Shown here: positions 1 to 64,000 of the stretch, one piece after another
How positions within the stretch are numbered: position 1 is the stretch's first letter
How the letters are laid out: each line of letters starts with the position of its first letter
IMG/VR virus record: IMGVR_UViG_3300002835_000103
Location: 18,536 to 82,535 of that record
Origin: a virus
Direction: 5' to 3' (one strand)
Length of the DNA: 64,000 nt
Program-made: the position numbers and the translations under genes
Notes under the pieces: model-generated
Told to the model about the DNA's origin: nothing
Seen by the model: the letters and a program-made list of their open reading frames with translations, nothing else
Databases searched by the model: none

Positions 1-226
1 ATTGTTTTAAGAATGTACCAAAATGCATTGAAACATTACAGTTGTGACACTTGTAAAACAATTCATTTTTTACTGCATAGAAGTAGCCGCGGGTTTTATT
101 CTTCTTAACTGAAGAATCACCGCAGATAACACATCGGCAATTATATAAACGGTCATTCTTTTGTTTGAACAACGGTAAACGATTACTGATTAGTTTAAGA
201 TATTTAAGATCAACGAATAAAGACAT
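1..226 (-). CDS. 61: DNA primase, T4 gp61-like (N-terminal part, runs off the window)
   Basis: Only about the first 75 residues lie inside the window. They hold a zinc-ribbon: CRCVICGDS, then KNKTRGYFY, then YKCHNCN, which lines up with the T4 gp61 primase start (RCPVCGDS, NKARGWYY, HCYNCN). In T4 this protein makes pentaribonucleotide primers on the lagging strand with the gp41 helicase. The CxxC...CxxC spacing fits a primase zinc-binding domain. The start ATG follows a GGAG Shine-Dalgarno that lies inside a hairpin. The catalytic TOPRIM-like part is outside the window, so completeness cannot be judged. Confidence 0.85.
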   Translation of the reverse strand, partial: MSLFVDLKYLKLISNRLPLFKQKNDRLYNCRCVICGDSSVKKNKTRGYFYAVKNELFYKCHNCNVSMHFGTFLKQ

Positions 227-229
227 AAA

Positions 230-248
230 AAGGCTCCAGGAGAGCCTT
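230..248 (-). terminator. Hairpin with U-tract in front of the primase, also covering its ribosome site
   Basis: A perfect 7-bp stem (AAGGCTC / GAGCCTT) with a 5-nt loop is followed on the minus strand by a short T-run, as in an intrinsic terminator for the structural operon. The 3' arm plus last loop base supplies the GGAG Shine-Dalgarno of the primase gene, whose ATG starts at 226. Termination or translational masking, or both, are possible. Confidence 0.65.
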
Positions 249-273
249 ATTATAATATAGCTAGGCTATAAGG

Positions 274-579
274 TCAATTAAAAAGATGAGCTATTTTATC
301 AATATGGCCAGATAGGAAGCCAATTACGGCTAACCCACCCCATGCCATATAAGTCCATTTATCTTTTATTTTTTCAATAGATTCGATTTTGTCGTTTAAT
401 GCGGTATGCTGAGAGCAAGAAGCATCGTACATCTTATCGAGTTTAGCGCTAAGATCATCACGTGTTTTATCCAAACAGTCGTGCATCTCCTTAACATCAG
501 CTTTTAAAGTATCCATTTTTTCATTGATACCCTCAACCCGGGTCTCTAAGACTCCGATTCTTTCTTGCGAAGTAGCCAT
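274..579 (-). CDS. Coiled-coil protein with C-terminal membrane segment (holin/XhlA-like architecture)
   Basis: The protein has 101 residues. Residues about 5-70 are charged and heptad-like, consistent with a coiled coil. A hydrophobic segment near residues 74-92 (YMAWGGLAVIGFLSGHI) could span the membrane. A short soluble coil followed by one membrane helix resembles hemolysin XhlA-type phage proteins, but no specific family is certain. It is the last gene of the leftward structural operon before the hairpin at about 240. Its stop and the upstream gene's start are directly coupled. A role in lysis is inference from architecture only. Confidence 0.6.
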   Translation of the reverse strand: MATSQERIGVLETRVEGINEKMDTLKADVKEMHDCLDKTRDDLSAKLDKMYDASCSQHTALNDKIESIEKIKDKWTYMAWGGLAVIGFLSGHIDKIAHLFN

Positions 580-872
580 TATTTTTTCTTCTTGGCTCGT
601 GGAGTAGAAGATTTAACTTTAGCAACAGTTTGTGCAACTGCTTCTTTGGCGTCGTCTAAATCAACTTTACCATCTTTGTTGATATCTAATACGGTTGCAA
701 CTGTTACAGGCTCAGGTGCTTTTTCCTCAACAGGCTCAGGTGCTTTTTCAGCAACAGGAGTATCCGCGACAACCGCTGTTTCTTTCAAATCAGTAGTGCC
801 AGTCTTAAAAAATCTCACGTAGCCATAATATAAAATTGCAACGATTGCAGCTAACCCTAAAAATATTTCCAT
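579..872 (-). CDS. Membrane-anchored EF-hand protein
   Basis: 97 residues. An N-terminal hydrophobic helix (about residues 3-20) is followed by a Pro/Glu/Ala-rich linker carrying a duplicated EKAPEPV motif. A single EF-hand/dockerin-type calcium loop comes next (DINKDGKVDLDD, acidic or polar at positions 1, 3, 5, 9 and 12), then a lysine-rich tail. Stop and start codons overlap with both neighbours (TAATG), so translation is coupled. The function is unknown. The layout suggests a membrane protein with a calcium-binding soluble part. Confidence 0.6.
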   Translation of the reverse strand: MEIFLGLAAIVAILYYGYVRFFKTGTTDLKETAVVADTPVAEKAPEPVEEKAPEPVTVATVLDINKDGKVDLDDAKEAVAQTVAKVKSSTPRAKKKK

Positions 873-1426
873 TATTTTCTCCTAATAATACTGTTTTTAT
901 TTGTCCAACGTTTCTGTGCTTTTTTGCTAACAGGTGGTTCGCCGGTCAAACCCTTTATACCTAAAGTAACTGCGGCATTGTTTGCAGGTGCTGCTGCCGC
1001 CATTCCTTCGCCTTCTTCACTAAATTGTTTAAATGTAAACAACTTTTTCTCATACAGGAATTCTTCAACAATCATCATTTCAGATTGTAATTCCTCGTTT
1101 AATTTATTTATATACTGTGTTTCTAGGTCAATTGGCTCAATGTTTTGATCCAAATTTTCTTTAATAAGAGCATAGGCTGCAGCTAAAGACAACAATTTTT
1201 TGTTATCTATGGGCACTTTTTCAATGATTTTCTTCAATCTAAAAACTAAGCGATGCAATAAAGTATATGCATCTCTTTCGTTGACAGAATTTAAATCCTG
1301 CATTCTTTTTAACTCTTTGCCCTTTGCATCAATGATACCTAATTTATAAGCATCTGTTTGATCAAATGGTGTTACCAAGAGTTTTAAAATTCTATATGCG
1401 ATAATGGAATCTACAAATTTTCCCAT
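872..1426 (-). CDS. Conserved T4-like phage protein of unknown function
   Basis: 184 residues, mostly helical and charged, with a low-complexity Ala-rich stretch near residues 138-148 and a basic C-terminus (KKAQKRWTNKNSIIRRK). The N-terminal text (FVDSIIAYRILKLLVTPF) resembles proteins common in aquatic T4-like phages, usually left as hypothetical. It sits between the EF-hand protein and another conserved small protein with one base or less between genes, so it is part of the same late operon. No catalytic motif is visible. Confidence 0.65.
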   Translation of the reverse strand: MGKFVDSIIAYRILKLLVTPFDQTDAYKLGIIDAKGKELKRMQDLNSVNERDAYTLLHRLVFRLKKIIEKVPIDNKKLLSLAAAYALIKENLDQNIEPIDLETQYINKLNEELQSEMMIVEEFLYEKKLFTFKQFSEEGEGMAAAAPANNAAVTLGIKGLTGEPPVSKKAQKRWTNKNSIIRRK

Positions 1427-1427
1427 T

Positions 1428-1817
1428 TTATACTTTTCTTAATACGTTTGCTATGGTTGAATCTATTGGAATATCGGCATCTAAAATAATTTGACTGCTT
1501 GATATAACAACCTTTTCAGGCATATAATTTAAAAATACCAAAAATGTTTTTAACTGAGGCCAGAATCTTTCTTCTGTTTTAAAGAACAACATCTTTGTTG
1601 CCGCCTCAACTCCAAACAAATTGTTTATGACAATGATATGATTAATTATCAATCTTTCTTTTAGGCCTTTATCACTATGATACTTGCCCAATAGACGTTT
1701 AATATATTTAAATCGTTTAATGTCATCTAAGAATTCTGCCATACCTTTACAGTAGGGGTTATCATAGTGTTTCATTGCATACATAATAAAACTTTCTTCA
1801 GTCAAATCAAAAACCAT
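1428..1817 (-). CDS. Conserved T4-like phage protein (DUF7207-like)
   Basis: 129 residues. The N-terminus (LTEESFIMYAMKHYDNPYC), the KRFKYIKRLL motif and the KERLIINHIIVINNLFG core recall a widespread small family in marine T4-like phages that I remember as DUF7207. The family assignment is from memory of the motif pattern. It appears soluble and helical. Function is unknown. It is separated from the next gene by a single base. Confidence 0.65.
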   Translation of the reverse strand: MVFDLTEESFIMYAMKHYDNPYCKGMAEFLDDIKRFKYIKRLLGKYHSDKGLKERLIINHIIVINNLFGVEAATKMLFFKTEERFWPQLKTFLVFLNYMPEKVVISSSQIILDADIPIDSTIANVLRKV

Positions 1818-1823
1818 TCTGTG

Positions 1824-2351
1824 TTATTCTAGTGGATTCGTCGGCCAAGTAACATCACTTATTGTTTTAATTTTAGTAGTGCCCTCAACATAACCATTCA
1901 CATCTAGATCTCTAAGTGCTTGTCTGTATGCCAATACATCTGCGAATTGTTGATCTGTTAGTTTATGGGAAATATTTAACAAAGTCTCTTCTTGATGTCT
2001 TTGTAAAATGTAATCAGTATTATATATCAACATTTCTCGTTGAGCAGATGCAGGAACTCTTGCAGTATTCATTGCCAAGTCTGCAATAGCCGCCTGTTCG
2101 ATATTTGCCAAGTGTTCTGCGATCCAAACAATTGCGGGCAAACTTGAACCGGAAGAAACGACACCATTTAGTTCTTCAACCGCATAAAGGTTTCTGTCTG
2201 GTTCATATGAAACTCTACGGACAGTATCTGTAAATGGAAAATTTGTGTGTTCTATAAACACAGATGGGGCAGAAAATAAATAACCCGTACCATTGAATCT
2301 ACAAGATACTGTTCCATTATAAAAATCTATTGAGACATAGTTATGTAACAT
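1824..2351 (-). CDS. Tail-assembly-chaperone-like protein (Phage_tail_APC-like C-terminus)
   Basis: 175 residues. The N-terminal part is beta-rich; the C-terminal end reads FADVLAYRQALRDL...DVTWPTNP. The combination YRQALRDL followed by WP.xP is the hallmark of a small phage tail-assembly-chaperone-like domain often found beside tail fibre genes. Its place directly after a collar-type fibre gene agrees. A good Shine-Dalgarno (AAGGA) precedes the ATG. It could be a chaperone or a structural subunit; the sequence does not decide. Confidence 0.6.
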   Translation of the reverse strand: MLHNYVSIDFYNGTVSCRFNGTGYLFSAPSVFIEHTNFPFTDTVRRVSYEPDRNLYAVEELNGVVSSGSSLPAIVWIAEHLANIEQAAIADLAMNTARVPASAQREMLIYNTDYILQRHQEETLLNISHKLTDQQFADVLAYRQALRDLDVNGYVEGTTKIKTISDVTWPTNPLE

Positions 2352-2363
2352 TATGTTTCCTTG

Positions 2364-3791
2364 TTATACTAATTGAATAAACGCAACACGATATGTTCCG
2401 GGGTCGTGTGTTGCTGTACCACCCGCAACCGTAACTGTGTGCGTATGACTTACGCCTACACTTTGATGGCCGGTTTGGGTTGTTCTAACTCCACTACCTA
2501 CTACTTGCGCAGTAGCATGTTGGTGAACCCAATCCCCATACGCTCCGCTTGATGAAAAAGTAAGCGTATTCGAAGTCTCAACCGCTTGGTCCGACGCTGA
2601 TGTGGAATATCCTAAAAAATATCCTCGCATGTCGACAGTATTATTCGCGCCATCACACAATTTCCAATAAGAAGGCAATTCAGATAATGTGCCGTCATAC
2701 ATAACCATAGTACTTCCAAATGCAGGATCTGCAGTTGCGGCCACCCACATTTTCATTAGTTTACCTTTTATTGAATCTGGGGTAAATGTGCATGTTACAT
2801 CGTGGTTATGATTTTGTCCTGTTCCTGAAGCTACATTATTTACACCCGATCCGGCACTAGAAGAACTTCTTACTCCGCCCTGTATGTGATCGTGTTGACC
2901 GTTTGTTCCCGTTGTCCCGGATACGCTCGCAGGAACTGCGGCCACCTCTGCCACCCCTGTAGAAACTCCGCGAACATATCGGTTATATGTTGTTCCAAGT
3001 TTCTGGGTCCAACCATTTTTATTTGAAGAATTAATATGTATTGTATTGGATGGGAATGTTGTTTGATTACTGGATGCTCTTAACAATGTAACATTGCCGG
3101 TATGTGGTCTGGCATTGGTAACAGTTGCGGGGGCAATCGTTAAATCATGACTATGTTCTCCTGCAGGATTAGCAGCTATACCGGTTATTGCCCCAGCATT
3201 TATACTTGAATTAAATTCATACCCAGATGTTTGTGTATGTGACCCAGCTAGCCCCAATGAAAATGTATACGATACATTTGTAGCTGGGGAAGTACTTGTT
3301 CCTATTTCTGCTTGCGTAGTTGTACCTTGTAGATATAAATTATCTGCTGCGGAATATCTAGGCCATGACGCATTGCTTGGATCGGACCCATTGTATAAAA
3401 TAATTGTGCCGGCAGGTATAGTTGGATTTAATGTTGTAACTTGATTACTCACAACTCCGGTTTTTGATCTACCTAATTTATTATATGAATAAACAGTAAA
3501 AGTATAAGTTGATGCTGGAGTTAAATTCTCCATAGTGATTGTTGCGCTTGCAATAGTTGTTACAATACTTACATTTGACCCAGTATTAGATGTTGCAGAT
3601 ATTTCAAACCCTTCGGAGAAAGTATATCCGTCGATATTTGTAACACTATAACTTAAAACTACATTAGATAAAGCAGGCGAACTTGCAGTAATAGTACCAG
3701 TTATGCTAGGCAAACCAATCTCATTGGGATCACCCATTAACTGAGCTTTGCCCGTTATACTTATATTCGATGACGTAATTTGTAACGACAT
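2364..3791 (-). CDS. Tail fibre protein with Fn3 domain and tail-collar-like modules
   Basis: 475 residues. Residues about 26-122 form a fibronectin type III-like domain (SYSVTNIDGYTF...LTPASTYTFTVYSYNKLG). After it comes a phage collar-like stretch beginning IPAGTIILYNGSDP, a Ser/Thr/Gly-rich His-containing shaft, and a second collar-like stretch (MVMYDGTLSELPSYWKLCDGANNTVDMRGYFLGY). Such collar repeats occur in short tail fibres and receptor-binding tips. The N-terminus (MSLQITSSNISITG) resembles the short tags of the adhesin genes upstream. The protein is probably a virion fibre or fibre tip. Confidence 0.7.
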   Translation of the reverse strand: MSLQITSSNISITGKAQLMGDPNEIGLPSITGTITASSPALSNVVLSYSVTNIDGYTFSEGFEISATSNTGSNVSIVTTIASATITMENLTPASTYTFTVYSYNKLGRSKTGVVSNQVTTLNPTIPAGTIILYNGSDPSNASWPRYSAADNLYLQGTTTQAEIGTSTSPATNVSYTFSLGLAGSHTQTSGYEFNSSINAGAITGIAANPAGEHSHDLTIAPATVTNARPHTGNVTLLRASSNQTTFPSNTIHINSSNKNGWTQKLGTTYNRYVRGVSTGVAEVAAVPASVSGTTGTNGQHDHIQGGVRSSSSAGSGVNNVASGTGQNHNHDVTCTFTPDSIKGKLMKMWVAATADPAFGSTMVMYDGTLSELPSYWKLCDGANNTVDMRGYFLGYSTSASDQAVETSNTLTFSSSGAYGDWVHQHATAQVVGSGVRTTQTGHQSVGVSHTHTVTVAGGTATHDPGTYRVAFIQLV

Positions 3792-3836
3792 TATTCTATC
3801 TTTATTGTTTTCTAAAATTCATGAGTATAACAATTA

Positions 3837-4736
3837 TCATAACTTAGTTAATCGCACTGCACCCTGCGCCCAGGTTGTTACCAACGTGCCAGTATTTTCT
3901 CTCACAATATTAGATGCGATTGGATTAACATAAGAATTGGGTGAGCTGGTATTTAAACTATCGTATCCACCTGCAGGACCAACCGAATCATCTGTACCAT
4001 TTCCACCACCGAACCCACCATATGTGGTTTGGTTGTTATACCCTGCTCCCGTGCCATTTATACTTTGATTTTTCCAATTAGTATTGAATCCTGTTCCGAC
4101 TGTTCCATCTGCTGAGCTTGAAGCAGTTGCAGGAGTTGAAAATCTTCCTTCACGTTGTCCTAGACCGCCAGCTGCAACTAATAATGCTGTCATATCACCA
4201 GCTGAAAAGGTCGAACTTCCGCTAGATGATTTTGCAACAACAGTAAATCCTCCGCCAGCCCCGCCCGCAAAATCCAAGCTACCCGAATTTCCACTTGCGC
4301 CCGCGCCTCCTATTGTTATCCAAAGTACATCTCCAGAGTTTAACGTAAAATCTCCTTGTACCGCAGATCCTACGACAGACGGTTTATCAGTCGGTCCCCC
4401 GGATCCACCTTGCGATTTTATACGCCAGGTACCGGTTTCTGGAATTGTAAAATATATGTAACCAGCCGCGGAAGGTATTTTAATATATGTGGCAGCAACC
4501 ATTGCATCATATGCTCCGGTTTGAGATGTTGAATTAAAATACCCATATATCTCTGCAGCAGTTTGTCCGGAAATAGGAGTAGTATCATTTGGACCGGAAG
4601 TTGTCCTACTTGAAGATACTGTTATTGGACTAGAATAAACGTATAAACCTGAGGGTGCAGGTGCTCCTGGCGGAGGCGTCTCACCGGAGGTTATTCTTCC
4701 GGAAAAACTAACATTATTTAAAGTAAATCTTGCCAT
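3837..4736 (-). CDS. Glycine-rich fibre-tip-like protein
   Basis: 299 residues. A short beta-strand tag (MARFTLNNVSFSGRI) is followed by a Pro/Gly linker, a Ser/Thr region, then a glycine-rich domain (GGAGASGNSG, FAGGAGGGFTVV, YGGFGGGNGTDD). The pattern matches glycine-rich domains seen in phage and bacterial surface proteins, where glycine-rich strands can stack as polyglycine II helices. It differs from the other three glycine-rich genes in lacking their EYLVVAGG opening and their shared C-terminal end. Likely an exposed virion protein; receptor binding is inferred. Confidence 0.65.
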   Translation of the reverse strand: MARFTLNNVSFSGRITSGETPPPGAPAPSGLYVYSSPITVSSSRTTSGPNDTTPISGQTAAEIYGYFNSTSQTGAYDAMVAATYIKIPSAAGYIYFTIPETGTWRIKSQGGSGGPTDKPSVVGSAVQGDFTLNSGDVLWITIGGAGASGNSGSLDFAGGAGGGFTVVAKSSSGSSTFSAGDMTALLVAAGGLGQREGRFSTPATASSSADGTVGTGFNTNWKNQSINGTGAGYNNQTTYGGFGGGNGTDDSVGPAGGYDSLNTSSPNSYVNPIASNIVRENTGTLVTTWAQGAVRLTKL

Positions 4737-4737
4737 G

Positions 4738-5178
4738 TTATGCTACCCGAGCAGTCCCGCCTATCATAAACCATTTGTTGTCGGTATACAATAATGTTGC
4801 GCTATCACCCACATTGCTAAAAATAATGTTTGCGTTGTTGGCAACATTGGTATTTAAAATAAACGAACCGTTGGCAGTGGATGTTGTTAACAATACTTTA
4901 ACTTGACCATTGGCACCGTTGGGAATAGCTATAGTACTTTGAGAAGAACCTACTCCCAAGTATGTTATGGGAGTGGTTATGTTAACAGTGCTGGCAGAAG
5001 TCATATCCTGAGGAGTTCCGCCAAGTACAATATTACCTTTTATTGTGGGATCAGTAATCCCGGCAAATAAAATAGATGTGGTGACTTGTTTGCTTACACC
5101 GCTTTGAACCAGATACATTGCATCGGGTTTGTTAACTTGTGTTGCTGCGGTTAATTCTGATAATTTTGATTTTGCCAT
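4738..5178 (-). CDS. Mini-fibre / fibre head domain protein
   Basis: 146 residues. The sequence is homologous to the N-terminal head of the 2065-residue fibre at 41752-47949. Both begin with a SKLSELTAAT/VKISDLVSAN strand, continue with NKxDxxxLVQ and ITDPTxxGNIxxGG, and share IPxGxxGQxKV and GDSAxLxYxxxxW near residues 80-140. It therefore looks like a fibre head that lost, or never had, the shaft. An exact TATAAATA late promoter lies about 26 bases upstream. It may cap or fill a baseplate site instead of a full fibre. Confidence 0.65.
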   Translation of the reverse strand: MAKSKLSELTAATQVNKPDAMYLVQSGVSKQVTTSILFAGITDPTIKGNIVLGGTPQDMTSASTVNITTPITYLGVGSSQSTIAIPNGANGQVKVLLTTSTANGSFILNTNVANNANIIFSNVGDSATLLYTDNKWFMIGGTARVA

Positions 5179-5203
5179 TCTGGTACCAATTGCGTCTGTT
5201 AGT

Positions 5204-5211
5204 TATTTATA
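5204..5211 (-). promoter_or_regulatory. T4-type late promoter (exact TATAAATA)
   Basis: The minus strand carries an exact TATAAATA 26 bases before the ATG of the mini-fibre gene. It sits in an intergenic gap of about 45 bases. This is the core recognised by the T4 late sigma factor gp55 with its sliding-clamp activation. Confidence 0.7.
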
Positions 5212-5223
5212 ACGTGTAAAACA

Positions 5224-6015
5224 TTATTTAAGTCCCAATTCTTTACGAATCTTTGTGGCAGAGATTGAATGTGTGGCATCATCAAACACTTCTTGTTCAA
5301 TTTTATATCCAACATCTCGACCATATGTAATGTTTACAATATTTGGAACAACCTGAATCTCATATTGTCCCTGATATAATGTATCAAGATCTCGTCTAAT
5401 GTAGCTCTTAACCTGTTCGATAGCAAAGGGATTGGAACCATTCCAACCTTGGCAATCTCTGATCTGAATAACAACCTGTCCGGTCTTGGCAATTGATCTT
5501 TCGAACAATGCTCGGTGTCCAGGGTGCCAAGGTTGCCAACGACCTAGCATCTGTACTGTTTCTTTTTGCCAGTCAAATACTGGTCTGCGTCTGTTATCAT
5601 AAATGTGAGCCACAATAAACTCTGCCCACTTCTCTGCATTTTGTTCTGTTATTCTAAAGTCATATACATCTGGCGGCACAAATGCCTTGTTGGTATCTTC
5701 AAAGCGGCCTTTTTCAATAGTATCAACCCAGACAGTCCAGTCTGCTTTGAAATTGTTTCGCATCTCGGCCAAAGGTGCAACGAAATCGCAAATAACATAA
5801 TCAGTTGTCATGCCATCAGCAAGTTCTCGCATACGCAAACTTTGACGAATACGACCTTCTCGACTGAAATCCCAATCATTGTATTTTTTACGAACATCAT
5901 CAGCATTGAGCCAAGAAACTGTTTTCTTTTCTCTTTGCAGGTATTCTAAAATATATTGGGAAAGATATGTCTTGCCCGCACCTGGTAAACCCATTACTAA
6001 AATTCTCTGTGTCAT
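5224..6015 (-). CDS. APS kinase - nucleotidyltransferase fusion (mini PAPS-synthase-like)
   Basis: 263 residues, two domains. Residues 1-135 match adenylylsulfate kinase: Walker A GLPGAGKT (9-16), the NADDVRKKYNDWDF segment corresponding to DGDNVR...GF, and VDT near 97-99. APS kinase makes PAPS from APS and ATP. Residues 150-263 are an HxGH-type nucleotidyltransferase: GRWQPWHPGH (158-167) and ISATKIR (251-257), the same two signatures that NMN adenylyltransferases and ATP sulfurylases use. A kinase plus HxGH fusion recalls eukaryotic PAPS synthase, but the second domain's substrate cannot be told from sequence. Sulfotransferase genes at 17-20 kb would use PAPS. It lies among fibre genes and may have its own AATAAATA late-type promoter. 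Confidence 0.75.
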   Translation of the reverse strand: MTQRILVMGLPGAGKTYLSQYILEYLQREKKTVSWLNADDVRKKYNDWDFSREGRIRQSLRMRELADGMTTDYVICDFVAPLAEMRNNFKADWTVWVDTIEKGRFEDTNKAFVPPDVYDFRITEQNAEKWAEFIVAHIYDNRRRPVFDWQKETVQMLGRWQPWHPGHRALFERSIAKTGQVVIQIRDCQGWNGSNPFAIEQVKSYIRRDLDTLYQGQYEIQVVPNIVNITYGRDVGYKIEQEVFDDATHSISATKIRKELGLK

Positions 6016-6046
6016 AATTTAATCACTCCATGTTAAAATTGTTTAT

Positions 6047-6054
6047 TATTTATT
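6047..6054 (-). promoter_or_regulatory. Late-type promoter variant (AATAAATA)
   Basis: AATAAATA on the minus strand lies 32 bases before the ATG of the APS kinase fusion, in a non-coding gap. It differs from the T4 late core in one base, a change tolerated in T4-like marine phages. Confidence 0.45.
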
Positions 6055-6075
6055 GCCTGTTAAAAACTAAAATTT

Positions 6076-7227
6076 TTAATTTGTAATAGATAGCATATTT
6101 GCTCCGGCTGCAACACTGTACCATGTTGTAGACGAACCAACTTGTACTGGACTGGATCTATGTGTAGTATTGCCTAAACCAAGTGAGCCGGATCCATTTG
6201 CGCCCCATGTCCATAATGTACCATCGGTTTTGATTGCAGCACTAGTAAGATTACCAGCGGAAACCATTGACCAATTTGTTAGTGCGCCAACCTGTACTGG
6301 GCTAGATTTGCTGATAGTAGTGCCGTCACCTAAATTGCCGTAAGTAGTATTATATCCCCATGACCATAACGTTCCATCTGTTTTTATTGCTAAGGTATAA
6401 CCGTCACCACCATCAATACTTGACCACGTAGTCAATGCGCCAATTTGTACTGGACTGGATCTATATATAGTAGTGCCGTCACCTACATTGCCGTAATAAT
6501 TGTAGCCCCAGCTCCATAAGGTGCCGTCTGTTTTAATGGCCGCGCTGGTGGACGACGCCGCGGCTATCTTTGACCAAGTTGTTAGTGCACCAATTTGTTT
6601 TGGACTTGAATAATCTGTGGTATTACCCAAGCCTAATCGGCCAGAGCCACCACTACCCCAAGCCCACATGGTACCATCTGTTTTGACGGCTATGGTATGC
6701 AGAGAGCCGCCAGCAATTTTTGACCATGTGGTTAAAGCACCAATCTGTACTGGACTTGATCTGAATGCGGTATCACCTAACCCCAATTGCCCCATGCCAG
6801 TGCCATAATTTCCGCCCCATGACCACAAGGTACCATCTGTTTTAATGGCCAGGCTGTGACTATAGCCTGCAGCAATACTCAACCAAGTAGTTAAAGCACC
6901 AACTTGTACTGGGCTAGATACTCTACCAGATGGATATGTGCCAACTGGTTCGCCATTGCCCAATTGCCCAAATTGATTATATCCCCAGGTCCACAAGGTG
7001 CCATCAATTTTTGTTGCCATGCTGTACTGACCGCCTGTGGCAATCTGTGACCATGTGGTTAGTGCGCCAATCTGCACAGGACTAGATCTATCAATAGTAG
7101 ATCCGTCACCAACTGCGCCGTAGGCATTATACCCCCATCCCTGTAGGTAATATACTGGCGGAATTGGAAAGACTGCTTGCGCGCTAACGTCGCCGACGAA
7201 ATTTAAGCCTGAAAAAGTAAATGCCAT
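6076..7227 (-). CDS. RCC1-repeat beta-propeller protein 1
   Basis: 383 residues: a tag (MAFTFSGLNFVGDV), a short PIPP hinge, then seven RCC1-type blades of about 50 residues. Each has the RCC1 pattern of H/A..A(I/V)KTDGTLWxWG...G.(L/V)G.G(N/D)TT..SSP.Q(V/I)G. The first blade opens with LQGWG where its paralogues have LWSWG, and the blade-1 and blade-5/6 turns read VGDGSTID or VGDGTTIY. Seven blades close a propeller. RCC1 propellers bind proteins or glycans; in this setting the protein is probably an exposed fibre tip. It is the last gene of the tandem RCC1 array. Confidence 0.8.
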   Translation of the reverse strand: MAFTFSGLNFVGDVSAQAVFPIPPVYYLQGWGYNAYGAVGDGSTIDRSSPVQIGALTTWSQIATGGQYSMATKIDGTLWTWGYNQFGQLGNGEPVGTYPSGRVSSPVQVGALTTWLSIAAGYSHSLAIKTDGTLWSWGGNYGTGMGQLGLGDTAFRSSPVQIGALTTWSKIAGGSLHTIAVKTDGTMWAWGSGGSGRLGLGNTTDYSSPKQIGALTTWSKIAAASSTSAAIKTDGTLWSWGYNYYGNVGDGTTIYRSSPVQIGALTTWSSIDGGDGYTLAIKTDGTLWSWGYNTTYGNLGDGTTISKSSPVQVGALTNWSMVSAGNLTSAAIKTDGTLWTWGANGSGSLGLGNTTHRSSPVQVGSSTTWYSVAAGANMLSITN

Positions 7228-7239
7228 TTTGTTGTTCTT

Positions 7240-8361
7240 TTAATTTGAGATTGCCAGGATCACGTAGTCTGTGTTCGTAACACTAATCCACGTAGTGCGT
7301 GCGCCAATTTGTTTAGGGCTTGAATATGCTGTAGTATTACCTAAACCCAATGTGCTATTGCCACCGGTACCCCATGACCACAATGTACCATCTGTTTTAA
7401 TTGCGTGGGCGGTGTAGCCTTTACTACTAACACTTGACCAAGTAGTCAATGCACCAATTTGAACCGGACTAGATCTACTTGTAGTATCTCCTACCCCAAG
7501 GGCACCTTGATAATTTCTTCCCCACGACCACATTGTGCCATCGGTTTTAATGGCATATCCGCTTTCTGAACCTGCATTAATCGTTGACCAATTAGTTAGA
7601 GCACCAATTTGTTTTGGGCTTGAATATGCTGTAGTATTTCCTAAACCAAGTCTACCATGTGCATTTGTTCCCCACGACCACATGGTACCATCTGTTTTAA
7701 TGGCCATGCTGTAGTATAATGCAGAAACATTTAACCAAGCTGTTAGAGCACCAACTTGTACTGGACTAGATCTGTTATTAGTATCTCCTAAGCCCAACTG
7801 ACCGTTAGTATTGCTTCCCCACGACCATAAGGTACCATCTGTTTTAACGGCCAGGCAATGATATGTTCCACCAGAAATATTTAGCCAATTGGTTAATGCA
7901 CCAATCTGTACTGGACTGGATCTGTTATTAGTATCTCCTAAGCCTAATGATCCTTGACCATTTCCGCCCCAAGCCCACAATGCGCCGTTTGTGTTAATAG
8001 CAACACCACCATTAAATCTAGCGGATATCTTTGCCCATGTAGTTAGAGCACCAATTTGTTTAGGACTAGAATACCGTGTGGTATTACCTAGGCCTAAATG
8101 TCCCGAATCGTTGTAACCCCATGTCCACATGGTACCATCGGTTTTAAGGGCTAGACTGTAAAGATATTGCCCAGCAGTACTACTCCAATTAGTCAATGCC
8201 CCAACCTGATTCGGACTAGATCTACTTGCGGTATCGCCTAGCCCAAGTTGCCCAAAGTTCTGGTATCCCCATGACCATAAGTAAAATTCTGGAGGAGCGG
8301 GATGAGTAGTTGTGAGGTTAAGACCGGTTATTCCGCTTATGCCAGATAAAGTAAATGCCAT
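7240..8361 (-). CDS. RCC1-repeat beta-propeller protein 2
   Basis: 373 residues. Tag MAFTLSGISGITGLNL, hinge HPAPP, then EFYLWSWG and seven RCC1 blades. Six carry the KTDGT(L/M)WxWG strand; blade 3 is modified to INTNGALWAWG. The turn between blades is mostly LGLGDTxxRSSP or LGLGNTTxYSSP. The last blade ends in an isoleucine/valine-rich strand (DYVILAISN) instead of the usual HSMAISN. No signal peptide or enzyme motif is present. Likely a virion adhesin that swaps with its neighbours. Confidence 0.8.
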   Translation of the reverse strand: MAFTLSGISGITGLNLTTTHPAPPEFYLWSWGYQNFGQLGLGDTASRSSPNQVGALTNWSSTAGQYLYSLALKTDGTMWTWGYNDSGHLGLGNTTRYSSPKQIGALTTWAKISARFNGGVAINTNGALWAWGGNGQGSLGLGDTNNRSSPVQIGALTNWLNISGGTYHCLAVKTDGTLWSWGSNTNGQLGLGDTNNRSSPVQVGALTAWLNVSALYYSMAIKTDGTMWSWGTNAHGRLGLGNTTAYSSPKQIGALTNWSTINAGSESGYAIKTDGTMWSWGRNYQGALGVGDTTSRSSPVQIGALTTWSSVSSKGYTAHAIKTDGTLWSWGTGGNSTLGLGNTTAYSSPKQIGARTTWISVTNTDYVILAISN

Positions 8362-8377
8362 TTTGTTTTTCTTTTAA

Positions 8378-9526
8378 TTAATAGTAACCGATTGCTGCAG
8401 AGTGATAAAAAGTACCGGCAGCGGCATTTGTCCAAGCTGATAATGAACCTACTTGTGTTGGACTAGATCTATCTAAAGTATCTCCTAGCCCAAGATTACC
8501 TGTACTTTGATATGTATCACCCCAAGACCATAGTGTGCCATCTGTTTTAATTGCCAACGTAAAATACGAGCCCGAGTAAACGTTTCCCCAATTAGTTAAT
8601 GCACCAACCTGTACTGGACTAGATCTATCTGTAGTATTGCCTAACCCTAATCGTCCATCTGCACCGTAACCCCATGACCACATGGTACCATCTGTTTTAA
8701 TGGCCATATGATAATAATTACCAGCAGAAACCTTAGACCAATTTGTAAGGGAACCTACCTGTACTGGGCTAGATCTATGTGTAGTATCACCTTGGCCGAG
8801 TTCTCCATAAAAATTACTTCCAGTTGTCCATAATGTACCGTCTGTTTTAATTGCGGCCAGATGATATGGACCTGCAGAAACTGTTGACCAAGTTGTTAAA
8901 GCACCAATCTGTACTGGACTAGATCTATCTGTAGTATTACCTTGACCTAATTGTCCGTAGGTATTTTTACCCCATCCCCACATTGTACCATTGGTTTTAA
9001 TTGCATGAACGGTTCTATAATTGCCAGCTGAAACTTTTAACCAATTTGTAAGGGAACCTACCTGTACTGGGCTGTCTCTATTTGATTCATCTCCTAATCC
9101 CAATGCACCTTTATAATTATTTCCCCATGCCCACAATGTTCCGTCTGTTTTAACTGCGGCAGTGTGATAACCTCCACCGTCAAAACTATCAGCATTGCCG
9201 GCCCAATTAGTTAATGCACCAACTTGTTTTGGACTTGAATAAGTTGTAGTATTACCCAGCCCCAATATTCCAGATACACCGTATCCCCATGTCCATAATG
9301 TACCATCGGTTTTAACCGATATTTTATGATAACCTCCGGCAGCAACTCTTAACCAATTAGACAATGCGCCAATTTGCACTGGGGTAGATTTATCAATTGT
9401 AGTTCCGTCACCTAGTGCACCATATCCACCATCACCCCAACTCCAAAGGTAATACCCCGGAGGAGTGGGTTGAATTATGTTAATTGTTACCCCTGCGTAT
9501 CCGCCGCCTGAAAATGTAACTGCCAT
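8378..9526 (-). CDS. RCC1-repeat beta-propeller protein 3
   Basis: 382 residues. Tag MAVTFSGGGYAGVTINI and hinge PTPP, then YYLWSWG and seven blades. One inner blade has TLWTTGSN where all others keep WxWG, so one tryptophan of the propeller core is lost. Blade 3 contains a short insertion (GNADSFDGGG). The C-terminus is HSAAIGYY, unlike the SN ending of most paralogues. The position inside the late array and lack of catalytic residues suggest a structural or receptor-binding role. Confidence 0.8.
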   Translation of the reverse strand: MAVTFSGGGYAGVTINIIQPTPPGYYLWSWGDGGYGALGDGTTIDKSTPVQIGALSNWLRVAAGGYHKISVKTDGTLWTWGYGVSGILGLGNTTTYSSPKQVGALTNWAGNADSFDGGGYHTAAVKTDGTLWAWGNNYKGALGLGDESNRDSPVQVGSLTNWLKVSAGNYRTVHAIKTNGTMWGWGKNTYGQLGQGNTTDRSSPVQIGALTTWSTVSAGPYHLAAIKTDGTLWTTGSNFYGELGQGDTTHRSSPVQVGSLTNWSKVSAGNYYHMAIKTDGTMWSWGYGADGRLGLGNTTDRSSPVQVGALTNWGNVYSGSYFTLAIKTDGTLWSWGDTYQSTGNLGLGDTLDRSSPTQVGSLSAWTNAAAGTFYHSAAIGYY

Positions 9527-9553
9527 TTTTTGTTCTTTTCTTTTTTTTAATTT

Positions 9554-10681
9554 TTAGTTACTGATGGCCATGCTGTGAAAATAACCTGCGGCAACACTTG
9601 ACCAATTAGTTAAAGCCCCAATTTGCACCGGACTAGATCTATCTGTAGTATTTCCTAAACCCAATTGACCCGTATTATTAAAACCCCATGACCACATGGT
9701 ACCGTCTGTTTTGATGGATAGGTTGTGATATTCACCGGCATCAACACTTGACCAAGTGGTTAACGCGCCAATTTGTGTTGGACTAGATCTATTTGCGGTA
9801 TCGCCTAAACCCAATCGCCCCGCATAATTTCTACCCCATACCCACATGGTACCATCTGTTTTAATGGCCAAGTTATGATATTGACCAGCAGCAATATTTA
9901 ACCAATTAGTTAAAGATCCAACTTGTTTTGGACTAGAATAGTATGTCGTATTACCTACCCCCAATTGCCCAAAATTATTTTTACCCCATAACCACATGGT
10001 TCCATCTGTTTTAATTGCCGATGTGTGCTCATAACCTGCAGCAATATTTAACCAATTAGTTAAAGATCCAACTTGTTTTGGACTAGAATAGTATGTCGTA
10101 TTACCTAGGCCTAATTGCCCTTTACCCCCAATACCCCATACCCACATGGTACCATCTGTTTTAATGGCCAAGTTATGATATTGACCAGCAACAATATTTG
10201 ACCATGTGTTTAATGCACCAACCTGTACTGGACTAGATACAGATGTAGTATTACCTAGGCCTAATCGCCCGGCGGACCCGTTACCCCATACCCACATAGT
10301 ACCATCTGTTTTGAGCGCCAGATTGTGTTGACCACCTGCACCAATTTTTGCCCAGGTAGTTAATGCACCAATTTGTACTGGATTTGAATAATTTGTGGTA
10401 TTACCTAAACCTAATTGACCAAGGCTACCCGATCCCCAAGACCATAGTGTACCATCTGTTTTAATGGCCAAGTTATGATATTGACCAGCAGCAATATTTA
10501 ACCAATTAGTTAAAGCCCCAACTTGTACAGGACTAGATCTATCGGTAGTATTGCCTAATCCTAATTGACCTGAATTATTTCTGCCCCATGACCACAGGTA
10601 TTGCGGAGGAGGTGGCGGCGGAGCTGGGCATACTAGATTAAACCCGCCCCTTGTTGAAAAACCTGAAAAGGTAAATGCCAT
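9554..10681 (-). CDS. RCC1-repeat beta-propeller protein 4, with recently duplicated blades
   Basis: 375 residues from the chosen ATG, which gives the array's standard opening MAFTFSGFSTRGG. A longer reading frame adds 18 residues upstream, but these overlap the end of the preceding gene and match nothing. A six-proline hinge is followed by seven blades. This gene has the most regular blades of the set: neighbouring copies are identical over more than 50 bases with 150-base spacing, a sign of recent duplication or gene conversion. Probable fibre-tip adhesin. Confidence 0.8.
   Translation of the reverse strand: MAFTFSGFSTRGGFNLVCPAPPPPPPQYLWSWGRNNSGQLGLGNTTDRSSPVQVGALTNWLNIAAGQYHNLAIKTDGTLWSWGSGSLGQLGLGNTTNYSNPVQIGALTTWAKIGAGGQHNLALKTDGTMWVWGNGSAGRLGLGNTTSVSSPVQVGALNTWSNIVAGQYHNLAIKTDGTMWVWGIGGKGQLGLGNTTYYSSPKQVGSLTNWLNIAAGYEHTSAIKTDGTMWLWGKNNFGQLGVGNTTYYSSPKQVGSLTNWLNIAAGQYHNLAIKTDGTMWVWGRNYAGRLGLGDTANRSSPTQIGALTTWSSVDAGEYHNLSIKTDGTMWSWGFNNTGQLGLGNTTDRSSPVQIGALTNWSSVAAGYFHSMAISN
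9842..10112 (-). repeat. Near-identical 150-bp blade repeats inside one RCC1 gene
   Basis: Bases 9901-9956 and 10051-10106 are the same with exactly 150 bases (50 codons) between them, and 9841-9889 recurs at 10141-10189. The period is one blade and keeps the frame, so blades could be gained or lost without a frameshift. Confidence 0.8.
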
Positions 10682-10694
10682 TTTGTTTTTCTTT

Positions 10695-11825
10695 TTATCC
10701 GATAGCCAGGCTGAAAGAACCACCTGCAGAAACATTTGCCCAATTTGTTAATGATCCAATCTGCACTGGACTAGATCTATTTGTGATATCGCCTATACCC
10801 AATCGACCAGATTGATTATCGCCCCATGACCACATGGTACCATCTGTTTTAATGGCCAGATTGTGTTCAACACCCCCTGAAATATTTAACCAAGTAGTTA
10901 ATGCACCAACTTGTACTGGACTAGATCTATTTGTAGTATCTCCTAACCCCAATGAGCCTACTGCATTTCTTCCCCAAGACCATAAAGTACCATCTGTTTT
11001 TACAGCCAGGCCGTGATAATACCCAGCGGAAACACTTTGCCAAGTAGTTAATGCGCCAATCTGTACAGGACTAGATCTATTTGTAGTATCGCCCAATCCA
11101 AGTTCGCCGTAACCATTAGCGCCCCATGTCCATAAAGTTCCATCTGTTTTAGTTGCGAGGGCACCAAATCTAATATTAGTAATATTTGACCAAGTGGTTA
11201 AAGCGCCAATTTGTTGTGGGCTAGATGTATTTGTAGTATTACCCAATCCCAATTGCCCGTTAGACCCTTGTCCCCATGACCACATAGTACCATTGGTTTT
11301 AATTGCTGCAGCACCGTTTCCAGCAAGTGAAATTATAATTGCCCAATCAGTTAAGGAACCTACTTGTACTGGACTAGAATATGATGTAGTATTGCCCAAT
11401 CCTAACTTGTAACCATAATTACCACCCCACGCCCATAAGGTACCATTGGTTTTTATAGCAAACATATTAGACGCTTTCCCTGTACTAATATTTGCCCAAG
11501 TAGTTAAAGCTCCAATCTGTTTTGGAGAAGAATAATATGTAGTATTACCTAAGCCTAATTGACCTGCATAATTTCTGCCCCAAGACCACATTGTGCCATC
11601 TGTTTTTAGAGCCATTGCCCAACCTTCTGCTGCAGCAATACTTGACCAAGTGGTCAATGCACCAATCTGTTTTGGAGAAGAATAATCTGTAGTATTACCT
11701 AACCCCAATCGACCACTAATACCTTGACCCCATGACCAAAGATAATATATCGGAGGTGGTGGTGGTTGAGTAGTGGTAAATGATATACCCGAATAATTGC
11801 CGATACCTGAAATAGTAAATGCCAT
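10695..11825 (-). CDS. RCC1-repeat beta-propeller protein 5
   Basis: 376 residues. Tag MAFTISGIGNYSGISF, hinge QPPPPP, then IYYLWSWGQG and seven blades. Blades 3 and 4 read KTNGT in place of KTDGT, and blade 4 carries an unusual IIISLAGNGAA strand, so the inner face differs from its paralogues. It ends at FSLAIG. Spacing to the next gene is 13 bases. The role is inferred to be an exposed adhesin, from the shared tag and context. Confidence 0.8.
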   Translation of the reverse strand: MAFTISGIGNYSGISFTTTQPPPPPIYYLWSWGQGISGRLGLGNTTDYSSPKQIGALTTWSSIAAAEGWAMALKTDGTMWSWGRNYAGQLGLGNTTYYSSPKQIGALTTWANISTGKASNMFAIKTNGTLWAWGGNYGYKLGLGNTTSYSSPVQVGSLTDWAIIISLAGNGAAAIKTNGTMWSWGQGSNGQLGLGNTTNTSSPQQIGALTTWSNITNIRFGALATKTDGTLWTWGANGYGELGLGDTTNRSSPVQIGALTTWQSVSAGYYHGLAVKTDGTLWSWGRNAVGSLGLGDTTNRSSPVQVGALTTWLNISGGVEHNLAIKTDGTMWSWGDNQSGRLGIGDITNRSSPVQIGSLTNWANVSAGGSFSLAIG

Positions 11826-11840
11826 TTTGTTCTCTTTTTA

Positions 11841-12974
11841 TTAATAGCTAATAGCCAAAGTGAACGTACCAACTGCATCAATCTTTGACCAATTAGTTGA
11901 TGAACCAATCTGTGTTGGGCTTGATCTATTTGTGGTATCACCTAACCCCAATCGACCGGATCCATTTCCACCCCAAGCCCACATGGTACCATCTGTTTTA
12001 ATGGCCACGCTGTGACTTCTACCGGCATCAATACTTGACCAATTGGTTAAAGCACCAACTTGAACTGGGCTTATATATTGAGTGGTACCACCTAAACCTA
12101 ACATTCCTATATAATTGCGACCCCATCCCCACAAGGTGCCATTATTTTTCAGGGCCACGCTGTGAGCATATTTACCCCCAGCAACACTTAACCAATTGGT
12201 TAGACCCCCTACCTGTTTTGGGCTAGAATAATATGTATAATTATTTAATCCTAACTGACCAAAAGCATTCATCCCCCATGACCATAACGTACCATCTGTT
12301 TTGACGGCCATACTGGCCCTATACCCTCCAGCAATATTTAACCAAGTAGTTAATGAACCAATTTGTACTGGACTAGATCTATTTGAGGTATCGCCTAGCC
12401 CCAGTGAACCGTGTTGATTAACTCCCCATGCCCACATGGTACCATCTGTTTTAATGGCCATGGTATGCTGACCACCTGCATTAATCTTTGACCAAGTAGT
12501 TAATGCACCAATTTGTACTGGACTAGATATACTTGTAGTATTGCCTAACCCCAATCGACCGCTATTATTATAACCCCATGACCACATGGTACCATCTGTT
12601 TTAATGGCTATGTTGTAGAAGAAACTTCCTTCAATTGTTGCCCAATTGGTTCCTGCGCCAATCTGTACTGGACTAGATCTATCTGTAAGATCCCCCAAAC
12701 CTAACTGCCCCGTATCATTGTAACCCCATGACCATAAGGTACCATCTGTTTTGAGGGCCATGCCGTGATTATACCCGGCAGCAATATTCAACCAAGAGCC
12801 TAGCGAACCAATTTGTTTTGGACTTGAATAACTTGTAGTATTACCTAAACCTAGTCGACCGTCGCTTCCACTACCCCACGACCATAGATAAGATGTTGGT
12901 TCGGGAGGTGGAGGTGGAGTATACACCATGTCGAAACTACCTTTTGTGGTTATACCCGAAAAAATTAATGGCAT
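11841..12974 (-). CDS. RCC1-repeat beta-propeller protein 6
   Basis: 377 residues. Tag MPLIFSGITTKGSFDMVY with a PPPPPEP hinge, then SYLWSWGSG and seven blades. One blade has the divergent strand LKNNGTLWGWG and another has the turn LNNYTYYSSP in place of LGNTT. The tag deviates most in the first two residues from the MAFTFSG type but keeps the FSGxxxxG core. Same late operon as its neighbours. Confidence 0.8.
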   Translation of the reverse strand: MPLIFSGITTKGSFDMVYTPPPPPEPTSYLWSWGSGSDGRLGLGNTTSYSSPKQIGSLGSWLNIAAGYNHGMALKTDGTLWSWGYNDTGQLGLGDLTDRSSPVQIGAGTNWATIEGSFFYNIAIKTDGTMWSWGYNNSGRLGLGNTTSISSPVQIGALTTWSKINAGGQHTMAIKTDGTMWAWGVNQHGSLGLGDTSNRSSPVQIGSLTTWLNIAGGYRASMAVKTDGTLWSWGMNAFGQLGLNNYTYYSSPKQVGGLTNWLSVAGGKYAHSVALKNNGTLWGWGRNYIGMLGLGGTTQYISPVQVGALTNWSSIDAGRSHSVAIKTDGTMWAWGGNGSGRLGLGDTTNRSSPTQIGSSTNWSKIDAVGTFTLAISY

Positions 12975-12992
12975 TTTTTTTTATTCTTTTTA

Positions 12993-14099
12993 TTAATTAC
13001 TGATGGCATGGCTAAAATAACTACCTGCAGCAACACTTAACCATTTTGTTAATGCGCCAATCTGTACTGGACTAGATCTATTGGTAGTAGTGCTGTCGCC
13101 TACTTGACCATTTCCGTTACCGCCATGTCCCCATAATGTGCCATCTGTTTTAATAGCCAATACATGTCGAGGACCTGCAGTAACATTTGACCAAGTTGTT
13201 AAAGCGCCAATTTGTACTGGATTAGATCTGTCTGTAGCATCACCTAAACCCAATTGTCCTTCATCATTGTTACCCCATGACCACATGGTACCATCTGTTT
13301 TGATTGCAACACTGCCAGCAGAATGAACAGCAACCTTTGACCAAGTAGTTAAGGCACCGATCTGTGTTGGGTTAACTGCGTTAGAGGTATTACCTAATCC
13401 CAATCTGTTATTTTGACCGCTACCCCATGTCCACAAGGTACCATTTGTTTTAACTGCCACGGCGTGATACCACGAAATTGCAAATGTTGACCAATTGGTA
13501 TCTGTACCAACTTGTACTGGACTAGAACCGGCTCTACCTTGCGTTGCTTCGCCTCCACCAGAGCCTATCGACCACAACGTACCATCAGTTTTGCCGGCAA
13601 GGGTAAAGTACCTACCTGCAGAAACATTCAACCAAGTTGTTAGTGCACCTACTTGTTTTGGACTTGAATATGGTGAAGTATTACCTACACCTAATTGCCC
13701 GTAGCTATTACCACCCCATGCCCACATGGTACCATCCGTTTTAACTGCCATGGTGTGATTTCTACCTCCAGAAACTCGTGACCAAGTTGTTAGTGCACCT
13801 ACTTGTTTGGGACTTGAATAGTTTGTAGTATTACCTACACCCAATTGACCAACATTGTTTATACCCCAAGACCATAGACTACCATCGGCTTTGATAGCCA
13901 TGCCATGATAACCTCCTGCGGCAACACTTAACCAAGTAGTTAAAGCACCAATTTGTACTGGACTAGATCTATTTGTGGTATCGCCTAACCCCAATCGACC
14001 AGAGCTATTACCGCCCCATGACCATAAGTAAAATTCTGGTGGTGGTGGAGGAGGCTGAATATTGACTCCGCCTAATATAGTTATTCCGATTAGATCCAT
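12993..14099 (-). CDS. RCC1-repeat beta-propeller protein 7, one blade strongly diverged
   Basis: 368 residues. A shortened tag (MDLIGITILGGVNI), a six-proline hinge, EFYLWSWGGN and seven blades. Blade 4 is rebuilt: TLWSIGSGGGEATQGRAGSSP replaces the usual WSWG...LGLGNTT turn. Another blade ends TLWGHGGNGNGQVGDS. These two changes alter loops on one side of the propeller and could be a binding face. No enzyme motif is present. Confidence 0.78.
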   Translation of the reverse strand: MDLIGITILGGVNIQPPPPPPEFYLWSWGGNSSGRLGLGDTTNRSSPVQIGALTTWLSVAAGGYHGMAIKADGSLWSWGINNVGQLGVGNTTNYSSPKQVGALTTWSRVSGGRNHTMAVKTDGTMWAWGGNSYGQLGVGNTSPYSSPKQVGALTTWLNVSAGRYFTLAGKTDGTLWSIGSGGGEATQGRAGSSPVQVGTDTNWSTFAISWYHAVAVKTNGTLWTWGSGQNNRLGLGNTSNAVNPTQIGALTTWSKVAVHSAGSVAIKTDGTMWSWGNNDEGQLGLGDATDRSNPVQIGALTTWSNVTAGPRHVLAIKTDGTLWGHGGNGNGQVGDSTTTNRSSPVQIGALTKWLSVAAGSYFSHAISN

Positions 14100-14128
14100 T
14101 TTGTTTTCTTATTATCTTTTACAATTTA

Positions 14129-15007
14129 TTAAAATGTTATTGAACCAGAACTGGTCCATTTATATATTCTATATCCGCCGGATACTATTACGTTGGGAGA
14201 TCCTGTTGTATTTGATGCGGCCGGATTAATATCTTCGTAACGAAGTATAACTATACCGGAACCACCAGCTCCGGAACCGCTACCGTTGCCTACTTGATTA
14301 CCGCCGCCGCCACCGCCGGTATTTACATTGCCGGCAGCATTACCGGCACCGCCGCCGTATCCTATACTAGCTGTGATATCGGATCCGCCACCAACGCCAC
14401 CGGATCCGCCTCCGGCATATCCAACACTTGTACCGGATATAGAGGAGTTTATACCTGCTCCACCAAAACCGCCGGCGGTGGTGGTGGCTGCTGCTCCAAC
14501 TGCGCCAGCGCCACCACCACCGCCACCGCCACCAGTTTCTTGGCCACCACCAGCTCCGCCATTATAGCCTTGTCTTGGTGGTCCAGCAGTTCCAGAACCG
14601 CCGCCACTTGCTAGTCTACCACCTTGACCACCACCCGATCCACCGTTATTTATAGAACCTATGCTGCCGCCGGCGGCATTACCTGCACCACCGCCGATTG
14701 CTGTTGCAGTTCCGCTTATTGATGAATTTGCCCCAACACCGCCATTTAGTCCGTTGTTATTTCCTGTAGCAGTGCCGCCGGCACCTACTGTAATAGTAAG
14801 TGTAGAGCTACTAACTAACAAGGCTGTTCCTGTTAATAATCCGCCGGCGCCACCACCGCCACCACCGCCCCGCTGGTTATCAGCTGATCCACCACCTGCA
14901 CCGCCCGCGACTACAAGGTATTCTATAGTAGGAGTCACCGGCGGTGTTGGAATATGCACCGCAGTCAATGCTCCGTTTATTCTTACGCCTGAAATTGTTA
15001 GTGCCAT
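14129..15007 (-). CDS. Glycine-rich adhesin-like protein with the RCC1-array tag
   Basis: 292 residues. Tag MALTISGVRINGALTAVHIP and hinge TPPVTPT, then EYLVVAGGAGG and a long glycine-rich domain (GGGGGGGAGG, GGQETGGGGGGGGAGAVG), ending with TGSPNVIVSGGYRIYKWTSS and GSITF. Glycine-rich tip proteins of this type include the S16 phage Gp38 adhesin, in which polyglycine II helices carry variable loops. Its tag is almost the same as that of the next gene, which carries an RCC1 propeller. Likely a virion tip protein. Confidence 0.7.
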   Translation of the reverse strand: MALTISGVRINGALTAVHIPTPPVTPTIEYLVVAGGAGGGSADNQRGGGGGGGAGGLLTGTALLVSSSTLTITVGAGGTATGNNNGLNGGVGANSSISGTATAIGGGAGNAAGGSIGSINNGGSGGGQGGRLASGGGSGTAGPPRQGYNGGAGGGQETGGGGGGGGAGAVGAAATTTAGGFGGAGINSSISGTSVGYAGGGSGGVGGGSDITASIGYGGGAGNAAGNVNTGGGGGGNQVGNGSGSGAGGSGIVILRYEDINPAASNTTGSPNVIVSGGYRIYKWTSSGSITF

Positions 15008-15023
15008 TTTGTTCTTTTAATTT

Positions 15024-16166
15024 TTAGCTACTGATGGCTAAAGACCATCGTTGACCTGCGGCAACACTTGACCAATTAGTCAATGAACCCACTTGAATCG
15101 GACTAACTACCGGTGTAGTAGTAGTGCCATCACCTACTTCACCATATGAATTCCTGCCCCAAGACCACAAGGTACTGTTAGTTTTAATTGCCAAATTATG
15201 ATATCTACCCGCGGAAATCTTTAACCAATTGGTTAACGCGCCAATTTGGGTTGGACTAGATCTACGTTCTTGATCACCTAATCCCAATCTACCGGCGCCA
15301 GTGTTACTATTATCACCCCATGACCACATGGTGCCATCTGTTTTAATGGCCACGCAGTGACTACTACCTCCAGCAATACTTGCCCAAGTAGTACCTGCAC
15401 CAACTTGTTTTGGACTAGAATAATCTGTAGTATTGCCTAGTCCCAACATGCCATAAGCATTTCTACCCCAAGTCCATATGGTACCATCTGTTTTAACTGC
15501 AATACCGTGATAAGAACCCCCAGAAACTCTTAACCAATTGGTTAATGCGCCAATTTGTACTGGGCTAGATACATTTGTAACATTACCTAAGCCTAGTGCA
15601 CCAAAAGTATCATTTCTACCCCAAGACCATATGGTACCATCTGTTTTAATTGCAGCGGTCCAACTTCCCGAACCTGCAGAAACACTTGCCCAAGTGGTGC
15701 CTGCACCAATTTGTACTGGACTAGATACACTTGTGGTATTGCCTAAACCCAATTGACCATAATTATTTTTACCCCATGACCACAAGGTGCCATCTGTTTT
15801 AACGGCCATGCTGTGATACCTACCTGCACTAACATTTAACCAAGTAGTTAATGCACCAACCTGTACTGGACTAGATGTATTTGTAGTATTGCCAAGGCCT
15901 AATTGACCATCGCCATTGAGACCCCATGCCCACATGGTACCATCTGTTTTAGTCGATAAACTGTGATAGCCCGCCGCAATATTTAACCAAGTAGTTAATG
16001 CGCCGACTTGTGTTGGACTAGCTACATTTGTAGTATTGCCTAACCCTAATTGACCGGCATTGTTTCTGCCAAAACTCCATAGGTAATATATTGGTGGAGG
16101 AGGAGGTGGAATATGCACCGCATTAAGATTACCGGTTATAGTAAAACCGGAGATGGTCAGGGCCAT
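15024..16166 (-). CDS. RCC1-repeat beta-propeller protein 8
   Basis: 380 residues. Tag MALTISGFTITGNLNAVHIP, hinge PPPPPP, then IYYLWSFGRN and seven blades. The first blade has SFG in place of SWG. Two blades have longer turns (NDTFGALG and NSNTGAGRLG), and the last uses KTNSTLWSWG. The tag and hinge match the glycine-rich gene downstream, though the modules attached are unrelated. It is the first RCC1 gene of the array in transcription order. Confidence 0.8.
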   Translation of the reverse strand: MALTISGFTITGNLNAVHIPPPPPPIYYLWSFGRNNAGQLGLGNTTNVASPTQVGALTTWLNIAAGYHSLSTKTDGTMWAWGLNGDGQLGLGNTTNTSSPVQVGALTTWLNVSAGRYHSMAVKTDGTLWSWGKNNYGQLGLGNTTSVSSPVQIGAGTTWASVSAGSGSWTAAIKTDGTIWSWGRNDTFGALGLGNVTNVSSPVQIGALTNWLRVSGGSYHGIAVKTDGTIWTWGRNAYGMLGLGNTTDYSSPKQVGAGTTWASIAGGSSHCVAIKTDGTMWSWGDNSNTGAGRLGLGDQERRSSPTQIGALTNWLKISAGRYHNLAIKTNSTLWSWGRNSYGEVGDGTTTTPVVSPIQVGSLTNWSSVAAGQRWSLAISS

Positions 16167-16186
16167 ATTACACCTCTTCTTTTAAA

Positions 16187-16573
16187 TTAAACTAACGCGT
16201 CTAATTCGTCGTGTGTTGTTGCGGCGGTAACTGCTGCAACTTTAGAGTCTGCTGTAGCTTGTGCTGCAGCAATTGCTTCTGCGGTATGAGTTCCAGGTGT
16301 CATCTCATTTTGCATATTCATGCGAGCAACCGCAAAATTAGCATTAGAAATCATGCTGTTTTTACGATCTTCAACTGTGATATCTACTGCATCCCAGATG
16401 ATTTGAACTGGATCTACGTTTAGATCATAGCGGTGAGCCGCAAACTGTTGACGATGTGCAACTAGTTCAGCACGAACTTCTACTGCATTTCTCCAGCCTT
16501 CTTGGCCTTCGGGTGGTGCAGAGTCCCAAACTTGTTTAACTTCGCCGTCTAATACTTGTACAAATAATGCCAT
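16187..16573 (-). CDS. Conserved small phage protein, tail-fibre-associated
   Basis: 128 residues. The start MALFVQVLDGEVKQVWDSAPPE and the block DPVQIIWDAVDITVEDRK resemble short proteins that sit beside fibre genes in aquatic T4-like phages. The C-terminus is Ala/Thr-rich and helical (EAIAAAQATADSKVAAVTAATTHDELDAL split over two helices). It may be a fibre assembly factor. A strong Shine-Dalgarno (AGGAG) and an exact TATAAATA promoter precede it, so it probably heads the late transcript of the RCC1 array. Confidence 0.6.
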   Translation of the reverse strand: MALFVQVLDGEVKQVWDSAPPEGQEGWRNAVEVRAELVAHRQQFAAHRYDLNVDPVQIIWDAVDITVEDRKNSMISNANFAVARMNMQNEMTPGTHTAEAIAAAQATADSKVAAVTAATTHDELDALV

Positions 16574-16607
16574 TTTTAATCTCCTAATGTTAAATGGGTG
16601 TCTGTTA

Positions 16608-16615
16608 TATTTATA
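16608..16615 (-). promoter_or_regulatory. T4-type late promoter (exact TATAAATA) ahead of the RCC1 array
   Basis: Exact TATAAATA on the minus strand, 35 bases before the ATG at 16573 and within a 67-base non-coding gap. It is the nearest exact late promoter upstream of the eight-gene RCC1 array, so it may drive the whole array. Confidence 0.7.
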
Positions 16616-16640
16616 ATATAAGATATTCCAAATTTTCGGT

Positions 16641-17267
16641 TTAACCCGGTTGTAGGAATATAAGGTGTGTCAATCTACTGTTGTTAACGTCTGTTCCAAA
16701 ATGTTGGCCCATATGGTGCCATAACCAGGGCCTGAACAGCACTGCCCGATTAAACTTAATGTCTACATTCAATTCGGTTTTCCATAAATCAGTATTTATA
16801 CCCTCAGTTTCAAAGAAATTTCGCATATCTTCAAATGTTTTTACTCCAATTGCGTCACTTTCGGTGTAATCTTTAGGGGCAATAGTCATACCGGTTCTTT
16901 TATGGGAAACAATTTTTGTCCCGGCATCTCTACCTTCATAATGCTCGGGCAGACTTAAATAAACTACTCCTGCCCATGTTTGCCCGGGGGTTGGATCAAA
17001 ATGCACAATTTGTTTTGCAATGTCTTTTTCTCTAGTATGTCTGAAATATCCGTTGGCTGAAGGCTTTGCAGGCTTTACGGTTTCGCCAGTTGCTTTACAT
17101 AACATTTTTGTAATGGTTGTATCCCAATACGATCTCGTGGTGTTTAGCCCTGGATAGTTGGGTGTCAGGCCTTCTGGCTCATACTCCGCGTTCAATGCCA
17201 TATCCCGCATCATATAAGGATCGGAATAAAAATCATCTATAACTATTACTTTTTTATCAAATTCCAT
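16641..17267 (-). CDS. 2OG-Fe(II) oxygenase-like protein (DUF6445-like)
   Basis: 208 residues from the chosen ATG (MEFDKKVIVIDDFYSDPYMM). A longer frame would add 22 residues inside the preceding sulfotransferase gene. Visible motifs are DDFYSDP near the start, HFDPTPGQTWAGVVYLSLP in the middle (an HxD pair as in iron-binding jelly-roll enzymes), and VLFRPWLWHHMG at the end. These suggest a non-haem iron oxygenase fold; the exact family is uncertain. It ends the glycan cassette and overlaps the sulfotransferase gene by 11 bases. A hydroxylation role is inferred. Confidence 0.55.
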   Translation of the reverse strand: MEFDKKVIVIDDFYSDPYMMRDMALNAEYEPEGLTPNYPGLNTTRSYWDTTITKMLCKATGETVKPAKPSANGYFRHTREKDIAKQIVHFDPTPGQTWAGVVYLSLPEHYEGRDAGTKIVSHKRTGMTIAPKDYTESDAIGVKTFEDMRNFFETEGINTDLWKTELNVDIKFNRAVLFRPWLWHHMGQHFGTDVNNSRLTHLIFLQPG

Positions 17268-18039
17268 TTTTAATATCAAACTGTGAAAAATATTTACATA
17301 AACTCTCACCAAGTACTTCTTGTGCAGAATCACTGGTCTTTTCTAATTTACCTCTGATTGTATGCAGATCTTTCAATCCCCATGCAGTATCTTTGGCTTC
17401 ACCGCAAGTATTTGTGATACTATCGAACTTGTGGTCATATCTATTTATTTCCAAGAAATCGTATATCTTATTAATTGTGTCTTGAGGTGTTTGTACTAGA
17501 TCATCATACTGCACAAAATATAAATTTTCTTTATAATTTTTCATGCCTATCTGTAAACTTTCCCACGGATCTCTAATATAGGATTCCCACAGTTCCATTG
17601 CTCTTGTGTTTGTATTTATCGGCTTGCGCTTTTTTTTCAATGCTGCATCAATAAAATTGTTTGGATCTTTATTAAGTAGCTTGATGAAACTTGTGACAAC
17701 TTCCGCAACCGGTCTGTTGGTACAAATGACCTTGGGGTTTTCAGAAATGTGTAGCTTTGCTGGCATAACATTCCTTGCCCAAGCTCTGTGCTTGTCTATA
17801 ATATGAGGCTTCTTTATGCTCTCATAATATGCTTTGGGTAACGCAGTGTATATGGATGCAGATTGATTTTCAACATCAAAGGTATATTGCTGAGTAACTC
17901 TATTGAGTGCCTCATTTTGCAGGCATAACAAATCCAATAAAGGACTTGTGGGGGAAACATATACCTCTGGATTTTGATTTAAAATTGATCCAAGCAATGT
18001 TGAACCTGATCTAGGTAAGCCGCTTAAAAAGTATATCAT
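17257..18039 (-). CDS. Sulfotransferase family protein
   Basis: 260 residues. The N-terminal P-loop-like motif FLSGLPRSGSTLL (5'-phosphosulfate loop, residues 4-16) is typical of PAPS-dependent sulfotransferases. A second region VICTNRPVAEVVTSF fits the 3'-phosphate-binding segment with its Arg and Ser. YFVQYDDLVQTPQDTINKIYDFL is the usual late helix region. The substrate is unknown. It overlaps the end of the upstream fusion gene by four bases (ATGA type), so both enzymes are probably made together. Confidence 0.75.
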   Translation of the reverse strand: MIYFLSGLPRSGSTLLGSILNQNPEVYVSPTSPLLDLLCLQNEALNRVTQQYTFDVENQSASIYTALPKAYYESIKKPHIIDKHRAWARNVMPAKLHISENPKVICTNRPVAEVVTSFIKLLNKDPNNFIDAALKKKRKPINTNTRAMELWESYIRDPWESLQIGMKNYKENLYFVQYDDLVQTPQDTINKIYDFLEINRYDHKFDSITNTCGEAKDTAWGLKDLHTIRGKLEKTSDSAQEVLGESLCKYFSQFDIKNGI

Positions 18040-19793
18040 TGTATATTCATTCCCAAAAGTTTTTCTCTAACTTTCACAAAAGGTGCTTCCCAATCTCCGT
18101 ATTTTTCTTGGCGCATCAAGGTAAAGCAATCATAATAGGGAGTACGATCTCCATCTAATGCATATAAGAAGTATGGCATAATTGGAGTAACAACCCAGGT
18201 ATCAACACCCATAGCACCAGCAAGGTGACTGACAGATGTGCATGAACTAATTACCAGATCACATTCGGCAACTGCTTTACGAGTATCTTCCCATGTATTT
18301 AATGGAACTTTTCTAACCCAGAATGGACATTCATCTTCGCCCTCATCTCTTTGCAAGCTAATAAACTCTGCATTGATACCTCGAAGTGCCTCAAACATTA
18401 ATTCTGATGGGAACTTCTTATGATGCTCATGCTCAAATTGTGGGTTGCCTTGCCATCTCAATCCAATACGCATCTTTTTGCCTTTGATTGAGAATGGCTT
18501 TCTAATGTAAGGTGCGCCGGATATGTCGTCAAGTTCTAATCCCAACGGAACAGCTGCAGACATACCTGCTACCCAGAAATCATGATATACTCCATAGATT
18601 GATTCGTGTTGCACAACTGCGGATACACCCTCAACATCTATAAACAAAGATGCCAACATACCAGTACAACATACCATGACTTTACATCCTCGATCTGCAA
18701 TAACTTTTGCATAACGAACTTGGTGTATTTGATCTCCCAATCCACCTTCAAGGTATAGCATTACGATACCTTTTGTTTTTCCATCCCACATAGGCATAGG
18801 TGTATCTGGTCTACTGTTTCCAAACACACCAACAATCCGACCACGATCCATTAGGCTATAACCTTTTTGGATTTCACCTTGACGCAAATAATACCAACCT
18901 CTGTTATAAGCTGCTCTATGGTTAAGTGGTTCAGCTGCTTCTATTTTTTGAGAAAGTCTCCAACCTTCATCGAAGTCTCCTCGGGTACTTGCTTCGAGTT
19001 GAAAATCAAGATCGTGTTTTTCTTGTACTGTTCTTGGAGTTTTTAACCAGAACTCACCCTGACAGAATGTGGGATAATGATGCTTTAATAATTCTCTCGG
19101 GTCTTGATTATGCTGACGCTGTAGTACAGGTTTAATATCATGCATACCTGCATACCCGTGAATGTTCTCATCGTCTTCTGATACTGTAGAACCATCAATA
19201 TTCCCAAAGTCATAATTAAAATCTGGTAGACCCAAGAACTCATGAATACGTTTTAGTTCTTTCTTGGGATCTTTAACTAAATCCTCATACTCAACAAACA
19301 GGAAATTTTCTGGGGCAAATTTATACCCTTCTTGCAATGAGATATAAGCTGCCTTCAAGTGATCCATTAACTGACCTGAATAGATAAGTTGATCTAAGTC
19401 TGTGGGTTTTGCCACACGAACAAAAGATGCAGCACAATCGGGCACGGAACGAACCGTTGCAATAACTTTAGGTCTTCTTTCAAGAACCGCAGACATGGCT
19501 GCCATAATTTGTGGAATAGGCCATCCGCGAGATTTATCTATAACAACGGGCTTGTCTACATCTGAGTAAAACGCATCAATAGTCCCTCGCATTGTTGCCG
19601 CCAATTTAGAACGATCCGCATCGTTCTCATTTAATAACCCAGCACTATGCCAAGTATTTGCCAAGCCATCTAAGGCATGGACCAACCCAGATGTTGTACT
19701 AACATGGGTCATTGGATTTTGATTTAAAATGGCTGCCAGAACTGTAGAACCAGAGCGGGGAATGCCTGCAAGAAAATGTAGTTGTTTATTCAT
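18036..19793 (-). CDS. Sulfotransferase - TPR - GT9-like glycosyltransferase fusion
   Basis: 585 residues, three parts. Residues 1 to about 235 form a sulfotransferase (AGIPRSGSTVLAAILNQNP; VIATVRSVPDCAASFVR). About 245-320 is TPR-like (AAYNRGWYYLRQGEIQKGYSLMD). About 340-585 is a GT-B/GT9-like domain: GGLGDQIHQVRYAKVI, MRIGLRWQGNP, then DLVISSCTSVSHLAGAMGVDTWVV, here cited as its separate halves DLVISSCTS and HLAGAMG. TPR-GT9-type proteins occur in bacterial glycan loci, and GT9 includes heptosyltransferases. The fusion suggests one protein adds and sulfates a sugar. A sigma70-like promoter sits just upstream, with an AGGTGA ribosome site. Confidence 0.75.
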   Translation of the reverse strand: MNKQLHFLAGIPRSGSTVLAAILNQNPMTHVSTTSGLVHALDGLANTWHSAGLLNENDADRSKLAATMRGTIDAFYSDVDKPVVIDKSRGWPIPQIMAAMSAVLERRPKVIATVRSVPDCAASFVRVAKPTDLDQLIYSGQLMDHLKAAYISLQEGYKFAPENFLFVEYEDLVKDPKKELKRIHEFLGLPDFNYDFGNIDGSTVSEDDENIHGYAGMHDIKPVLQRQHNQDPRELLKHHYPTFCQGEFWLKTPRTVQEKHDLDFQLEASTRGDFDEGWRLSQKIEAAEPLNHRAAYNRGWYYLRQGEIQKGYSLMDRGRIVGVFGNSRPDTPMPMWDGKTKGIVMLYLEGGLGDQIHQVRYAKVIADRGCKVMVCCTGMLASLFIDVEGVSAVVQHESIYGVYHDFWVAGMSAAVPLGLELDDISGAPYIRKPFSIKGKKMRIGLRWQGNPQFEHEHHKKFPSELMFEALRGINAEFISLQRDEGEDECPFWVRKVPLNTWEDTRKAVAECDLVISSCTSVSHLAGAMGVDTWVVTPIMPYFLYALDGDRTPYYDCFTLMRQEKYGDWEAPFVKVREKLLGMNIQ

Positions 19794-19825
19794 AAAATCA
19801 CCTAATTATTGTGGTATATACTAAT

Positions 19826-19854
19826 ATTTTATCGGATTTAAGATATTTTGTCAA
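19826..19854 (-). promoter_or_regulatory. Sigma70-like promoter of the sulfotransferase genes
   Basis: TTGACA, a 17-base spacer and TAAAAT on the minus strand. The -35 overlaps the stop codon of the upstream glycosyltransferase gene, and the ATG follows about 33 bases after the -10. One mismatch to the consensus -10. Confidence 0.6.
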
Positions 19855-20627
19855 TACTTATCCCACCATTCTCTCCAATTTATAAATGGATCCTTTTCGG
19901 TATCGAATTGCATATGTAGTGCAAGACTTGGAATCGGTATAAGCAAAAAATATCCGCGTGTTTTAAACAACTGATTAATGGATTCATCTTCCATTGTTGG
20001 GGATACTTTACTTGTTCCCATTTTATAAAACAAATCCCATTCGTTTTTTATAATGCTAATGTGCGTCATAAAACAACTTGAAGTCAAGATGTTTGTTCTC
20101 CAATGTCTACCTGAAGATTGTACTACGTATGAGGGAATTTGTGTATTTACCGGAATGTAATGATAGGGATCATTGAATGGGAAAATACTAACAGGTTTAT
20201 TTAATCTGGTGCTGGCATCTACCCAGGTGTTGACCATATCACGAATTGCGTTTATTTCATATAGGTAATCATCTTGAACAAAGTATACTAGGTCTTTACC
20301 AAATTGTTTGCCGTGTTCGTAACATCTAAGAATTGAGGGCATAATGCCTCTTGTTTCCAATTGCGTAATGTTATATGGTACATTGCATTTAGATGCAATA
20401 CTTATTAGTTTATCGAATGAAGCCTCATCCGAATGATCGTCAAATACTTGCAGGGAAATATCAACGTGCGGTAATAGATCAGATGCATAGTTAATCGATT
20501 CAACAAGACTTGTAACGCATCTGCGCATAATTTCAGCTTTGTCTGTACCGCAGTATCTTTGTTTTGTAGTATCTCTGCTTTTTACGGAATGTGTCTGCAA
20601 TACTACTAATAGATTCAATTTATTCAT
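19851..20627 (-). CDS. Glycosyltransferase, GT-A-like
   Basis: 258 residues. An N-terminal beta strand (NLLVVLQTHS), a DDHSDE segment, and a QDDY motif near residue 120 that fits the metal-binding DxD of GT-A glycosyltransferases. The C-terminal half holds HWRTNILTSSCFMT and ends WREWWDKY. It overlaps the upstream methyltransferase gene by four bases. The sugar and acceptor are unknown; the cassette context suggests glycan building or modification. Confidence 0.6.
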   Translation of the reverse strand: MNKLNLLVVLQTHSVKSRDTTKQRYCGTDKAEIMRRCVTSLVESINYASDLLPHVDISLQVFDDHSDEASFDKLISIASKCNVPYNITQLETRGIMPSILRCYEHGKQFGKDLVYFVQDDYLYEINAIRDMVNTWVDASTRLNKPVSIFPFNDPYHYIPVNTQIPSYVVQSSGRHWRTNILTSSCFMTHISIIKNEWDLFYKMGTSKVSPTMEDESINQLFKTRGYFLLIPIPSLALHMQFDTEKDPFINWREWWDKY

Positions 20628-21169
20628 TCTTTAATTACCTTCAATTTAATATTAACTTCCATGATAATGTTATTGTGTTCTTGCACATATCTTTCAACTT
20701 CTTCTTCGGGTCTGCCGTTGAATATTTTATAATATCTTTGATCAGGAATATTTTCCACTTCTGCAAGCTCAAAGTCTACATTGTAATAATGCGCCAATCT
20801 AGAAGCAGATTCTCCTCGTTGTTTGCATAGATCATTGTATTTTTTACTAAAAAGCCCTAATCCTTCAGCAGTTATTGGTCTACGATGTGTTGGATCATTT
20901 GCAAAATATTCATGTCTATGATGTGGTACTACAATATCAATTATAGCATCATGCTTACAAACACGATATAGTTCTTTGATTGCGTGAAAATACCCTTCGC
21001 CCATGTGCTCTAACACATGATGCGCAATTACTTCTTCTACGGAGTTATCTTCAAACGGCCATGTGTCGTTTTCGAGATCAAATTTAAAATCAGGATTACA
21101 ATTATCATCGTAATCACAATTTAAAAATCCATCATATTGTTTATCACCTGCTCCAATATTTAATTTCAT
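20624..21169 (-). CDS. SAM-dependent methyltransferase (class I)
   Basis: 181 residues. Starts directly with the SAM-binding strand KLNIGAGDKQYDGFLNCDYD (motif I with GAG), followed by DLENDTWPFEDNSVEEVIAHHVLEH, quoted here as WPFEDNSVEEV and HHVLEHM, the usual motif II and post-motif region. FHAIKELYRVCK and DIVVPHH follow. This layout is common in small methyltransferases of glycan loci. It is coupled to the glycosyltransferase by an ATGA overlap. The acceptor is unknown. Confidence 0.75.
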   Translation of the reverse strand: MKLNIGAGDKQYDGFLNCDYDDNCNPDFKFDLENDTWPFEDNSVEEVIAHHVLEHMGEGYFHAIKELYRVCKHDAIIDIVVPHHRHEYFANDPTHRRPITAEGLGLFSKKYNDLCKQRGESASRLAHYYNVDFELAEVENIPDQRYYKIFNGRPEEEVERYVQEHNNIIMEVNIKLKVIKE

Positions 21170-21184
21170 AATATTTCCAATAAT

Positions 21185-21676
21185 TTACTTTTCTATTAAT
21201 CTAAAAATTTGCACAATTCCACTATCAAATGAATGGAATAACCAAGGCCTGAAAAATACAGCTTGCCCCGGTTTCAACTGATGGTTAACCATTAGATCCC
21301 ATTCAAATAAATTTCTATAATTGTGTTGGTATCCGTCTAATGCAGTTAATGCGCCGGATTTGTGTTCAAAGATGTTAAATGTAGATTGATCTATTGCGAC
21401 TACAAGTAACCATTCCTTTAAAGAATCAAATCCTTCGAAGTGTATCAGTAATTCGGGGAATCGAAACACGCCCGACTTTTCTCTATCAACTGTAACATCT
21501 TTACCAAGTACGGTTGAGAATAGTTTATCTGCGTCTGCAGGGATGTGATTGAAATTTAATATTTCTTTACCAAACTCAGTTGATTGAAAGTTTAAACCTC
21601 TAACCACATTATGTAAATTGGTTGCGCTTTCTACATTATAAAATTCATCAACCGTCATTGTTTTAATTAATGCCAT
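21185..21676 (-). CDS. Oxygenase/cupin-like protein of unknown function
   Basis: 163 residues. The ending GQAVFFRPWLFHSFDSGIVQIFRL shares the FRPWL(F/W)H strand with the oxygenase-like protein at 16641, so the two probably share a jelly-roll fold. The usual upstream HxD iron pair is not obvious here, so it may be catalytically inactive or bind a sugar. It heads the glycan cassette, 16 bases before the methyltransferase gene, and has a GATAAATA late-type sequence 35 bases upstream. Confidence 0.5.
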   Translation of the reverse strand: MALIKTMTVDEFYNVESATNLHNVVRGLNFQSTEFGKEILNFNHIPADADKLFSTVLGKDVTVDREKSGVFRFPELLIHFEGFDSLKEWLLVVAIDQSTFNIFEHKSGALTALDGYQHNYRNLFEWDLMVNHQLKPGQAVFFRPWLFHSFDSGIVQIFRLIEK

Positions 21677-21710
21677 ACTAAAATATTCCCGTTATAATTT
21701 AATTATATAT

Positions 21711-21718
21711 TATTTATC
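21711..21718 (-). promoter_or_regulatory. Late-type promoter variant (GATAAATA)
   Basis: GATAAATA on the minus strand in the 40-base gap before the oxygenase-like gene. It differs in one base from the T4 late core, and its 35-base distance to the ATG is like that of the exact copies. Confidence 0.45.
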
Positions 21719-22910
21719 ATCCTAATCCTATACTATGGCTGTATCCAGTAGCTACAGTAAGCCAATTTGTTAAGGATCCGACCTGGTTTGGCTCACTTCT
21801 ACCAAAAGTATCTCCAAGACCAAGTTTACCGTTAAAGTTATCTCCCCAAGACCACAATGTACCGTCGGTTTTAGTTATTATGCACTGAGTGTTCAAAGCT
21901 CCAGTCCCAGCATTTGACCAAGTTGTTAATGCACCAACTTGTTTTGGACTAGAATAACTTGTGGTATTACCTAAACCCAATTGTCCAGATGATCCTCTAC
22001 CCCATGTCCACAATGTACCATCAGTTTTAATTGCCGCGCAGCTATTATACATCGCACGAATTTTTGACCAATTTGTTAATGCCCCAATTTGTACTGGGCT
22101 TGAAAAGTATGTAATATTACTTAGACCTAATTGACCATAACCATTATTTCCCCAGCTCCACATAGTACCATCAGTTTTAATAGCAATCGAAAAATTGGAT
22201 TGTCCCCCGCAACTACCACGTGCCCAAGTTGTTAATGCACCAATCTGTACTGGACTAGATCTATGCGCAGTATCGCCTAGTCCTAATTTGCCATGATGGT
22301 TCGCGCCCCATGACCACATAGTACCATCTGTTTTAATGGCTATGGAGTGATCAACACCGGAGGAAACACTTGACCAATTTGTTAATGCCCCAATTTGTAC
22401 TGGACTAGATATATTTGTAGTATTACCTAAACCAAGCTGACCTAAGTTATTTTTACCCCACGACCAAATAGTACCATCTGTTTTGATGGCCATGCTGCAA
22501 CCGAAGCCTGAACTAACACGAGACCAAGTGGTTAATGCACCAATCTGCACTGGACTAGATCTATTTGTAGTATCACCTAAGCCCAATACGCCTTGATAAT
22601 TTTCACCCCATGCCCATAAGGTGCCGTCGGTTTTAATTGCTTGACTATTTGAGTATCCTGCACCTACAACAGACCAATTCAAAGACCCAACTTGTTTTGG
22701 ACTTGAATAATTTGTCGTATTGCCTATACCTATTTGACCACTGCTACCGCTCCCCCATGAATATATTTTATATACTACCGGAGGCGCAGGCCAAATGCCT
22801 GCTCGTTTTGCCTGCATTTGATCTGCAGGATTAAAAATTCCAGAAGCAGATGAAGTATTAACTACTGTGGGTGTTGCAGATATTAATCCGCCGTAATACT
22901 TTTTAACCAT
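21717..22910 (-). CDS. RCC1-repeat beta-propeller protein 9 (second tag type)
   Basis: 397 residues. It carries a different N-terminal tag of about 40 residues (KYYGGLISAT, then NTSSASGIFNPADQMQAKRAG and a WPAPP hinge), followed by YKIYSWGSG and seven RCC1 blades. The tag occurs in structural proteins of aquatic phages and is shared with the next gene. The second blade turn is shortened (GSLNWSVVGAG). Because of the other tag, it may dock at a different virion site from the array proteins. Confidence 0.78.
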   Translation of the reverse strand: MVKKYYGGLISATPTVVNTSSASGIFNPADQMQAKRAGIWPAPPVVYKIYSWGSGSSGQIGIGNTTNYSSPKQVGSLNWSVVGAGYSNSQAIKTDGTLWAWGENYQGVLGLGDTTNRSSPVQIGALTTWSRVSSGFGCSMAIKTDGTIWSWGKNNLGQLGLGNTTNISSPVQIGALTNWSSVSSGVDHSIAIKTDGTMWSWGANHHGKLGLGDTAHRSSPVQIGALTTWARGSCGGQSNFSIAIKTDGTMWSWGNNGYGQLGLSNITYFSSPVQIGALTNWSKIRAMYNSCAAIKTDGTLWTWGRGSSGQLGLGNTTSYSSPKQVGALTTWSNAGTGALNTQCIITKTDGTLWSWGDNFNGKLGLGDTFGRSEPNQVGSLTNWLTVATGYSHSIGLG

Positions 22911-22928
22911 ATTAATTTATATTGTTAT

Positions 22929-24140
22929 TTATTGCTTAGTAGCCAACACGAATCGATGGGAATTTCCTGCAACAACATCTATCCAGGTAGTCAACGATCC
23001 AACTTGATTTGGACTAGTATTATTAAAAATATAGCCTTGTGCCAGGACTCCACCCTGATCACTTCCCCATGCCCATAATGTACCATTTGTTTTAATTGCG
23101 GTGGTGAAATAATTACCTGCAGAAACTTTTAACCAATTAGTTAAAGCTCCAACTTGGTTCCAAACGTATGTACTCGAAGTTCCGTTATTTCCCAGTTCTC
23201 CATATGAATTCTGGCCAATAGTCCATAATGTACCATCAGTTTTAGTTGCTGCATTGTGGTTGCGGTTAGCAGCAACCGACGCCCAATTTGTGCCTGAGCC
23301 AACTTGTGTTGGCTCAGATCTTTTTACAGTATCCCCAAATCCTAATCTGCCCTGAAAACCACTTCCATTAGTCCCCCAGGCATACAACGTACCATCTGTT
23401 TTAATTGCAAAACTTGTATTATAACCTGCAGAAATCTTTAGCCAAGTGGTTAGAGCACCAATCTGTTTTGGACTCGAATATGCTGTAGTATTACCTAAAC
23501 CCAATTGACCGTCATTAGCAGATCCCCAACTCCACAATGTACCATCGGTTTTAACTGCCAAACAATGAAATTGAACAACTGAAGTAGTTTTCCAATTGGT
23601 TAAAGCGCCAATTTGTTTAGGAGAAGAATAATAAGTACTATTACCTAGACCCAGTACTCCGGCGTTATTAGCACCACAACTCCACATCGTGCCATCGGTT
23701 TTAACTGCAATAAAGCATTGTAAACCTGCGCTAACACTTTCCCAATTAGCTAATGCACCTACTTGCGTTGGACTAGAAACTGGTGTGGTATTACCAAGAC
23801 CCAAACGACCATACCCATTTCTTCCCCAGGCCCAAAATGTTCCGTCAGTTTTAATAGAATATCCTGAGTGTCCTCCGGCTGCTATAGTTTTCCAATTGGT
23901 TAAAGATCCAACTTGTTTAGGTGAGGAATAAAGGTTAGTATTACCTAAGCCAAGGTTACCATATGAATTTTGCCCCCAAGACCAAAGATTGTATGGGATA
24001 GGAGGTGCTGCAGGCGTAGGCCAATTGCCTGCTCGTTTTGCCTGCATTTGTTGAGTAGGATTGAATATTCCAGAAGCGGATGAAGTATTAACTACCGTTT
24101 TGGTGGCAGATATTAGTCCTCCATAATACCTTCTTTTCAT
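22929..24140 (-). CDS. RCC1-repeat beta-propeller protein 10 (second tag type)
   Basis: 403 residues. Tag KRRYYGGLISATKTVV...GIFNPTQQMQAKRAG and a WPTPAAPP hinge, then YNLWSWGQN and seven blades. Several blades depart from the WxWG core: TMWSCGAN, TLYAWGTN and TLWTIGQN. One has an insert GSGFQGRLGFG. It is the most diverged RCC1 protein in the window but clearly a paralogue of the downstream gene with the same tag. Confidence 0.78.
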   Translation of the reverse strand: MKRRYYGGLISATKTVVNTSSASGIFNPTQQMQAKRAGNWPTPAAPPIPYNLWSWGQNSYGNLGLGNTNLYSSPKQVGSLTNWKTIAAGGHSGYSIKTDGTFWAWGRNGYGRLGLGNTTPVSSPTQVGALANWESVSAGLQCFIAVKTDGTMWSCGANNAGVLGLGNSTYYSSPKQIGALTNWKTTSVVQFHCLAVKTDGTLWSWGSANDGQLGLGNTTAYSSPKQIGALTTWLKISAGYNTSFAIKTDGTLYAWGTNGSGFQGRLGFGDTVKRSEPTQVGSGTNWASVAANRNHNAATKTDGTLWTIGQNSYGELGNNGTSSTYVWNQVGALTNWLKVSAGNYFTTAIKTNGTLWAWGSDQGGVLAQGYIFNNTSPNQVGSLTTWIDVVAGNSHRFVLATKQ

Positions 24141-24141
24141 A

Positions 24142-24513
24142 TTAGCTTATATCCTCATAACTGCAAGTTACGTGAAGAACATTTCCAGTATCTGCAGTTG
24201 CCCCTAAACTTGTATTTTCTTCCAAGTAATATTGACTGCTTTTATCTATAACATTTAATGTACTGTTTCCAGGAACCGTTGTCCGGCCAACAATATTAAA
24301 TGCATTGCCACTCAAGCTAGCTGCAGAATAATAACTTATTGTTACATTTGCAGACGTTGAAGTGTAATTTGAAACGTTCAATACATTTATCTTTAAACAT
24401 TTGCCAGAACTAGCGGCATTGTTTAGTATAGAAGTTGCAGTTATAGTTGTTAAGTTTGCTCCCGCTGTTTTACCATTGATTATTGTTGCGCCGATTATGT
24501 TTGGTGCTGCCAT
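24142..24513 (-). CDS. Small virion-like beta-sandwich protein
   Basis: 123 residues with no catalytic motif. Alternating short strands (NVTISYYSAASL, TTVPGNSTLNVID, NVLHVTCSYEDIS) suggest a beta-sandwich. Its size and place, directly downstream of the 1787-residue fibre gene and one base from it, match the 109-111-residue proteins at 30924, 33756 and 38837. These may be fibre-associated collar or joint proteins. Function is inferred from context only. Confidence 0.55.
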   Translation of the reverse strand: MAAPNIIGATIINGKTAGANLTTITATSILNNAASSGKCLKINVLNVSNYTSTSANVTISYYSAASLSGNAFNIVGRTTVPGNSTLNVIDKSSQYYLEENTSLGATADTGNVLHVTCSYEDIS

Positions 24514-24514
24514 G

Positions 24515-27500
24515 TTATCCTCCGAATATTAATGAATAGCCCACTGCTGCAGCTGCGCTTCCGCCTGCGCCTCCGCTACCAACAGTAGTCCAACCTGATG
24601 AAGTGTATACAACCAACGCGTTTGCGGTTGTGTTATAAACTGTATCGCCTTGTAATGCAGTTGCTAAAGCATTAGTATTAGAATAATTTGCAAATCTTAT
24701 TGGCGTTGAAGCCTGTACTCTGCCGGTCGATTGTGGCGATAATAAAATATTACCAGATGTTGATATTGTTAAATCACCAAATCCATTAATAATTCCTGCA
24801 GTATTGCCAGAACTTAATGTTACAACAGATGAATTTGCACCTGTTGCAAGAATAATATTTCCGCCGGATGTAATATTAACATTACCCGCGGAGAAAATTG
24901 TTCCACCAGCTGCGCCTGTACCATTGGCATAGAATGCGTTTGCTATTACGTTACCGGTGTTAATGTTGCCGGTATAAGTTATTAGGAACGCGGCAACATT
25001 GGCATTGGCAAATTGACTACCTTGTGGGTTTGCTGCAAGATAAGCAATAACATTTGAAACAACTCTTGCATTTGTATAATATAAGTTACCACTTGAAGCA
25101 AGTTCTGCAACATTGGCAGTTGTTAAATTAGCCTGCGTAACTGACCCACCGGCTGATATACCAGTAACCGTTCCTCTAAATGTTATCGGACTGTTGACAA
25201 AAATGTTACCGCCAGCCAAATTCAAATTACCTGTAGCACTTAACAATAAGTTACTAGATGTCGATAATTCTGCAGAGCCTGTACCTGTAGCAATAAATGT
25301 ATTTGCAATTATGTTTCCGCTTGCAAGAACATTTGAAGCTGTTAAATTAATGGTATTATTTTGAGCAATAATGTTCAAATTACCGGTTGAATTTAATGTG
25401 CCGGACGTTGCTGAAGGTGAAATAACTGTGTTAGCTATAACATTACCTGCGGAAATATTACCGGTATATGTTGTTAAGAATGCACTCACATTTGCATTAC
25501 TATAACTTCCGCTTGTAGGATTTGTTAATAGATATGCTGCAACATTGGCATTACCATATGTACCGCCTTGTGGGTTTGCCGCAAGATAAGCAATAACATT
25601 TGAAACAACTCTTGCATTGGTGTAATATAGGTTGTTTAATTCTGTTACATTTGCCGTTGTTAAATTAGCCTGAGTAACCGATGCACTTGCAATACCCGTA
25701 ACCGTTCCTCTGAATGTTATAGGGCTATTGACAAAAATGTTACCACCTGCCAAATTTAAATTGCCGGTCGCGCTTAATAACAAATTGCTTGAAGTTGAAA
25801 GTTCTGCGGAACCTGTACCTGTAGCAGTGAATGTGTTAGCAACAATATTGCCAGATGCAAGAACAGTATTTGCAGTTAAATTAATTGTGTCACCGGAAAC
25901 AATGTTCAAATTACCAGTTGAATTTAATGTGCCAGATGTTGCAAACGGTGAAATAACTGTGTTAGCAATAACATTGCCAGCATTAATATTGCCGGTATAT
26001 GTTGTCAGGAATGCGCCGACATTAGCATTACCAAAATTACTTATTATTGGATTTGCCGTTAAATAAGCAGTAACATTAGATAACACACGAGCATTTGTGT
26101 AATATAAATTGCCACTTGCGGCATTTTCATTTACATTTGCAGTGTTTAAATTAGCAGTTAATGCATAAGATGATAGTACTCCAATAACATTAGAATAAAC
26201 TCTTGCATTTGTGTAGTATAGATTTGAACCTTCAGCAATACTAGAAGTCGTTAAGGTTAACCCTGTTAATCCTCCTCTTAATACCAGATTACCATTAACA
26301 AAAACATTTGGAGCAGTTAAGTTCAAATTACCGGCTGCACTTAATAATAAATTACTTGTGGATACTATTTCACCGGAACCTGCACCTGCTGATATAAATG
26401 TATTTGCAACAATGTTGCCTGATACCAATACGTTGGGCGTGGTTAAATTAATTGTACCCACCGCAGTAATATTTAAATTGCCAGTAGATGTTAGTGTAGC
26501 TGATGTTGCCGTAGGAGAAACAAAGCTGTTAGAAATTATATTTCCTGCAGAAAGATTGCCCGTATATGTTGTTAAGAATGAAGCAACATTGGCATTACTA
26601 AATGATGAAGATGCTGTAGGAGCAGCCCAGAATAAATTGCCTGTGCCATTTGTTTGCAGTATATACCCGGTCACCCCATCGGTCTTTGGCCATGCTTGCC
26701 CATCTAATATAATTCTACCTGTGCCGTTTGCAACCAATTCTATGTTGGAATTTCCGGTAGTTGATATAGATAGAACACCCACGTTGTCTATTATGCCGCC
26801 GGTTAAAATTAAGTTACCTGCAGCAATGTTACCAGTGTATGTTGGCAATGCCGCTTCAATATTTGATAATACTCGAGCATTGGTATAATATAAGTTTGAA
26901 CCTTCGGCAATGCTTGATGTTGTTAGTGTTAATCCAGTTATTCCGCCTCTTAGTACTAAATTGCCGTTAACAAAAACATTCGATGATGTTAAGTTAAGAT
27001 TACCGGCTGCACTTAATAACAAGTTACTTGTGGATGCAACTTCGCCTGAGCCTGCACCGGTCGATATAAAATTATTTGCTACAACATTACCTGACACCAA
27101 TACGTTTGGTGTTGTTAAATTAATTGTTCCGGCCGCAGTAATATTCAAATTACCCGTTGATGTCAATGTTGCTGAAGTTGCGGTTGGCGATACAAAACTA
27201 TTGGCAATTACATTACCGGCACTTAGATTGCCAGTATAAGTTGTTAAGAAAGAACTCACATTGGCATTGCCAAAACTAACAGTCGCAGGATTTGCTGCTA
27301 AATATGCAATAACATTTGATACTACTCTGGCATTGGTATAATATAAGTTTGAACCTTCAGCAATGTTTGAAGTAGACAATGCTGATAATGCGCTTATAAC
27401 ATTAGAGTAAACTCTTGCATTCGTGTAGTATAAGTTTGAACCTTCAGCAATGCTTGATGTTGTTAAAGTTAAGCCTGACAGAGCACCTCGTAATACTAAA

Positions 27501-29878
27501 TTGCCATTAACAAATACATTTGAAGATGTTAAGTTTAAATTACCAGCTGCGCTTAATAATATATTGCTTGTGGATGTAAGTTCTGCAGAGCCTGAGCCGG
27601 TTGCAATAAATGTATTTGCTACAATATTGCCTGACACCAACACATTGGTTGTTGTTAAATTAATTGCACCTGCCGCAGTAATATTCAAATTGCCGGTAGA
27701 TGTTATTGTTGCCGCTATTGCAGTAGGTGACAGAATTGTATTTGCAATTACATTACCTGCACTAATGTTACCGGTGTATGTTGTTAGGAATGAAGCAACA
27801 TTGGCATTGGCAAATGATGATGCAGGTGCTGCCCAAAATAAGTTGCCTGTACCATTTGTTTGTAGTACATAACCATTAATGCCATCGGTATGTGGCCATG
27901 CCTGCCCATCTAATAAAATTCTGCCATTACCTGCCGCAGATAATTCTATGTTGGAATTTGAAGTGGTTGCAATTGTCAATACACCAACATTATCTATTAT
28001 TCCACCTGTCAATATTAAATTACCTGCAGCAAGATTGCCGGTGTATGTTGATAGGAATGATGCAACATTGGCGTTACTAAAACTACCACTTACCGGATTT
28101 GCCGCAAGGTAAGCAGTAATATTTGATAAAACTCTGGCATTGGTATAGAAAATGCTATTGCCGGATTCAATTACGTTGGCCGTATATAGATTCAACCAAG
28201 TTGTTGCAGAAATATTACCCGCACTAATTAAATTGGCGCCTGTAAACGAACCACCGGAACCACTGCCTGTTATAATGTTATTGGCAACAATATTGCCCGA
28301 TGCAATAACATTCGGAGATGTCAAATTAATTGCACCTAACGCAGTAATATTCAAATTACCTGTTGATGTTATTGTTGCAGCTATTGCTGTAGGTGAAATA
28401 ATTGTATTGGCAATAACATTGCCTGCAGTAATATTACCGGTGTATGTTGTTAGAAACGCACCTACATTTGCGTTACCATATGTACTAATTGCGGGATTTG
28501 CTGCCAAATATGCAATAACATTTGATACTACTCTGGCGTTGGTGTAATATAAATTGTTTAATTCCGCAACATTGGCTGTGGTTAAATCTACTACATTGGC
28601 TTTTAATCTTAAATTAGACTCAACTTGAGCATTAACTCTGGCATTTGTATAGAATAGATTGTTTGTACCTTCAGTAATACCATTTGTATTGCCTGAGAAT
28701 GATGATGCACCTACTCCCGTTAGAGAAGAACCATCACCAAAGAATTTTGTTGCGATTACATTACCAGATGCAATAACATTGCCGGAATTTAATGTAATAT
28801 TTCCAGTGCCCGTGATATTAACATTACCGGTAGAAGATAATGTAGCAGAGCCTGTACCTACTGATATAAATGTATTTGCAATTAAATTACCGCTTGCAAT
28901 AACATTTGTGGAATTGATATTGACTGCACCTGCGGCAGTCATTGTAATGTTTCCAGTAGATGTAATCAACCCAGCAGATGCGCTTGCTGATATAAATCCA
29001 TTTGCTATTACATTACCAGTAACATTTAGATTGCCTGTGATATTATTAACATTTACGGAAACGCCAGTCAAATTAGCAGAGATTTGACCATTAGCAGCGA
29101 TAATAATGTTATTACCCTGTAATGACGGCATTAATGCTATAACATTGGATGCTACTCTGGCATTTGTATAGTATAAATTATTACCTTCAGCAACATTGGC
29201 AGTTGTTAAATCAACTACATTGGCCTTGGCAGCCAATAATGATACCACATTGGCAAAAACTCTGGCATTGGTAAAATAAAGATTACTTGCAGATTCTGTT
29301 ACATTTGCAGTAAAAATTCCAGAATAACTATTTGCTGTTAAAGGTCCGTTAACAACAATACTTGATCCAGTTAAAGTAACGACGCCGGTTGCGGATATTG
29401 ATACGTTGCCGGTGGATGATAATAATCCAGAGCCTGGGCCGGTTGATATAAAAGTGTTGGCAATAACATTGCCAGTTGCGATAACATTTGTAGAGTTGAT
29501 ATTGACTGCACCCGCAGCAGTCATGGTGATGTTGCCAGAGGATGAAATTAAGCCAGCAGAAGCACTTGTGGAAACGAAACCATTGGCAATTACATTGCCG
29601 CTAACATTCAAGTTGCCAGTAACAGAAGAAACACTTACCGCAGACAGGTTTGCTGAAATAAGACCATTTGCTGCAATAGAGATATTATCGCCGGCAACAA
29701 GAGCGCCGATTGCCCTGGCGTTACTGAAATATACATTACCAGAACTTGTGTTTCCCGATTCAATAACATTACCGGTAAATATACTTTGGAAGGAAACATT
29801 GCCGGTGTTGGCACCCAGCAATTGGCCGTTACTTCCTCCATTTCCACTGATTAAACTTACATCTATTTTGCGAGCCAT
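24515..29878 (-). CDS. Giant fibre protein (1787 residues) with NLYYTNARV repeats
   Basis: Low-complexity Asn/Ser/Thr/Ala/Gly-rich fibre. Two alternating repeat types fill it: (SN)LYYTNARVxSNVIAYLAANP and TGNISAGNVIANTxxSP...ITSTGNLNI...NLTxxNVxxSGN. Copies of DGQAWPxTDGxxGYxLQTNGTGNLFWAAP appear twice. The N-terminus MARKIDVSLISGNGGSNGQLL resembles fibre heads; the C-terminus ends GSGGAGGSAAAAVGYSLIFGG. The regular strands suggest a trimeric beta-rich shaft. An AATAAATA late-type promoter lies 29 bases upstream. Long tail fibre assignment is inferred. Confidence 0.75.
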   Translation of the reverse strand: MARKIDVSLISGNGGSNGQLLGANTGNVSFQSIFTGNVIESGNTSSGNVYFSNARAIGALVAGDNISIAANGLISANLSAVSVSSVTGNLNVSGNVIANGFVSTSASAGLISSSGNITMTAAGAVNINSTNVIATGNVIANTFISTGPGSGLLSSTGNVSISATGVVTLTGSSIVVNGPLTANSYSGIFTANVTESASNLYFTNARVFANVVSLLAAKANVVDLTTANVAEGNNLYYTNARVASNVIALMPSLQGNNIIIAANGQISANLTGVSVNVNNITGNLNVTGNVIANGFISASASAGLITSTGNITMTAAGAVNINSTNVIASGNLIANTFISVGTGSATLSSTGNVNITGTGNITLNSGNVIASGNVIATKFFGDGSSLTGVGASSFSGNTNGITEGTNNLFYTNARVNAQVESNLRLKANVVDLTTANVAELNNLYYTNARVVSNVIAYLAANPAISTYGNANVGAFLTTYTGNITAGNVIANTIISPTAIAATITSTGNLNITALGAINLTSPNVIASGNIVANNIITGSGSGGSFTGANLISAGNISATTWLNLYTANVIESGNSIFYTNARVLSNITAYLAANPVSGSFSNANVASFLSTYTGNLAAGNLILTGGIIDNVGVLTIATTSNSNIELSAAGNGRILLDGQAWPHTDGINGYVLQTNGTGNLFWAAPASSFANANVASFLTTYTGNISAGNVIANTILSPTAIAATITSTGNLNITAAGAINLTTTNVLVSGNIVANTFIATGSGSAELTSTSNILLSAAGNLNLTSSNVFVNGNLVLRGALSGLTLTTSSIAEGSNLYYTNARVYSNVISALSALSTSNIAEGSNLYYTNARVVSNVIAYLAANPATVSFGNANVSSFLTTYTGNLSAGNVIANSFVSPTATSATLTSTGNLNITAAGTINLTTPNVLVSGNVVANNFISTGAGSGEVASTSNLLLSAAGNLNLTSSNVFVNGNLVLRGGITGLTLTTSSIAEGSNLYYTNARVLSNIEAALPTYTGNIAAGNLILTGGIIDNVGVLSISTTGNSNIELVANGTGRIILDGQAWPKTDGVTGYILQTNGTGNLFWAAPTASSSFSNANVASFLTTYTGNLSAGNIISNSFVSPTATSATLTSTGNLNITAVGTINLTTPNVLVSGNIVANTFISAGAGSGEIVSTSNLLLSAAGNLNLTAPNVFVNGNLVLRGGLTGLTLTTSSIAEGSNLYYTNARVYSNVIGVLSSYALTANLNTANVNENAASGNLYYTNARVLSNVTAYLTANPIISNFGNANVGAFLTTYTGNINAGNVIANTVISPFATSGTLNSTGNLNIVSGDTINLTANTVLASGNIVANTFTATGTGSAELSTSSNLLLSATGNLNLAGGNIFVNSPITFRGTVTGIASASVTQANLTTANVTELNNLYYTNARVVSNVIAYLAANPQGGTYGNANVAAYLLTNPTSGSYSNANVSAFLTTYTGNISAGNVIANTVISPSATSGTLNSTGNLNIIAQNNTINLTASNVLASGNIIANTFIATGTGSAELSTSSNLLLSATGNLNLAGGNIFVNSPITFRGTVTGISAGGSVTQANLTTANVAELASSGNLYYTNARVVSNVIAYLAANPQGSQFANANVAAFLITYTGNINTGNVIANAFYANGTGAAGGTIFSAGNVNITSGGNIILATGANSSVVTLSSGNTAGIINGFGDLTISTSGNILLSPQSTGRVQASTPIRFANYSNTNALATALQGDTVYNTTANALVVYTSSGWTTVGSGGAGGSAAAAVGYSLIFGG

Positions 29879-29906
29879 CTCTTGACCTTTTTATTGTTAT
29901 CTACTA

Positions 29907-29914
29907 TATTTATT
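29907..29914 (-). promoter_or_regulatory. Late-type promoter variant (AATAAATA)
   Basis: AATAAATA on the minus strand in the 53-base gap before the 1787-residue fibre gene, 29 bases from its ATG. One base off the T4 late core. Confidence 0.5.
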
Positions 29915-29931
29915 GCCAACGATTATTCTAC

Positions 29932-30924
29932 TTAAAACGTAATGGATCCTGAACTGGTCCATTGATATATTCTATATCCGCCGGATACTATTACGTTAGG
30001 TGACCCTGTTGTACTTGTTGCTGATGAAAATGTATCTGCATAGCGGATGATTACAGTACCAGAACCTCCGGAACCAGCTATACCAGTTGTCCATCCTAAA
30101 CCTCCACCACCACCGCCGGTATTTACGTTGCCAGATGTTGCACTTGCTGTTCCACTAGCCGCCATAACGCCTGCACCACCACCTCCGGAACCACCATTTC
30201 CAGCAGTAGAGCCACCTTCACCGCCACCGCCACCGCCACCAGCATAATAAGTTGCAGTCCCGGTAATAGAACTAACTGCACCAATGCCGCCATTGCCACC
30301 TGTTCCCGGAGAAGTACCATTTCCGTTTGCACCGACACCTCCCGCTCCGCCACCGCCACCAGCAACATAAATTGTATTAGGACTAGTTCCGCGTGTTCCC
30401 GAACCACCATTATTACCTTGTCCTGCAGTACCTGTTCCACCAGCAATAGTTGTAAAAGAAGCAGCAGAAGAACCACCGCCACCAGAACCGCCATTAGCGC
30501 CAACTGAAACATATGCGCCACCACCGCCGCCGCCTATTGCTGTTACCGTAGTAAATCCAGAACCAGATATACTTGAGTTAGCACCAGAAGCGGCTCGATT
30601 ATTTGTTTGAGTTTGTGTTCCTTGTATTCCAACACCACCTGCGCCAACTGTTATTGTGTATGTAACACTAACGGCTACGTTTGCCGTATTAGTTAGTAAT
30701 CCACCTGCTCCGCCGCCGCCTCCGTCTGCTGAACCTCCTGCTCCTCCGCCAGCAACTACTAGATATTCTACCGTTGAAGTTGGAACAGGTGGCGGGGGCG
30801 GTTCTCCTGCAACTAAAATATTAACACTGACTTTTTGTCTTGCAATGGCACGAAAATTGTTCGCAGATGCAGAAAACTTTTGTGTAGTACTAACTTTTGC
30901 AGCACTATACTTCCGTAAGGTCAT
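29932..30924 (-). CDS. Glycine-rich adhesin-like protein with basic N-terminus
   Basis: 330 residues. A longer, basic N-terminal region (MTLRKYSAAKVSTTQKFSAS...RAIARQK) replaces the short tag, followed by a PPPPPVP hinge, EYLVVAGGGAGG and a large glycine-rich domain, then TGSPNVIVSGGYRIYQWTSS and GSITF. The last 28 residues are nearly the same as in the other two EYLVVAGG proteins. The ATG overlaps the upstream stop by one base. Likely an exposed fibre tip; polyglycine II packing is an inference. Confidence 0.68.
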   Translation of the reverse strand: MTLRKYSAAKVSTTQKFSASANNFRAIARQKVSVNILVAGEPPPPPVPTSTVEYLVVAGGGAGGSADGGGGGAGGLLTNTANVAVSVTYTITVGAGGVGIQGTQTQTNNRAASGANSSISGSGFTTVTAIGGGGGGAYVSVGANGGSGGGGSSAASFTTIAGGTGTAGQGNNGGSGTRGTSPNTIYVAGGGGGAGGVGANGNGTSPGTGGNGGIGAVSSITGTATYYAGGGGGGGEGGSTAGNGGSGGGGAGVMAASGTASATSGNVNTGGGGGGLGWTTGIAGSGGSGTVIIRYADTFSSATSTTGSPNVIVSGGYRIYQWTSSGSITF

Positions 30925-31253
30925 TAGGTAACCTCAGTGCCGAACAGATTAAAACTAATATTTGTGGTATTTGCATATACTGTTACAACGTCTGTGGCAG
31001 CCAATGTTACACCGATTGTTAGCGATATTGAATCCAAAGCAGGAACAGTTGCATCAAAGGCAATATAATGTTTGTTTGCCAGCGTTTCACCTGCAGGTCT
31101 TACTGCAATGCGATATGCTGCTGCACTGGCATTTTGATTACAAACTGATATTGTAGAAGTAACTGCACTTGTGCCCGACGGAACAGTATACAGTGTATTT
31201 GCTGTACCTGCTGAAGGACTGATCTGTCCCAATACTTTATATGTTATCGCCAT
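30924..31253 (-). CDS. Small virion-like protein, paralogue of 33756-34085
   Basis: 109 residues: AITYKVLGQ, then LYTVPSGTSAVTSTISVCN, then RPAGETLANKHYIAFDA and TLAATDVVTVYANTTNISFN. More than half of the residues match the protein at 33756. It has a beta-sandwich-like pattern and no enzyme motif. Similar small proteins lie near fibre genes in T4-like aquatic phages. Probably a fibre-associated structural protein. Confidence 0.6.
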   Translation of the reverse strand: MAITYKVLGQISPSAGTANTLYTVPSGTSAVTSTISVCNQNASAAAYRIAVRPAGETLANKHYIAFDATVPALDSISLTIGVTLAATDVVTVYANTTNISFNLFGTEVT

Positions 31254-31262
31254 TTTTATCTC

Positions 31263-31622
31263 TTATTCTGTTGTTGTAACAACTTCTACCCAATTTTGAA
31301 CTTCTTCGTTCCATGCATAAATTTTATCATCATCTGGTTTTGCTATAGGTGCTTCCCATAAGCAAGTATTTTCATTTAATACCCAAGAATTAAATGGTGT
31401 TGGTGGTATAAATGCATCTCTTGTTGCATCATACCTATAACCAATACCAGCATAATTTTTTCGTAATGGAGTACCCCCATTGATGTGAACGCCTGCATGA
31501 GTGTTATAGCTTGTTTGTACCCAGCTTGCGGGATCACCAAACAAACCAGTATCAATTACATCTTGCTCGACAACGATAACCTGTGTAACGATACCGTTTT
31601 CTACTTTTGCGAAATGGCTCAT
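31263..31622 (-). CDS. Conserved small phage protein near fibre genes
   Basis: 119 residues. SHFAKVENGIVTQVIVVEQDVIDTGLFGDP at the start (in two parts: HFAKVENGIVTQVIVVEQ and TGLFGDPASWVQTSYNT) and RKNYAGIGYRYDATRDAFIPP in the middle are typical of a family common in marine T4-like phages. Tryptophan-rich end (WNEEVQNWVEV). No membrane segment. The role is unknown; it is usually found with structural genes. A GATAAATA late-type sequence lies 25 bases upstream. Confidence 0.6.
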   Translation of the reverse strand: MSHFAKVENGIVTQVIVVEQDVIDTGLFGDPASWVQTSYNTHAGVHINGGTPLRKNYAGIGYRYDATRDAFIPPTPFNSWVLNENTCLWEAPIAKPDDDKIYAWNEEVQNWVEVVTTTE

Positions 31623-31646
31623 TTTAAAAAACTCCTATTTTCCTGT

Positions 31647-31654
31647 TATTTATC
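31647..31654 (-). promoter_or_regulatory. Late-type promoter variant (GATAAATA)
   Basis: GATAAATA on the minus strand, 25 bases before the ATG at 31622, partly overlapping the stop codon of the upstream glycine-rich gene. One base off the T4 late core. Confidence 0.4.
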
Positions 31655-32612
31655 AGAATGTTATTGAACCGGATGAGGTAAATTGATATATTCTATATCC
31701 GCCAGATACTGTTACGTTAGGTGAACCTGTTGTAGCTGTTGCTGCATTATATGTATCTGCATAGCGAAGGATTACAATTCCAGAACCACCAGCACCGCCA
31801 GAAAATCTTGATCCTGAATAAGCACCGCCACCACCACCCCCACCTCCAGAATTAGTGCCGCCGGCGCCACCGGCGCCACCGGTTGTTCCACTTGCTCCTC
31901 CGTTACTTCCGCCTGCACCGGATAATCCTGAACCAGAAGAACCTCCCCCACCTCCCCCCCCACCGCCGCCGCCGCCAGCAGAAAGTCTATAACCGCTACC
32001 GCCACCGCCGCCAGCATAATATGTTGCAGTTCCGGAAATATCAGTTGATGTACCGGAACCGCCGGTACCGCCAGTAGGGGATGCACTTGCAGGCCCCGCA
32101 TTACCTCCAACAGTATTAGAGCCACCTCCACCTCCACCAGCACCATCGATAGAACCATTTAATCCACCTCCACCATTATTGCCTTGACTAGGTGATGTTG
32201 ATGGCGTGTTTCCTGCACCGCCTGTTGTTGGTATAGTAGGAGATAAACCGTAACCTGTACCACCACCGGATCCACCAGAAGCGCCATTTAATCCAACTGA
32301 GGTAGTTCCATAACCCCCGCCAGTTGAGGTAATATCTCCAAATACAGAATTTGATCCCGAAATACCGTTGCCTCCGCCAGAGCCACCGGACCCACCACCG
32401 CCAACGGTAACAGTAATAGCAGAACCAGATGTTACAGAGTAACCAGCCGCAGTTCTGTACCCACCAGCACCGCCACCGCCACCATCAGAGCCACCACCAC
32501 CTCCACCAGCAACTACTAGATATTCAACTGTTGGGGTAGGAGAAGGAGGAGGCGGAGTAATTGTTAGGGCTACCCCTGATCCGATTGAGATACCATTGAA
32601 TGAAATTGCCAT
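31653..32612 (-). CDS. Glycine-rich adhesin-like protein with array-type tag
   Basis: 319 residues. Tag MAISFNGISIGSGVALTI and a PPPPSPTP hinge, then EYLVVAGGGGGG, a glycine-rich core containing runs of nine or more glycines, and the shared end TGSPNVTVSGGYRIYQFTSS plus GSITF. It lies next to an RCC1 gene with a similar hinge. The tag groups it with the MAxTxSG tags of the RCC1 array. Likely a tip adhesin; the receptor is unknown. Confidence 0.68.
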   Translation of the reverse strand: MAISFNGISIGSGVALTITPPPPSPTPTVEYLVVAGGGGGGSDGGGGGAGGYRTAAGYSVTSGSAITVTVGGGGSGGSGGGNGISGSNSVFGDITSTGGGYGTTSVGLNGASGGSGGGTGYGLSPTIPTTGGAGNTPSTSPSQGNNGGGGLNGSIDGAGGGGGGSNTVGGNAGPASASPTGGTGGSGTSTDISGTATYYAGGGGGSGYRLSAGGGGGGGGGGGGSSGSGLSGAGGSNGGASGTTGGAGGAGGTNSGGGGGGGGAYSGSRFSGGAGGSGIVILRYADTYNAATATTGSPNVTVSGGYRIYQFTSSGSITF

Positions 32613-32627
32613 TTTTTTACTTTTAAT

Positions 32628-33746
32628 TTATGACGAGATTGCAGTTGAATGTCTATATCCTGCAGAAACATTCAACCAATTAGTTAAAGCACCAATTTGT
32701 ACTGGACTAGATCTATTTGTGGTATTACCTTGACCTAATTGACCGTAGCTATTACCGCCCCATGACCACAGTGTACCGTCGGTTTTAACTGCCGTAGTAT
32801 GGAATTGTCCCGCATCAATTTTTGACCAAGTAGTCAATGCTCCAACTTGTACAGGGCTAAATATATCAGTAGTATTACCTAAACCCAATCGGCCTGTCTC
32901 GCCTGAACCCCAAGCCCATAATGTACCATCTGTTTTAATGGCTACATTATGCTGATATGCTGCTTCTATAATTGACCAATTGGTCAACGCACCAACTTGT
33001 GCTGGACTAGAACCACCGCCCGATCCTCCATCTTGTCCTGCATTGTTTCTACCCCAAGCCCACAATGTACCATTGGTTTTAATGGCAATCGTATGATGGT
33101 CTCCGCTAGTACAGCGCAACCAATTATTTAATGCGCCAACTTGCACAGGACTAGATCTATAAAATGTATTGCCCTGGCCCAACTGCCCATAAAAATTATT
33201 TCCCCATGACCACAGGGTACCATCGGTTTTTACGGCAAACGACGATGAACCGCCGGTGCCAATACTCGCCCACGTGGTTAATGCGCCAACTTGTTTGGGA
33301 CTTGAATATGCTGTAGTATTACCGAAGCCAAGTTGTCCCGAGCCATTGGTTCCCCATGCCCACATGGTGCCATCTGTTTTTATAGCCAAACTATGCTCGC
33401 GGCCGCTGGCCAGACTACTCCAACCGGTTAATGCGCCAACTTGTACTGGACTAGATCTTGCGGTTGTAGTATTATCCCCCAATTGTCCACTGGCGTTATT
33501 ACCCCAACTCCATAATGTACCATCTGTTTTTATAGCTGTATTATGATACCCACCGCCAGCAACACTTAACCAATTACCCAGGGCACCAATTTGCGTGGGG
33601 CTCGATCTATTTGTGGTATCTCCCACGCCCAATCTCCCGTGGTAATTTACTCCCCATGACCATAAGTAAAATTCTGGTGGCGGAGGCAGATCAGGTGTCT
33701 CGTATGAAAATGTTCCACCAAATGTTAGATTTTGAAATGTGATCAT
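32628..33746 (-). CDS. RCC1-repeat beta-propeller protein 11
   Basis: 372 residues. Tag MITFQNLTFGGTFSYE and a DLPPPP hinge, then EFYLWSWGVN and seven RCC1 blades. One blade has an all-glycine turn (AGQDGGSGGGSSPAQVG) replacing LGxGNTT. It lies far from the main array, between a glycine-rich gene and a small structural gene, which shows that the RCC1 module has spread within the fibre region. Confidence 0.8.
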   Translation of the reverse strand: MITFQNLTFGGTFSYETPDLPPPPEFYLWSWGVNYHGRLGVGDTTNRSSPTQIGALGNWLSVAGGGYHNTAIKTDGTLWSWGNNASGQLGDNTTTARSSPVQVGALTGWSSLASGREHSLAIKTDGTMWAWGTNGSGQLGFGNTTAYSSPKQVGALTTWASIGTGGSSSFAVKTDGTLWSWGNNFYGQLGQGNTFYRSSPVQVGALNNWLRCTSGDHHTIAIKTNGTLWAWGRNNAGQDGGSGGGSSPAQVGALTNWSIIEAAYQHNVAIKTDGTLWAWGSGETGRLGLGNTTDIFSPVQVGALTTWSKIDAGQFHTTAVKTDGTLWSWGGNSYGQLGQGNTTNRSSPVQIGALTNWLNVSAGYRHSTAISS

Positions 33747-33755
33747 GTTTTTATA

Positions 33756-34085
33756 TTACTTATTCTCTGATCCAAATACGCTGAAACTAACATTGGATGT
33801 ATTTGCAGAAACTGTTACCACATCCGTTGCAGCTAAAGTTATACCAGCAGTAATGCCCAATGATTCATTTCCGGCAAGTGAAGTATTGAATGAGAAATAA
33901 TGTTTGGAAGCCAGGGTCTCGCCAGCGGGTCTTATGGCAATACTAAATGTTGCAGACGAGGTTGAATAGTTGCAAACATTTAGAGTAGATATTACTGCAC
34001 TGGTATCAGAGGGAACCGAATACAATGTGGTATTTGTATTCCCTGCTGGATTTGATTGACCAAGAACTTTAAATTGTAAAGCCAT
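33756..34085 (-). CDS. Small virion-like protein, paralogue of 30924-31253
   Basis: 109 residues: ALQFKVLGQ, LYSVPSDTSAVISTLNVCN, RPAGETLASKHYFSF and TLAATDVVTVSANTSNVSFS. Clearly a duplicate of the gene at 30924. It sits between an RCC1 gene and the 1582-residue fibre. A fibre joint or collar role is inferred from repeated placement next to fibres. Confidence 0.6.
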   Translation of the reverse strand: MALQFKVLGQSNPAGNTNTTLYSVPSDTSAVISTLNVCNYSTSSATFSIAIRPAGETLASKHYFSFNTSLAGNESLGITAGITLAATDVVTVSANTSNVSFSVFGSENK

Positions 34086-34095
34086 ATTTTTATTC

Positions 34096-37000
34096 TCACA
34101 ATCCTGCTAATAAGAACGGATTAAACGTCTGTGTTGTTATTGCCTCATTACCGAAGAATTTAACTTCAATTGTAGAGTTTGGTGATGGAGTGGGAATCAA
34201 TGTTAATATTGTTCCTGATACTGTGTAGTCCGTAGTAGGAATCTGAACCAATCCGTCTATGGTAACAATGATACGTCTTGCTAACGATACAGAAGTGCCC
34301 AATGTTATATTTGCATTACCACCTGCGAATGTTTGACTATCTGTAATAGCATGTACGCCACCGCTGATTAAACCATTGGCTGCAAGAGTTATACCTTCAC
34401 CTGCGGTCAACGCAGATACCACACGGGCATTTGTGAAATATAAGTTACTACCAACTTCTGCAACATTGGCAGTTGTCAGCCCAACAATAGCTGTTGCGAA
34501 TACTGTTGCACTTACGTTGGCTGAAATTCTACCGTTCGCTTCAATTGTAATATTGTTTCCAGCCAATGTTGGTAACAATGCAATAACATTAGAGTAAACT
34601 CTGGTGTTTGTGTAATATAAATTATTTGTGCCTTCAGTAATACCATTTGTATTACCTGTAAATGATGATGCACCTACACCCGTTAAAGATGAACCATCAC
34701 CAAAGAATTTTGTTGCAGTTACATTGCCAGTTGCTACAATATTGCTTGAATTTAAATTAATATTGGCCGCAGTTATGCTAACATTGCTTGCTGCATTGAT
34801 ATTAAAATTACTGGTAGACGTTATCGAACCTGTACCTGTAGCAGTTGATATGAATGTATTAGAATATACGTTGCCCGTTAATATAATATTTCCACCAGAA
34901 ACAATATTAAAGTCACCGGTTGCCGTTAATGTACCTGTACCGGTTGCTGCAGCAATAAAGCTATTGGCAATAACGTTGCCTGCATTAATGTTACCGGTAT
35001 ATGTTGTTAGGAATGCACCTACATTTGCGTTACCATATGTGCTAATTACTGGATTGGCCGCAAGATACGCAATAACATTAGATACCACGCGAGCATTTGA
35101 GTAATATAAATTGCCGCCAAATTCATTTACGTTGGCTGTGTTTAAGCCTGTAACCGAACTTGCGTTCAATGTCGTTGTAGATGAAATCTGACCATTTCCG
35201 CTGATTGATATACCAGAACCTGCGGACAATGCAGAAACAACTCTTGCATTTGTAAAATATAAATTACCGCTTGTTTCAATAACATTAGCAGTATATAAAC
35301 CAACCCAGTTTACAGCTGTAATGGTATTTGTGCTAATTAGGTTAGCCTCCGTAATAGAGCCACCTGTTCCGCCACCTACAATAGTGTTCGCAAAAATAAC
35401 GCTAGCAGAAATATTATTTGCGCTAATTAAATTAGCACCCGTAATAGAACCGCCTAAGCCTTGGCCTGCAATAATCGCATTAGCATTAATATTGCCCGCA
35501 TTAATATTGCCGGTATACGTTGTTAGGAATGCACCTACATTGGCATTACCAAATGTTCCGCCCTGTGGATTTGCTGCAAGATATGCCGTAACATTTGATA
35601 ATACTCTGGCATTTGTGTAATATAAATTACTATTTGATTCGGATACGTTAGCAGTGGTCAAGCCAACAATGGATAAAACATTTACTGTTGCACTAGCTGT
35701 AGCAGAAATTCTACCATTTGCGGCAATTGTAATATTATCGCCGGCCAAGGATGGTAAGAATCCTATAACATTTGATTGAACTCTTGCATTTGTAAAATAT
35801 AAATTACCACTTGTTTCAATTACGTTGGCTGTGTATAAACCAATCCAATTTACTGAAGAAATGTTATTTGTGCTGATCAAATTAGCACCAGTAACAGAAC
35901 CTCCAGAGCCACCACCAATAATGGTGTTTGCAGTAATAACACTTGCAGAAATATTATTTGCGCTAATTAAATTAGCACCAGTAATAGAACCACCTAAACC
36001 AGTTCCCGAAATAATCGCATTAGCAATTACATTGCCTGCACTAATGTTACCAGTATATGTTGTTAGGAAAGCCCCAACATTGGCATTGCCATAAGTACTA
36101 ATTACCGGATTTGCTGCAAGGTAAGCGGTAACATTTGACAATACTCTGGCATTTGAATAATATAAATTGCCACCAAATTCATTTACGTTGGCTGTGTTTA
36201 AGCCTGTAACAGAACTTGCGTTTACTGTTGCTGTAGATGATATTTGGCCGTTTGCAGATAATGAAATACCTGAGCCTGCGGACAATGCAGAAACAACTCT
36301 GGCATTTGTAAAATATAAATTACCACTGGTTTCAATAACATTCGCAGTATATAAATTGTGCCATGTTGTTGATGAAATTCTTCCCGCAGTAACATTTCCA
36401 GTTGTTACGATATTGTTTGAATTTAAATTAATGTTACTTGCTGTTATATTAACATTGCCGGCAGCATTAATATTAAAGTCGGATGTTGATGCAATTGATC
36501 CAGAGCCTGTTGCGGTAGATATAAATGTATTGGCAAAAACATTACCTGTTAATCTAATGTTGCCGCCGGAAACAATATTAAAATCGCCAGTGGCGTTTAA
36601 TGTACCTGTACCTGGTGCAGTAGATATAAAACTATTTGCAATTACATTACCAGCACTAATATTACCGGTATACGTTGTTAGGAAAGCGCTCACATTAGCT
36701 GTGCCAAATGTGCCAACTTGCGGATTTGCTTCAAGATATGCAGTAACATTCGATAACACACGAGCATTTGTATAATATAAATTGCTATTTGATTCTGATA
36801 CGTTAGCTGTGTTCAAACCTACAACTGAACTTGCGTTTACTGTTGTTGTGGATGAAATTTGTCCGTTACCGCTAATTGCAATACCGGAACCAGCTGACAA
36901 TGCAGAAACAACTCTGGCATTTGTAAAATACAAATTACCACTGGTTTCAATTACATTTGCTGTGTATAGTCCAAGCCAATTTACAGATGAAATATTATTT

Positions 37001-38844
37001 GTACTAATTAGGTTAGCACCTGTAAACGAACCGCCTGTTCCTGAACCAGTAATAATTGTGTTAGCAATTACATTACCAGCACTAATGTTACCTGTATATG
37101 CAGATAACAGTGCAATAACATTAGCATATACTCTTGCGTTTGTATAATATAAATTGCCTGCAACTTCTGTTACGTTTGCAGTAGATAAATTGTTAACAGT
37201 TGTTTCAATTGTTGCTGTTACATTTGCCGTTGCACGAATCGTACCTGTAGCCGGGTCATAGATAATTGTAGAGTCGCCAGCGCTTAATGCCGCTCTTGCA
37301 AGAGCATTACTAAAATACTTGTTAGTGCCTTCGGTTAAATTACTTGTGGTGAAGTTGCTTAATGTTGATACTGTACCTTGTACATTACCAAATAATGTGG
37401 TAGCCGATAAATTTGCCAATCTAAATGACGCGTGCGCAGTATTGATAAAGATGTTTGCATCGGGTGCAGGATCGTAGTTATCAAATACTTTAAATGTTCC
37501 GTCGGTTGCATCTCTAAAGAAACCGGCATTATGATATACGCCATCGTTATAGTTAAATGCAATACCTAGATCCGGATTTGCAGATGGTGAACCATTGTTC
37601 AAATAAATCATATTGTCCGATATGGACAAATTATTTGAGCTGTGAGTTGTTACATTACCGTAAAAATTTACAGGCCCGGTAACATTTAATCCACCAAATG
37701 TAACATTTGAAGATGTGGATACATTTTGACCAATTGAAATACCGCCGGTTGTGTTATCATATGATACGCCAGTATCGCCAGATAATGCAGATCTTACACG
37801 AGAATTTGTATAATAAAGATTGTTTAGTTCTGTAACATTGGCAGTTGTAATATTTGCTGTTAAAGGACCGTTAATAACAACGCCATCACTACCGCTTAAA
37901 GTAACAATGCCGATCGCAGATACTGTTACGTTGCCAGTAGATGATATTAATCCTGAGCCTGGACCGGTTGATACAAAATTATTTGCAATTACATTGCCGC
38001 TAACATTCAAATTACCAACAACACTATTAACAGCTACCGCTAATAAATTAGCAGAAATTCTACCATTTGCAGCAATAATAATATTATCGCCGGCTAATGT
38101 GGGTAACAACGCAATAACATTAGATGCTACTCTTGCATTGGTATAATATAAATTGTTTAATTCTACAACATTTGCAGTAGTAAGGTCCGTAACATTTGCT
38201 TTAAGATTTAATAGCGGAGTAACATTAGATACTACTCTTGCATTGGTGTAATATAAATTGTTTAATTCTACAACATTTGCGGTTGTTAAATCTGTAACAT
38301 TTGCTTTAAGATTTAATAGCGGAGTAACATTCGCCAATACTCTTGCATTGGTAAAGTATAAATTTGTACCTTCTGCTAAATCAGCAGTTGTAAAATTACT
38401 TAATGTTAAAACAGTATTTGCAACATTAGCAGTTAATGCAATATTTGCAAAATTAGCATTTGCAGCAAAAAATGCAGTATTAGCAACAAGCGAACTTTGA
38501 ACTATTCCCAATATGGTATTGGCTACATTCGATAATTCGGTGGACGAAACAGTAATTATATTAGGAACCCAATTTGTTCCGTCCCATATTAAACCATATC
38601 CAAGACCAGGGGCAAGCGTTACAGTATCTACATCTGCTAACGCATTAATACTTATTGCTGATAAATTTGCCGTAGGTAAAATCCAAGCTCGGTTACCATC
38701 TACATTCGCAGTTAATACATAACCATTGGCAGCAGGCAAGCCTAAGTCTGGTTCAGTTTCCTCTAGACGTATAAATTCATAACGACTAGCGCTTACATTG
38801 GCGCTAGGTGTCTTTTTTACTCTACCCGATATTAGTTTAGTCAT
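34096..38844 (-). CDS. Giant fibre protein (1582 residues) with NLYYTNARV repeats
   Basis: Same repeat classes as the 1787- and 2065-residue fibres: LTTANVVELNNLYYTNARV, TYTGNISAGNVIANxxI and GGSITGANLISxNNISA. The N-terminal head differs (MTKLISGRVKKTPSANVSAS). Residues about 390-490 contain a pattern (NLSISDNMIYLNNGSP, then GIAFNYNDGVYHNAGFFRDA) also found in the 2065-residue fibre. The C-terminus (VHAITDSQTFAGGNANITLG...IEVKFFGNEAITTQ) is globular and could be a tip. Overlaps the upstream gene by eight bases. Tail fibre by architecture. Confidence 0.75.
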   Translation of the reverse strand: MTKLISGRVKKTPSANVSASRYEFIRLEETEPDLGLPAANGYVLTANVDGNRAWILPTANLSAISINALADVDTVTLAPGLGYGLIWDGTNWVPNIITVSSTELSNVANTILGIVQSSLVANTAFFAANANFANIALTANVANTVLTLSNFTTADLAEGTNLYFTNARVLANVTPLLNLKANVTDLTTANVVELNNLYYTNARVVSNVTPLLNLKANVTDLTTANVVELNNLYYTNARVASNVIALLPTLAGDNIIIAANGRISANLLAVAVNSVVGNLNVSGNVIANNFVSTGPGSGLISSTGNVTVSAIGIVTLSGSDGVVINGPLTANITTANVTELNNLYYTNSRVRSALSGDTGVSYDNTTGGISIGQNVSTSSNVTFGGLNVTGPVNFYGNVTTHSSNNLSISDNMIYLNNGSPSANPDLGIAFNYNDGVYHNAGFFRDATDGTFKVFDNYDPAPDANIFINTAHASFRLANLSATTLFGNVQGTVSTLSNFTTSNLTEGTNKYFSNALARAALSAGDSTIIYDPATGTIRATANVTATIETTVNNLSTANVTEVAGNLYYTNARVYANVIALLSAYTGNISAGNVIANTIITGSGTGGSFTGANLISTNNISSVNWLGLYTANVIETSGNLYFTNARVVSALSAGSGIAISGNGQISSTTTVNASSVVGLNTANVSESNSNLYYTNARVLSNVTAYLEANPQVGTFGTANVSAFLTTYTGNISAGNVIANSFISTAPGTGTLNATGDFNIVSGGNIRLTGNVFANTFISTATGSGSIASTSDFNINAAGNVNITASNINLNSNNIVTTGNVTAGRISSTTWHNLYTANVIETSGNLYFTNARVVSALSAGSGISLSANGQISSTATVNASSVTGLNTANVNEFGGNLYYSNARVLSNVTAYLAANPVISTYGNANVGAFLTTYTGNISAGNVIANAIISGTGLGGSITGANLISANNISASVITANTIIGGGSGGSVTGANLISTNNISSVNWIGLYTANVIETSGNLYFTNARVQSNVIGFLPSLAGDNITIAANGRISATASATVNVLSIVGLTTANVSESNSNLYYTNARVLSNVTAYLAANPQGGTFGNANVGAFLTTYTGNINAGNINANAIIAGQGLGGSITGANLISANNISASVIFANTIVGGGTGGSITEANLISTNTITAVNWVGLYTANVIETSGNLYFTNARVVSALSAGSGISISGNGQISSTTTLNASSVTGLNTANVNEFGGNLYYSNARVVSNVIAYLAANPVISTYGNANVGAFLTTYTGNINAGNVIANSFIAAATGTGTLTATGDFNIVSGGNIILTGNVYSNTFISTATGTGSITSTSNFNINAASNVSITAANINLNSSNIVATGNVTATKFFGDGSSLTGVGASSFTGNTNGITEGTNNLYYTNTRVYSNVIALLPTLAGNNITIEANGRISANVSATVFATAIVGLTTANVAEVGSNLYFTNARVVSALTAGEGITLAANGLISGGVHAITDSQTFAGGNANITLGTSVSLARRIIVTIDGLVQIPTTDYTVSGTILTLIPTPSPNSTIEVKFFGNEAITTQTFNPFLLAGL

Positions 38845-39172
38845 TTGCTGTTTCTAATAAACTCATAACTAATTTTAGTGCGGTGTTTGCACTGGCAAAA
38901 GCTACCACCTTTTGTCCCGTCTCTAATACAAGCTTACCTGTTAAAACACTTGCAGAATCCTTTGTGGGAATCTCAAAATCTTTGGCCAATTCAATTTGTT
39001 GATTTGTTGCCGTACTATGTAATAGAGTAGTTGATACCGTATTATTACTCACATTAGTTACTTGCAAAGATAAGATAATAGATGTTTTTAACGCAGGTGC
39101 GGTATAAATTACATTAGATTGTGTTGTAAGATTTGATGTTATTGTTTTAAATACGTTTAATGCTGTTGCCAT
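38837..39172 (-). CDS. Small virion-like beta-sandwich protein
   Basis: 111 residues. Strand-rich pattern (VIYTAPALKTSIILSLQVTN, GKLVLETGQKVVAFASAN) resembling the 109-residue proteins at 30924 and 33756, though more diverged. It overlaps the following 1582-residue fibre gene by eight bases, which suggests they are made in step. No catalytic motif. Role inferred as structural. Confidence 0.55.
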   Translation of the reverse strand: MATALNVFKTITSNLTTQSNVIYTAPALKTSIILSLQVTNVSNNTVSTTLLHSTATNQQIELAKDFEIPTKDSASVLTGKLVLETGQKVVAFASANTALKLVMSLLETAND

Positions 39173-39175
39173 TTA

Positions 39176-41722
39176 TTATCCTTCGATTGCTAGTATATAC
39201 GGTGTCATAACTGCAAACAATGCCTTATTGAATGTTCTACCTGTAATTGTGCCGTCAACTCTATTTATAACCAATCCTGTACCAATTCTAAAATCGCCAA
39301 GCTGGTCGGTACTAGTAAAGTATACTTTTCCTCCGCGCAATTCGGTAACTTCATTTTCCTGTATTGGTACGCCACCTAAAGACGGTAAAGCGGTTGCAAT
39401 ACTATTGCCTGCGCCAACATATTCAAATGTGTGTCCGCTTGATGAAATATAACTTCCTTGGTGGAATGAAACTCTTGAATTAGCTAATAAAGACTCATTA
39501 ACTACCTCTAGGAATGTAACTGTACTTGTGTTACCAACTAATTCAGTTGCACCTCTAACGGTATAGAATGTGCCAGATCCATTACTAATATTTGCCCAAT
39601 TTTGATTTACAAATTCCAATACTTCAGCTTTAATAAAATCTCTGTTTGCTAATACTAATTTTGTAGCATTAATTACATTAGTATTTGAACTCGGTGTAAA
39701 GGTAATTGGTACTTTTGTCGGCGCAACATTTGGACCGTTAGTAACAATATTTGCAATCAACCTTACATCTGTTAACAGTATATTTGCTTCTGTACTAGTT
39801 GCAAATGATGCAGCTGTTGTATTTTGTGTTACTGCATTTTGATAAACATTGGCAATTACGTTGCCGGTTACAATTTTTTCAACAAGGTTGCCAATAAAAT
39901 AATAAGCAGCGCCTGTTTGAACAACCTGATTATTAATTTGCGTGTCTGTAGCATCATATTGGTAATAAAAAGTACCAGAATTAACTGATTGTCTATTTCC
40001 ACCGTGTCTTAAATCAAAGGTGACACTTTCTAAAATATATCCAACATCTCTAGAACATTTTGTTGTTGCATTTGCACTATCAAGGAATGCAGTGTTTGCC
40101 CAGAAACCTGGGTATGTTGTATCAATGTAACCAATAACTTCTGCGGCAATAAATGATTTATTAGCAATAACTAAATTTGCAGCATTGCTAACATTTACGT
40201 TTGTATTTGCAGGATACTGATTAGGCACAATAATATCGGTTACACCTACTGTGCCGTTTTGAATTATATTTGTAACAACATTAAAATTATCTTGTAATCT
40301 TGCAGATTCTACTGCAGTGCCGCCTGTTCCATTTGAAGGTGATACGTTTGCCTGATATACTTGACTAACAGTTGTACCTTGTGCAAATTGAACTGCAATT
40401 TGCGCTGCAACATTAATTGCATTAATTGTTTCAATAGATTGATTAGGTATCGCCGATGTAGGTTGTGCCCAATACTGAAGACCAGCAAATGTTGCTTGTG
40501 TATTGCTACCATATGCCAAATCAAATGCCAAAGAGTCAACGATTAGACCAGTATCTCTTGAACACTTTTCTTGATTATAACTTGCAAATAAAGCAGAATC
40601 GCCATAATTTGGTTTAATAGGCAAGTTATAAATTACAACTTCGTTTGTTGCTTCTGTTATAGCATTTGCAACTTTGCCATAATACAATGGTTCGCTAACG
40701 CCGTCAGCCCATAAACCGTATGTGCCAAATGATGCATTAGAGTTTGTAACAGAACAGAATCCGCCATTTTCACATTTAATAGCAATATTACAACAAATTG
40801 TAAACACAGATACCAACTGAGTGTATCCTTTGTTTAACATATGGATACCTATACCGCCTTCATTCGTTTGGGTATAAGCATCGCACACCATTGATCTTAA
40901 TCCAGAAACATAACGACCATCTACACGCATACCTGTACCGGTAGTTGTAATAGAAGAACAATTCTGTATATATGGACTGGTTACAATAGTACCAGCAGAT
41001 CCATTTGGATTATATGAGAATGCGGCCGCAGGCGATACGTGGTCTCTGAATGTAATACCTGTTACATAAGAAGCATTCTCAACATAGAACATATCAACCG
41101 ATGGTTGCGTTGGTCTAATTGTAGTTGTTCTTAGATTATCCCCTACTAATGCAACACGTCTAGGTATTGTTACTGGTTGATTGTGTAGTCTGTAATCTCC
41201 GCTTCTTAAGAATACGGTTGTCCACTCTGTGGCCGCAGCCAATGCCACGTGGATATTGGCAAATGCGTTACCCGTTGTTTTGCCATCATTTGCATCGTTA
41301 CCATTTTGTGCAACGTATAATACGTTAGAATTAAATCTTGAAACTAATGCTCTTAATTCCGCAACAGTTGGTTGAATTGCGGCCTCAACTCTTGCATTTG
41401 TGTAATATAAATTACTTGCAGATTCTTGCACATTAGCAGTTGTTAAATCTGTAACATTTGCTTTTGCGTTTAATAAACTAATTACATTAGCATAAACTTT
41501 TGCATTTGTAAAATATTGATTAGTGCCTTCTGCAAGATTTGATGTTGTTTGATTTGATAAACTGCTTACAGTACCAGTTACATTACCAACAAGTGAACCA
41601 TTGACAGTTAAATTGCCAAAGATACCATTATAGGTTACATTTATATTGTTTGCGGTCAGGTAATCTACGCCATAGACGTTACCTGAAACTCTTAACCCTG
41701 ATTTTACTCTAAAATCTTGCAT
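39176..41722 (-). CDS. Fibre protein with pectate-lyase-like beta-helix
   Basis: 848 residues. The N-terminus (MQDFRVKSGLRVSGNVYGVDYL) and one NLYYTNARV repeat resemble the long fibres. From about residue 130 a right-handed beta-helix begins: NVLYVAQNGNDANDGKT, then VFLRSGDYRLHNQPVTIPRR, YVENASYVTGITFRDH and IQNCSSITTTGTGMR. This is the DUF1565/pectate-lyase-like fold used by tailspikes. Two long repeats with CSRDTGLIVDSLAFDL and CSRDVGYILESVTFDL follow. No lyase active site is evident. It may be a tailspike or a fibre that binds or cuts polysaccharide. Confidence 0.7.
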   Translation of the reverse strand: MQDFRVKSGLRVSGNVYGVDYLTANNINVTYNGIFGNLTVNGSLVGNVTGTVSSLSNQTTSNLAEGTNQYFTNAKVYANVISLLNAKANVTDLTTANVQESASNLYYTNARVEAAIQPTVAELRALVSRFNSNVLYVAQNGNDANDGKTTGNAFANIHVALAAATEWTTVFLRSGDYRLHNQPVTIPRRVALVGDNLRTTTIRPTQPSVDMFYVENASYVTGITFRDHVSPAAAFSYNPNGSAGTIVTSPYIQNCSSITTTGTGMRVDGRYVSGLRSMVCDAYTQTNEGGIGIHMLNKGYTQLVSVFTICCNIAIKCENGGFCSVTNSNASFGTYGLWADGVSEPLYYGKVANAITEATNEVVIYNLPIKPNYGDSALFASYNQEKCSRDTGLIVDSLAFDLAYGSNTQATFAGLQYWAQPTSAIPNQSIETINAINVAAQIAVQFAQGTTVSQVYQANVSPSNGTGGTAVESARLQDNFNVVTNIIQNGTVGVTDIIVPNQYPANTNVNVSNAANLVIANKSFIAAEVIGYIDTTYPGFWANTAFLDSANATTKCSRDVGYILESVTFDLRHGGNRQSVNSGTFYYQYDATDTQINNQVVQTGAAYYFIGNLVEKIVTGNVIANVYQNAVTQNTTAASFATSTEANILLTDVRLIANIVTNGPNVAPTKVPITFTPSSNTNVINATKLVLANRDFIKAEVLEFVNQNWANISNGSGTFYTVRGATELVGNTSTVTFLEVVNESLLANSRVSFHQGSYISSSGHTFEYVGAGNSIATALPSLGGVPIQENEVTELRGGKVYFTSTDQLGDFRIGTGLVINRVDGTITGRTFNKALFAVMTPYILAIEG

Positions 41723-41751
41723 TACTAATCCTGTTGTATGCCATTATTTTT

Positions 41752-44700
41752 TTATTTTTCGGTATATGTAGCGCCTGTCAATTTTACCGTAACTTGTATT
41801 GCTGGATCTGAAACATTACCATAAATTATAACATTACCAGTATTTATGTCTACCTGGAATGATAATAGATCTAAATTATTATCATTTGACAACATGGCAT
41901 ATTGAGTTATAAAACTACTAGTATCATCATGCATTACTAACAATTCACCTGAATTATATTTACCGGTGTATCCCGCACTTGTACCTTTTGCAGTATACAC
42001 GTATTTTGCAGTTGAATATGTAGAAGTACTAAATCTTGTTATCTCTACATTTCCAGTTGTTGTAATATTTGCAACTATTGCGTTGGATTGCCCAGCATTA
42101 GCTTTAATGAATTTTGTTCCATCCCATACCAATGTATCATTTGGTTGTATATTTGAAATATCAACATCTGCAAACACATTAATGCTCATTTGTGCTACAT
42201 TGGATAGTACGCGAGCATTAGAATAATAAAGATTATTTAATTCTACAACATTAGCAGTAGTTAAATCTACTACGTTAGCTTTTAATGCTAAATTCGGTGC
42301 TATTTGTGCGTTAACTCTTGCATTAGTATAGTAAAGATTGTTTAATTCTACAACATTTGCAGTGGTTAAATCTGTAACATTAGCTTTTAATCTTAAATTG
42401 GATTCAACTTGCGCATTAACTCTTGCATTTGTGTAGTAAAGATAATGAGGTCTTTCAATTATAGTAATTGTACCTACCATTGAACCGTGGAATTGGCATA
42501 TGTAATAATATGTTCCAGGAGCAATACCTGCAGTATCCCAGACTACCGTACCGATTTGCGCGCCATTATTAGTTACACCGGTAGTTACTGCGGATCCTGT
42601 GCCAGTTGTTGCAACAGTCTTTATCCAAAACGGATGCCCTGATGCATTAACATTAAATGTTAAAACAGTCCCAGCTTCAGCTGTAATAGCTATATTATTT
42701 CCAGAACTGTACCCCGTAAACACATAGGCGCTGGAACCCGAAGCAGTTACACCATATGTTCTGTCTGTTAAAGTAGAAAGACTTTCTATAACATTAGCAG
42801 TTGTTAAATCTGTAACATTAGCTTTTAACACTAAATTAGGTGCTACTTGTGCATTTACTCTTGCATTAGTGTAATATAGATTAGTACCTTCTGCTAAATT
42901 GCTTGTAGTGAAGTTACTAATTGATAACACAGTATTTGCTACATTAGCAGTACCGGCAACATTAGCTGTACCAGCAACATTTGCAAAATTAGCAACTAAT
43001 GCAACATTAGCGGTTTCGGCAACATTTGCAAAATTAGCGCTGGTTGCTGGTGGAGTTGCCCCCGCAACAAAAGATGTTCCATTCCAAATTAATATACCAG
43101 TGTTTGTAATGCCTGTTATATCAACATCCGCAAACACATTAATGCTCATCTGTGCTACATTGGATAGTACGCGAGCATTAGAATAATATAATGCAGATTG
43201 TGATTCAATTACATTTGCGCTGTATAACCCTTGCCAATTTGTAGCAGAAATATTATTTGCACTAATTAAATTAGCACCGATAATAGAACCACCTGTACCT
43301 GAACCAATTGTTACGTTGCCCGCACCAACATTACCAGTATAGCTTGGCAACGATGATATTACATTGGAATAAACTCTTGCATTGGTATAATATAAGTTGT
43401 TACCTTCAACAAGATTACTGGTTGTAAAATTGCTAATTGATAATACTGTATTTGCTACATTAGCAGTTCCTGAAACATTTGCAAAATTAGCAACCAATGC
43501 TATATTAGATATAGCAGCAACTAATGCTACATTAGCAGTTTCTGAAACATTTGCAAAATTCGCGCTGGTTGCTGGTGGAGTTGCCCCCGCAACAAAAGCT
43601 GTCCCATTCCAAATTAATATGCCAGTGTTTGCAATGCCAGAAATATCAACATCTGCAAATACGTTAATGCTCATTTGCGCTACGTTAGATAATACGCGAG
43701 CATTTGAATAATATAAATTATTGCCTTCTGTTAAATTAGAAGTTGTAAAATTACTTAATGTTAAAACAGTATTTGCAACATTAGCGGTTTCAGCAACATT
43801 TGCAAAATTAGTTACCAATGCAACATTAGCGGTTCCAGCAACATTTGCAAAATTAGCTTCAGTTGCTGTCGAAGGGGCCCCTGCAACAAAAGATGTTCCA
43901 TTCCAAATTAATATGCCATTGTTTCCAATGCCAGAAATATCAACATCTGCAAAAACATTAATACTCATCTGTGCTACATTAGATATAACACGCGCATTAG
44001 TATAATATAAGTTATTTAATTCTACAACATTTGCAGTAGTTAAATCTACTACATTGGCTTTTAAAGCTAAATTAGATTCTACTTGAGCATTAACTCTGGC
44101 ATTGGTGTAATATAAATTGTTTAGCTCTACTACATTTGCAGTAGTTAACTTTGGATCAACATGCGAGTCAACTCTTGCATTTGTATAATATAATTGAGTT
44201 CCTTCTACTAAATTAGTAGTACTAAAATTACTAATTGTAGATACAAATCCAGTTACATTACCAACAACATTACCTTCATATGTGGTGGCTACAACATTTG
44301 CTAAACGGAATCCAGCATTTGTAGTATCAACAGTGGCTGCGTTAGGATCGCCCGGAAGGTTATCAAAGAACTTAAATTTCTTATCAGTTGCGTCTCTAAA
44401 TATTCCCGCAAGTTTTTGGGTACCATCGTTATAATGTCCAATTAATCCCAGATCAATAGAATCTGAAGGATTGCCGTAACCCAATTGAATTAATGGATCA
44501 GTTATAATTAATGTATTTGCATAAAATCCAACTACATTTCCAACAACATTTAAGTTGCCGGTCAACGTCATATTATTGAATGTTACGTTAGATATTGTAT
44601 CTACATTTTGGCCGATGCTTATAACGCCGGTTGTATTATCGTAATAAACACCAGTCCCATTTGATAATGTTGATCTTACACGGGCATTGGTATAATATAG

Positions 44701-47700
44701 GTTGCCATTAGTCTCAAGTACATTAGCCGTATAGAGGTTATTCCATATATTCGACGTAATCGATTTTGTAGTAACATTTGAGTTTGATGCAAGAGCTTGA
44801 ACTGATAATGCGCCACCTGCACCAGATGTAATCCTTGTAGAACCAAGTGTTATTGAGAACCCAGATAGATATAGATCTTTCCATTTTTTATCTGGCGCGC
44901 CTAAATCATGCGCTTCATCTGTATCAGGAACAAGATTTGTATTAATAGATGCAAATCTGTCAGTAACGTTTGCATAAACTCGATCATTAGTATAATATAG
45001 ATTTGAAGCAGATTCAATTACATTAGCAGTAGTTAAATCAACTACGTTTGCCTTTAACGCTAAATTGGATTCAACTTGAGCATTGACTCTTGCATTCGTG
45101 TAGTATAGGTTGTTTAATTCTACTACATTTGCAGTCGTTAATTTTGGATCAACATAAGATTCAACTCTTGCATTCGTGTAGTATAAATTATTTAATTCTA
45201 CAACATTTGCAGTAGTTAACTTTGGATTAACATAAGATTCAACTCTTGCATTGGTGTAGTATAGGTTGGTTAGTTCAACAATATTTGCAGTAGTTAAATC
45301 AACTACGTTTGCTTTTAACGCTAAATTAGATTCAACTTGTGCGTTAACTCTTGCATTGGTATAATATAAGTTTGTACCTTCAGCAAGATTACTTGTTGTA
45401 AAATTACTAATTGATAATACTGTATTTGCTACAGTCGCTGTATTAGCATTTGATGCTGAAACAGAAGTTGGAATCCAAGCTGTCCCATTCCAACCCAATG
45501 CTTGTCCTGCAGATGGAGGAGTTGTTAATGTATCAACATCTGCAAGAACATTAATACTAGCAAGTGTTAAATTAGAAAATACTCTGGCATTGGTATAGTA
45601 AAGATATTGAGGTCTCTCAACTACAGTTATTGTACCTACCATTGAACCATGGATTTGACATATGTAATAATATGTTCCAGGAGCAATACCTGCAGTATCC
45701 CAGACTACCGTACCGATTGCAGCACCGTTATTGGTTACACCGGTAGTTACTGCGGATCCTGTGCCAGTTACTGCAGCAGTCTTTATCCAAAACGGGTGAC
45801 CAGATGCATTAACAGTAAATGTTAAAACAGTGCCAGCTTCAACTGTAATAGCTATATTATTTCCAGAACTGTATCCTGTAAACACATAGGCACTGGAACC
45901 AGAAGCAGTTACCCCATATGTTCTATTTGTTAAAGTGGCAAAACTTTCTATAACATTGGCCGTGGTTAAATCTACTACATTGGCTTTTAAAGCTAAATTA
46001 GATTCTACTTGTGCATTGACTCTTGCATTGGTATAATATAAATTACCGGCAGTTTCTATAACATTAGCAGTTGTTAAATCTGTAACATTGGCTTTTAATC
46101 TTAAATTGGATTCTACTTGCGCATTGACTCTTGCATTTGTGTAATATAAATTACTTGCAGATTCTTGCACATTAGCAGTGGTTAAATCTACTACATTAGC
46201 CTTTAATGCTAAATTTCCAGTAATAGCAGAATATACTCTTGCATTGGTAAAGTATAAATTTGTACCTTCTGCTAAATTAGCAGTTGTAAAATTACTTAAT
46301 GATAATACTGTATTTGCAACATTAGCAGTGATTGAGCTTTGTACAATACCAATAACGGTGTTTGCAATATTAGCAGAGAGTGAGGTTGAAACAACGTTAA
46401 TAACGGTGTTTGCAATATTAGCATATTCCGCGGAAGGAATATTAACACTGTTTGCTTCCCAAAATGAACCATTCCAGTAAAGAACTTGTCCTATTGCGGG
46501 ATTATTTGCGTTAACATCCGCAAATACGTTAAGGTTTGCTAAACTTAAATTGGCAAATACTCTTGCATTGGTAAAGTATAAATTTGTACCTTCTGCTAAA
46601 TTAGCAGTTGTAAAATTACTTAATGATAATACTGTATTTGCAACATTAGCAGTTGCAGCTGTATTAGCAGAATCAATAGTGCCGGAAAAAGAAGTTGCAG
46701 AAATTACGTTAGGTATCCACTTTACTCCATTCCAAACTAATGCATACCCAGTTTGAGGGGCAATCGTTACTGTATCAACGTCAACAAGAGCATCAATACT
46801 TGCCAATCTTAAATTAGCGTGAACTCTTGCATTTGAATAATAAAAGTTAACCGCGCCCTCGGGTATACTATCCGAATTAGGAATAATATTGCCAAGGTTA
46901 ATATTGCTTAATGCTAATACGTTAGCTCTAATAGAACCGGTAGTTGCATTATAAATTAAAGTATTATCAGGAACGCTAATGGCTGCTCTTGCTCTAGCAT
47001 TTGTAAAGTATAATTTTTGACCTTCTGGAATATCATCAGAAGTGCCAGAGAATGAAGTCTGTAATCCTGGATTAGAACCAACTAAAATCCAAGCATTACC
47101 AGAATACATTAAGAATGCAGAATCGCCCGCTTTTCTTAATTCAATTGCCAAGTTATTTTGAATGTTACTAGATATTACGAACTGTCCGCCACCCGTAGAT
47201 ACTAAGTTAATAACCTTTAATTGACCGTCTACACCTTTAGGTATATCTAAATAATTTCTACCGCCTTGGTCAATACTAACATTAGCAGGAGTAAATTCAA
47301 CTGTTGCCCCCGCATTACCAGGATTTCCAGTTCTAACTACACCCGGAGTATATTCTAGACCAAGAGTATTTGTTCCATCAATAGATGTCGAAAGTCCAAT
47401 TATATTACCAGCATTTGTAGGGTGGCTAACGTCAAAGGTATATGCCGAACCCTTGACAAAATACAATCCATCATTAAACGGTCTTAAACCAGTTGTACCA
47501 ACCCAACTTTCCGGAGCATGATTTAATGTACCTGTTGCATTTGCACCAAGTGACAAATTGATCTTGCCATTTACATGCTGGACATAAATGGTCTTGAAGA
47601 ATGGAGTACCATTTGCAAATTGTAAACCTCTACCGGAGGCAGATACGCCCTCAGTATACAAATAGATAGTGGAAGGCAGTACCGAGCCATTTGCAATGGC

Positions 47701-47949
47701 TGTAGTATCGGCAGATACACCGCCGAATAAATCGGTTCTAGTTGTGGTAATACTGACGGTGCCAATCCCTGTTAAGGATTGGACAGGTCCGCCAAAAAAG
47801 ATATTACCTGATAATGTAGGATCTGTGATTGAAGAAAAGAGTGTTCCTGCTGAAACATTCTTGCTAGAATCATCTTGTACTAATAAGAATAGGTCGTTCT
47901 TATTAACTACATTGGCCGATACCAGATCCGATATTTTTACATCTGCCAT
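41752..47949 (-). CDS. Giant fibre protein (2065 residues) with two cupredoxin-like modules
   Basis: The largest gene here. The head (residues 1-290) is homologous to the 146-residue protein at 4738. The shaft has at least 14 LYYTNARV repeats. Two near-identical modules at about residues 667-780 and 1720-1833 look like small blue copper domains: GHPFWIKT, later YYYICQIHGSM or YYYICQFHGSM, then VGTIT. The C-x2-H-x2-M loop has the spacing of amicyanin, and the GHP histidine could be the fourth ligand. Copper binding is not proven; the fold may serve as a binding module only. A CTAAATA late-like sequence lies upstream. Confidence 0.75.
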   Translation of the reverse strand: MADVKISDLVSANVVNKNDLFLLVQDDSSKNVSAGTLFSSITDPTLSGNIFFGGPVQSLTGIGTVSITTTRTDLFGGVSADTTAIANGSVLPSTIYLYTEGVSASGRGLQFANGTPFFKTIYVQHVNGKINLSLGANATGTLNHAPESWVGTTGLRPFNDGLYFVKGSAYTFDVSHPTNAGNIIGLSTSIDGTNTLGLEYTPGVVRTGNPGNAGATVEFTPANVSIDQGGRNYLDIPKGVDGQLKVINLVSTGGGQFVISSNIQNNLAIELRKAGDSAFLMYSGNAWILVGSNPGLQTSFSGTSDDIPEGQKLYFTNARARAAISVPDNTLIYNATTGSIRANVLALSNINLGNIIPNSDSIPEGAVNFYYSNARVHANLRLASIDALVDVDTVTIAPQTGYALVWNGVKWIPNVISATSFSGTIDSANTAATANVANTVLSLSNFTTANLAEGTNLYFTNARVFANLSLANLNVFADVNANNPAIGQVLYWNGSFWEANSVNIPSAEYANIANTVINVVSTSLSANIANTVIGIVQSSITANVANTVLSLSNFTTANLAEGTNLYFTNARVYSAITGNLALKANVVDLTTANVQESASNLYYTNARVNAQVESNLRLKANVTDLTTANVIETAGNLYYTNARVNAQVESNLALKANVVDLTTANVIESFATLTNRTYGVTASGSSAYVFTGYSSGNNIAITVEAGTVLTFTVNASGHPFWIKTAAVTGTGSAVTTGVTNNGAAIGTVVWDTAGIAPGTYYYICQIHGSMVGTITVVERPQYLYYTNARVFSNLTLASINVLADVDTLTTPPSAGQALGWNGTAWIPTSVSASNANTATVANTVLSISNFTTSNLAEGTNLYYTNARVNAQVESNLALKANVVDLTTANIVELTNLYYTNARVESYVNPKLTTANVVELNNLYYTNARVESYVDPKLTTANVVELNNLYYTNARVNAQVESNLALKANVVDLTTANVIESASNLYYTNDRVYANVTDRFASINTNLVPDTDEAHDLGAPDKKWKDLYLSGFSITLGSTRITSGAGGALSVQALASNSNVTTKSITSNIWNNLYTANVLETNGNLYYTNARVRSTLSNGTGVYYDNTTGVISIGQNVDTISNVTFNNMTLTGNLNVVGNVVGFYANTLIITDPLIQLGYGNPSDSIDLGLIGHYNDGTQKLAGIFRDATDKKFKFFDNLPGDPNAATVDTTNAGFRLANVVATTYEGNVVGNVTGFVSTISNFSTTNLVEGTQLYYTNARVDSHVDPKLTTANVVELNNLYYTNARVNAQVESNLALKANVVDLTTANVVELNNLYYTNARVISNVAQMSINVFADVDISGIGNNGILIWNGTSFVAGAPSTATEANFANVAGTANVALVTNFANVAETANVANTVLTLSNFTTSNLTEGNNLYYSNARVLSNVAQMSINVFADVDISGIANTGILIWNGTAFVAGATPPATSANFANVSETANVALVAAISNIALVANFANVSGTANVANTVLSISNFTTSNLVEGNNLYYTNARVYSNVISSLPSYTGNVGAGNVTIGSGTGGSIIGANLISANNISATNWQGLYSANVIESQSALYYSNARVLSNVAQMSINVFADVDITGITNTGILIWNGTSFVAGATPPATSANFANVAETANVALVANFANVAGTANVAGTANVANTVLSISNFTTSNLAEGTNLYYTNARVNAQVAPNLVLKANVTDLTTANVIESLSTLTDRTYGVTASGSSAYVFTGYSSGNNIAITAEAGTVLTFNVNASGHPFWIKTVATTGTGSAVTTGVTNNGAQIGTVVWDTAGIAPGTYYYICQFHGSMVGTITIIERPHYLYYTNARVNAQVESNLRLKANVTDLTTANVVELNNLYYTNARVNAQIAPNLALKANVVDLTTANVVELNNLYYSNARVLSNVAQMSINVFADVDISNIQPNDTLVWDGTKFIKANAGQSNAIVANITTTGNVEITRFSTSTYSTAKYVYTAKGTSAGYTGKYNSGELLVMHDDTSSFITQYAMLSNDNNLDLLSFQVDINTGNVIIYGNVSDPAIQVTVKLTGATYTEK
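42449..42788 (-). repeat. Cupredoxin-like module, copy 2 (near-identical DNA to copy 1)
   Basis: About 340 bases are nearly the same as 45611-45950. One stretch of more than 50 bases that includes the loop before the copper-type cysteine is unchanged. The copies encode CQFHGSM here and CQIHGSM in copy 1. Confidence 0.75.
45611..45950 (-). repeat. Cupredoxin-like module, copy 1
   Basis: Partner of the repeat at 42449-42788, lying about 3.2 kb away in the same gene. Both copies sit after an LTTANVIES(L/F) stretch and before a YLYYTNARV repeat, so the module was inserted or copied in frame between shaft repeats. Confidence 0.75.
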
Positions 47950-47982
47950 TACTGTCCCTGTTAGTTAAAACTTAAAATAATA

Positions 47983-47989
47983 TATTTAG
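47983..47989 (-). promoter_or_regulatory. Late-like promoter (CTAAATA)
   Basis: CTAAATA on the minus strand, 34 bases before the ATG of the 2065-residue fibre, in a 43-base gap. Weaker match than the exact copies in this window. Confidence 0.35.
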
Positions 47990-47992
47990 ATT

Positions 47993-48538
47993 TTAGCTAT
48001 TTGGCAATATAGTGTTATCGTTAGCATCACCTTGCAATACACCTGTGGCATTAGCATTAAAGTTCTTTGAACTTGCTACTAATACTTCAACTTTGTTTCT
48101 TGTTGCGCCCTGAGTGGTAGTATATGTTTTATATGAAACCCAACCTGGTTGGCTAAACCCGTTTGCTTTATTACCAGCAACACCAACTTCAGTACGGTCA
48201 ACACCGTATACGTTGGCCTTATTGGTTGTGTTAGGACCACGACCAGAAGCCATTGTAGTGCCACGCCCATTTGTTGTAATCCATTTTGGATCTTCTTGAA
48301 TAGCAATATTGGCAGCTGCTACATTTGCGCCACGATATGCGGTATCAAGAATAATTGTAGTATTTGAACTAATAGTTTCAATTCTATAGTCCACGTTTGC
48401 AATTACCAATGAATACCCCGCTTGAAAGCCATTCGCAGCAGTAACTGCAGCAGTGCTTGTAACAACTGTTGTGCTACCTAAATTAGCGCGTGCTGTTGCG
48501 CCAACTTCTCTTCTATCTAATTTTCCCCATGCTGACAT
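47993..48538 (-). CDS. Conserved virion structural protein
   Basis: 181 residues. MSAWGKLDRREVGATARANLG, quoted in part as SAWGKLDRREV, and later WITTNGRGTT and GVDRTEVGVA, NGFSQPGWVSYKTYTT, are typical of a conserved structural protein of marine T4-like phages. A strong ribosome site (AGGAG) and an exact TATAAATA late promoter precede it, supporting late expression. The exact place in the virion is unknown. Confidence 0.65.
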   Translation of the reverse strand: MSAWGKLDRREVGATARANLGSTTVVTSTAAVTAANGFQAGYSLVIANVDYRIETISSNTTIILDTAYRGANVAAANIAIQEDPKWITTNGRGTTMASGRGPNTTNKANVYGVDRTEVGVAGNKANGFSQPGWVSYKTYTTTQGATRNKVEVLVASSKNFNANATGVLQGDANDNTILPNS

Positions 48539-48558
48539 TTTGTGTCTCCTATTTTAAT

Positions 48559-48566
48559 TATTTATA
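48559..48566 (-). promoter_or_regulatory. T4-type late promoter (exact TATAAATA)
   Basis: Exact TATAAATA on the minus strand, 21 bases before the ATG of the structural gene ending at 48538, in a 47-base non-coding gap. Confidence 0.72.
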
Positions 48567-48585
48567 ATAGCATTTTAGATGCGTA

Positions 48586-49683
48586 TTACTCTTTATCTTT
48601 TTTGGTTGTGCCTGGCATTGATTCCATGCGACGAACCGATCCATGGTGAATATATTTCTTACGTCCACCTTCCTTATCAGTCACAACATACTCAGCATAA
48701 GGTTGTCCGTTTTTAGTACTAAACTTATCGTTTGATACTGTGTTGCCCGCCTTGCGGTGAGCAGCTAACTTATCTTCAATTTCCATTCTGGTGAATGATT
48801 CAATAATCACATCTTCATAATTTTCTGCATATGCTTCTTCAGCAATAGCTACTATTTCCTGTTGAATAGATTCTTCATCTGTTCTAACAATAGATTGAAC
48901 TGCTCTTAAGAAGTCACCATATGTAGGATTATCAGTAATTTCGATTGTAAAGTCATTATGCTTAACAATAGTTTCTGAAATTCCTTCTTCAACCGATTCT
49001 CTTTTAATACCTGCGGCATTAAGAGCAGCCGCTCTGTCGCCATAAGATTTAATATCAGGTGCAGCTTTTTTAATTGCTTTCTTAACTGTAGGCGATGCGC
49101 TGCTTTTGTTAACTTGCTTCATTGTAACAGTTCCAGCATTGCCCATAGTTCCTTCTTTAACTGCTTTTTGTTTTTTGCCTGCGCGAAGCATTTCAAAATC
49201 TTTAGCAGTTAATTTATCTTTCTCTGGCTCATGTACATCTAATACTTGTTGATTGGGGTGCAGTTTCTTTTCTTCAATTGATTCTGCATCTGCTTCAGCA
49301 TGTTCATGCATCTTGCCCTTTTTAACTTTAACTGCTTCTGTTTGTACTTTGCGAACACCGTCAGCAAATTGTACTGTGTACCAAGCAATATTGCCATTCT
49401 CATCTGGGTCAGCATGTGCTTCTGAAATGCACTCGCCTTCGCCATACAAATCGTGTTCAACGTGTGTTGCACAGAAGTGAGCAGCATCTACTCTGCCTTC
49501 TTTGACAGTTGCAGTAATTTTATCTCTACGATTCTTTAAATAAGTATCGCTTTGATCAATTTTTTTATTGTTGTTGATGTCTGCGTCTTCTTTACCAACT
49601 GCATCCATTTTTGCTTCTTGAACTGGAGTTGGGTGTGTAATTTGTCTGATTGATTCAAACAATTCATTTGTAATTCTTGTCAT
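48586..49683 (-). CDS. Head-associated-like protein with EF-hand-like loop
   Basis: 365 residues, charged and largely helical. Residues about 31-47 hold a calcium-loop-like DADINNNKKIDQSDTYL. A central segment (GEGECISEAHADPDENGNIAWYTVQFADGV, cited as GEGECISEAHAD and AWYTVQFADGV) is repeated in related phage proteins, and the C-terminus has YAEYVVTDKEGGRKKYIHHG. The family is common in aquatic T4-like phages but has no known function. Its position between the fibre genes and the head-linked genes suggests a virion or scaffold role. Confidence 0.6.
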   Translation of the reverse strand: MTRITNELFESIRQITHPTPVQEAKMDAVGKEDADINNNKKIDQSDTYLKNRRDKITATVKEGRVDAAHFCATHVEHDLYGEGECISEAHADPDENGNIAWYTVQFADGVRKVQTEAVKVKKGKMHEHAEADAESIEEKKLHPNQQVLDVHEPEKDKLTAKDFEMLRAGKKQKAVKEGTMGNAGTVTMKQVNKSSASPTVKKAIKKAAPDIKSYGDRAAALNAAGIKRESVEEGISETIVKHNDFTIEITDNPTYGDFLRAVQSIVRTDEESIQQEIVAIAEEAYAENYEDVIIESFTRMEIEDKLAAHRKAGNTVSNDKFSTKNGQPYAEYVVTDKEGGRKKYIHHGSVRRMESMPGTTKKDKE

Positions 49684-49704
49684 TCTAGGTCCTTTAATGA
49701 ATTC

Positions 49705-49719
49705 TATTTATTATTTATG
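49705..49719 (-). promoter_or_regulatory. Two overlapping late-type promoter variants (AATAAATA / CATAAATA)
   Basis: AATAAATA (49705-49712) and CATAAATA (49712-49719) overlap by one base on the minus strand, 22-29 bases before the ATG at 49683, in a 47-base gap. An AAGGAC ribosome site precedes the ATG. Confidence 0.45.
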
Positions 49720-49730
49720 GCTAACCGAAA

Positions 49731-50183
49731 TCATTTCTTTTTGCCAGCTAATCTTGATCGCTCTAAACTTCTAATCTTAGGAATCATTCTTACGACGAGT
49801 CCTTTTTGTCCTGCTAAAATATTAGATGCTTGTTTTTCAATTCTGTCTTTTTCAGCAGCAGATAATTGTTTTTTATCTCTGCCTTTTAAAAGTTTTCTAA
49901 TTACCATTTGTCTTGCAGCAACTTTTGATCTACGATTAATAACATCTGTAGATGATGCTCGTCTTAATTTTAATCTGCGAGCTTGTCCGACTGCCGTTTT
50001 TCTGGATTTAAATTTTTGCGATTTTTGCATTCTTGCTGTTGCAGAAAGAGCTTCATCTAATCCATTTTCAAATTCGTCATCTGCATATAGATGCTCGATG
50101 TCTTCCCATTGTAGTTCTTCCACAATAGAATCTAATTCTTCTTCCGTTATATCGGTACTTAAAAATTCTTGAAAAGTAATCAT
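49731..50183 (-). CDS. Basic phage protein with capsid-targeting-like start
   Basis: 150 residues from the chosen ATG, which overlaps the Dps-like gene's stop as ATGA; an upstream extension of eight residues lies inside that gene. The N-terminus MITFQEFLSTDITEEE resembles T4 internal-protein leaders with a possible [LI]xE cleavage after ITE. The rest is very basic (KFKSRKTAVGQARRLKLRR, RKLLKGRDKKQL), as expected for a DNA-associated head protein. Conserved among marine T4-like phages; no enzyme motif. Confidence 0.65.
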   Translation of the reverse strand: MITFQEFLSTDITEEELDSIVEELQWEDIEHLYADDEFENGLDEALSATARMQKSQKFKSRKTAVGQARRLKLRRASSTDVINRRSKVAARQMVIRKLLKGRDKKQLSAAEKDRIEKQASNILAGQKGLVVRMIPKIRSLERSRLAGKKK

Positions 50184-50614
50184 TTTAGTGTTGCTTTTAG
50201 CATCCAAGCATGTTTCTGATGAGCAGTAATTCTATCTTGCAAGAAATTTGCCAAACCTAATTCTGATGCATTGTCTGCATCTCTATAAGAAAGCATTAAT
50301 GAAGCAAGTACCATGCTGTTTGTGTCCATTAAACTTTTAATCATTTGTAACGCTGGCATTACAGTTTCTTCTTCAGATACAACTGTAAGGTCTAGAAGTT
50401 GTTTTAATGATGTAGGTGTATATGCATCAATTTGTCGAATCTGTTCACCTAGCAAATCTATAGATCCATATACTTCTTCATAGATATCACCTAACAAATC
50501 GTGATACTGCGAAAAATCAGGTCCCTCTACATTCCAATGAAATGTATGAGCCTTGAAGTACATTGTAAACACATCTGCCAATGTCTTTTGTAAAGATAAT
50601 TGCAACGATTCCAT
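50180..50614 (-). CDS. Dps/ferritin-like protein
   Basis: 144 residues. The Dps signature is clear: HTFHWNVEGPDFSQYHDLLGDIYEEVYGSIDLLGEQI, seen as HWNVEGPxF, then H, Y, D and E at Dps spacing. Dps proteins oxidise and store iron and bind DNA as dodecamers. The acidic residue normally four positions after the second histidine is glycine here, with Asp one place later, so the ferroxidase site may be altered. It is coupled to the gene downstream by ATGA and lies among head-associated genes. Protection of phage DNA is an inference. Confidence 0.75.
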   Translation of the reverse strand: MESLQLSLQKTLADVFTMYFKAHTFHWNVEGPDFSQYHDLLGDIYEEVYGSIDLLGEQIRQIDAYTPTSLKQLLDLTVVSEEETVMPALQMIKSLMDTNSMVLASLMLSYRDADNASELGLANFLQDRITAHQKHAWMLKATLK

Positions 50615-50615
50615 A

Positions 50616-52553
50616 TTATTCTGCCTGACTAGCTTTCTTCATCATTTTATATGCGGATGACTTTTGTCCTGCAATCTTTGCCTGTGCTGCATGGACTTCT
50701 TGTCTATCAGCATCATGATATGTCTTAAATGCTTGATTAGCGGGATCTTGTATAAAGGATTTAAATGATACCATTCCAACTGGTTTGTCTGGATGACCTT
50801 GACCAGCAATGGGTTTATCTATGCCATGAAATACATCTTTGTTGTCTGTAAAGTTGACATCTCTCTCACTTGCTTCTTTGAGTTTCATTTTGTTTTCCTC
50901 ATCTTTATCTTTTTGACTCTGTCTAATTGAAGATAAAGTCTTTGGTTGTTCTTTAGTAGAAGTATCTATCATTTTAGCACGATGCTTAACGTATTTTACT
51001 TTGCCTGTTATTGGATCTTTGCTTGGAACATATTCAAAATCTGCAGACGCAACATCTTCTTCTACTCCCCTTGCACCAATAACTGTTACTGTTGAGCCTG
51101 GATCATTTGCATATGTGCCATCTCTATGCATATTAAGGTCGGACATGGTTTTCAAATGTGTTTGCATATACAGTAAATCCTTATCTGCAACACCTAATAC
51201 ATTCATTGTATCGTGTGCAATAGCAAACTTCATATTAAAGTCATGAATCATTTGATCATCCGCAAAGCCTTTGGCTTTTGCTTCCTTTTCAATTTCAAGA
51301 TATTGATCTGTTGCCATAATTGCTTGCAGAACATATTTCTTTGGAAGTTGGACTCTGGTAATTAATTCTTTTAATTGAGCAGATGCACCTGGGCACGTAT
51401 GAAGAAATGATGTGGTATAACCATCGAATGTAAGTTCCATTCTACTGTTGCTCATCTCAGCCAATTGTTCTTTGGATAGGAACAATGCAGGAATTTGTTT
51501 TCCTTCAACATAAGCAGGCTTATATGCGCCGTTGTATTTAATTTTTTCTTTTTCCTGAGGTCCGTCAGAAAATTTCTTGAAGTTTTGTAACTTCGAAGTC
51601 TTAGATAATTTGGGGCGTAGATCAACGTGTAGTCCTGTGCCTGCTTTTTCGCCAAATATTTCTTGTATATCTTTTAGCCAGTGTTTAGATGTATCGCCGC
51701 TTTTTTGTTGTATCGTAACGTATGAAGATCCTCTGTATACGATCTCGCCCCGTGTTCCGTTAGTTGATTCAACTATATCGCCTAATTTAAAAATCTCGCC
51801 TGCTATGTAAGACTCTCTTACTGGCACGCACATTCCTTTATCTTTGCTGAATACTTCACCAACGGGACAAACAATCTTCATTTCAGGAGTCATACCGATG
51901 GCATGGTCTGTGCCTTCTGGTGTGCCCCAATCAAATCTATTTGGATTTTCGTAATCTTCTTTAACCGCTTTGATGTGGTTGACAATTTCCTCCGCATGAG
52001 GATGTAATGCCTTAGGAAGACCAGATTTAAATTGCTTCATTTCGCCTGCTCTGGCATGAGCACGCATCTTAGTTCCGGACATTCCCTCTACGCCTTCTGC
52101 GTCAGGGTCTCTTTGTCCTGCAGAAACTACTTTAATTGATTTAAAATTGTAGTGGCCGTGTTTACCGGCAACATTATTATACTTGTTTAATGTCTTGTGA
52201 TACTCATCCACACGATCAGAACCAGCAACCATAACCAAATGTTTATATCCTTGACTATGTATTTTAGATGCAGCGTGAAGGAAAGTAGGAGATTCTTTAG
52301 AAGCACCTGATACTTTGGTGCCTTCTGGTGCCACGTGTTTTAGATATCCTACCTTGGCCTTGGCGGGAACAGGATCTTTTGATGTACCTTCAGAATGAGA
52401 TGCAACAATATGTGCAGTAGCATTGTGCTCATCCGCAACAGATTTGACTTTATTAATGAGTTTTTCGTGTCCAACGGTAGGCGGATTGAATCGCCCAAAG
52501 GCAAAAGCTGCTGTTTTTTCAGGCGCTTCTGTGATGAATTGTTTAAAGTCCAT
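50616..52553 (-). CDS. Nucleotidyltransferase with long C-terminal region (HxGH type)
   Basis: 645 residues from the chosen ATG; an ATG three codons earlier is possible. MDFKQFITEA is a T4-like capsid-targeting start with an FITE site. Just after it comes a cytidylyltransferase-like domain: FGRFNPPTVGH, AGSDRV, then MSGTKMRAHA (the ISxTKxR equivalent). The rest, more than 400 residues, has no recognised domain; it contains a KOW-like short segment (GDIVESTNGTRGEIVYRG). An exact late promoter lies upstream. The enzyme may be carried in the virion, with an unknown nucleotide substrate. Confidence 0.7.
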   Translation of the reverse strand: MDFKQFITEAPEKTAAFAFGRFNPPTVGHEKLINKVKSVADEHNATAHIVASHSEGTSKDPVPAKAKVGYLKHVAPEGTKVSGASKESPTFLHAASKIHSQGYKHLVMVAGSDRVDEYHKTLNKYNNVAGKHGHYNFKSIKVVSAGQRDPDAEGVEGMSGTKMRAHARAGEMKQFKSGLPKALHPHAEEIVNHIKAVKEDYENPNRFDWGTPEGTDHAIGMTPEMKIVCPVGEVFSKDKGMCVPVRESYIAGEIFKLGDIVESTNGTRGEIVYRGSSYVTIQQKSGDTSKHWLKDIQEIFGEKAGTGLHVDLRPKLSKTSKLQNFKKFSDGPQEKEKIKYNGAYKPAYVEGKQIPALFLSKEQLAEMSNSRMELTFDGYTTSFLHTCPGASAQLKELITRVQLPKKYVLQAIMATDQYLEIEKEAKAKGFADDQMIHDFNMKFAIAHDTMNVLGVADKDLLYMQTHLKTMSDLNMHRDGTYANDPGSTVTVIGARGVEEDVASADFEYVPSKDPITGKVKYVKHRAKMIDTSTKEQPKTLSSIRQSQKDKDEENKMKLKEASERDVNFTDNKDVFHGIDKPIAGQGHPDKPVGMVSFKSFIQDPANQAFKTYHDADRQEVHAAQAKIAGQKSSAYKMMKKASQAE

Positions 52554-52582
52554 GTGGTCCATTAGAATATAGTTGATACTTA

Positions 52583-52681
52583 TTATTTATAAAATAAGGA
52601 TGTTTGGTTTATAGGAGGTATCGGATAAGGATGTTTTGGTTTAGGGGGATTTTTTTTAGGTTTGTGTTTGAACCAGCTCAT
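52583..52681 (-). CDS. Very small basic proline-rich protein (32 residues)
   Basis: ATG at 52681 with an excellent GGAGG ribosome site five bases before it. The product starts MSWFKHKPKKNPPKPKHPYP and ends in TSLFYK; it is Lys/Pro-rich. Short proteins starting MSWFKxKP occur in other T4-like aquatic phages as hypothetical proteins. The stop codon overlaps the late promoter of the next gene. Nothing else protein-coding is seen in the remaining bases of this 212-base gap. Confidence 0.6.
   Translation of the reverse strand: MSWFKHKPKKNPPKPKHPYPIPPINQTSLFYK
52584..52591 (-). promoter_or_regulatory. T4-type late promoter (exact TATAAATA)
   Basis: Exact TATAAATA on the minus strand, 22-31 bases before the start of the nucleotidyltransferase gene, overlapping the end of the 32-residue gene. 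Confidence 0.72.
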
Positions 52682-52774
52682 GTTGCCTCCGTTTTATCCA
52701 AAGTTAACCAAAAGTTATAGACAATCTATTGACATGATGTTATTATATGCTATGAGGCTCAGTGATAAGAAGCA

Positions 52775-53464
52775 TTAACAATTCCACTTTCTCAGTGCTT
52801 TGTTGATTCTTGAATCAGGGTCTCTAGCAGTCTCTGCAGATGTCAATCGCTTCTTCATTCCACCCATACGAGCACAAAAAGATTTTCTTCTATTAGCTGC
52901 TTTGCTTCCTGGCTTTAATTTAGATGGTTTAGTAGTTACGGCCATTTGTAACTTTGAACCGGGATTTTCTCTACGATATGAAGCAACACCCTTAGCATTT
53001 AATCCGCCTTCAGGATTCTTACCCTCTTTGCGTTGCCAAGCAGCGACTTCAAATAGGTCTTCATCTGAAATATCTTTAAGGTCTTCCCAAATCACATCCG
53101 AATCAACATTGTTTTCTTTTGCAATATCTTCGATCACATCTTCAATTAGATCAAACAGTTCTTCGGCTTCTTCAACTTTAACGCAATCATCTTTGCCGTT
53201 TGTTGTACCACTGTAACGATATCCATCCCAGCATGCTTTACCGTCGGCACCCTTGGCTTTGTCTTTTTTGGCTTCTGCCACGGTTTCTGACGCATTTTTA
53301 AAGTCTTGTTTGGATGGCGCGCCATCACTTCCAGGTGCACGCATACGTTCTCCGGATCCAGATTTGATTCGTTTGCGTTTTGCGTGAATGTTATCCCATA
53401 ACCCGGGACGATTGCCTTCGTCAATGGATTGAATTTCTTCTATTAGTTGTTTAAATGTTTTCAT
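52775..53464 (-). CDS. DUF6321-like head-associated protein
   Basis: 229 residues. MKTFKQLIEE matches T4 internal-protein leaders (MKTYQEFIAE type) with an [LI]xE site. The C-terminal block KNPEGGLNAKGVASYRRENPG, cited as NPEGGLNAKGVASYRR, and KRRKSFCARMGG-like RRKSFCARMGGMKKRL, ending DSRINKALRKWNC, fits the DUF6321 family of viral proteins. An acidic central helix region (ELFDLIEDVIEDIAKE) lies between. Probably packaged with or near DNA. The stop comes directly after WNC. Confidence 0.68.
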   Translation of the reverse strand: MKTFKQLIEEIQSIDEGNRPGLWDNIHAKRKRIKSGSGERMRAPGSDGAPSKQDFKNASETVAEAKKDKAKGADGKACWDGYRYSGTTNGKDDCVKVEEAEELFDLIEDVIEDIAKENNVDSDVIWEDLKDISDEDLFEVAAWQRKEGKNPEGGLNAKGVASYRRENPGSKLQMAVTTKPSKLKPGSKAANRRKSFCARMGGMKKRLTSAETARDPDSRINKALRKWNC

Positions 53465-53470
53465 TTTAAT

Positions 53471-53905
53471 TTACTTTGTAGCTACATTAATTGCAGGACC
53501 TTTGCGTTCTGCATTAGGATCTTCTCTGCGTTTTCTTGCGGCGGCTTTGGCGCGCCCTTCTTTTCCCAAACTATGCGCTTGACTTTGCGGTAAACATTTT
53601 GGTTTACCTTCAGTATCATCTTCTCTCGCACAATCTCCTCGTATTTTACCATCAGGTCCAAAACGAACCCATTTGTCTTTAAACCATTTGTTTAAATTTT
53701 CATCTACTTGTACGGTAGTATCTGCGATTGTATCTTCATTTTTACTAGAATTTCCCCAATTTGCCGCACCAACTTTGCGGCATTTAACTAACGCTCCGCT
53801 AGCATATGCCGAAGGCCAAACGCTATAGCGGCTTTTGACTTTATAATAGCAAGCATCTTTATTTTCATAAAGCAATTCTTCTCTTACTTGTTTAAATGTT
53901 TTCAT
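53471..53905 (-). CDS. Small conserved viral protein with capsid-targeting-like start (DUF5872-like)
   Basis: 144 residues. Start MKTFKQVREELLYEN, with LLYE as a possible prohead-protease site. ACYYKVKSRYSVWPSAYASGALVKCRKVG, seen as VWPSAYASGALVKCRK, is a motif found in many large DNA viruses and phages. A second half, VRFGPDGKIRGDCAREDD then GKEGRAKAAARKRREDPN, is basic at the end. The family name is from memory. ATGA overlap with the ligase-like gene upstream. No enzyme function is visible. Confidence 0.62.
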   Translation of the reverse strand: MKTFKQVREELLYENKDACYYKVKSRYSVWPSAYASGALVKCRKVGAANWGNSSKNEDTIADTTVQVDENLNKWFKDKWVRFGPDGKIRGDCAREDDTEGKPKCLPQSQAHSLGKEGRAKAAARKRREDPNAERKGPAINVATK

Positions 53906-55071
53906 CTTGGTCTCGCTGCAAAATTGGCTGCACTAAATTCTTCTCTATCTACTAGCTTTGTTGGTCTGTTGTTTAATACTGCAACATGACCTTCGGGTTT
54001 AACTTTTTTACCATCAATGCTATGATGGAATTTATAATCCGCATTTGACATTGTTTGTACTAAAACATTTTTTGCATTTTGCAAATGTTTATGTATATCC
54101 AACGTCTTTTTAAATGAATCTTTATTGGTATCAATATGATCCAACTTTTCATTCATATCCGCAGCTTTGTTTTGTTTGGCTTTATCGGTTTTAACTTTAT
54201 CAATGCCTTTTTGCAGAGAACTTTGTAGATGTTTCTTATAGCCTTCTACCGATGGCTTTGAGGTGTCTCTCACAGTTGAATTAATATAAGTCTTTAATGA
54301 TTCATCGTGACCTTCGAGATGATCGTAATTGGGTAAATCATTGTGTGCTTCAACGGCCTTGGCCATGTGAGAATGATATTCTTGTTGAGCATCTGGGGTA
54401 TAATGTGCAGTCTTAGGATCAAATTTGGTATCAATTACATGAACATCTGGATGTGAATTAAATTTAGAAGTGTCAGTATTATATTCTGCCTTCATGTTCT
54501 CAAGTGTATCTCCGCGATATGCTGTGTGAACTGCTACACCAAATTTTGCATCTTTGATCTTTTGGCCTTCTTCACTGCCCTTTTTAGCAGAGTATGTAAT
54601 TGTGTTAGGCTTAAAATGATAGGATCCGCCAGAATCGGATACATCTTTATCCGACTTATTATACATTACGTCACCTTGAAACACCCCTTCGTTAGGTGTT
54701 ACTTTAGGCAAGTGGTATAGCGCTGCTTTTAATTTGGCAACAAGTCCAGGTGAATGACCGTGGTTCTTTTCAATATCAGATTCTGTAAAATTTAATTTGG
54801 GATTCTTGTTGAATGCAGATTTAGATGCAACAAAGAATCTAGGAAACTCCGGGTGAGTGCCAAACACAATACTAGGCGAGCCATCATACTTTGTGGATAA
54901 AGATACCTTTGATCTTTTGCCTAACAAAGCATTGTGTGTTTCGTTTAAAGTATTGAATACGTGCTTAAAGCCTTCTTCCCCTGCATTAATAGGGTGATCT
55001 TCTGCGTGTTCGAGGTGTGTTAACTTTTCCTCGTTCGCAGACTCAACTAAGTATGTGCTAAATGATAACAT
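53902..55071 (-). CDS. ATP-dependent ligase / RNA-ligase-like fold protein (DUF6267-like)
   Basis: 389 residues. Start MLSFSTYLVESAN is capsid-targeting-like (YLVE). Nucleotidyltransferase motifs follow: K61-Y-D-G-S-P (motif I KxDG lysine), FQGDVMY at 131-137 (motif III-like), EGHVAV near 360 (motif IV-like) and TKLVDREEFS near 371 (motif V-like). This order fits covalent ligases that transfer AMP through a lysine. The spacing between III and IV is longer than usual, with a charged helical insert. A packaged nucleic-acid ligase is possible; it may instead be an inactive fold member. Confidence 0.6.
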   Translation of the reverse strand: MLSFSTYLVESANEEKLTHLEHAEDHPINAGEEGFKHVFNTLNETHNALLGKRSKVSLSTKYDGSPSIVFGTHPEFPRFFVASKSAFNKNPKLNFTESDIEKNHGHSPGLVAKLKAALYHLPKVTPNEGVFQGDVMYNKSDKDVSDSGGSYHFKPNTITYSAKKGSEEGQKIKDAKFGVAVHTAYRGDTLENMKAEYNTDTSKFNSHPDVHVIDTKFDPKTAHYTPDAQQEYHSHMAKAVEAHNDLPNYDHLEGHDESLKTYINSTVRDTSKPSVEGYKKHLQSSLQKGIDKVKTDKAKQNKAADMNEKLDHIDTNKDSFKKTLDIHKHLQNAKNVLVQTMSNADYKFHHSIDGKKVKPEGHVAVLNNRPTKLVDREEFSAANFAARPR

Positions 55072-56471
55072 TAGAAACCACTCGCAGGTGTAAAATTATA
55101 CATTTGGCTCGAATATGCCCCATGCGAATTTGGTTTTGTTGCTATTCGAACTAGCATCGTAGGCTTACCGTCTTTTTCAACCCTATGTATGGACACGGCT
55201 GATCCAGATCGATGTATTACAAATCTTGTATCTTTATGTTTTAATATAGCACCCAGTGGCGACTCACTGCCATGTTTAACTACTGCATGGATTTTCTTAA
55301 GGTCTTTTCCGTGTCCGGTTGCTTTGATCCAAGTCATACCTTTATCTGATACTAAATTATTATGCAACCATTGTCCTATATGTTGATGGCCCTTTGCCCC
55401 CTTTGACATAAGGTGTTCTAATTGTTTTTGTAATTCACGCGCAGTTTCCTCATTATTTTCTTTAAAATCTACATTCATTTTTTTGCCAAGTGCATTAACT
55501 ACCGGTTTGCCTGTTTTAGGATCCGGATCGGTAACTCTAGCGTGTATAGAATCACCTGTTTTAGATCTAGCTGGCAAATGATCCATTTTAAATTTTTTAA
55601 GTATTTTTTCTTTACCTGCTTTGGCAATTTCGTTTGCTTCAGATTTTCGTGTTGCCGGCCCACCTGATAAAAATTCATCTTGTCCGGCAACTCCGGGATT
55701 TTTTGCTGTAATATTACCAGAAGTTTTACCGGTAGACTTTGCGGACACTCCTAAATAAGACTGTTCTACGTCTGAATGTGTTAACTCTAAAGTTACATCT
55801 GATGGATTTTCTTGACCATCGGTATGAACGCCTTTTGTAAATCTACCAATATCCCCATCTTTGGATGTTCTACCCACACGAGTTATTGTTGCTCCAGGAT
55901 GATGTTCTTCCACATGCTTAATTACGGCAGCTGCCATTGCTTTACCGTGAGCTGCTCTTATTGCTACTTGATTTTGATCTTGGCCTTTAGTAATTTTATT
56001 TAATTCATCATCATGCTGTTTTAATTCTGTTTTATGTTCTTTCGAACCAAATGTTCCTGTTTGGGAATGTCTATGATTTACTAATTCTTTATATAAATGA
56101 ATCTCAGCAATTTTTCCTGCAGGATCATTATCTAGTTTAGTTGGAGGTTCTCCGCTACTAGGAGTCACCGTCTGCATTTTTTCTTGAATGAATTCTACAG
56201 ATTCATTCAGCTTATCTTGTTGAACTTCTTTTCCTGCATGCATTAATTCTTCTTTACTTAAATTAGAAGTATGCGGAAAGGCAACAATCTTTGTGATTGC
56301 GTCTAAACTTTTATTGTGAAATATTGCGGTTTTGTGTTCCCCGTTTCGAAAAATATGAACGTCTACATCATGTCCATCATCTGTGGAATAACTATGATAC
56401 GGGGTTAGATTTGAGAAATCATGAGATTCGATAAGCGCACTATACGCCTTGAATGTGATTAATTCTTGCAT
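55071..56471 (-). CDS. Head-associated protein with possible PD-(D/E)xK nuclease-like segment
   Basis: 466 residues. Start MQELITFKAYSALIESH has an ALIE site. Middle residues contain NPSDVTLELTHSDVEQSYLGVSAKST; within it SDVTLE and YLGVSAK have the D...(x)K spacing of PD-(D/E)xK nucleases, but this is weak. The C-terminus reads as beta strands (FVIHRSGSAVSIHRVEKDG, MLVRIATKPN). An exact late promoter precedes it. It is the first late gene after the early block. Function unknown. Confidence 0.55.
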   Translation of the reverse strand: MQELITFKAYSALIESHDFSNLTPYHSYSTDDGHDVDVHIFRNGEHKTAIFHNKSLDAITKIVAFPHTSNLSKEELMHAGKEVQQDKLNESVEFIQEKMQTVTPSSGEPPTKLDNDPAGKIAEIHLYKELVNHRHSQTGTFGSKEHKTELKQHDDELNKITKGQDQNQVAIRAAHGKAMAAAVIKHVEEHHPGATITRVGRTSKDGDIGRFTKGVHTDGQENPSDVTLELTHSDVEQSYLGVSAKSTGKTSGNITAKNPGVAGQDEFLSGGPATRKSEANEIAKAGKEKILKKFKMDHLPARSKTGDSIHARVTDPDPKTGKPVVNALGKKMNVDFKENNEETARELQKQLEHLMSKGAKGHQHIGQWLHNNLVSDKGMTWIKATGHGKDLKKIHAVVKHGSESPLGAILKHKDTRFVIHRSGSAVSIHRVEKDGKPTMLVRIATKPNSHGAYSSQMYNFTPASGF

Positions 56472-56500
56472 TTTGAGTCCATTGAAACGAATTATACTTA

Positions 56501-56508
56501 TATTTATA
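56501..56508 (-). promoter_or_regulatory. T4-type late promoter (exact TATAAATA)
   Basis: Exact TATAAATA on the minus strand, 30 bases before the ATG at 56471. It sits just after the hairpin at 56535-56557, marking the early/late boundary. Confidence 0.72.
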
Positions 56509-56534
56509 TAAATTAAAGTTGCGGAACTCGTAGG

Positions 56535-56557
56535 AAACCGGCGATTACTGCCGGCTT
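56535..56557 (-). terminator. Hairpin closing the early block
   Basis: An eight-pair stem (AAGCCGGC / GCCGGTTT, one G-U) with a seven-base loop lies just after the HNH-like gene on the minus strand. Only a short T-run follows, so it is a moderate terminator or a processing hairpin. Confidence 0.5.
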
Positions 56558-56565
56558 TAGTATAA

Positions 56566-57126
56566 TTAGATGTTAGTATTCCATGCTTTAATTACAGGAT
56601 GCAGTACATCATCAGTATAATCCATCTTCATTGTGTTAACAATCGCCAGAATAATCTGAATATTGCCTTTGACATAACCCTTTTTAGAGTTAATACGATC
56701 TACGCTAGGACGGAATGGGTTTCGATTGCCCTTTGTGCCCAGTTCCATACTAAAAGGAAGTTTGGTGATAGCACATTTACCTTCGCATGCGTCGAACTTG
56801 CTCTGAATATATTGCGGAGTAAGATTAAACGACATCTTACGACCTTTTTTCTCATGAGCAGCAACTCTATTCTTAAGAGCAACGTATTCAGTAATACCGA
56901 ATTTTTCAGGCGATGCTTTCTTTGCTCTATTCGCAATACGAGTTTTGACTCTAATTGCTGCTTTTTGCTCAGGAGTCAAGCTCTCTTTTTTCTTTTGATA
57001 ATCCCATTTACCAAATGCTGTAGCAATGGCATCCTCATCTGCAGTAAGTGGTCTGGCATCTAAACGTCTGATCTGATGTAGACGTTTTGCTTCTTTGCGA
57101 ACTTTGGGATCTTCAAAATTATACAT
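56566..57126 (-). CDS. HNH-like endonuclease-fold protein
   Basis: 186 residues from the chosen ATG, whose SD-like GGA is at the right distance; two earlier ATGs would add up to four residues. The C-terminal part has CEGKCAITKLPF (Cys pair) and PSVDRINSKKGYVKGNIQII, the D-R-I-N-S..G-Y..GN frame of HNH/recombination-endonuclease-VII-type proteins. The classical histidines are missing from the places checked, so activity is doubtful. The N-terminal half is basic and helical. Possibly a homing-type or DNA-binding protein. Confidence 0.55.
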   Translation of the reverse strand: MYNFEDPKVRKEAKRLHQIRRLDARPLTADEDAIATAFGKWDYQKKKESLTPEQKAAIRVKTRIANRAKKASPEKFGITEYVALKNRVAAHEKKGRKMSFNLTPQYIQSKFDACEGKCAITKLPFSMELGTKGNRNPFRPSVDRINSKKGYVKGNIQIILAIVNTMKMDYTDDVLHPVIKAWNTNI

Positions 57127-57409
57127 AACCATCCACATTACTTGCGTGATTAGGTTGATTGGAATTGCCGTAATCTACTTTATGAATTAGTTTTTCTGCA
57201 ATATGTCCGTTCATGCTGTCTTTTGCAATTTGATAAAATTCTTTAGTAGTAATTTCTCGGGTTGATACAATGGTCTCGCCTAAACATTTTTGGTCTAGTT
57301 CTTGAGCTTCTTGCATAACTACTGTGTCTTCAGCGTGTTCTGCTGACTCACACTCAATAGCATAGTAATGACGAAATGTAGTAATAGTTTCAACGATGAA
57401 TAGTGGCAT
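57119..57409 (-). CDS. Small conserved phage protein
   Basis: 96 residues. PLFIVETITTFRHYYAIE then SAEHAEDTVVM and LGETIVSTREITTKEFYQ are typical of a small family found in T4-like phages of aquatic bacteria, with no known function. The first half looks like a ferredoxin-like alpha/beta fold. It overlaps the HNH-like gene downstream by eight bases. The gap to the preceding gene (57410-57498) has short inverted repeats but no gene that I can support. Confidence 0.58.
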   Translation of the reverse strand: MPLFIVETITTFRHYYAIECESAEHAEDTVVMQEAQELDQKCLGETIVSTREITTKEFYQIAKDSMNGHIAEKLIHKVDYGNSNQPNHASNVDGYV

Positions 57410-57498
57410 GATATACTTTAAAATTTATTCCGCTTACGCCATGCGGAAACACTTTATCGAATGTGGCTCGAATGGTAGAAGTGTTCGACTCGAGTTAA

Positions 57499-57750
57499 TT
57501 AAGCACGAGTGAAAGCATCGCTACCCATAGTAGCATAAGCTGCTGCTACCATTGTGCGGGATGGGGTACCCAAGCGATATGCTGTTTTACCATTCTTAGT
57601 AGAATTGGTATAGATTGCGTGACCTTCAGAACGAAGCTCACTGATACGAGGACGAACGCTGCCCTCAGTTGTGCCAGTCAAACCTGCCAATTGGGCGGGT
57701 GTGAATTGACGACCAGACAAAAGAACTTTCAATACACGGTCTTTAACCAT
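57499..57750 (-). CDS. Winged helix-turn-helix protein
   Basis: 83 residues. VKDRVLKVLLSGRQFTPAQLAGLTGTTEGSVRPRISELRSEGHAIYT is a standard winged HTH: FTPAQLAGLTG as helix 2 and TEGSVRPRISELRSEG as the recognition helix, followed by a beta wing (NGKTAYRLG). It has its own consensus sigma70 promoter, a palindromic site within that promoter and a leader pseudoknot. Autoregulation is a reasonable inference. It may switch early transcription. Confidence 0.72.
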   Translation of the reverse strand: MVKDRVLKVLLSGRQFTPAQLAGLTGTTEGSVRPRISELRSEGHAIYTNSTKNGKTAYRLGTPSRTMVAAAYATMGSDAFTRA

Positions 57751-57772
57751 ATAATATCTCCATTAAATAAAC

Positions 57773-57815
57773 AGTCGCTTCAAAATATATCAGTAACGGC
57801 GACTTTTCATTACTG
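57773..57815 (-). promoter_or_regulatory. Predicted H-type pseudoknot in the 5' leader of the winged-HTH gene
   Basis: In the RNA two perfect six-base stems interlock: CAGUAA with UUACUG, and AGUCGC with GCGACU. The order of arms (1, 2, 1', 2') is that of an H-type pseudoknot with loops of about 5, 2 and 12 bases. It begins near the predicted start of the transcript and ends about 12 bases before the GGAG ribosome site. Confidence 0.5.
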
Positions 57816-57824
57816 TATATAACT

Positions 57825-57853
57825 ATTATACAGCATTTAGCTGTATCTGTCAA
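57825..57853 (-). promoter_or_regulatory. Consensus sigma70 promoter of the winged-HTH gene
   Basis: TTGACA, a 17-base spacer and TATAAT on the minus strand: a perfect match to the host housekeeping promoter. It lies between the omega-like gene and the winged-HTH gene. Confidence 0.8.
57828..57846. promoter_or_regulatory. Palindromic operator-like site inside the promoter
   Basis: ATACAGC-N5-GCTGTAT is a perfect inverted repeat of seven-base arms covering the spacer and most of the -10 box. A repressor bound there would block RNA polymerase. The neighbouring winged-HTH protein is a candidate. Confidence 0.5.
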
Positions 57854-57861
57854 GCACTTAG

Positions 57862-58083
57862 TTAGCCTTTTTGTGGCTTCTTGACCTTGTTCAAATATTC
57901 TCTACCAATAAAACCCTGCTCAACTTCATTCAAAGCAGTTACAATTGGCTTATGATGTTTTGCATCAATTTTTGGTGCATATCCTTTGCGCAATTCTCTG
58001 GCGCGAGCTGATGCAATTAGCACCAGATCATACCGATTACCTACCATGTTAACTGCATCTTCTGATGTGATTTGATTTGACAT
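57862..58083 (-). CDS. RNA polymerase omega subunit-like protein (RpoZ-like)
   Basis: 73 residues. EDAVNMVGNRYDLVLIASARARELRKGYAPKID then KPIVTALNEVEQGFIGREYL follows the bacterial omega subunit almost throughout: NRFDLVL..A..RARQL, the P(K/L)I..K.KP stretch, and the T(V/A)ALREIE.G helix. In bacteria omega binds and stabilises the beta' subunit. A phage copy could replace host omega and change polymerase properties. It overlaps the upstream gene by one base and is one gene away from a regulator. The HTPKI-like part resembles beta-proteobacterial omega. Confidence 0.8.
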   Translation of the reverse strand: MSNQITSEDAVNMVGNRYDLVLIASARARELRKGYAPKIDAKHHKPIVTALNEVEQGFIGREYLNKVKKPQKG

Positions 58084-58553
58084 TATGCTACCTTTACGAT
58101 TTCTTTTAAACGATCTGCACAGTATGTTGCCGCGAATGCTTTTGGTTTAACAAAAGGAACCACATTACACATACCCTTAATATACCCAATGGCTTCACCT
58201 ACAACGCAAGAAGAGCCAAACATTTCATCTGGGTTAATATCTAAATGAACTTCAATTGGTCTATCATCAATTAGTTTTTCCAATTCAAGATATAAATTTG
58301 CAATTTTGATTACTTCATTCATCAAACGCATACGAGGTTTGTTTTTACGTTGGTCATAATCTTTTTCGGTTTGAACTTCTCCAAAAATTTTACAACCATG
58401 TTTACCATCAATATGAACTACAATTGCCAAAGTATAATCGGCAAACCACATATCATTTTTACGGAAACGTTCTGAATCGCAACCAATATAAATTTTTGTA
58501 TCTGGACCTTGAGCATCAATATACTCTTTAATTTTTACGAAATCGAATTTCAT
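58083..58553 (-). CDS. RNase H-like fold protein (DUF458-like)
   Basis: 156 residues. KIYIGCDSERF at the start, AIVVHIDGKHGCKIFGE in the next strands, and PIEVHLDINPDE then KPKAFAATYCADRL at the end fit the predicted RNase H-like DUF458 family, with conserved Asp on strand 1 (GCDS) and Asp in HLDIN. Nuclease activity is not shown. It follows tRNA-Gly by ten bases in the same transcript. Confidence 0.6.
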   Translation of the reverse strand: MKFDFVKIKEYIDAQGPDTKIYIGCDSERFRKNDMWFADYTLAIVVHIDGKHGCKIFGEVQTEKDYDQRKNKPRMRLMNEVIKIANLYLELEKLIDDRPIEVHLDINPDEMFGSSCVVGEAIGYIKGMCNVVPFVKPKAFAATYCADRLKEIVKVA

Positions 58554-58562
58554 TTTTATTCC

Positions 58563-58636
58563 TGGAGCGGGGTAGGAGAATCGAACTCCTCGCTTTAGCT
58601 TGGAAGGCTAAGGTATTACCACTATACGAACCCCGC
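58563..58636 (-). tRNA. tRNA-Gly (UCC)
   Basis: 74 bases with full cloverleaf: acceptor GCGGGGT..., anticodon loop with UCC, TTCGATT T-loop, and encoded CCA. It begins two bases after the HldD stop codon, so it is embedded in a protein operon. Confidence 0.93.
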
Positions 58637-58638
58637 AT

Positions 58639-59418
58639 TTACAATATTACTTCATTTGTCTTGCGCATATCTGCACAAGTATACTCCTGATAACTTGCCT
58701 TTAAAATTTCTGGCATCGGAATAATTTCAATCTCCGCATGATATTCTTCTGCAACCATATCCGCAACATCATAAAAACTCATAGTTTTACCTGTGCCCAT
58801 ATTAAAGATTCCAGATCTACTTGATTCTAAAAACTTTAAATGATAATCCACAATAGATTTCACATGAACAAAATCTCTACGATAATTTTCACTATTCTCA
58901 AATAATTTAATCTTACCTGTTTCTATGGCTTGTTTCTTAAACTGAGCAAATGGGCTTGCCTGATTGCCTTTATGTTCTTCACCTTCCCAAGCCCATACAT
59001 TAAAATATCTAAATCCTTGCACAATGGGACTATCATGATGATGTTGTTTTACATATCTTTCAAACAAATACTTTGACCAAGCATAAGGCGTTCTTGGATC
59101 CAACGGAGAATTTTCGCAAAACTCTTTATTCAATCCATACACACTTGCAGAACTAGAATACTGTAAATTAACTCCGAATGTTTTACACTCATCGTATAAA
59201 TCCATGGAGAATTCGTAATTTTGTCTTAGTACTTTATCAATATCTTTTTCGGTTGTTGAACTAATAGCACCAGCATGAATAACCCATTCAAAATCCATAA
59301 CACCTGGTCTCGGACCATCATCATATTCATACGTTGCAACATCATCACCTCGATCGCGCAAGGCCGTCAATAGTCTAGAACCAATAAATCCTCTATGACC
59401 TGTTAGCAATATTTTCAT
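58639..59418 (-). CDS. hldD: ADP-L-glycero-D-manno-heptose 6-epimerase-like (HldD)
   Basis: 259 residues. NAD-binding GHRGFIGSRL, the SSSASVYG strand, YAWSKYLFE (YxxxK catalytic pair), GFRYFNVW...GHKGxxASPF and ENxxRRDFVHV match HldD closely, including the NYEFSMDLY and SGIFNMGTGKTMSFYDVAD regions. HldD epimerises ADP-D-glycero- to ADP-L-glycero-manno-heptose, used for LPS inner core. About 50 residues shorter than the bacterial enzyme. Last gene of the heptose operon; overlaps the HAD gene by 26 bases. Confidence 0.8.
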   Translation of the reverse strand: MKILLTGHRGFIGSRLLTALRDRGDDVATYEYDDGPRPGVMDFEWVIHAGAISSTTEKDIDKVLRQNYEFSMDLYDECKTFGVNLQYSSSASVYGLNKEFCENSPLDPRTPYAWSKYLFERYVKQHHHDSPIVQGFRYFNVWAWEGEEHKGNQASPFAQFKKQAIETGKIKLFENSENYRRDFVHVKSIVDYHLKFLESSRSGIFNMGTGKTMSFYDVADMVAEEYHAEIEIIPMPEILKASYQEYTCADMRKTNEVIL

Positions 59419-59707
59419 TGTAATATACCTCGCTGTTTACCGCTTTATCATCGATCCAAATATCGTATGCGGGTTTACCTAATTTTAATGTTGTATACTT
59501 AACTTGCCAGTTGGCAAATTGTTGTCTTGTAAGAGTTGTCCAATCAATACCAGAGTTACCACCTCTTGCTGTCCAATAATGAATCTCATTTCCCGCATCA
59601 AACAGTTTATTAAAATGTGCAATTCGATCCGCAAAAGGTTGAGCACTATGATAATCACCTACAGTATTACTACAAATTGTGCCATCAATATCTACAAGGT
59701 ATTTCAT
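59393..59707 (-). CDS. Small HAD-family phosphatase
   Basis: 104 residues. DIDGTICSN (catalytic DxD), YWTARGG (motif II Thr), and YDIWIDDKA (motif IV acidic pair) show a minimal HAD fold. Short HAD proteins with YWTARG and DIWIDDKA are common in sugar-nucleotide clusters. By context it could be the heptose phosphatase (GmhB step), though GmhB is larger. Coupled to the cupin gene by an ATGA overlap. Confidence 0.65.
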   Translation of the reverse strand: MKYLVDIDGTICSNTVGDYHSAQPFADRIAHFNKLFDAGNEIHYWTARGGNSGIDWTTLTRQQFANWQVKYTTLKLGKPAYDIWIDDKAVNSEVYYNENIANRS

Positions 59708-60060
59708 GTCTGACTATCTCCAGGTGCAACTCTATAATTATCTTCTACCGAATCAGGTGTACTAACTTCAATGATAGTACCTTCTTCCTGACAAACCAAT
59801 TGATGCGGTAAACATGGAGGATTGTGCCAAGTATCGCCCGATTTAAGATACTTAATTTGTTCTTTGGCTGTTTTGGTATCAATCCATTTGACAAAGAATA
59901 ACCCGTCAAGTACATACCATGATTCATCTTTTTCAGAATGAAAGTGCATACTAAATTTTGCACCAGAGTTGAACTTCATCAACTTGCCGCAATATTTATC
60001 GTTAGTAGCCCAGATTAATTCGTGACCCCAACCTTTTTTAACAAAACCCTCAAGCCTCAT
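59704..60060 (-). CDS. Cupin-domain protein of the heptose cluster
   Basis: 118 residues. Cupin motifs KFSMHFHSEKDESWYVLDG (H-x-H-x-E metal pattern) and PHQLVCQEEGTIIEVST place it near sugar isomerase cupins. The N-terminus KKGWGHELIWATNDKYCGK resembles type II phosphomannose isomerases. Its substrate is unknown; an isomerase role in heptose or nucleotide-sugar supply is possible. It overlaps both neighbours by ATGA. Confidence 0.65.
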   Translation of the reverse strand: MRLEGFVKKGWGHELIWATNDKYCGKLMKFNSGAKFSMHFHSEKDESWYVLDGLFFVKWIDTKTAKEQIKYLKSGDTWHNPPCLPHQLVCQEEGTIIEVSTPDSVEDNYRVAPGDSQT

Positions 60061-60836
60061 TTTATTTCCTTTAGTGTAGGTGCATAATTGCCAACATGCT
60101 GTACTGTAATTGACGATGCTTTATTTGCAAATCTGATTGCATCTTCAATACTATTCGTCACCAGATATTGATAAGCTAAGGCGGCTAAGAATGTATCACC
60201 TGCCCCACACGCATCAAGAACATCAACTTTTTTGGTTGCGTAATTTGTGTTGACATACTCACTCCGTAACATTGCACCATTGGCACCCAACGTCACAATC
60301 ATATCCCATGCATACGACTCAGCCGCTTCAAATTCTTTTTCGTTGATTTTAACGTAAGCACCATTAAACGCTTCTAAGTTTCTTTTCTTCGTATCGATAA
60401 AAACTGGCCCATTAAAATTGTGAATCAGATTTTGAATGTGTTCGTAAGTTAAAAAGCCTTTATTGTAATCAGACACAACAACAGCATCATAACCTTCCGT
60501 ATCTACAATTCCATCCCATGGCTCTATCTTTGGCTCATCATCTATTCTAACAATTTGATATCCAGATTTTTCGTCTATGATTCTAGTCTTTGTGATCCTA
60601 GGTTCACCATTAATGCCAGCAGACGGATTTGAAATTATGGTTGTGTTACACCCAAGTTTATGCAGATTGCTATGGACATTTCGTGCCATACCAAGTCTGG
60701 TTTCTTTTCGTGTTAGTTTGATTATGGGAATTGGGGCTTCTGGACTCAATCTATCGATTGTTCCATATTGATAAACATCTATGCAAGAATCACCGAGCAA
60801 TAATATTTTGAATTGTTTTTGTTGTTGAATATCCAT
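60057..60836 (-). CDS. hldE: Heptose kinase, HldE N-domain-like (PfkB family)
   Basis: 259 residues. ILLLGDSCIDVYQYGTIDRLSPEAPIPI matches the HldE kinase start (GDxxLDxYxxGxxxRISPEAPVPV), and DACGAGDTFLAAL is the PfkB signature with the catalytic Asp. Usual HldE kinase domains are about 310 residues, so it is slightly short. The product would be heptose 1,7-bisphosphate. It overlaps the nucleotidyltransferase gene by 47 bases in another frame. In bacteria the two domains are usually one protein with the opposite order. Confidence 0.8.
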   Translation of the reverse strand: MDIQQQKQFKILLLGDSCIDVYQYGTIDRLSPEAPIPIIKLTRKETRLGMARNVHSNLHKLGCNTTIISNPSAGINGEPRITKTRIIDEKSGYQIVRIDDEPKIEPWDGIVDTEGYDAVVVSDYNKGFLTYEHIQNLIHNFNGPVFIDTKKRNLEAFNGAYVKINEKEFEAAESYAWDMIVTLGANGAMLRSEYVNTNYATKKVDVLDACGAGDTFLAALAYQYLVTNSIEDAIRFANKASSITVQHVGNYAPTLKEIK

Positions 60837-61185
60837 TTACCAAATCCACAAATCTAATCTCTTTACAATATTGACTTCCCACAATAGGCTTATCTTTATA
60901 ATCACTACCCTTAACCATTATAGGGGAATACTGTTTACAAAGCATTTCTAATTCTTTAGCTGAATCAAATATATGAACAGCACTAACTGCTCTTAAATTT
61001 TGTAACAGATGTTTTCTATCATCTTGATTATTAATAGGTCTACTATTGCCTTTTAATTCTTTAACTCGTCTATCCGAATCAATACAGACTATAAGTTGTT
61101 GACCACAACCTCTGGCATAATTAAGTAATTCGATATGTCCTCTATGGACAATATCAAAGGTGCCGTTGACAAGAATATTAATCAT
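60790..61185 (-). CDS. hldE: Heptose 1-phosphate adenylyltransferase, HldE C-domain-like
   Basis: 131 residues. ILVNGTFDIVHRGHIELLNYA holds the HxGH-type site (HRGH); VCIDSDRRVKELKGNSRPIN and VKGSDYKDKPIVGSQ, VNGYSTTKTIQ match the RfaE2 domain (SDxSxKRLKGxxRPxN; VKGGDYKxE; GxSTTxII). It adds AMP to heptose 1-phosphate. The gene starts seven bases after tRNA-Met and probably shares a transcript with MazG. Confidence 0.82.
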   Translation of the reverse strand: MINILVNGTFDIVHRGHIELLNYARGCGQQLIVCIDSDRRVKELKGNSRPINNQDDRKHLLQNLRAVSAVHIFDSAKELEMLCKQYSPIMVKGSDYKDKPIVGSQYCKEIRFVDLVNGYSTTKTIQNIIAR

Positions 61186-61191
61186 ATAAAA

Positions 61192-61268
<77 letters not shown>

Positions 61269-61285
61269 GTTGTTTCTATTAAAAA

Positions 61286-61370
61286 TGGTACCTGAGACCG
61301 GAATCGAACCGGTACACCTTGCGGCGAGAGATTTTAAGTCTCTTGTGTCTACCTATTTCACCACTCAGGC
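61286..61370 (-). tRNA. tRNA-Leu (UAA)
   Basis: 85 bases with a long variable arm, anticodon UAA, encoded CCA. Starts six bases after the MazG stop codon; the first acceptor pair is G-U. Confidence 0.92.
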
Positions 61371-61376
61371 GTTTGG

Positions 61377-61673
61377 TTATCCTCGGTAGTCTACATCTAT
61401 TTCCGACCAAGTACGCAGCTTATCGAATTTTCTTTGTTTAAACTGAATTACATTATTATAAGAAATAACTTTGTGCGAATCTAACAATTCAATCATTGCG
61501 AGAACATCGCCCAATTCTTCTTCAAGATGGTTTGTATTTGTTTTGCTTGGGGTATTTGGATGTGTATCAAACAATCCGAATCGAAATACTTTCGATGTTG
61601 CTTGAATTACTTCTGCGCATTCTTCTTGTAAAATCTGAAGAATGGCTGCTTGATCTTTGTTAAGTTCATTCAT
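61377..61673 (-). CDS. MazG-like nucleotide pyrophosphohydrolase
   Basis: 98 residues. LQEECAEVIQATSKVFRFG has the EExxE metal motif and LEEELGDVLAMIELL has the second ExxD motif, as in MazG/all-alpha NTP pyrophosphohydrolases. Phage MazG proteins are thought to lower ppGpp or unwanted nucleotides. Its own consensus sigma70 promoter lies 20 bases upstream, and two tRNAs plus the heptose genes follow. Confidence 0.75.
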   Translation of the reverse strand: MNELNKDQAAILQILQEECAEVIQATSKVFRFGLFDTHPNTPSKTNTNHLEEELGDVLAMIELLDSHKVISYNNVIQFKQRKFDKLRTWSEIDVDYRG

Positions 61674-61692
61674 ATTGTCACCTTAAAAATAT

Positions 61693-61721
61693 ATTATAAC
61701 AGAATACGTGTTATATGTCAA
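61693..61721 (-). promoter_or_regulatory. Consensus sigma70 promoter of the MazG-tRNA-heptose unit
   Basis: TTGACA, a 17-base spacer and TATAAT on the minus strand, with TGT before the -10 (extended -10 pattern). AAGGTGA ribosome site follows. A perfect match to the host promoter. Confidence 0.8.
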
Positions 61722-62149
61722 GCATATTCGTAATTTACGGTATCCAAATTCTTTCTAAATTCTGTCGCACCGTTTTTCAAATGGAATCGTTTGGCCATTT
61801 CAGTAGGTGGGCTTAGTGTAACAAATCTTTTTATACTTGGACGAGTACTTGTTATATGGTCTCTGGCTTTAAAGATAAGTTCGCGACCTGCACCCGGAGT
61901 ATAACTCCATATGGTGTAGAATATAACGGTATCTGGTTCAGCGGGTTTGAAGAAAAGTTCCTCGCAGGTTGTCGGGATGCTGTCCATATAGGCAACACAT
62001 ACTACTGCTTGCGGTTTTTCATCTTTGAGGAGTATGAGAACTTCCCTATTTTCGGTGATTCGAAAAGCGACGGGAATCTCAGGGCGGACAGGGTCGTCTT
62101 CGATTACTCGAAGAATCGGATCATCTAAATTTTGTGGTTTATATATCAT
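61718..62149 (-). CDS. GNAT-like acyltransferase-fold phage protein
   Basis: 143 residues. The strand EVLILLKDEKPQAVVCVAYMD, GAGRELIFKARDHI (helix after the acyl-CoA loop) and RFVTLSPPTEMAKRFHLKNGATEF fit a small GNAT fold, in which the last part resembles the typical A..FY...GF. It occurs in marine phages as a conserved hypothetical protein. Exact late promoter 23 bases upstream. Substrate unknown. Confidence 0.5.
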   Translation of the reverse strand: MIYKPQNLDDPILRVIEDDPVRPEIPVAFRITENREVLILLKDEKPQAVVCVAYMDSIPTTCEELFFKPAEPDTVIFYTIWSYTPGAGRELIFKARDHITSTRPSIKRFVTLSPPTEMAKRFHLKNGATEFRKNLDTVNYEYA

Positions 62150-62171
62150 AACTAAGTCCCGGTGTCAATTA

Positions 62172-62179
62172 TATTTATA
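62172..62179 (-). promoter_or_regulatory. T4-type late promoter (exact TATAAATA)
   Basis: Exact TATAAATA on the minus strand, 23 bases before the ATG of the GNAT-like gene, in the divergent gap before the DnaJ-like gene. Confidence 0.68.
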
Positions 62180-62224
62180 CCGGCCATATAGGGTTATTTA
62201 ACTTTTTCAAACTTTATTTTTGCC

Positions 62225-62232
62225 GATAAATA
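62225..62232 (+). promoter_or_regulatory. Late-type promoter variant (GATAAATA) for the DnaJ-like gene
   Basis: GATAAATA on the plus strand, about 21 bases before the ATG of the only plus-strand gene. One base off the T4 late core; no clear sigma70 alternative was seen. Confidence 0.45.
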
Positions 62233-62252
62233 TAAAAACTATTTTATCTATT

Positions 62253-62819
62253 ATGAATCCATACGAAGAACTTGGCGTTTCAAAAAATGCATCTACCGAA
62301 GACATAAGACAACGGTATAGGACGCTTGCGCAATTCCATCATCCTGACAAAGGAGGAGATGAGGAAGTATTCAAACGCATAAAACTTGCATATGAAATTC
62401 TAAGCGATTTTATTCGTAGAAAAGAATATGATAAAACAGGAAATATTTTAGAATCTCGTGGCACCAGAGGTGAAGCGCTTGAACGTATTGCTCAAATGCT
62501 ATTTAGTATTGTTCCAAACTTTAATCCAGAACATGATAATTTAATTGTACTAATGACTAACGAAGTCATAGCTGTCAAAAATGGGGTGATGCAAAATATA
62601 GATAGTTGCAATAATCATTTGCAAAAACTCAGTAGGGTTATTGAACGTCTTTCTATTAAGACTGCGGATGAGAATATCATATTGCAGTTCCTAGAAAAGC
62701 ATGTGGAAATTCGCAAACAAGAGAATCTAGAATTAAAAAGAAGACTAGAAGTCTGCGATGTTGTTATCGAAATACTAAAAGATTACGAATACGGGCTAAT
62801 TAGCTTGCCCGATATGTAA
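62253..62819 (+). CDS. DnaJ-like J-domain protein
   Basis: 188 residues from the ATG that gives MNPYEELGVSKNASTEDIRQ, the normal J-domain start; a TTG 33 bases earlier is less likely. The J-domain has QFHHPDKGGDEEVFKRIKLAYEIL with the HPD motif that stimulates DnaK ATPase. It lacks the G/F and zinc domains; the rest is helical/coiled (VIERLSIKTADEN, EIRKQENLELKRRLEVC). It may direct host DnaK. Unlike every other gene it is on the plus strand, and its stop codon touches the end of tRNA-Ser. Confidence 0.85.
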   Translation: MNPYEELGVSKNASTEDIRQRYRTLAQFHHPDKGGDEEVFKRIKLAYEILSDFIRRKEYDKTGNILESRGTRGEALERIAQMLFSIVPNFNPEHDNLIVLMTNEVIAVKNGVMQNIDSCNNHLQKLSRVIERLSIKTADENIILQFLEKHVEIRKQENLELKRRLEVCDVVIEILKDYEYGLISLPDM

Positions 62820-62908
62820 TGGCGGAGAGTGTGGGAATCGAACCCACTCACCGGTATAAGCCGATGACAGATTAGCAATCTGCTGCATTACCATCCTGCC
62901 CACTCTCC
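62820..62908 (-). tRNA. tRNA-Ser (GCU)
   Basis: 89 bases with a long variable arm, anticodon GCU and encoded CCA. Its 3' end directly abuts the stop codon of the plus-strand DnaJ-like gene. Confidence 0.93.
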
Positions 62909-62912
62909 TATA

Positions 62913-63000
62913 TGGCGGAAACGGTGAGATTCGAACTCACGGATCCTTTCGAATCGCTAGTTTTCAAGACTAGAGCCATAGACCACTCGACCACATTTCC
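62913..63000 (-). tRNA. tRNA-Ser (UGA)
   Basis: 88 bases, long variable arm, anticodon UGA, encoded CCA. Its first base coincides with the last base of the stop codon of the small gene upstream. Confidence 0.93.
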
Positions 63001-63179
63001 TAAATTCTTTTTTCTTCTACTTGTCGTAACGAATCTTTTCGGATTAGAAATTTTCTGCTATTCTCGATACGCCTAACGTGCAAATACTCTACTCCATCAA
63101 TCAATTGTACATTCTTTAAATTGTCACAATAAAACTTTTCAGTCTTATTGAATTGATTTTCAAATATAACTACTTTCAT
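63000..63179 (-). CDS. Small phage protein of unknown function
   Basis: 59 residues from the ATG with a good AAAGGAG ribosome site. The product starts MKVVIFENQFNKTEKFYCDN and ends DSLRQVEEKRI; it looks like a small beta-rich fold. A longer frame adding 17 residues runs into tRNA-Arg and is not used. It lies between tRNA genes, showing that the tRNA cluster is also read as mRNA. Confidence 0.55.
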   Translation of the reverse strand: MKVVIFENQFNKTEKFYCDNLKNVQLIDGVEYLHVRRIENSRKFLIRKDSLRQVEEKRI

Positions 63180-63194
63180 ATTTGCTCCTTTAAA

Positions 63195-63271
63195 TGGCCG
63201 GACCGGAGAGATTCGAACTCCCAACCTCAAGTTTCGAAGACTTGCTTTCTATCCAATTGAATTACGGTCCG
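63195..63271 (-). tRNA. tRNA-Arg (UCG)
   Basis: 77 bases, anticodon UCG in CTTCGAA, GTTCGAATC T-loop, acceptor CGGACCG paired to CGGTCCG, encoded CCA. Confidence 0.9.
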
Positions 63272-63273
63272 TT

Positions 63274-63347
63274 TGGCAGAGGGTACAAGAATCGAACTTG
63301 TGATCTCGGAATCAAAATCCGATGTTATGCCATTTAACTAACCCCCA
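63274..63347 (-). tRNA. tRNA-Gln (UUG)
   Basis: 74 bases, anticodon UUG, encoded CCA. Positions 1 and 72 are U and U, a weak end pair; a weak first pair is in keeping with glutamine tRNAs. Confidence 0.88.
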
Positions 63348-63350
63348 ATA

Positions 63351-63620
63351 TTATTCTTCTTCAATAACAGCAAGAACATCTTCTTCATTAATAATGCCTA
63401 AGAATTCTTCACCATTTTTGAATGGTTTTACTTTGCTCCATGACAAGTAAATTTTATCGCCTGCTTTTACTTCTTGAACATCTGGCCCTACAGAAACAAC
63501 AATACTAATTCTAGTATCATTAGATGCAAGTGCACCTTGTAGGATAATGCCACTTTCAGTTTCTTCAGGAAGTTTTTCTTCGCGAATAACAATACGATCA
63601 TGCAATGGAATAAAGTTCAT
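63351..63620 (-). CDS. GroES-like co-chaperonin (T4 gp31 role)
   Basis: 89 residues. FIPLHDRIVIREEKLPEETESGIIL matches the GroES start, with a short mobile-loop region after SGIIL. GPDVQEVKAGDKIYLSWSKVKPFKNGEEFLGIINEEDVLAVIEE fits the strand 4-5 core and end (V..GD.V...Y.G..V...G.E...V.E.D.LA). In T4 gp31 works with host GroEL to fold the capsid protein. Expressed from the tRNA transcript. Confidence 0.85.
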   Translation of the reverse strand: MNFIPLHDRIVIREEKLPEETESGIILQGALASNDTRISIVVSVGPDVQEVKAGDKIYLSWSKVKPFKNGEEFLGIINEEDVLAVIEEE

Positions 63621-63643
63621 AATTTTCTTTCTAAAAAATAAAG

Positions 63644-63718
63644 TGGTCCGGCGACCAGGAATCGAACCTGGATTGATAGCTTAGAAGGCTACTGTTCTAT
63701 CCATTGAACTACCGCCAG
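63644..63718 (-). tRNA. tRNA-Arg (UCU)
   Basis: 75 bases, anticodon UCU, encoded CCA, acceptor stem closed partly by G-U pairs. Confidence 0.9.
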
Positions 63719-63724
63719 ATGTTT

Positions 63725-63799
63725 TGGTGCCGACTATCGGATTCGAACTGATGACCTATCGCTTACAAGGCGATTGCACTACCACTGTGCTAAGTCGGC
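63725..63799 (-). tRNA. tRNA-Thr (UGU)
   Basis: 75 bases, anticodon UGU, encoded CCA. It is the first gene behind the consensus promoter at 63807; the predicted transcript start almost coincides with its 5' end. Confidence 0.92.
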
Positions 63800-63806
63800 A
63801 AAATTT

Positions 63807-63835
63807 ATTATAACATACTAGACATCATATGTCAA
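63807..63835 (-). promoter_or_regulatory. Consensus sigma70 promoter of the tRNA-GroES unit
   Basis: TTGACA, a 17-base spacer and TATAAT with an extended -10 TGT on the minus strand, inside the gap between tRNA-Trp and tRNA-Thr. The surrounding GCTTGACATAT is the same as at 61716. Confidence 0.8.
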
Positions 63836-63843
63836 GCATTATT

Positions 63844-63917
63844 TGGCATCCCCCAAGAGACTCGAACTCTTACTAACGGTTTTGGAGACCGTGGTGCTGC
63901 CATTACACTAGGGAGAA
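63844..63917 (-). tRNA. tRNA-Trp (CCA)
   Basis: 74 bases, anticodon CCA in CTCCAAA, encoded 3' CCA. Position 1-72 is U-U, unusual for tRNA-Trp. It lies upstream of the promoter at 63807 and must be transcribed from further right. Confidence 0.87.
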
Positions 63918-63923
63918 ATAATT

Positions 63924-63999
63924 TGGTACGCGGTGACGGGTTCGAACCGCCGACATTCTGCGTGTAAGGCAGACGCTCTACCAACTGAGCTAACCGCGC
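63924..63999 (-). tRNA. tRNA-Val (UAC)
   Basis: 76 bases, anticodon UAC, encoded CCA, acceptor GCGCGGT paired to ACCGCGT with a G-U first pair. At the very edge of the window. Confidence 0.92.
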
Positions 64000-64000
64000 A

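Follow-up and report, generated by a model that had tools for sequence, protein, structure and literature searches.

The locus considered here raises the question of what a phage does with eleven genes for β-propellers of one fold, set among genes for glycine-rich proteins. The window analysed, 64,000 nucleotides long, comprises bases 18,536-82,535 of an uncultured virus record of 82,535 bp in total, and the phage is a T4-like one of the freshwater/marine type. In our view the cluster is probably a set of swappable virion adhesins that bear alternative binding heads, whose display, docking and receptor binding we infer.

A preliminary description of this DNA had counted 11 RCC1 propellers with 77 blades, and both the repeat count and the Pfam matches agree with it. 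All 11 genes are intact and each encodes 7 blades, spaced by about 50 aa; the three window proteins that were scanned match the Pfam RCC1 or RCC1-like domain with E values of 1e-60 to 1e-81. Seven repeats of about 50 aa above the Pfam cut-off, together with the propeller fold, place these proteins in the RCC1-like domain family (PF00415/PF25390). The four glycine-rich genes listed earlier (denoted, like other genes below, by their first coordinate) are a less uniform group: 14129, 29932 and 31653 exceed the curated cut-off of Gly_rich_2 (PF21722), but 3837 is only weakly glycine-rich (17% Gly), gave no match in the Pfam scan at 1e-3, and its PHROG matches are solely to families of unknown function. 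The first gene of the interval described earlier (2364-3791) is neither RCC1 nor glycine-rich. Two more members lie upstream of the window: an RCC1 gene, the 12th (L009:8232-9368), and a glycine-rich gene, the fifth (L009:9381-10277), which scores under the PF21722 cut-off (21.3 vs 24.3). Since the panel is present in four other metagenome contigs at 99.97-100% identity, the array is not an artefact of assembly.

Table. Features of the window; all genes discussed are encoded on the minus strand
Feature	Coordinates	Strand	Remarks
fn3-containing protein with tag-like start; probable fibre/collar protein	2364..3791	-	fn3 below cut-off; collar-like end by eye
Weakly glycine-rich protein, type-1-like tag	3837..4736	-	PHROGs of unknown function
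APS-kinase-like P-loop domain + NMN-adenylyltransferase-like domain	5224..6015	-	
RCC1 propeller, type-1 tag MAFTFSGLNFVGDVSAQAVFPIPP	6076..7227	-	near-identical tag at L041:9562
RCC1 propeller, type-1 tag	7240..8361	-	
RCC1 propeller, type-1 tag	8378..9526	-	
RCC1 propeller, type-1 tag	9554..10681	-	start moved from 10735 to 10681; UVR8-like by sequence
RCC1 propeller, type-1 tag	10695..11825	-	
RCC1 propeller, type-1 tag	11841..12974	-	
RCC1 propeller, short type-1-like tag	12993..14099	-	
Glycine-rich (PF21722) module + tag MALTISGVRINGALTAVHIP	14129..15007	-	tag nearly that of 15024
RCC1 propeller + tag MALTISGFTITGNLNAVHIP	15024..16166	-	AF2 pLDDT 93, tag disordered
Small companion protein (VQVxxGxVxQVWD...GW)	16187..16573	-	no family match
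Sulfotransferase	17257..18039	-	
Sulfotransferase with C-terminal extension	18036..19793	-	anchor gene for swap analysis
RCC1 propeller, type-2 tag SASGIFNPADQMQAKRAGIWP	21717..22910	-	
RCC1 propeller, type-2 tag	22929..24140	-	
Small beta-type protein, between fibre and panel	24142..24513	-	no PHROG match
Giant repetitive fibre protein, within panel	24515..29878	-	
Glycine-rich (PF21722) protein, odd tag	29932..30924	-	
Small protein	30924..31253	-	phrog_1276 + tail fibre PHROGs
Companion protein	31263..31622	-	phrog_7759 (function unknown)
Glycine-rich (PF21722) protein, type-1 tag	31653..32612	-	
RCC1 propeller, type-1-like tag	32628..33746	-	
Small protein resembling 30924-31253	33756..34085	-	by sequence
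Giant repetitive fibre protein, upstream of panel	34096..38844	-	phrog_697, minor tail phrog_2952
Small protein	38837..39172	-	phrog_1276
Tail fibre / baseplate wedge protein	39176..41722	-	homologue in S-SRM01, P-SSM2
Giant structural / baseplate-fibre connector-like protein	41752..47949	-	phrog_697, phrog_677

Short N-terminal tags of 15-50 aa are common to the propeller and the glycine-rich genes. It had been proposed that most of the genes share the same build; the tag is real, far above shuffled sequences, but it is not a single one. Type 1, MAxTxSGxxxxG..PPP, is present on most panel genes and ends in a proline run, type 2, SASGIFNPxxQMQAKRAGxWP, is found on 21717 and 22929, and the tag of 29932 is an odd one. 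Peptides that represent the tags are MLPFARMVKYGN and MAFTFSG...PPP. Similarity of the type-1 tags, expressed as the mean best score, was 40.1 vs 22.5 ± 1.3 in shuffles, and the best pair of an RCC1 and a glycine-rich tag scored 57, with a null maximum of 36. The tags of RCC1 gene 15024 and glycine-rich gene 14129 are alike, and their agreement is seen also in the DNA. In relatives, tags resembling type 2 (GIW..Q...A..AGTWP) stand ahead of RCC1, Gly_rich_2, Lcl_C and another beta-propeller.

The form of the tag is a separate problem. The expectation that structure prediction would reveal the tags as a common domain failed: in the AF2 monomer residues 1-20 have a pLDDT of 45-58, thus the tag forms no domain there. 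With this predicted disorder, and with no relative of the type-2 tag profile in the PDB, a structured common tag domain was rejected. A 35-aa type-2 tag had no match in the phage collection, no docking partner for the tag was found, and Pfam and PHROG scans revealed no Gp10-like XD/TD N-terminal domains of the kind that characterizes the branched spike complex of Ackermannviridae.

The strongest support for exchangeable heads comes from relatives of the phage. With the sulfotransferase 18036-19793 as search anchor, 79 further loci were retrieved, 77 of them with RCC1 genes, and of the 80 loci with a complete neighbour, 74 have an RCC1 gene immediately upstream of the sulfotransferase. For comparison of the heads, 70 loci were collapsed to 49 distinct ones and loci with identical heads were left out, so that conserved pairs are under-counted in what follows. 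When distinct heads accompany sulfotransferases at least 95% identical in amino acid sequence, synonymous codon identity is 82% for the sulfotransferase and 86% for the tag but falls to 48% for the head; propellers of more diverged pairs reach 37-43%. At sulfotransferase nucleotide identities of 0.85-0.95, head identity was below 0.72 in 103 of 105 pairs, the background for random propellers being 0.60 ± 0.07. Next to a conserved sulfotransferase, the tag and the flanks are kept while the identity of the propeller drops towards background.

The alignments break where the tag ends and again close to the stop codon. In L060 and L079, identity is 97% over the 76-bp tag, and the match resumes at the base after the stop codon. 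The syntenic pair L029 and L041 is 84% identical across the gene upstream and as far as codon 26, including the shared tag, after which one locus continues with a glycine-rich module and the other with a propeller; identity returns at the stop codon. Propellers of L103 and L105 are 97.8% identical over 1,024 bp and have unrelated tags, and the heads of L032 and L038, with 90.5% identity, also follow different tags. These natural swaps are direct evidence for wholesale head exchange behind a conserved tag and, together with the sulfotransferase-anchored pairs, uphold the earlier notion of a common tag with an exchangeable module.

Swapping by recombination, which the preliminary description also put forward, takes place between lineages. 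Comparison of the four near-identical contigs of the phage, on the other hand, revealed no shuffling and no rearrangement of the panel, and rapid shuffling within a phage was rejected on these grounds. In-place hypermutation or a diversity-generating retroelement as the main source of diversity was rejected as well, because heads of the relatives differ at synonymous sites too and RVT_1 is absent from the 82.5-kb record, which thus lacks the reverse transcriptase that, with template and variable repeats, makes up such an element. In the reading favoured here, diversity would arise through homologous recombination, both from phage to phage and from one gene slot to another, in which the conserved tag and the flanking genes would serve as crossover arms and entire heads would be replaced.

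Within the propeller, variability is confined to a few columns of a near-invariant blade framework. Blade similarity in the phage is 57.5% within a protein vs 58.1% between proteins at the same position and 56.6% at other positions. Residues of the UVR8 dimer interface (E43, D44, D96, D107, R146, E182, R234, R286, R338 and adjacent tryptophans; PMC5091643) correspond, by alignment to the blades, to columns 6, 8, 9, 19, 39 and 40, which are exactly the six columns of highest entropy among 50. The permutation p value for this overlap is 2e-5, even when restricted to loops on that face, and the entropies were known before the mapping, based on that published residue list, was made. In relatives, the five most variable columns are all among the six interface columns, the sixth of which ranks tenth. 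The variable columns are rich in Tyr, Ser, Asn and Gly, and, according to the strand order, one face carries all the variable loops and the opposite one the conserved loops (GALTT, KTDGT). This test shows that the face used is the same as in UVR8; it does not identify the ligand. The AlphaFold2 model of the propeller is of high confidence (pLDDT 93.1, pTM 0.89), with UVR8 as the nearest solved fold (TM 0.84). For the glycine-rich head the model is poor (pLDDT 55.6); its weak Foldseek matches to the Bxb1 tail tip and the Pam3 fibre (E ≥ 0.1) are only suggestive, and a sequence search of the PDB with the glycine-rich protein gave no match to a solved structure.

The genomic context points to the tail. 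The array comes after a run of fibre and baseplate genes with homologues in T4-like cyanophages; one of them, 39176-41722, is related to cyanophage proteins of the tail fibre and the baseplate wedge, including those of S-SRM01 and P-SSM2. In the cultured S-SRM01 the order is baseplate wedge, long tail fibre distal subunit and then RCC1 genes, and AG-345-E08 has a similar one. One relative (L025) has five RCC1 domains that follow long N-terminal regions, and both of the two such regions scanned match tail-fibre PHROGs. The propellers are thus encoded with, or fused to, tail-fibre and baseplate proteins, as expected of phage tail adhesins. A companion protein of the 16187..16573 type recurs next to RCC1 genes of relatives.

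In the most likely reading, the product of each gene starts with a short anchor tag of about 15-30 aa, followed by a proline-rich hinge and a replaceable head; the head is a seven-bladed RCC1 propeller in most cases and a glycine-rich domain in some. The tag would dock onto the tail fibre or baseplate at a common site and, judging from the topology, would join the first strand of the propeller from its conserved face. Hung by that face, the propeller would direct the opposite, hypervariable face outward, where it could bind ligands of the host surface.

Products of such genes have been found in virions of coliphages, namely six 'DNA condensation' proteins of phAPEC6, with low peptide counts (2-5 unique), three proteins of W70 and one of GAP32. 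Many paralogues of low abundance would suit accessory decorations, and phAPEC6 bears hairy appendages, so one may consider virion-surface proteins that, instead of choosing a receptor, let the phage stick loosely to particles, mucus, glycans or host mats or decorate its capsid or tail as whiskers. However, a hypervariable face and wholesale head replacement imply specific, changing targets, and we regard such a role as unlikely. Somewhat harder still to defend is the idea that the heads act inside the cell as decoys or inhibitors, a panel directed against host defence proteins during infection. Propellers of the RCC1 type can inhibit proteins tightly, as BLIP-II does with beta-lactamase, and variability and swapping would also suit an arms race within the cell; yet detection of the coliphage proteins in virions, tail-fibre fusion and location, and a conserved tag, needless for a soluble inhibitor, all speak against it. 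The possibility guessed at in the coliphage papers, suggested for phAPEC6 and taken up again in annotations, that RCC1 proteins condense the genome in the capsid as DNA-binding or inner-body proteins, draws on the presence of some of them in virions, the family name and the binding of nucleosomes by eukaryotic RCC1, but we considered it and judged it very unlikely in view of the location after tail fibre/baseplate genes, the fusion to tail-fibre N-termini, the single hypervariable face, the rapid replacement of heads, the glycine-rich and Lcl_C heads carried by similar tags, and the import of the DNA role of RCC1 from eukaryotes, not from phage tests.

The propellers labelled 'DNA-condensing' are therefore more likely to be exchangeable host-gripping heads, a proposal that we did not find in the open-access literature on RCC1 and tail fibres or receptors. 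The system of swappable binding heads is real and general, and adhesion is the best inference as to its role. A bolder and rather doubtful extension would be an antibody-like repertoire, in which propeller heads with a Tyr/Ser/Asn-rich face, interchangeable throughout the population and plugged by their tags into a shared socket, might be co-displayed on a single particle as a multi-specific array, across unrelated lineages. The lineages concerned are T4-like freshwater/marine phages, podo/sipho-like phages and E. coli jumbo phages. The evidence points to a propeller head that is swapped whole while the tag ahead of it is conserved, in contrast to the customary trimeric fibres; host-range evolution of such phages becomes directly testable in laboratory strains of E. 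coli, and the propeller is a natural scaffold for binders in which the variable face is defined.

Arrays of this size are not without precedent. The statement that no described system has so many propeller paralogues fails, because 11 RCC1-like genes were already reported in phAPEC6 and about 13 (thirteen annotated pieces) in 121Q, besides 6 in PBECO4 and 3 in W70; 'RCC1 / DNA condensation' genes are carried by dozens of cultured phages and by many uncultured ones. Asteriusvirus or Rak2-like jumbo coliphages (121Q, PBECO4, phAPEC6, GAP32) and W70 of the Vequintavirinae likewise have many tandem RCC1-like propellers with a short shared N-terminal tag, the same tag-plus-module build as in the panel; their arrays also include a single tagged glycine-rich protein, and their repertoires partly differ by phage. 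Nearly all RCC1 paralogues of 121Q, phAPEC6 and UB begin with MLPFARMVKYGNIAP, their DNA being near-identical over about 40 bases; this tag, borne in 121Q and phAPEC6 also by a glycine-rich protein, occurs in 57 phage records at up to 15 places per genome, and that of W70 is MLEMLNLG. Unlike the panel, the RCC1 genes of the jumbo coliphages form their own block away from recognised tail genes, and their blades are very divergent. In the Kyanoviridae phage S-SRM01 and the SAG virus AG-345-E08, RCC1 genes follow straight after baseplate wedge/long-tail-fibre genes, as in the panel, and have sulfotransferase, 2OG-oxygenase and glycosyltransferase genes lying between them, but they number about three and have other N-termini.

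Adhesins of the T-even Gp38 type (phages S16, T2 and PP01) are small, separate tip proteins with a glycine-rich specificity domain, a possible likeness to the glycine-rich members of the panel; they are marked by an attachment domain that binds the tip of the gp37 trimer and by a polyglycine-II sandwich head. Such phages have a single adhesin with a longer attachment domain, whereas the panel comprises many with short tags. UVR8 and other RCC1-like domain proteins, and BLIP-II, share the fold and the ligand-binding face (TM 0.84 to UVR8), but they are cellular proteins and not phage arrays. The branched tail-spike complex of Ackermannviridae carries several receptor-binding proteins per virion, whose conserved N-terminal anchors act as recombination arms and whose C-terminal heads vary (PMC11414711). 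There, polysaccharide-recognising spikes are joined via Gp10-like XD domains, whereas the panel has a tag of 15-30 residues and a propeller or glycine-rich head; thus, the parts differ, and it is in its evolutionary logic that the panel resembles these spikes.

The repertoire of exchangeable heads extends beyond RCC1 propellers and glycine-rich modules, since in related phage loci (L-numbers) type-2 tags are followed by Lcl_C (DUF1566) heads (L156, L162, L165, L171 and L183) or by an SBBP beta-propeller (L167). L022, L023 and L135 contain RCC1 genes that each encode 14 to 21 blades, corresponding to two or three tandem propellers per protein. Next to a swapped slot in L041 lies an RCC1 remnant of 124 aa and two blades (9562-9936), which bears almost the same tag as the window gene at 6076 and may be a relic of exchange.

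Genes accompanying the putative adhesins in the window
Feature	Position	Strand	Remark
APS-kinase-like/NMN-adenylyltransferase-like fusion	5224-6015	-	amid adhesin genes
Two sulfotransferases	17257-19793	-	amid adhesin genes
DUF6445 and methyltransferase genes	16641-17333, 20624-21169	-	within panel
Small companion protein (xVQVxxGxVxQVWDxxPPxGxxGW...)	16187-16573, 31263-31622	-	adjoins RCC1 genes
Small proteins, ~110 aa	24142-24513, 30924-31253, 33756-34085, 38837-39172	-	amid fibre genes; two of four match phrog_1276

One possibility is that the sulfation-type genes constitute a phage sulfation pathway, targeting Tyr-rich heads or host glycans. RCC1 genes were present in nearly all loci retrieved with the larger sulfotransferase (77 of 79). 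DUF6445 and methyltransferase genes likewise occur in other RCC1 loci.

The companion protein, for which a family search with the 16187-16573 copy gave no match, also adjoins RCC1 genes in L017, L020, L021, L029 and L041, and could possibly act as an assembly chaperone. Candidate sockets for the tags are the ~110-aa inter-fibre proteins, counterparts of which were seen in L020, L024 and the cultured Kyanoviridae phage S-SRM01.

Follow-up and report, generated by a model that had tools for sequence, protein, structure and literature searches.

A putative copper-binding cupredoxin module carried twice in a giant phage tail fibre

The fibre gene and its two modules

The window analysed here is a 64,000-nucleotide stretch of viral DNA (IMGVR_UViG_3300002835_000103:18536-82535). 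The phage is distantly related to the T4-like cyano-, pelagi- and methylophilophages. The psbA gene, a clue to the host, is absent from the 82.5-kb source record, and this record may be a fragment.

The open reading frame at 41752-47949 (minus strand) encodes 2065 amino acids and was confirmed as a real reading frame. It matches phrog_697 (structural protein) in eight stretches (E 5.9e-59), and also phrog_677 (baseplate wedge/tail fibre connector). The adjoining gene at 39176-41722 corresponds to phrog_17885, a tail fiber protein. These PHROG matches and the neighbouring genes, rather than virion proteomics, point to a tail fibre. Most of the protein consists of repeats of the TTANVxExxNLYYTNARV kind.

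Two modules of about 105 amino acids interrupt these repeats (Table 1). The order TTANVIES, module, LYYTNARV occurs twice. However, this insertion anatomy is not general. Elsewhere, flanking by YYTNARV repeats is exceptional and was seen for four modules. Both modules carry GHPFWIKT, followed by YYYICQIHGSM in copy 1 and YYYICQFHGSM in copy 2, as had been noticed from the sequence. The C-x2-H-x2-M loop is likewise present in both (CQIHGSM and CQFHGSM). C764 and C1818 are the sole cysteines of the protein, and both are the proposed copper ligands. Two of the giant fibre-type ORFs nearby contain no cysteine.

Table 1. Position of the fibre gene, its modules and the codons of the proposed ligands in the window
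Feature	Position	Strand	Remarks
Tail-fibre-type protein, LYYTNARV-type repeats	41752..47949	-	phrog_697 and phrog_677 matches; 2 cysteines in total
Putative cupredoxin module 1	45616..45933	-	About aa 673-778; between the TTANVIES and LYYTNARV halves of the fibre repeat
His718 codon (H48 of model), module 1	45796..45798	-	Proposed N-terminal ligand
Cys764 codon (C94 of model), module 1	45658..45660	-	Proposed thiolate ligand
His767 codon (H97 of model), module 1	45649..45651	-	Proposed second His ligand
Met770 codon (M100 of model), module 1	45640..45642	-	Proposed axial ligand
Putative cupredoxin module 2	42454..42768	-	About aa 1728-1832; same insertion point, later repeat
His1772 codon, module 2	42634..42636	-	Proposed N-terminal ligand
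Cys1818 codon, module 2	42496..42498	-	Proposed thiolate ligand
His1821 codon, module 2	42487..42489	-	Proposed second His ligand
Met1824 codon, module 2	42478..42480	-	Proposed axial ligand

The sequence-only reading described near-identical modules with identical DNA and took this as a sign of a recent copy. The first description stands at the protein level, with an identity of about 91%. It is confined to the two module intervals and does not extend over the whole of 41752-47949. The rest was not borne out. The DNA of the copies is 92% identical over a 100-codon core, with 24 nucleotide differences. At the codon level, 16 differences are synonymous and 6 are non-synonymous. Furthermore, the closest relative found (contig L001) has both modules at equivalent places, so the pair arose before these phages diverged. 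Copy 1 of the window and copy 1 of L001 share 95.6% identity, and the remaining comparisons give 87-90%.

A stretch near the N terminus of the fibre (47125-47721, minus strand, about aa 77-275, YTFDVSHPTNAGNIIGLSTSIDGTNTLG...) looks similar to a module relative without ligands. Its separate structure prediction from 7 sequences reached a poor pLDDT of 51.7. The N-terminal half alone had no match among solved structures.

Other genes of the window were also annotated. About ten genes of similar size lie within 6076-16166, 21717-24140 and 32628-33746 (minus strand). All six that were scanned match RCC1-type beta-propeller families (6076-7227, 8378-9526, 15024-16166, 21717-22910, 22929-24140 and 32628-33746). 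By these matches, the RCC1-type genes are a predicted expanded array of paralogous propellers in the phage tail region. A Ferritin/Dps-like protein (50180-50614, minus strand; PF00210, E 3.9e-19) is encoded among structural genes. A small protein at 57862-58083 (minus strand) matches RNA polymerase omega/Rpb6 (PF01192, E 1e-14).

Fold and ligand register of the module

The modules had been proposed to be cupredoxin-like and of the amicyanin type, with structure prediction as a suggested check. An AlphaFold model built with 53 relatives gives a confident beta-sandwich of eight predicted strands (pLDDT 97.9), in agreement with the Greek-key fold of cupredoxins. In this model, H48 directly precedes strand 50-53 and C94 ends strand 88-94. 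H97 and M100 fall within the loop ahead of strand 101-107. The best matches among solved structures (VIA) are copper proteins. The top one is a three-domain nitrite reductase (Z 11.0, 2.1 A over 93 residues), and rusticyanin (Z 10.3) and two-domain laccases are further matches. Copper proteins also rank first when the family profile is compared with PDB sequences. The Pfam model Copper-bind (PF00127) scores 21.9 bits on the whole ORF, against a gathering threshold of 21.2. On the isolated modules it scores 19.1 and 14.3 bits, both below the cut-off.

Rusticyanin is the best match at the level of residues. HHalign aligns it with the module at a probability of 95 (E 3.6e-8). In this register, GHPF~I lies on GHSFDI (His85), the Cys on Cys138 and the Met on Met148. 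HMMER places the second His on His143, bridging a loop difference of two residues. The shared motifs are NPTLxxxxG, GH(P/S)Fx(I) and GTYYY(I/V)CQI...MxGxI. The reference sequences were checked against 1cur for rusticyanin and 1aac for amicyanin. Nevertheless, the two proteins differ. Rusticyanin has a C-x4-H-x4-M loop instead of C-x2-H-x2-M and a Ser instead of Pro after the first His. Besides, the module lacks the N-terminal extension and, unlike rusticyanin, is repeated inside a fibre.

Amicyanin shares the spacing of the ligand loop, and Cys, His and Met are matched there without gaps. Outside the loop, its similarity to the module is weak. Amicyanin is a free, soluble carrier of 105 amino acids, whereas the window module is embedded twice in a fibre of 2065. 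When the module is aligned to amicyanin or plastocyanin alone, the N-terminal His falls two residues off because PH is matched to HP. The rusticyanin register, together with the coordinated loss of ligands described below, resolves this ambiguity in favour of H48.

The NCBIfam amicyanin model (TIGR02657) left the window module unmatched at E values up to 0.01, and 7 of 60 relatives matched it weakly (best E 0.00059). Likewise, the rusticyanin model (TIGR03095) did not match the window module, and it matched four of the 60 relatives (best E 3.3e-5). The N-terminal cupredoxin domain of the Hyphomicrobium denitrificans nitrite reductase, the top structural match, is 17% identical. However, that domain is part of an enzyme and the window module is part of a phage tail protein.

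So the amicyanin assignment stands in part. Fold, profile alignment and coordinated loss argue for a domain of the cupredoxin type in which the His-Cys-His-Met set is complete and the loop has the length of amicyanin's. The rest aligns better with rusticyanin and with the N-terminal cupredoxin domain of nitrite reductase. By its sequence, the module is predicted to combine a core like that of rusticyanin with a loop of amicyanin length. The sequence register, the strand positions and the coordinated loss argue against a Cys placed far from the two His residues.

The first His is followed by a Pro, invariant in the module alignments examined. Azurin and amicyanin have Asn after the N-terminal His, and rusticyanin has Ser. 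In type 1 sites, a Pro at this position would cost the Cys thiolate one of its hydrogen bonds from the backbone. The potential of the module may therefore differ from that of classical cupredoxins. This unusual His-Pro dipeptide makes the predicted site not a textbook one.

Occurrence of the module and conservation of its ligands

A search of other phages, also suggested with the initial proposal, confirmed 399 relatives in viral contigs. Together with the Pfam score of the whole ORF, this tells against a coincidental pattern. With tblastn, we found 33 phage records. Nearly all are cyanophages, joined by an actinophage and marine single-cell viruses. Thus, hundreds of phage sequences bear the module, and most of them are aquatic. 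Among phage proteins, it is carried by a connector of the T4 gp9/10 type, by fibres, by subtilases, by proteins with a YHYH domain and by hypothetical proteins. In 37 of 171 placed cases it forms the last domain. A co-occurrence with the YHYH domain was dropped as a candidate, as it was seen in 1 of 163 module ORFs.

Tail proteins of the cyanophages P-SSM2, S-H9-1, P-TIM68, Bellamy, ACG-2014j and others have the same module, 34-53% identical and with the four ligands intact in the records examined. These carriers differ from the window fibre, and most have one module per protein. Their annotations read fibre, connector, subtilase or hypothetical, and none of the records examined names a cupredoxin. 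The tail module is also unlike the plastocyanin (petE) of cyanophages, a separate and free photosynthesis protein (PMC3037559).

The cellular matches are few. They were retrieved with one pattern that includes Cys and His, and their number relative to the viral hits is therefore no measure of abundance. Among them are chromosomal proteins of 430 amino acids from Hyphomicrobiales/alphaproteobacteria. Two alphaproteobacterial proteins of about this size (L085, 5158-6450; L083, 1600-2925) contain two segments of the H...C-x2-H-x2-M type, SNHPLSIS...YYYCLVHNGM and GHPFWIKT...YYICQIHSGM. Two actinobacterial proteins (L086, 1341-2141; L087, 5596-6249) present an N-terminal hydrophobic segment, a collagen-like stalk and the module at the C-terminal tip, with all ligands present. 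Fibre, connector, subtilase and YHYH carriers, and the tips of collagen stalks, are what is expected of an outward-facing accessory domain. Judged by its carriers, the module appears to be a mobile domain shared by phage tail proteins and some bacterial surface-type proteins. Separately, the plant family PF25489 (At5g54830-like domain) matches 11-15 modules in alignments A1 and A2 (best E 6.5e-7). The match hints at possible eukaryotic relatives.

We then considered whether the ligands are selected. The first collection was retrieved by patterns containing the ligands, so the 67 of 69 intact modules there were set aside as evidence. Members of the 60-sequence alignment A2 had been picked for H-C-H-M, and its invariant columns were likewise set aside. 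For the selection test, the four ligand columns were masked in the profile. The loci came from the ligand-free motif TGVTNNG or from whole-domain tblastn.

With this ligand-independent retrieval, H-C-H-M is present in 105 of 111 modules that have all four columns filled. Among clusters at 70%, 62 keep H/C/H, five have lost all three, and one keeps the Cys alone. No single-ligand loss was observed, compared with about 14 expected if the losses were independent. Fisher p values range from 6e-7 to 9e-9 (9e-9 for H48-H97), uncorrected for phylogeny. With the ligand columns left out of the tree, the intact or lost label needs seven changes, and supported branches force at least five of these. Within independent pairs, the residues either change in the same direction or show no difference, and never change in opposite directions (five informative pairs, sign test p 0.0625). 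The ligand-less modules of L052 and L099, for example, read GQPFWIKT ... YYYISQN. The L052 module belongs to a subtilase (5304-8426), and its contig has a gene for a PsbA-like protein as well. The site therefore looks selected. Its ligands seem to be kept or dropped together while the fold persists without them, as a functional metal site predicts.

Possible function of the site

We consider it likely, from sequence and model, that the module is a copper-binding cupredoxin with a complete type 1 (blue) ligand set on a tail fibre, leaving its specific role aside. Very probably the site binds copper. Free copper is scarce in the bacterial cytoplasm, and for this reason the metal would probably be acquired outside the cell, after lysis.

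Each module would be displayed at the side of the tail fibre, inserted off the shaft. Copper picked up extracellularly after lysis would be held by His-Cys-His-Met. Its main effect would be to lock the ligand loop and stiffen an accessory surface-contact module, and the stiffened module may aid the fibre in meeting the host. This would be one of several interchangeable extracellular modules shuffled among the tail proteins of marine and freshwater phages. We advance this structural role tentatively, as plausible rather than probable. We doubt a stronger version, in which aquatic phages show true blue-copper centres on their tails. There, the state of the copper (loaded or empty, oxidised or reduced) would control attachment or fibre mechanics and act as a cofactor of infection.

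The complete type 1 set, Met included, and the electron-transfer proteins among the relatives could also suggest a redox-active site. It would exchange electrons with a host surface protein or sense redox conditions, and the behaviour of the fibre would depend on Cu(I)/Cu(II). This is unlikely. No partner is identified, and several lineages do without the site. Moreover, the module occurs in phages of cyanobacteria and of an actinobacterium and in highly dissimilar carrier proteins, and this fits a generic role better than a single partner.

A shade less probable is that the ligands bind another soft metal (Zn, or Cu(I) only) or act purely as a fold lock, with no blue-copper centre in the virion. 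The His-Pro dipeptide would fit this, as would the apo and Zn forms in which cupredoxins are known. However, type 1 copper proteins have this same conserved Met and this loop spacing.

Phage tail fibres are already known to hold metal. As the nearest precedent, iron is bound at HxH motifs of the T4 gp37 tip, and a Ferrojan Horse hypothesis was formulated for marine phages (PMC11705849). A copper counterpart, with the fibre metal as bait or as a means to exploit host metal uptake, would have this precedent, and the fibres of the window phage have copper-type sites and no HxH motif. The gp37 tip presents octahedral iron at paired histidines, and the window module is a predicted self-contained copper-type fold. 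There is no link to a copper-uptake receptor, and bacterial proteins carry the same domain, so we regard this idea as very unlikely. An ordinary Ig-like beta-sandwich with an incidental or structural H-C-H-M is close to refuted: ligand-less versions do occur within the family, but H/C/H are lost jointly in several lineages, the residues are equivalent to those of rusticyanin, and copper proteins top the fold and profile searches.

The fold and the type of site are already known. Regarding cupredoxin domains in phage tails, no report was found in the literature available as open-licence full texts, which is weak evidence of novelty. Current annotations call the proteins that bear the module hypothetical, fibre or peptidase, and the site has thus been overlooked. 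The isolated phages P-SSM2, S-H9-1, P-TIM68 and Bellamy carry it, which makes a concrete test possible. Iron or zinc in structural sites makes up most of the metals known from phage tails. If the copper-binding reading is true, a widespread and selectively kept copper-type tail domain would add copper to them. It would also connect copper chemistry with the phages of marine and fresh waters.

Follow-up and report, generated by a model that had tools for sequence, protein, structure and literature searches.

Whether a phage can carry a genuine omega subunit of RNA polymerase, and if so which enzyme that subunit would join and what it would change there, is the question raised by a small open reading frame in an uncultured virus, read initially as RpoZ-like. 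The stretch analysed (hereafter the window) comprises 64,000 nucleotides, positions 18,536 to 82,535, of IMG/VR virus record IMGVR_UViG_3300002835_000103 (82,535 bases), and its proteins include matches to phage tail-fibre and head families. About a dozen paralogues built of RCC1-like repeats (W-x-W-G ... QIGALTTW) are encoded on its minus strand, at 6076-16166, 21717-24140 and 32628-33746, and may be variable tail or adhesion proteins. No description of a phage-encoded omega was found in the titles and abstract starts of the open-licence literature searched, an earlier account elsewhere being possible. The reading that we favour, with moderate confidence, is that a virus-specific omega joins the host RNA polymerase early, with an altered response to ppGpp and an altered docking surface.

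The omega gene, its product and its putative operon

Profile searches confirmed the homology. The protein matched the Pfam profile PF01192 (RNA_pol_Rpb6) over residues 10–59 with an E-value of 1e-14 (54.7 bits against a cut-off of 26) and the NCBIfam profile TIGR00690 (rpoZ) with 44.4 bits (cut-off 23.6), while E. coli omega in the PDB was matched at about 2e-11 over residues 4–66 of the window protein. No omega family of PHROGs v4 was matched, the best row reaching 0.058 over 20 residues. An AlphaFold2 model built with 45 sequences had a mean pLDDT of 81.5, residues 1–3 falling below 50, and its best Foldseek match was an E. coli omega chain (E = 6e-4); omega chains headed the results of both Foldseek and VIA. 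Comparison by VIA with a Vibrio cholerae omega chain gave Z 10.7 and rmsd 2.8 over 67 aligned residues, and comparison with the E. coli–ppGpp complex 4jk1 gave Z 9.8 and rmsd 2.9 over 70; middling Z values come easily to small helical models, but for omega sequence and fold were concordant. Identity to E. coli omega was 41% over 63 columns, and of the 22 positions at which 15 or more of the 17 bacterial references agree, 15 were kept, the seven changes being at M1, A2 and R3 together with F17Y, V39I, R52N and I54V. By profile, fold and core residues the gene is thus well supported as a genuine RpoZ homologue, as the initial annotation had it, and lies on the minus strand. The beta-proteobacterial character also claimed there is scarcely favoured, the nearest references being Neisseria (beta, and the sole beta-proteobacterium compared) and Aeromonas (gamma), both 44% identical.

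The gene is intact, with an ATG start and an upstream Shine–Dalgarno-like AAAGG, and is the last of a minus-strand run in the order MazG, tRNA-Leu, tRNA-Met, cytidylyltransferase, PfkB kinase, two small ORFs, epimerase, tRNA-Gly, RNase H-like protein and omega (Table 1). The presence of a nearby MazG-like gene, remarked on at the outset, was verified by a PF03819 match of 29.1 bits (cut-off 22), 3.3 kb upstream of omega on the same strand.

Table 1. Features surrounding the omega gene, in window coordinates
Feature	Position	Strand	Remarks
T4-type late-promoter-like motif TATAAATA	62172..62179	-	23 nt before ORF 61718-62149
Exact sigma-70 promoter, TTGACA-17-TATAAT, TG before -10	61693..61721	-	Proposed start of MazG-to-omega operon
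MazG-like pyrophosphohydrolase (PF03819, phrog_4856)	61377..61673	-	First gene past exact promoter
tRNA-Leu (taa)	61286..61370	-	
tRNA-Met (cat)	61192..61268	-	
Cytidylyltransferase-like protein (PF01467)	60790..61185	-	
PfkB-type kinase (PF00294)	60057..60836	-	Within omega gene run
NAD-dependent epimerase (PF01370)	58639..59418	-	
tRNA-Gly (tcc)	58563..58636	-	Within omega gene run
RNase H-like protein (PF04308)	58083..58553	-	Stop shares one base with omega ATG (TAATG)
Phage omega (RpoZ-like)	57862..58083	-	73 aa; N-terminus MSNQIT against bacterial MARVT; C-terminal GREYL motif
Exact sigma-70 promoter	57825..57853	-	Directly past omega stop; would drive next gene
Winged helix-turn-helix protein, weak HTH_39 below cut-off	57499..57750	-	Family near omega in 13 lineages

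Around omega in 55 loci (613,005 bases), the omega strand carried 113 sigma-70 promoters without mismatch and the opposite strand a single one, an unusually clean set of exact consensus promoters for uncultured phages. The promoter directly past the omega stop also carries, between its -35 and -10 elements, an operator-like inverted repeat (ACAGC-TAAAT-GCTGT). The motif TATAAATA, which we take to be the T4 late-promoter core, was rejected as a late-promoter signal on frequency, its 10 copies in the window comparing with a mean of 9.5 in shuffles; strand and position alone are notable, in that all 10 lie on the minus strand and six sit 21–35 nt before ORF starts.

The survey of phage genomes for RpoZ that had been proposed as a check was made in IMG/VR. 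The window protein alone (P0001) retrieved 12 loci, a near-identical gene (95–100%) being present in six records; an alignment of eight retrieved 167 encoding stretches, and an alignment of 45 retrieved 459 stretches encoding relatives on contigs of up to 524,565 bases. From each of the two scans 80 loci were kept and examined, these overlapping sets together holding 77 distinct proteins.

Target polymerase, ppGpp site 1 and the C-terminal motif

A polymerase of the phages' own was sought through its large subunits. The beta profile (PF00562) matched none of 31 and none of a further 10 records, the window's record not being among them, and the beta' profile (PF00623) none of 32, the window's own included; many of these records are fragments, so that missing genes are not proof of absence. 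With beta missing from all 41 records searched for it and beta' from all 32, the target is presumably the host polymerase. A gp55-type late sigma was present in 4 of 33 records and in 3 of a further 10, reaching 5.6e-61 on the contig of locus L144, and gp23 capsid in 5 of 32, neither occurring in the 82.5-kb window record; terminase (PF03237), found in merely 2 of 32, was of no use as a phage marker. In the 367-kb record G026, which carries locus L080, the gp55-matching ORF has an in-frame TAG, for which either TAG reassignment or a broken gene is possible. The proposal that the protein acts on the host enzyme therefore gains indirect backing, from the missing beta and beta' genes, the host-type promoters and the T4-type late sigma in relatives. 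It is likely that phage omega associates with polymerase in the omega position; its expression would be early and from host sigma, with a T4-like late sigma on the host polymerase used later.

According to PMC7676912, ppGpp at site 1 is coordinated by residues 2–5 of E. coli omega together with beta' R417 and K615, and enzyme with omega lacking residues 2–5 binds ppGpp only at >100 µM; PMC9638019 and PMC6416229 name Met-Ala-Arg as the ppGpp motif. The window omega reads M-S-N-Q-I-T, the equivalents of M1, A2 and R3 all being replaced, so that Met-Ala-Arg is lacking, although that motif is not required of omegas, being absent also from the Monoglobus (Bacillota) reference. The L144 omega, which is 72% identical and encoded on a 130-kb contig with a similar downstream gene order, reads M-S-N-Q-V-T, and because the change is shared with this relative it looks both old and kept. 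Reduced binding of ppGpp at site 1 in the window lineage is possible rather than probable, and its effect would depend on whether the host uses site 1.

Among the 77 distinct phage omegas the site-1 Arg was kept in 62, the others having Gly (7), Gln (5) or Asn (3), as counted in a fixed-offset register in which an individual protein may be shifted by one position. Since so many retain the Arg, its loss is not the common purpose of the family, and loss of ppGpp binding was rejected as a family-wide role. The shifted ppGpp response suggested by the initial annotation was accordingly recast: it stands as a prediction of a weaker site 1 where SNQI replaces the ppGpp-contacting residues, but not for phage omegas at large.

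By way of contrast, the C-terminal motif G-x-[ED]-Y-L is shared by nearly all phage omegas and variable in bacteria. Residues near-invariant in phages (53–55 of 55) comprise G60, Y63, L64, E30, E55, I23 and G15, all but L64 being rare in bacteria: E30 occurs in 55/55 phage against 1/17 bacterial sequences, G60 in 53/55 against 1/17, and Y63 in 54/55 against 3/17. Conservation in phages of a stretch that drifts in bacteria suggests a phage-specific contact, and on this pattern we tentatively propose that the motif serves in docking or clamping in a manner peculiar to phages.

The same residues bear on two alternatives to a regulatory subunit. Phage omega may only keep the host polymerase assembled and stable after host synthesis has stopped, leaving regulation unchanged, as retention of the core fold and conserved residues and the presence of the site-1 Arg in most phage omegas would allow; a C-terminal motif that is phage-wide but variable in bacteria, and the loss of Met-Ala-Arg in the window lineage, both suggest more than a copy, and we regard simple supply as unlikely. 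Improbable, too, is a role outside the enzyme, in which phage omega would serve as decoy or adaptor and might, for instance, sequester a host regulator or a defence factor that recognises omega. Regulators can indeed target omega, as does GafA, which activates a phage-like gene transfer agent and binds omega (PMC9638019), and the phage-specific motif is strongly conserved, but the bacterial core residues are retained as they would be in a beta' binder.

Gene neighbourhood and origin

In the alignment-of-eight set the fetched stretch held tRNA genes in 74 of 80 loci, with a tRNA within 500 nt of omega in 60; the six lacking them were L038, L057, L059, L060, L068 and L070, some of which are short. 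Omega frequently lies 15–28 nt past a tRNA and sometimes 3–15 nt ahead of the next. Recurrent neighbours, identified by BLAST clusters over the loci plus family scans of representatives and counted as omega lineages of 55 distinct proteins, comprised a vWA RNA-binding protein (phrog_850; 21/55), a phosphoesterase (17/55), an AAA_33 kinase (15/55), a winged helix-turn-helix protein (13/55, mostly just past omega), the RNase H-like protein and MazG (11/55 each) and an HD_4 protein (6/55). The vWA protein (DUF7788/DUF2828), seen beside omega in phage tRNA arrays at L040:3031-4446 and in 20 other lineages, is in our own reading Ro60/TROVE-like.

The HD_4 proteins showed 33–42% identity to the hydrolase part of E. 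coli SpoT over 88–136 residues in 10 of 80 loci (tblastn), and HD_4 HMM matches occurred in 7 of 32 records, in 6 of them exceeding the cut-off; examples at L074:7542-8075, L036, L064 and L078 lie a few kb from omega, and the window's own record yielded no HD_4 SpoT-like protein. They are possibly alarmone hydrolases. As a partner of Arg loss the SpoT-like domain was rejected, for it neighbours Arg-keeping omegas (L036, L075) and an Arg-lacking one (L078) alike. A link to alarmones, through MazG in the putative operon and this nearby domain in some relatives, is plausible but unproven.

Comparison of 17 pairs of phage omega genes, one of them identical, gave dN/dS values of 0.01–0.28 in 15 of the 16 informative pairs, with dS above 1 in five pairs; the exception, L001–L017 within the window species, stood at 0.58 with six changes. 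These ratios indicate that the gene is under purifying selection. A functionless omega simply riding in the tRNA island, as its position between tRNA genes might suggest, is very improbable in the face of that selection, the broad spread and a derived, conserved motif.

Phylogenetic analysis placed 50 phage sequences, five near-duplicates of the 55 phage proteins having been left out, on one side of a branch (100/98) and the 17 bacterial references on the other. The split was recovered after a change of references, the second tree omitting the long-branched Monoglobus sequence. Few columns and many unresolved forks make this split the sole part of the tree used, and the separateness of the clade is partly selected for, the phage sequences having been collected by phage-type patterns.

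The neighbourhood of chromosomal rpoZ, gmk-rpoZ-spoT, was not seen at the phage loci. E. coli Gmk had no match in any of the 80 loci of the alignment-of-eight set, which are for that reason not chromosomal rpoZ loci, and full-length SpoT was confined to bacterial controls and locus L128. The phage-encoded status claimed for this omega is upheld by these results together with the phage-only clade and the 459 stretches. Contamination by host DNA, or misassembly, has virtually no prospect of explaining the gene and was rejected on sequence grounds: although the omega matches of an isolate-phage collection were all bacterial-like (two annotated contexts inspected, both gmk-rpoZ-spoT; one unannotated fragment; the rest judged by name and identical score), the absence of gmk, the near-identical copies in six IMG/VR records and the phage-only clade all speak against it.

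Chromosomal gmk-rpoZ-spoT was also present in some records filed as phages or plasmids, of which two Acinetobacter phage MD-2021a contigs and 'plasmids' the size of whole chromosomes are apparently misfiled. A scan of genome contigs with strict patterns revealed no true relative bearing the phage signature, its lone match being a false positive in a long ORF reading like DnaG primase, removed before all counts; a phylum search around that false match found omega in 57 of 59 genomes, from which 12 loci were fetched, 8 had a readable omega and 5 entered the tree. Six loci came from a scan with bacterial patterns. L128 is E. coli contamination, and L129 and L130 are taken to be alpha-proteobacterial, L129 alone of the two having been examined. 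Of L131–L133, L133 alone was examined; its omega (3001-3327), on a 119-kb contig, is a separate phage protein of 108 aa with canonical MARVT and without the NRF motif, adjoining genes whose products resemble thymidylate synthase and GTP cyclohydrolase. As the L131–L133 omega does not group with the main phage clade, phages may have acquired omega on two or more occasions.

Proposed mechanism and its significance

In the favoured reading, that of a virus-specific omega on the host enzyme, host sigma-70-type promoters would drive the early synthesis of omega from an operon for tRNAs and nucleotide metabolism; the viral subunit would then replace, or top up, host omega on the host RNA polymerase, clamping beta'. 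The swap would retain the stabilising role of omega while, in the window lineage, ppGpp site 1 would lose the part contributed by omega; G-x-[ED]-Y-L would be exposed on the enzyme surface and serve phage factors or a tighter contact with beta'. The fullest version, in which a broad group of large phages swaps omega and docks factors through this motif, and the MSNQ lineage in addition disables ppGpp site 1 and thereby frees transcription from stringent control, is doubtful as a whole; were it true, transcription of the phage tRNA array would be among what escapes in that lineage.

Several known systems offer partial parallels. From bacterial omega (TIGR00690, PF01192), whose fold and core residues it shares to the extent given above, the window protein differs in being phage-encoded, in lying elsewhere than between gmk and spoT, in having SNQ for MAR and in its phage-specific E30, E55, G60 and Y63. 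GafA likewise represents a virus-like element acting on the host polymerase through omega (PMC9638019), but it binds DNA and partners the omega of the host, whereas the window protein is omega itself. The T4 late sigma gp55, whose family occurs in 7 of 43 omega-phage records, is another small phage protein on the host polymerase. T4 AsiA and RpbA also remodel that enzyme; the T4 factors, however, add to or modify it, whereas phage omega would substitute a core subunit, and we know of no omega in T4. Jumbo phages of the phiKZ/AR9 type likewise encode relatives of cellular polymerase subunits, but theirs are the phages' own beta/beta'-like enzymes, whereas the omega-phage records searched yielded neither a beta nor a beta' gene. 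Eukaryotic giant viruses encode RPB6 homologues, and thus a virus-encoded member of the omega/Rpb6 family, as part of a complete viral polymerase. Self-encoded multi-subunit polymerases are mentioned in the review PMC13282480, from which the word omega is absent.

The phage omegas provide a natural experiment on omega function, with variants that have and variants that lack the ppGpp-contacting residues and with a C-terminal surface fixed by selection in phages and not in bacteria. Phages are known to control transcription with sigma factors, anti-sigma factors and modifiers directed at the host polymerase, or with a whole polymerase of their own; replacing one core subunit of the host polymerase with a viral version would amount to another means of takeover, represented on hundreds of uncultured phage contigs.
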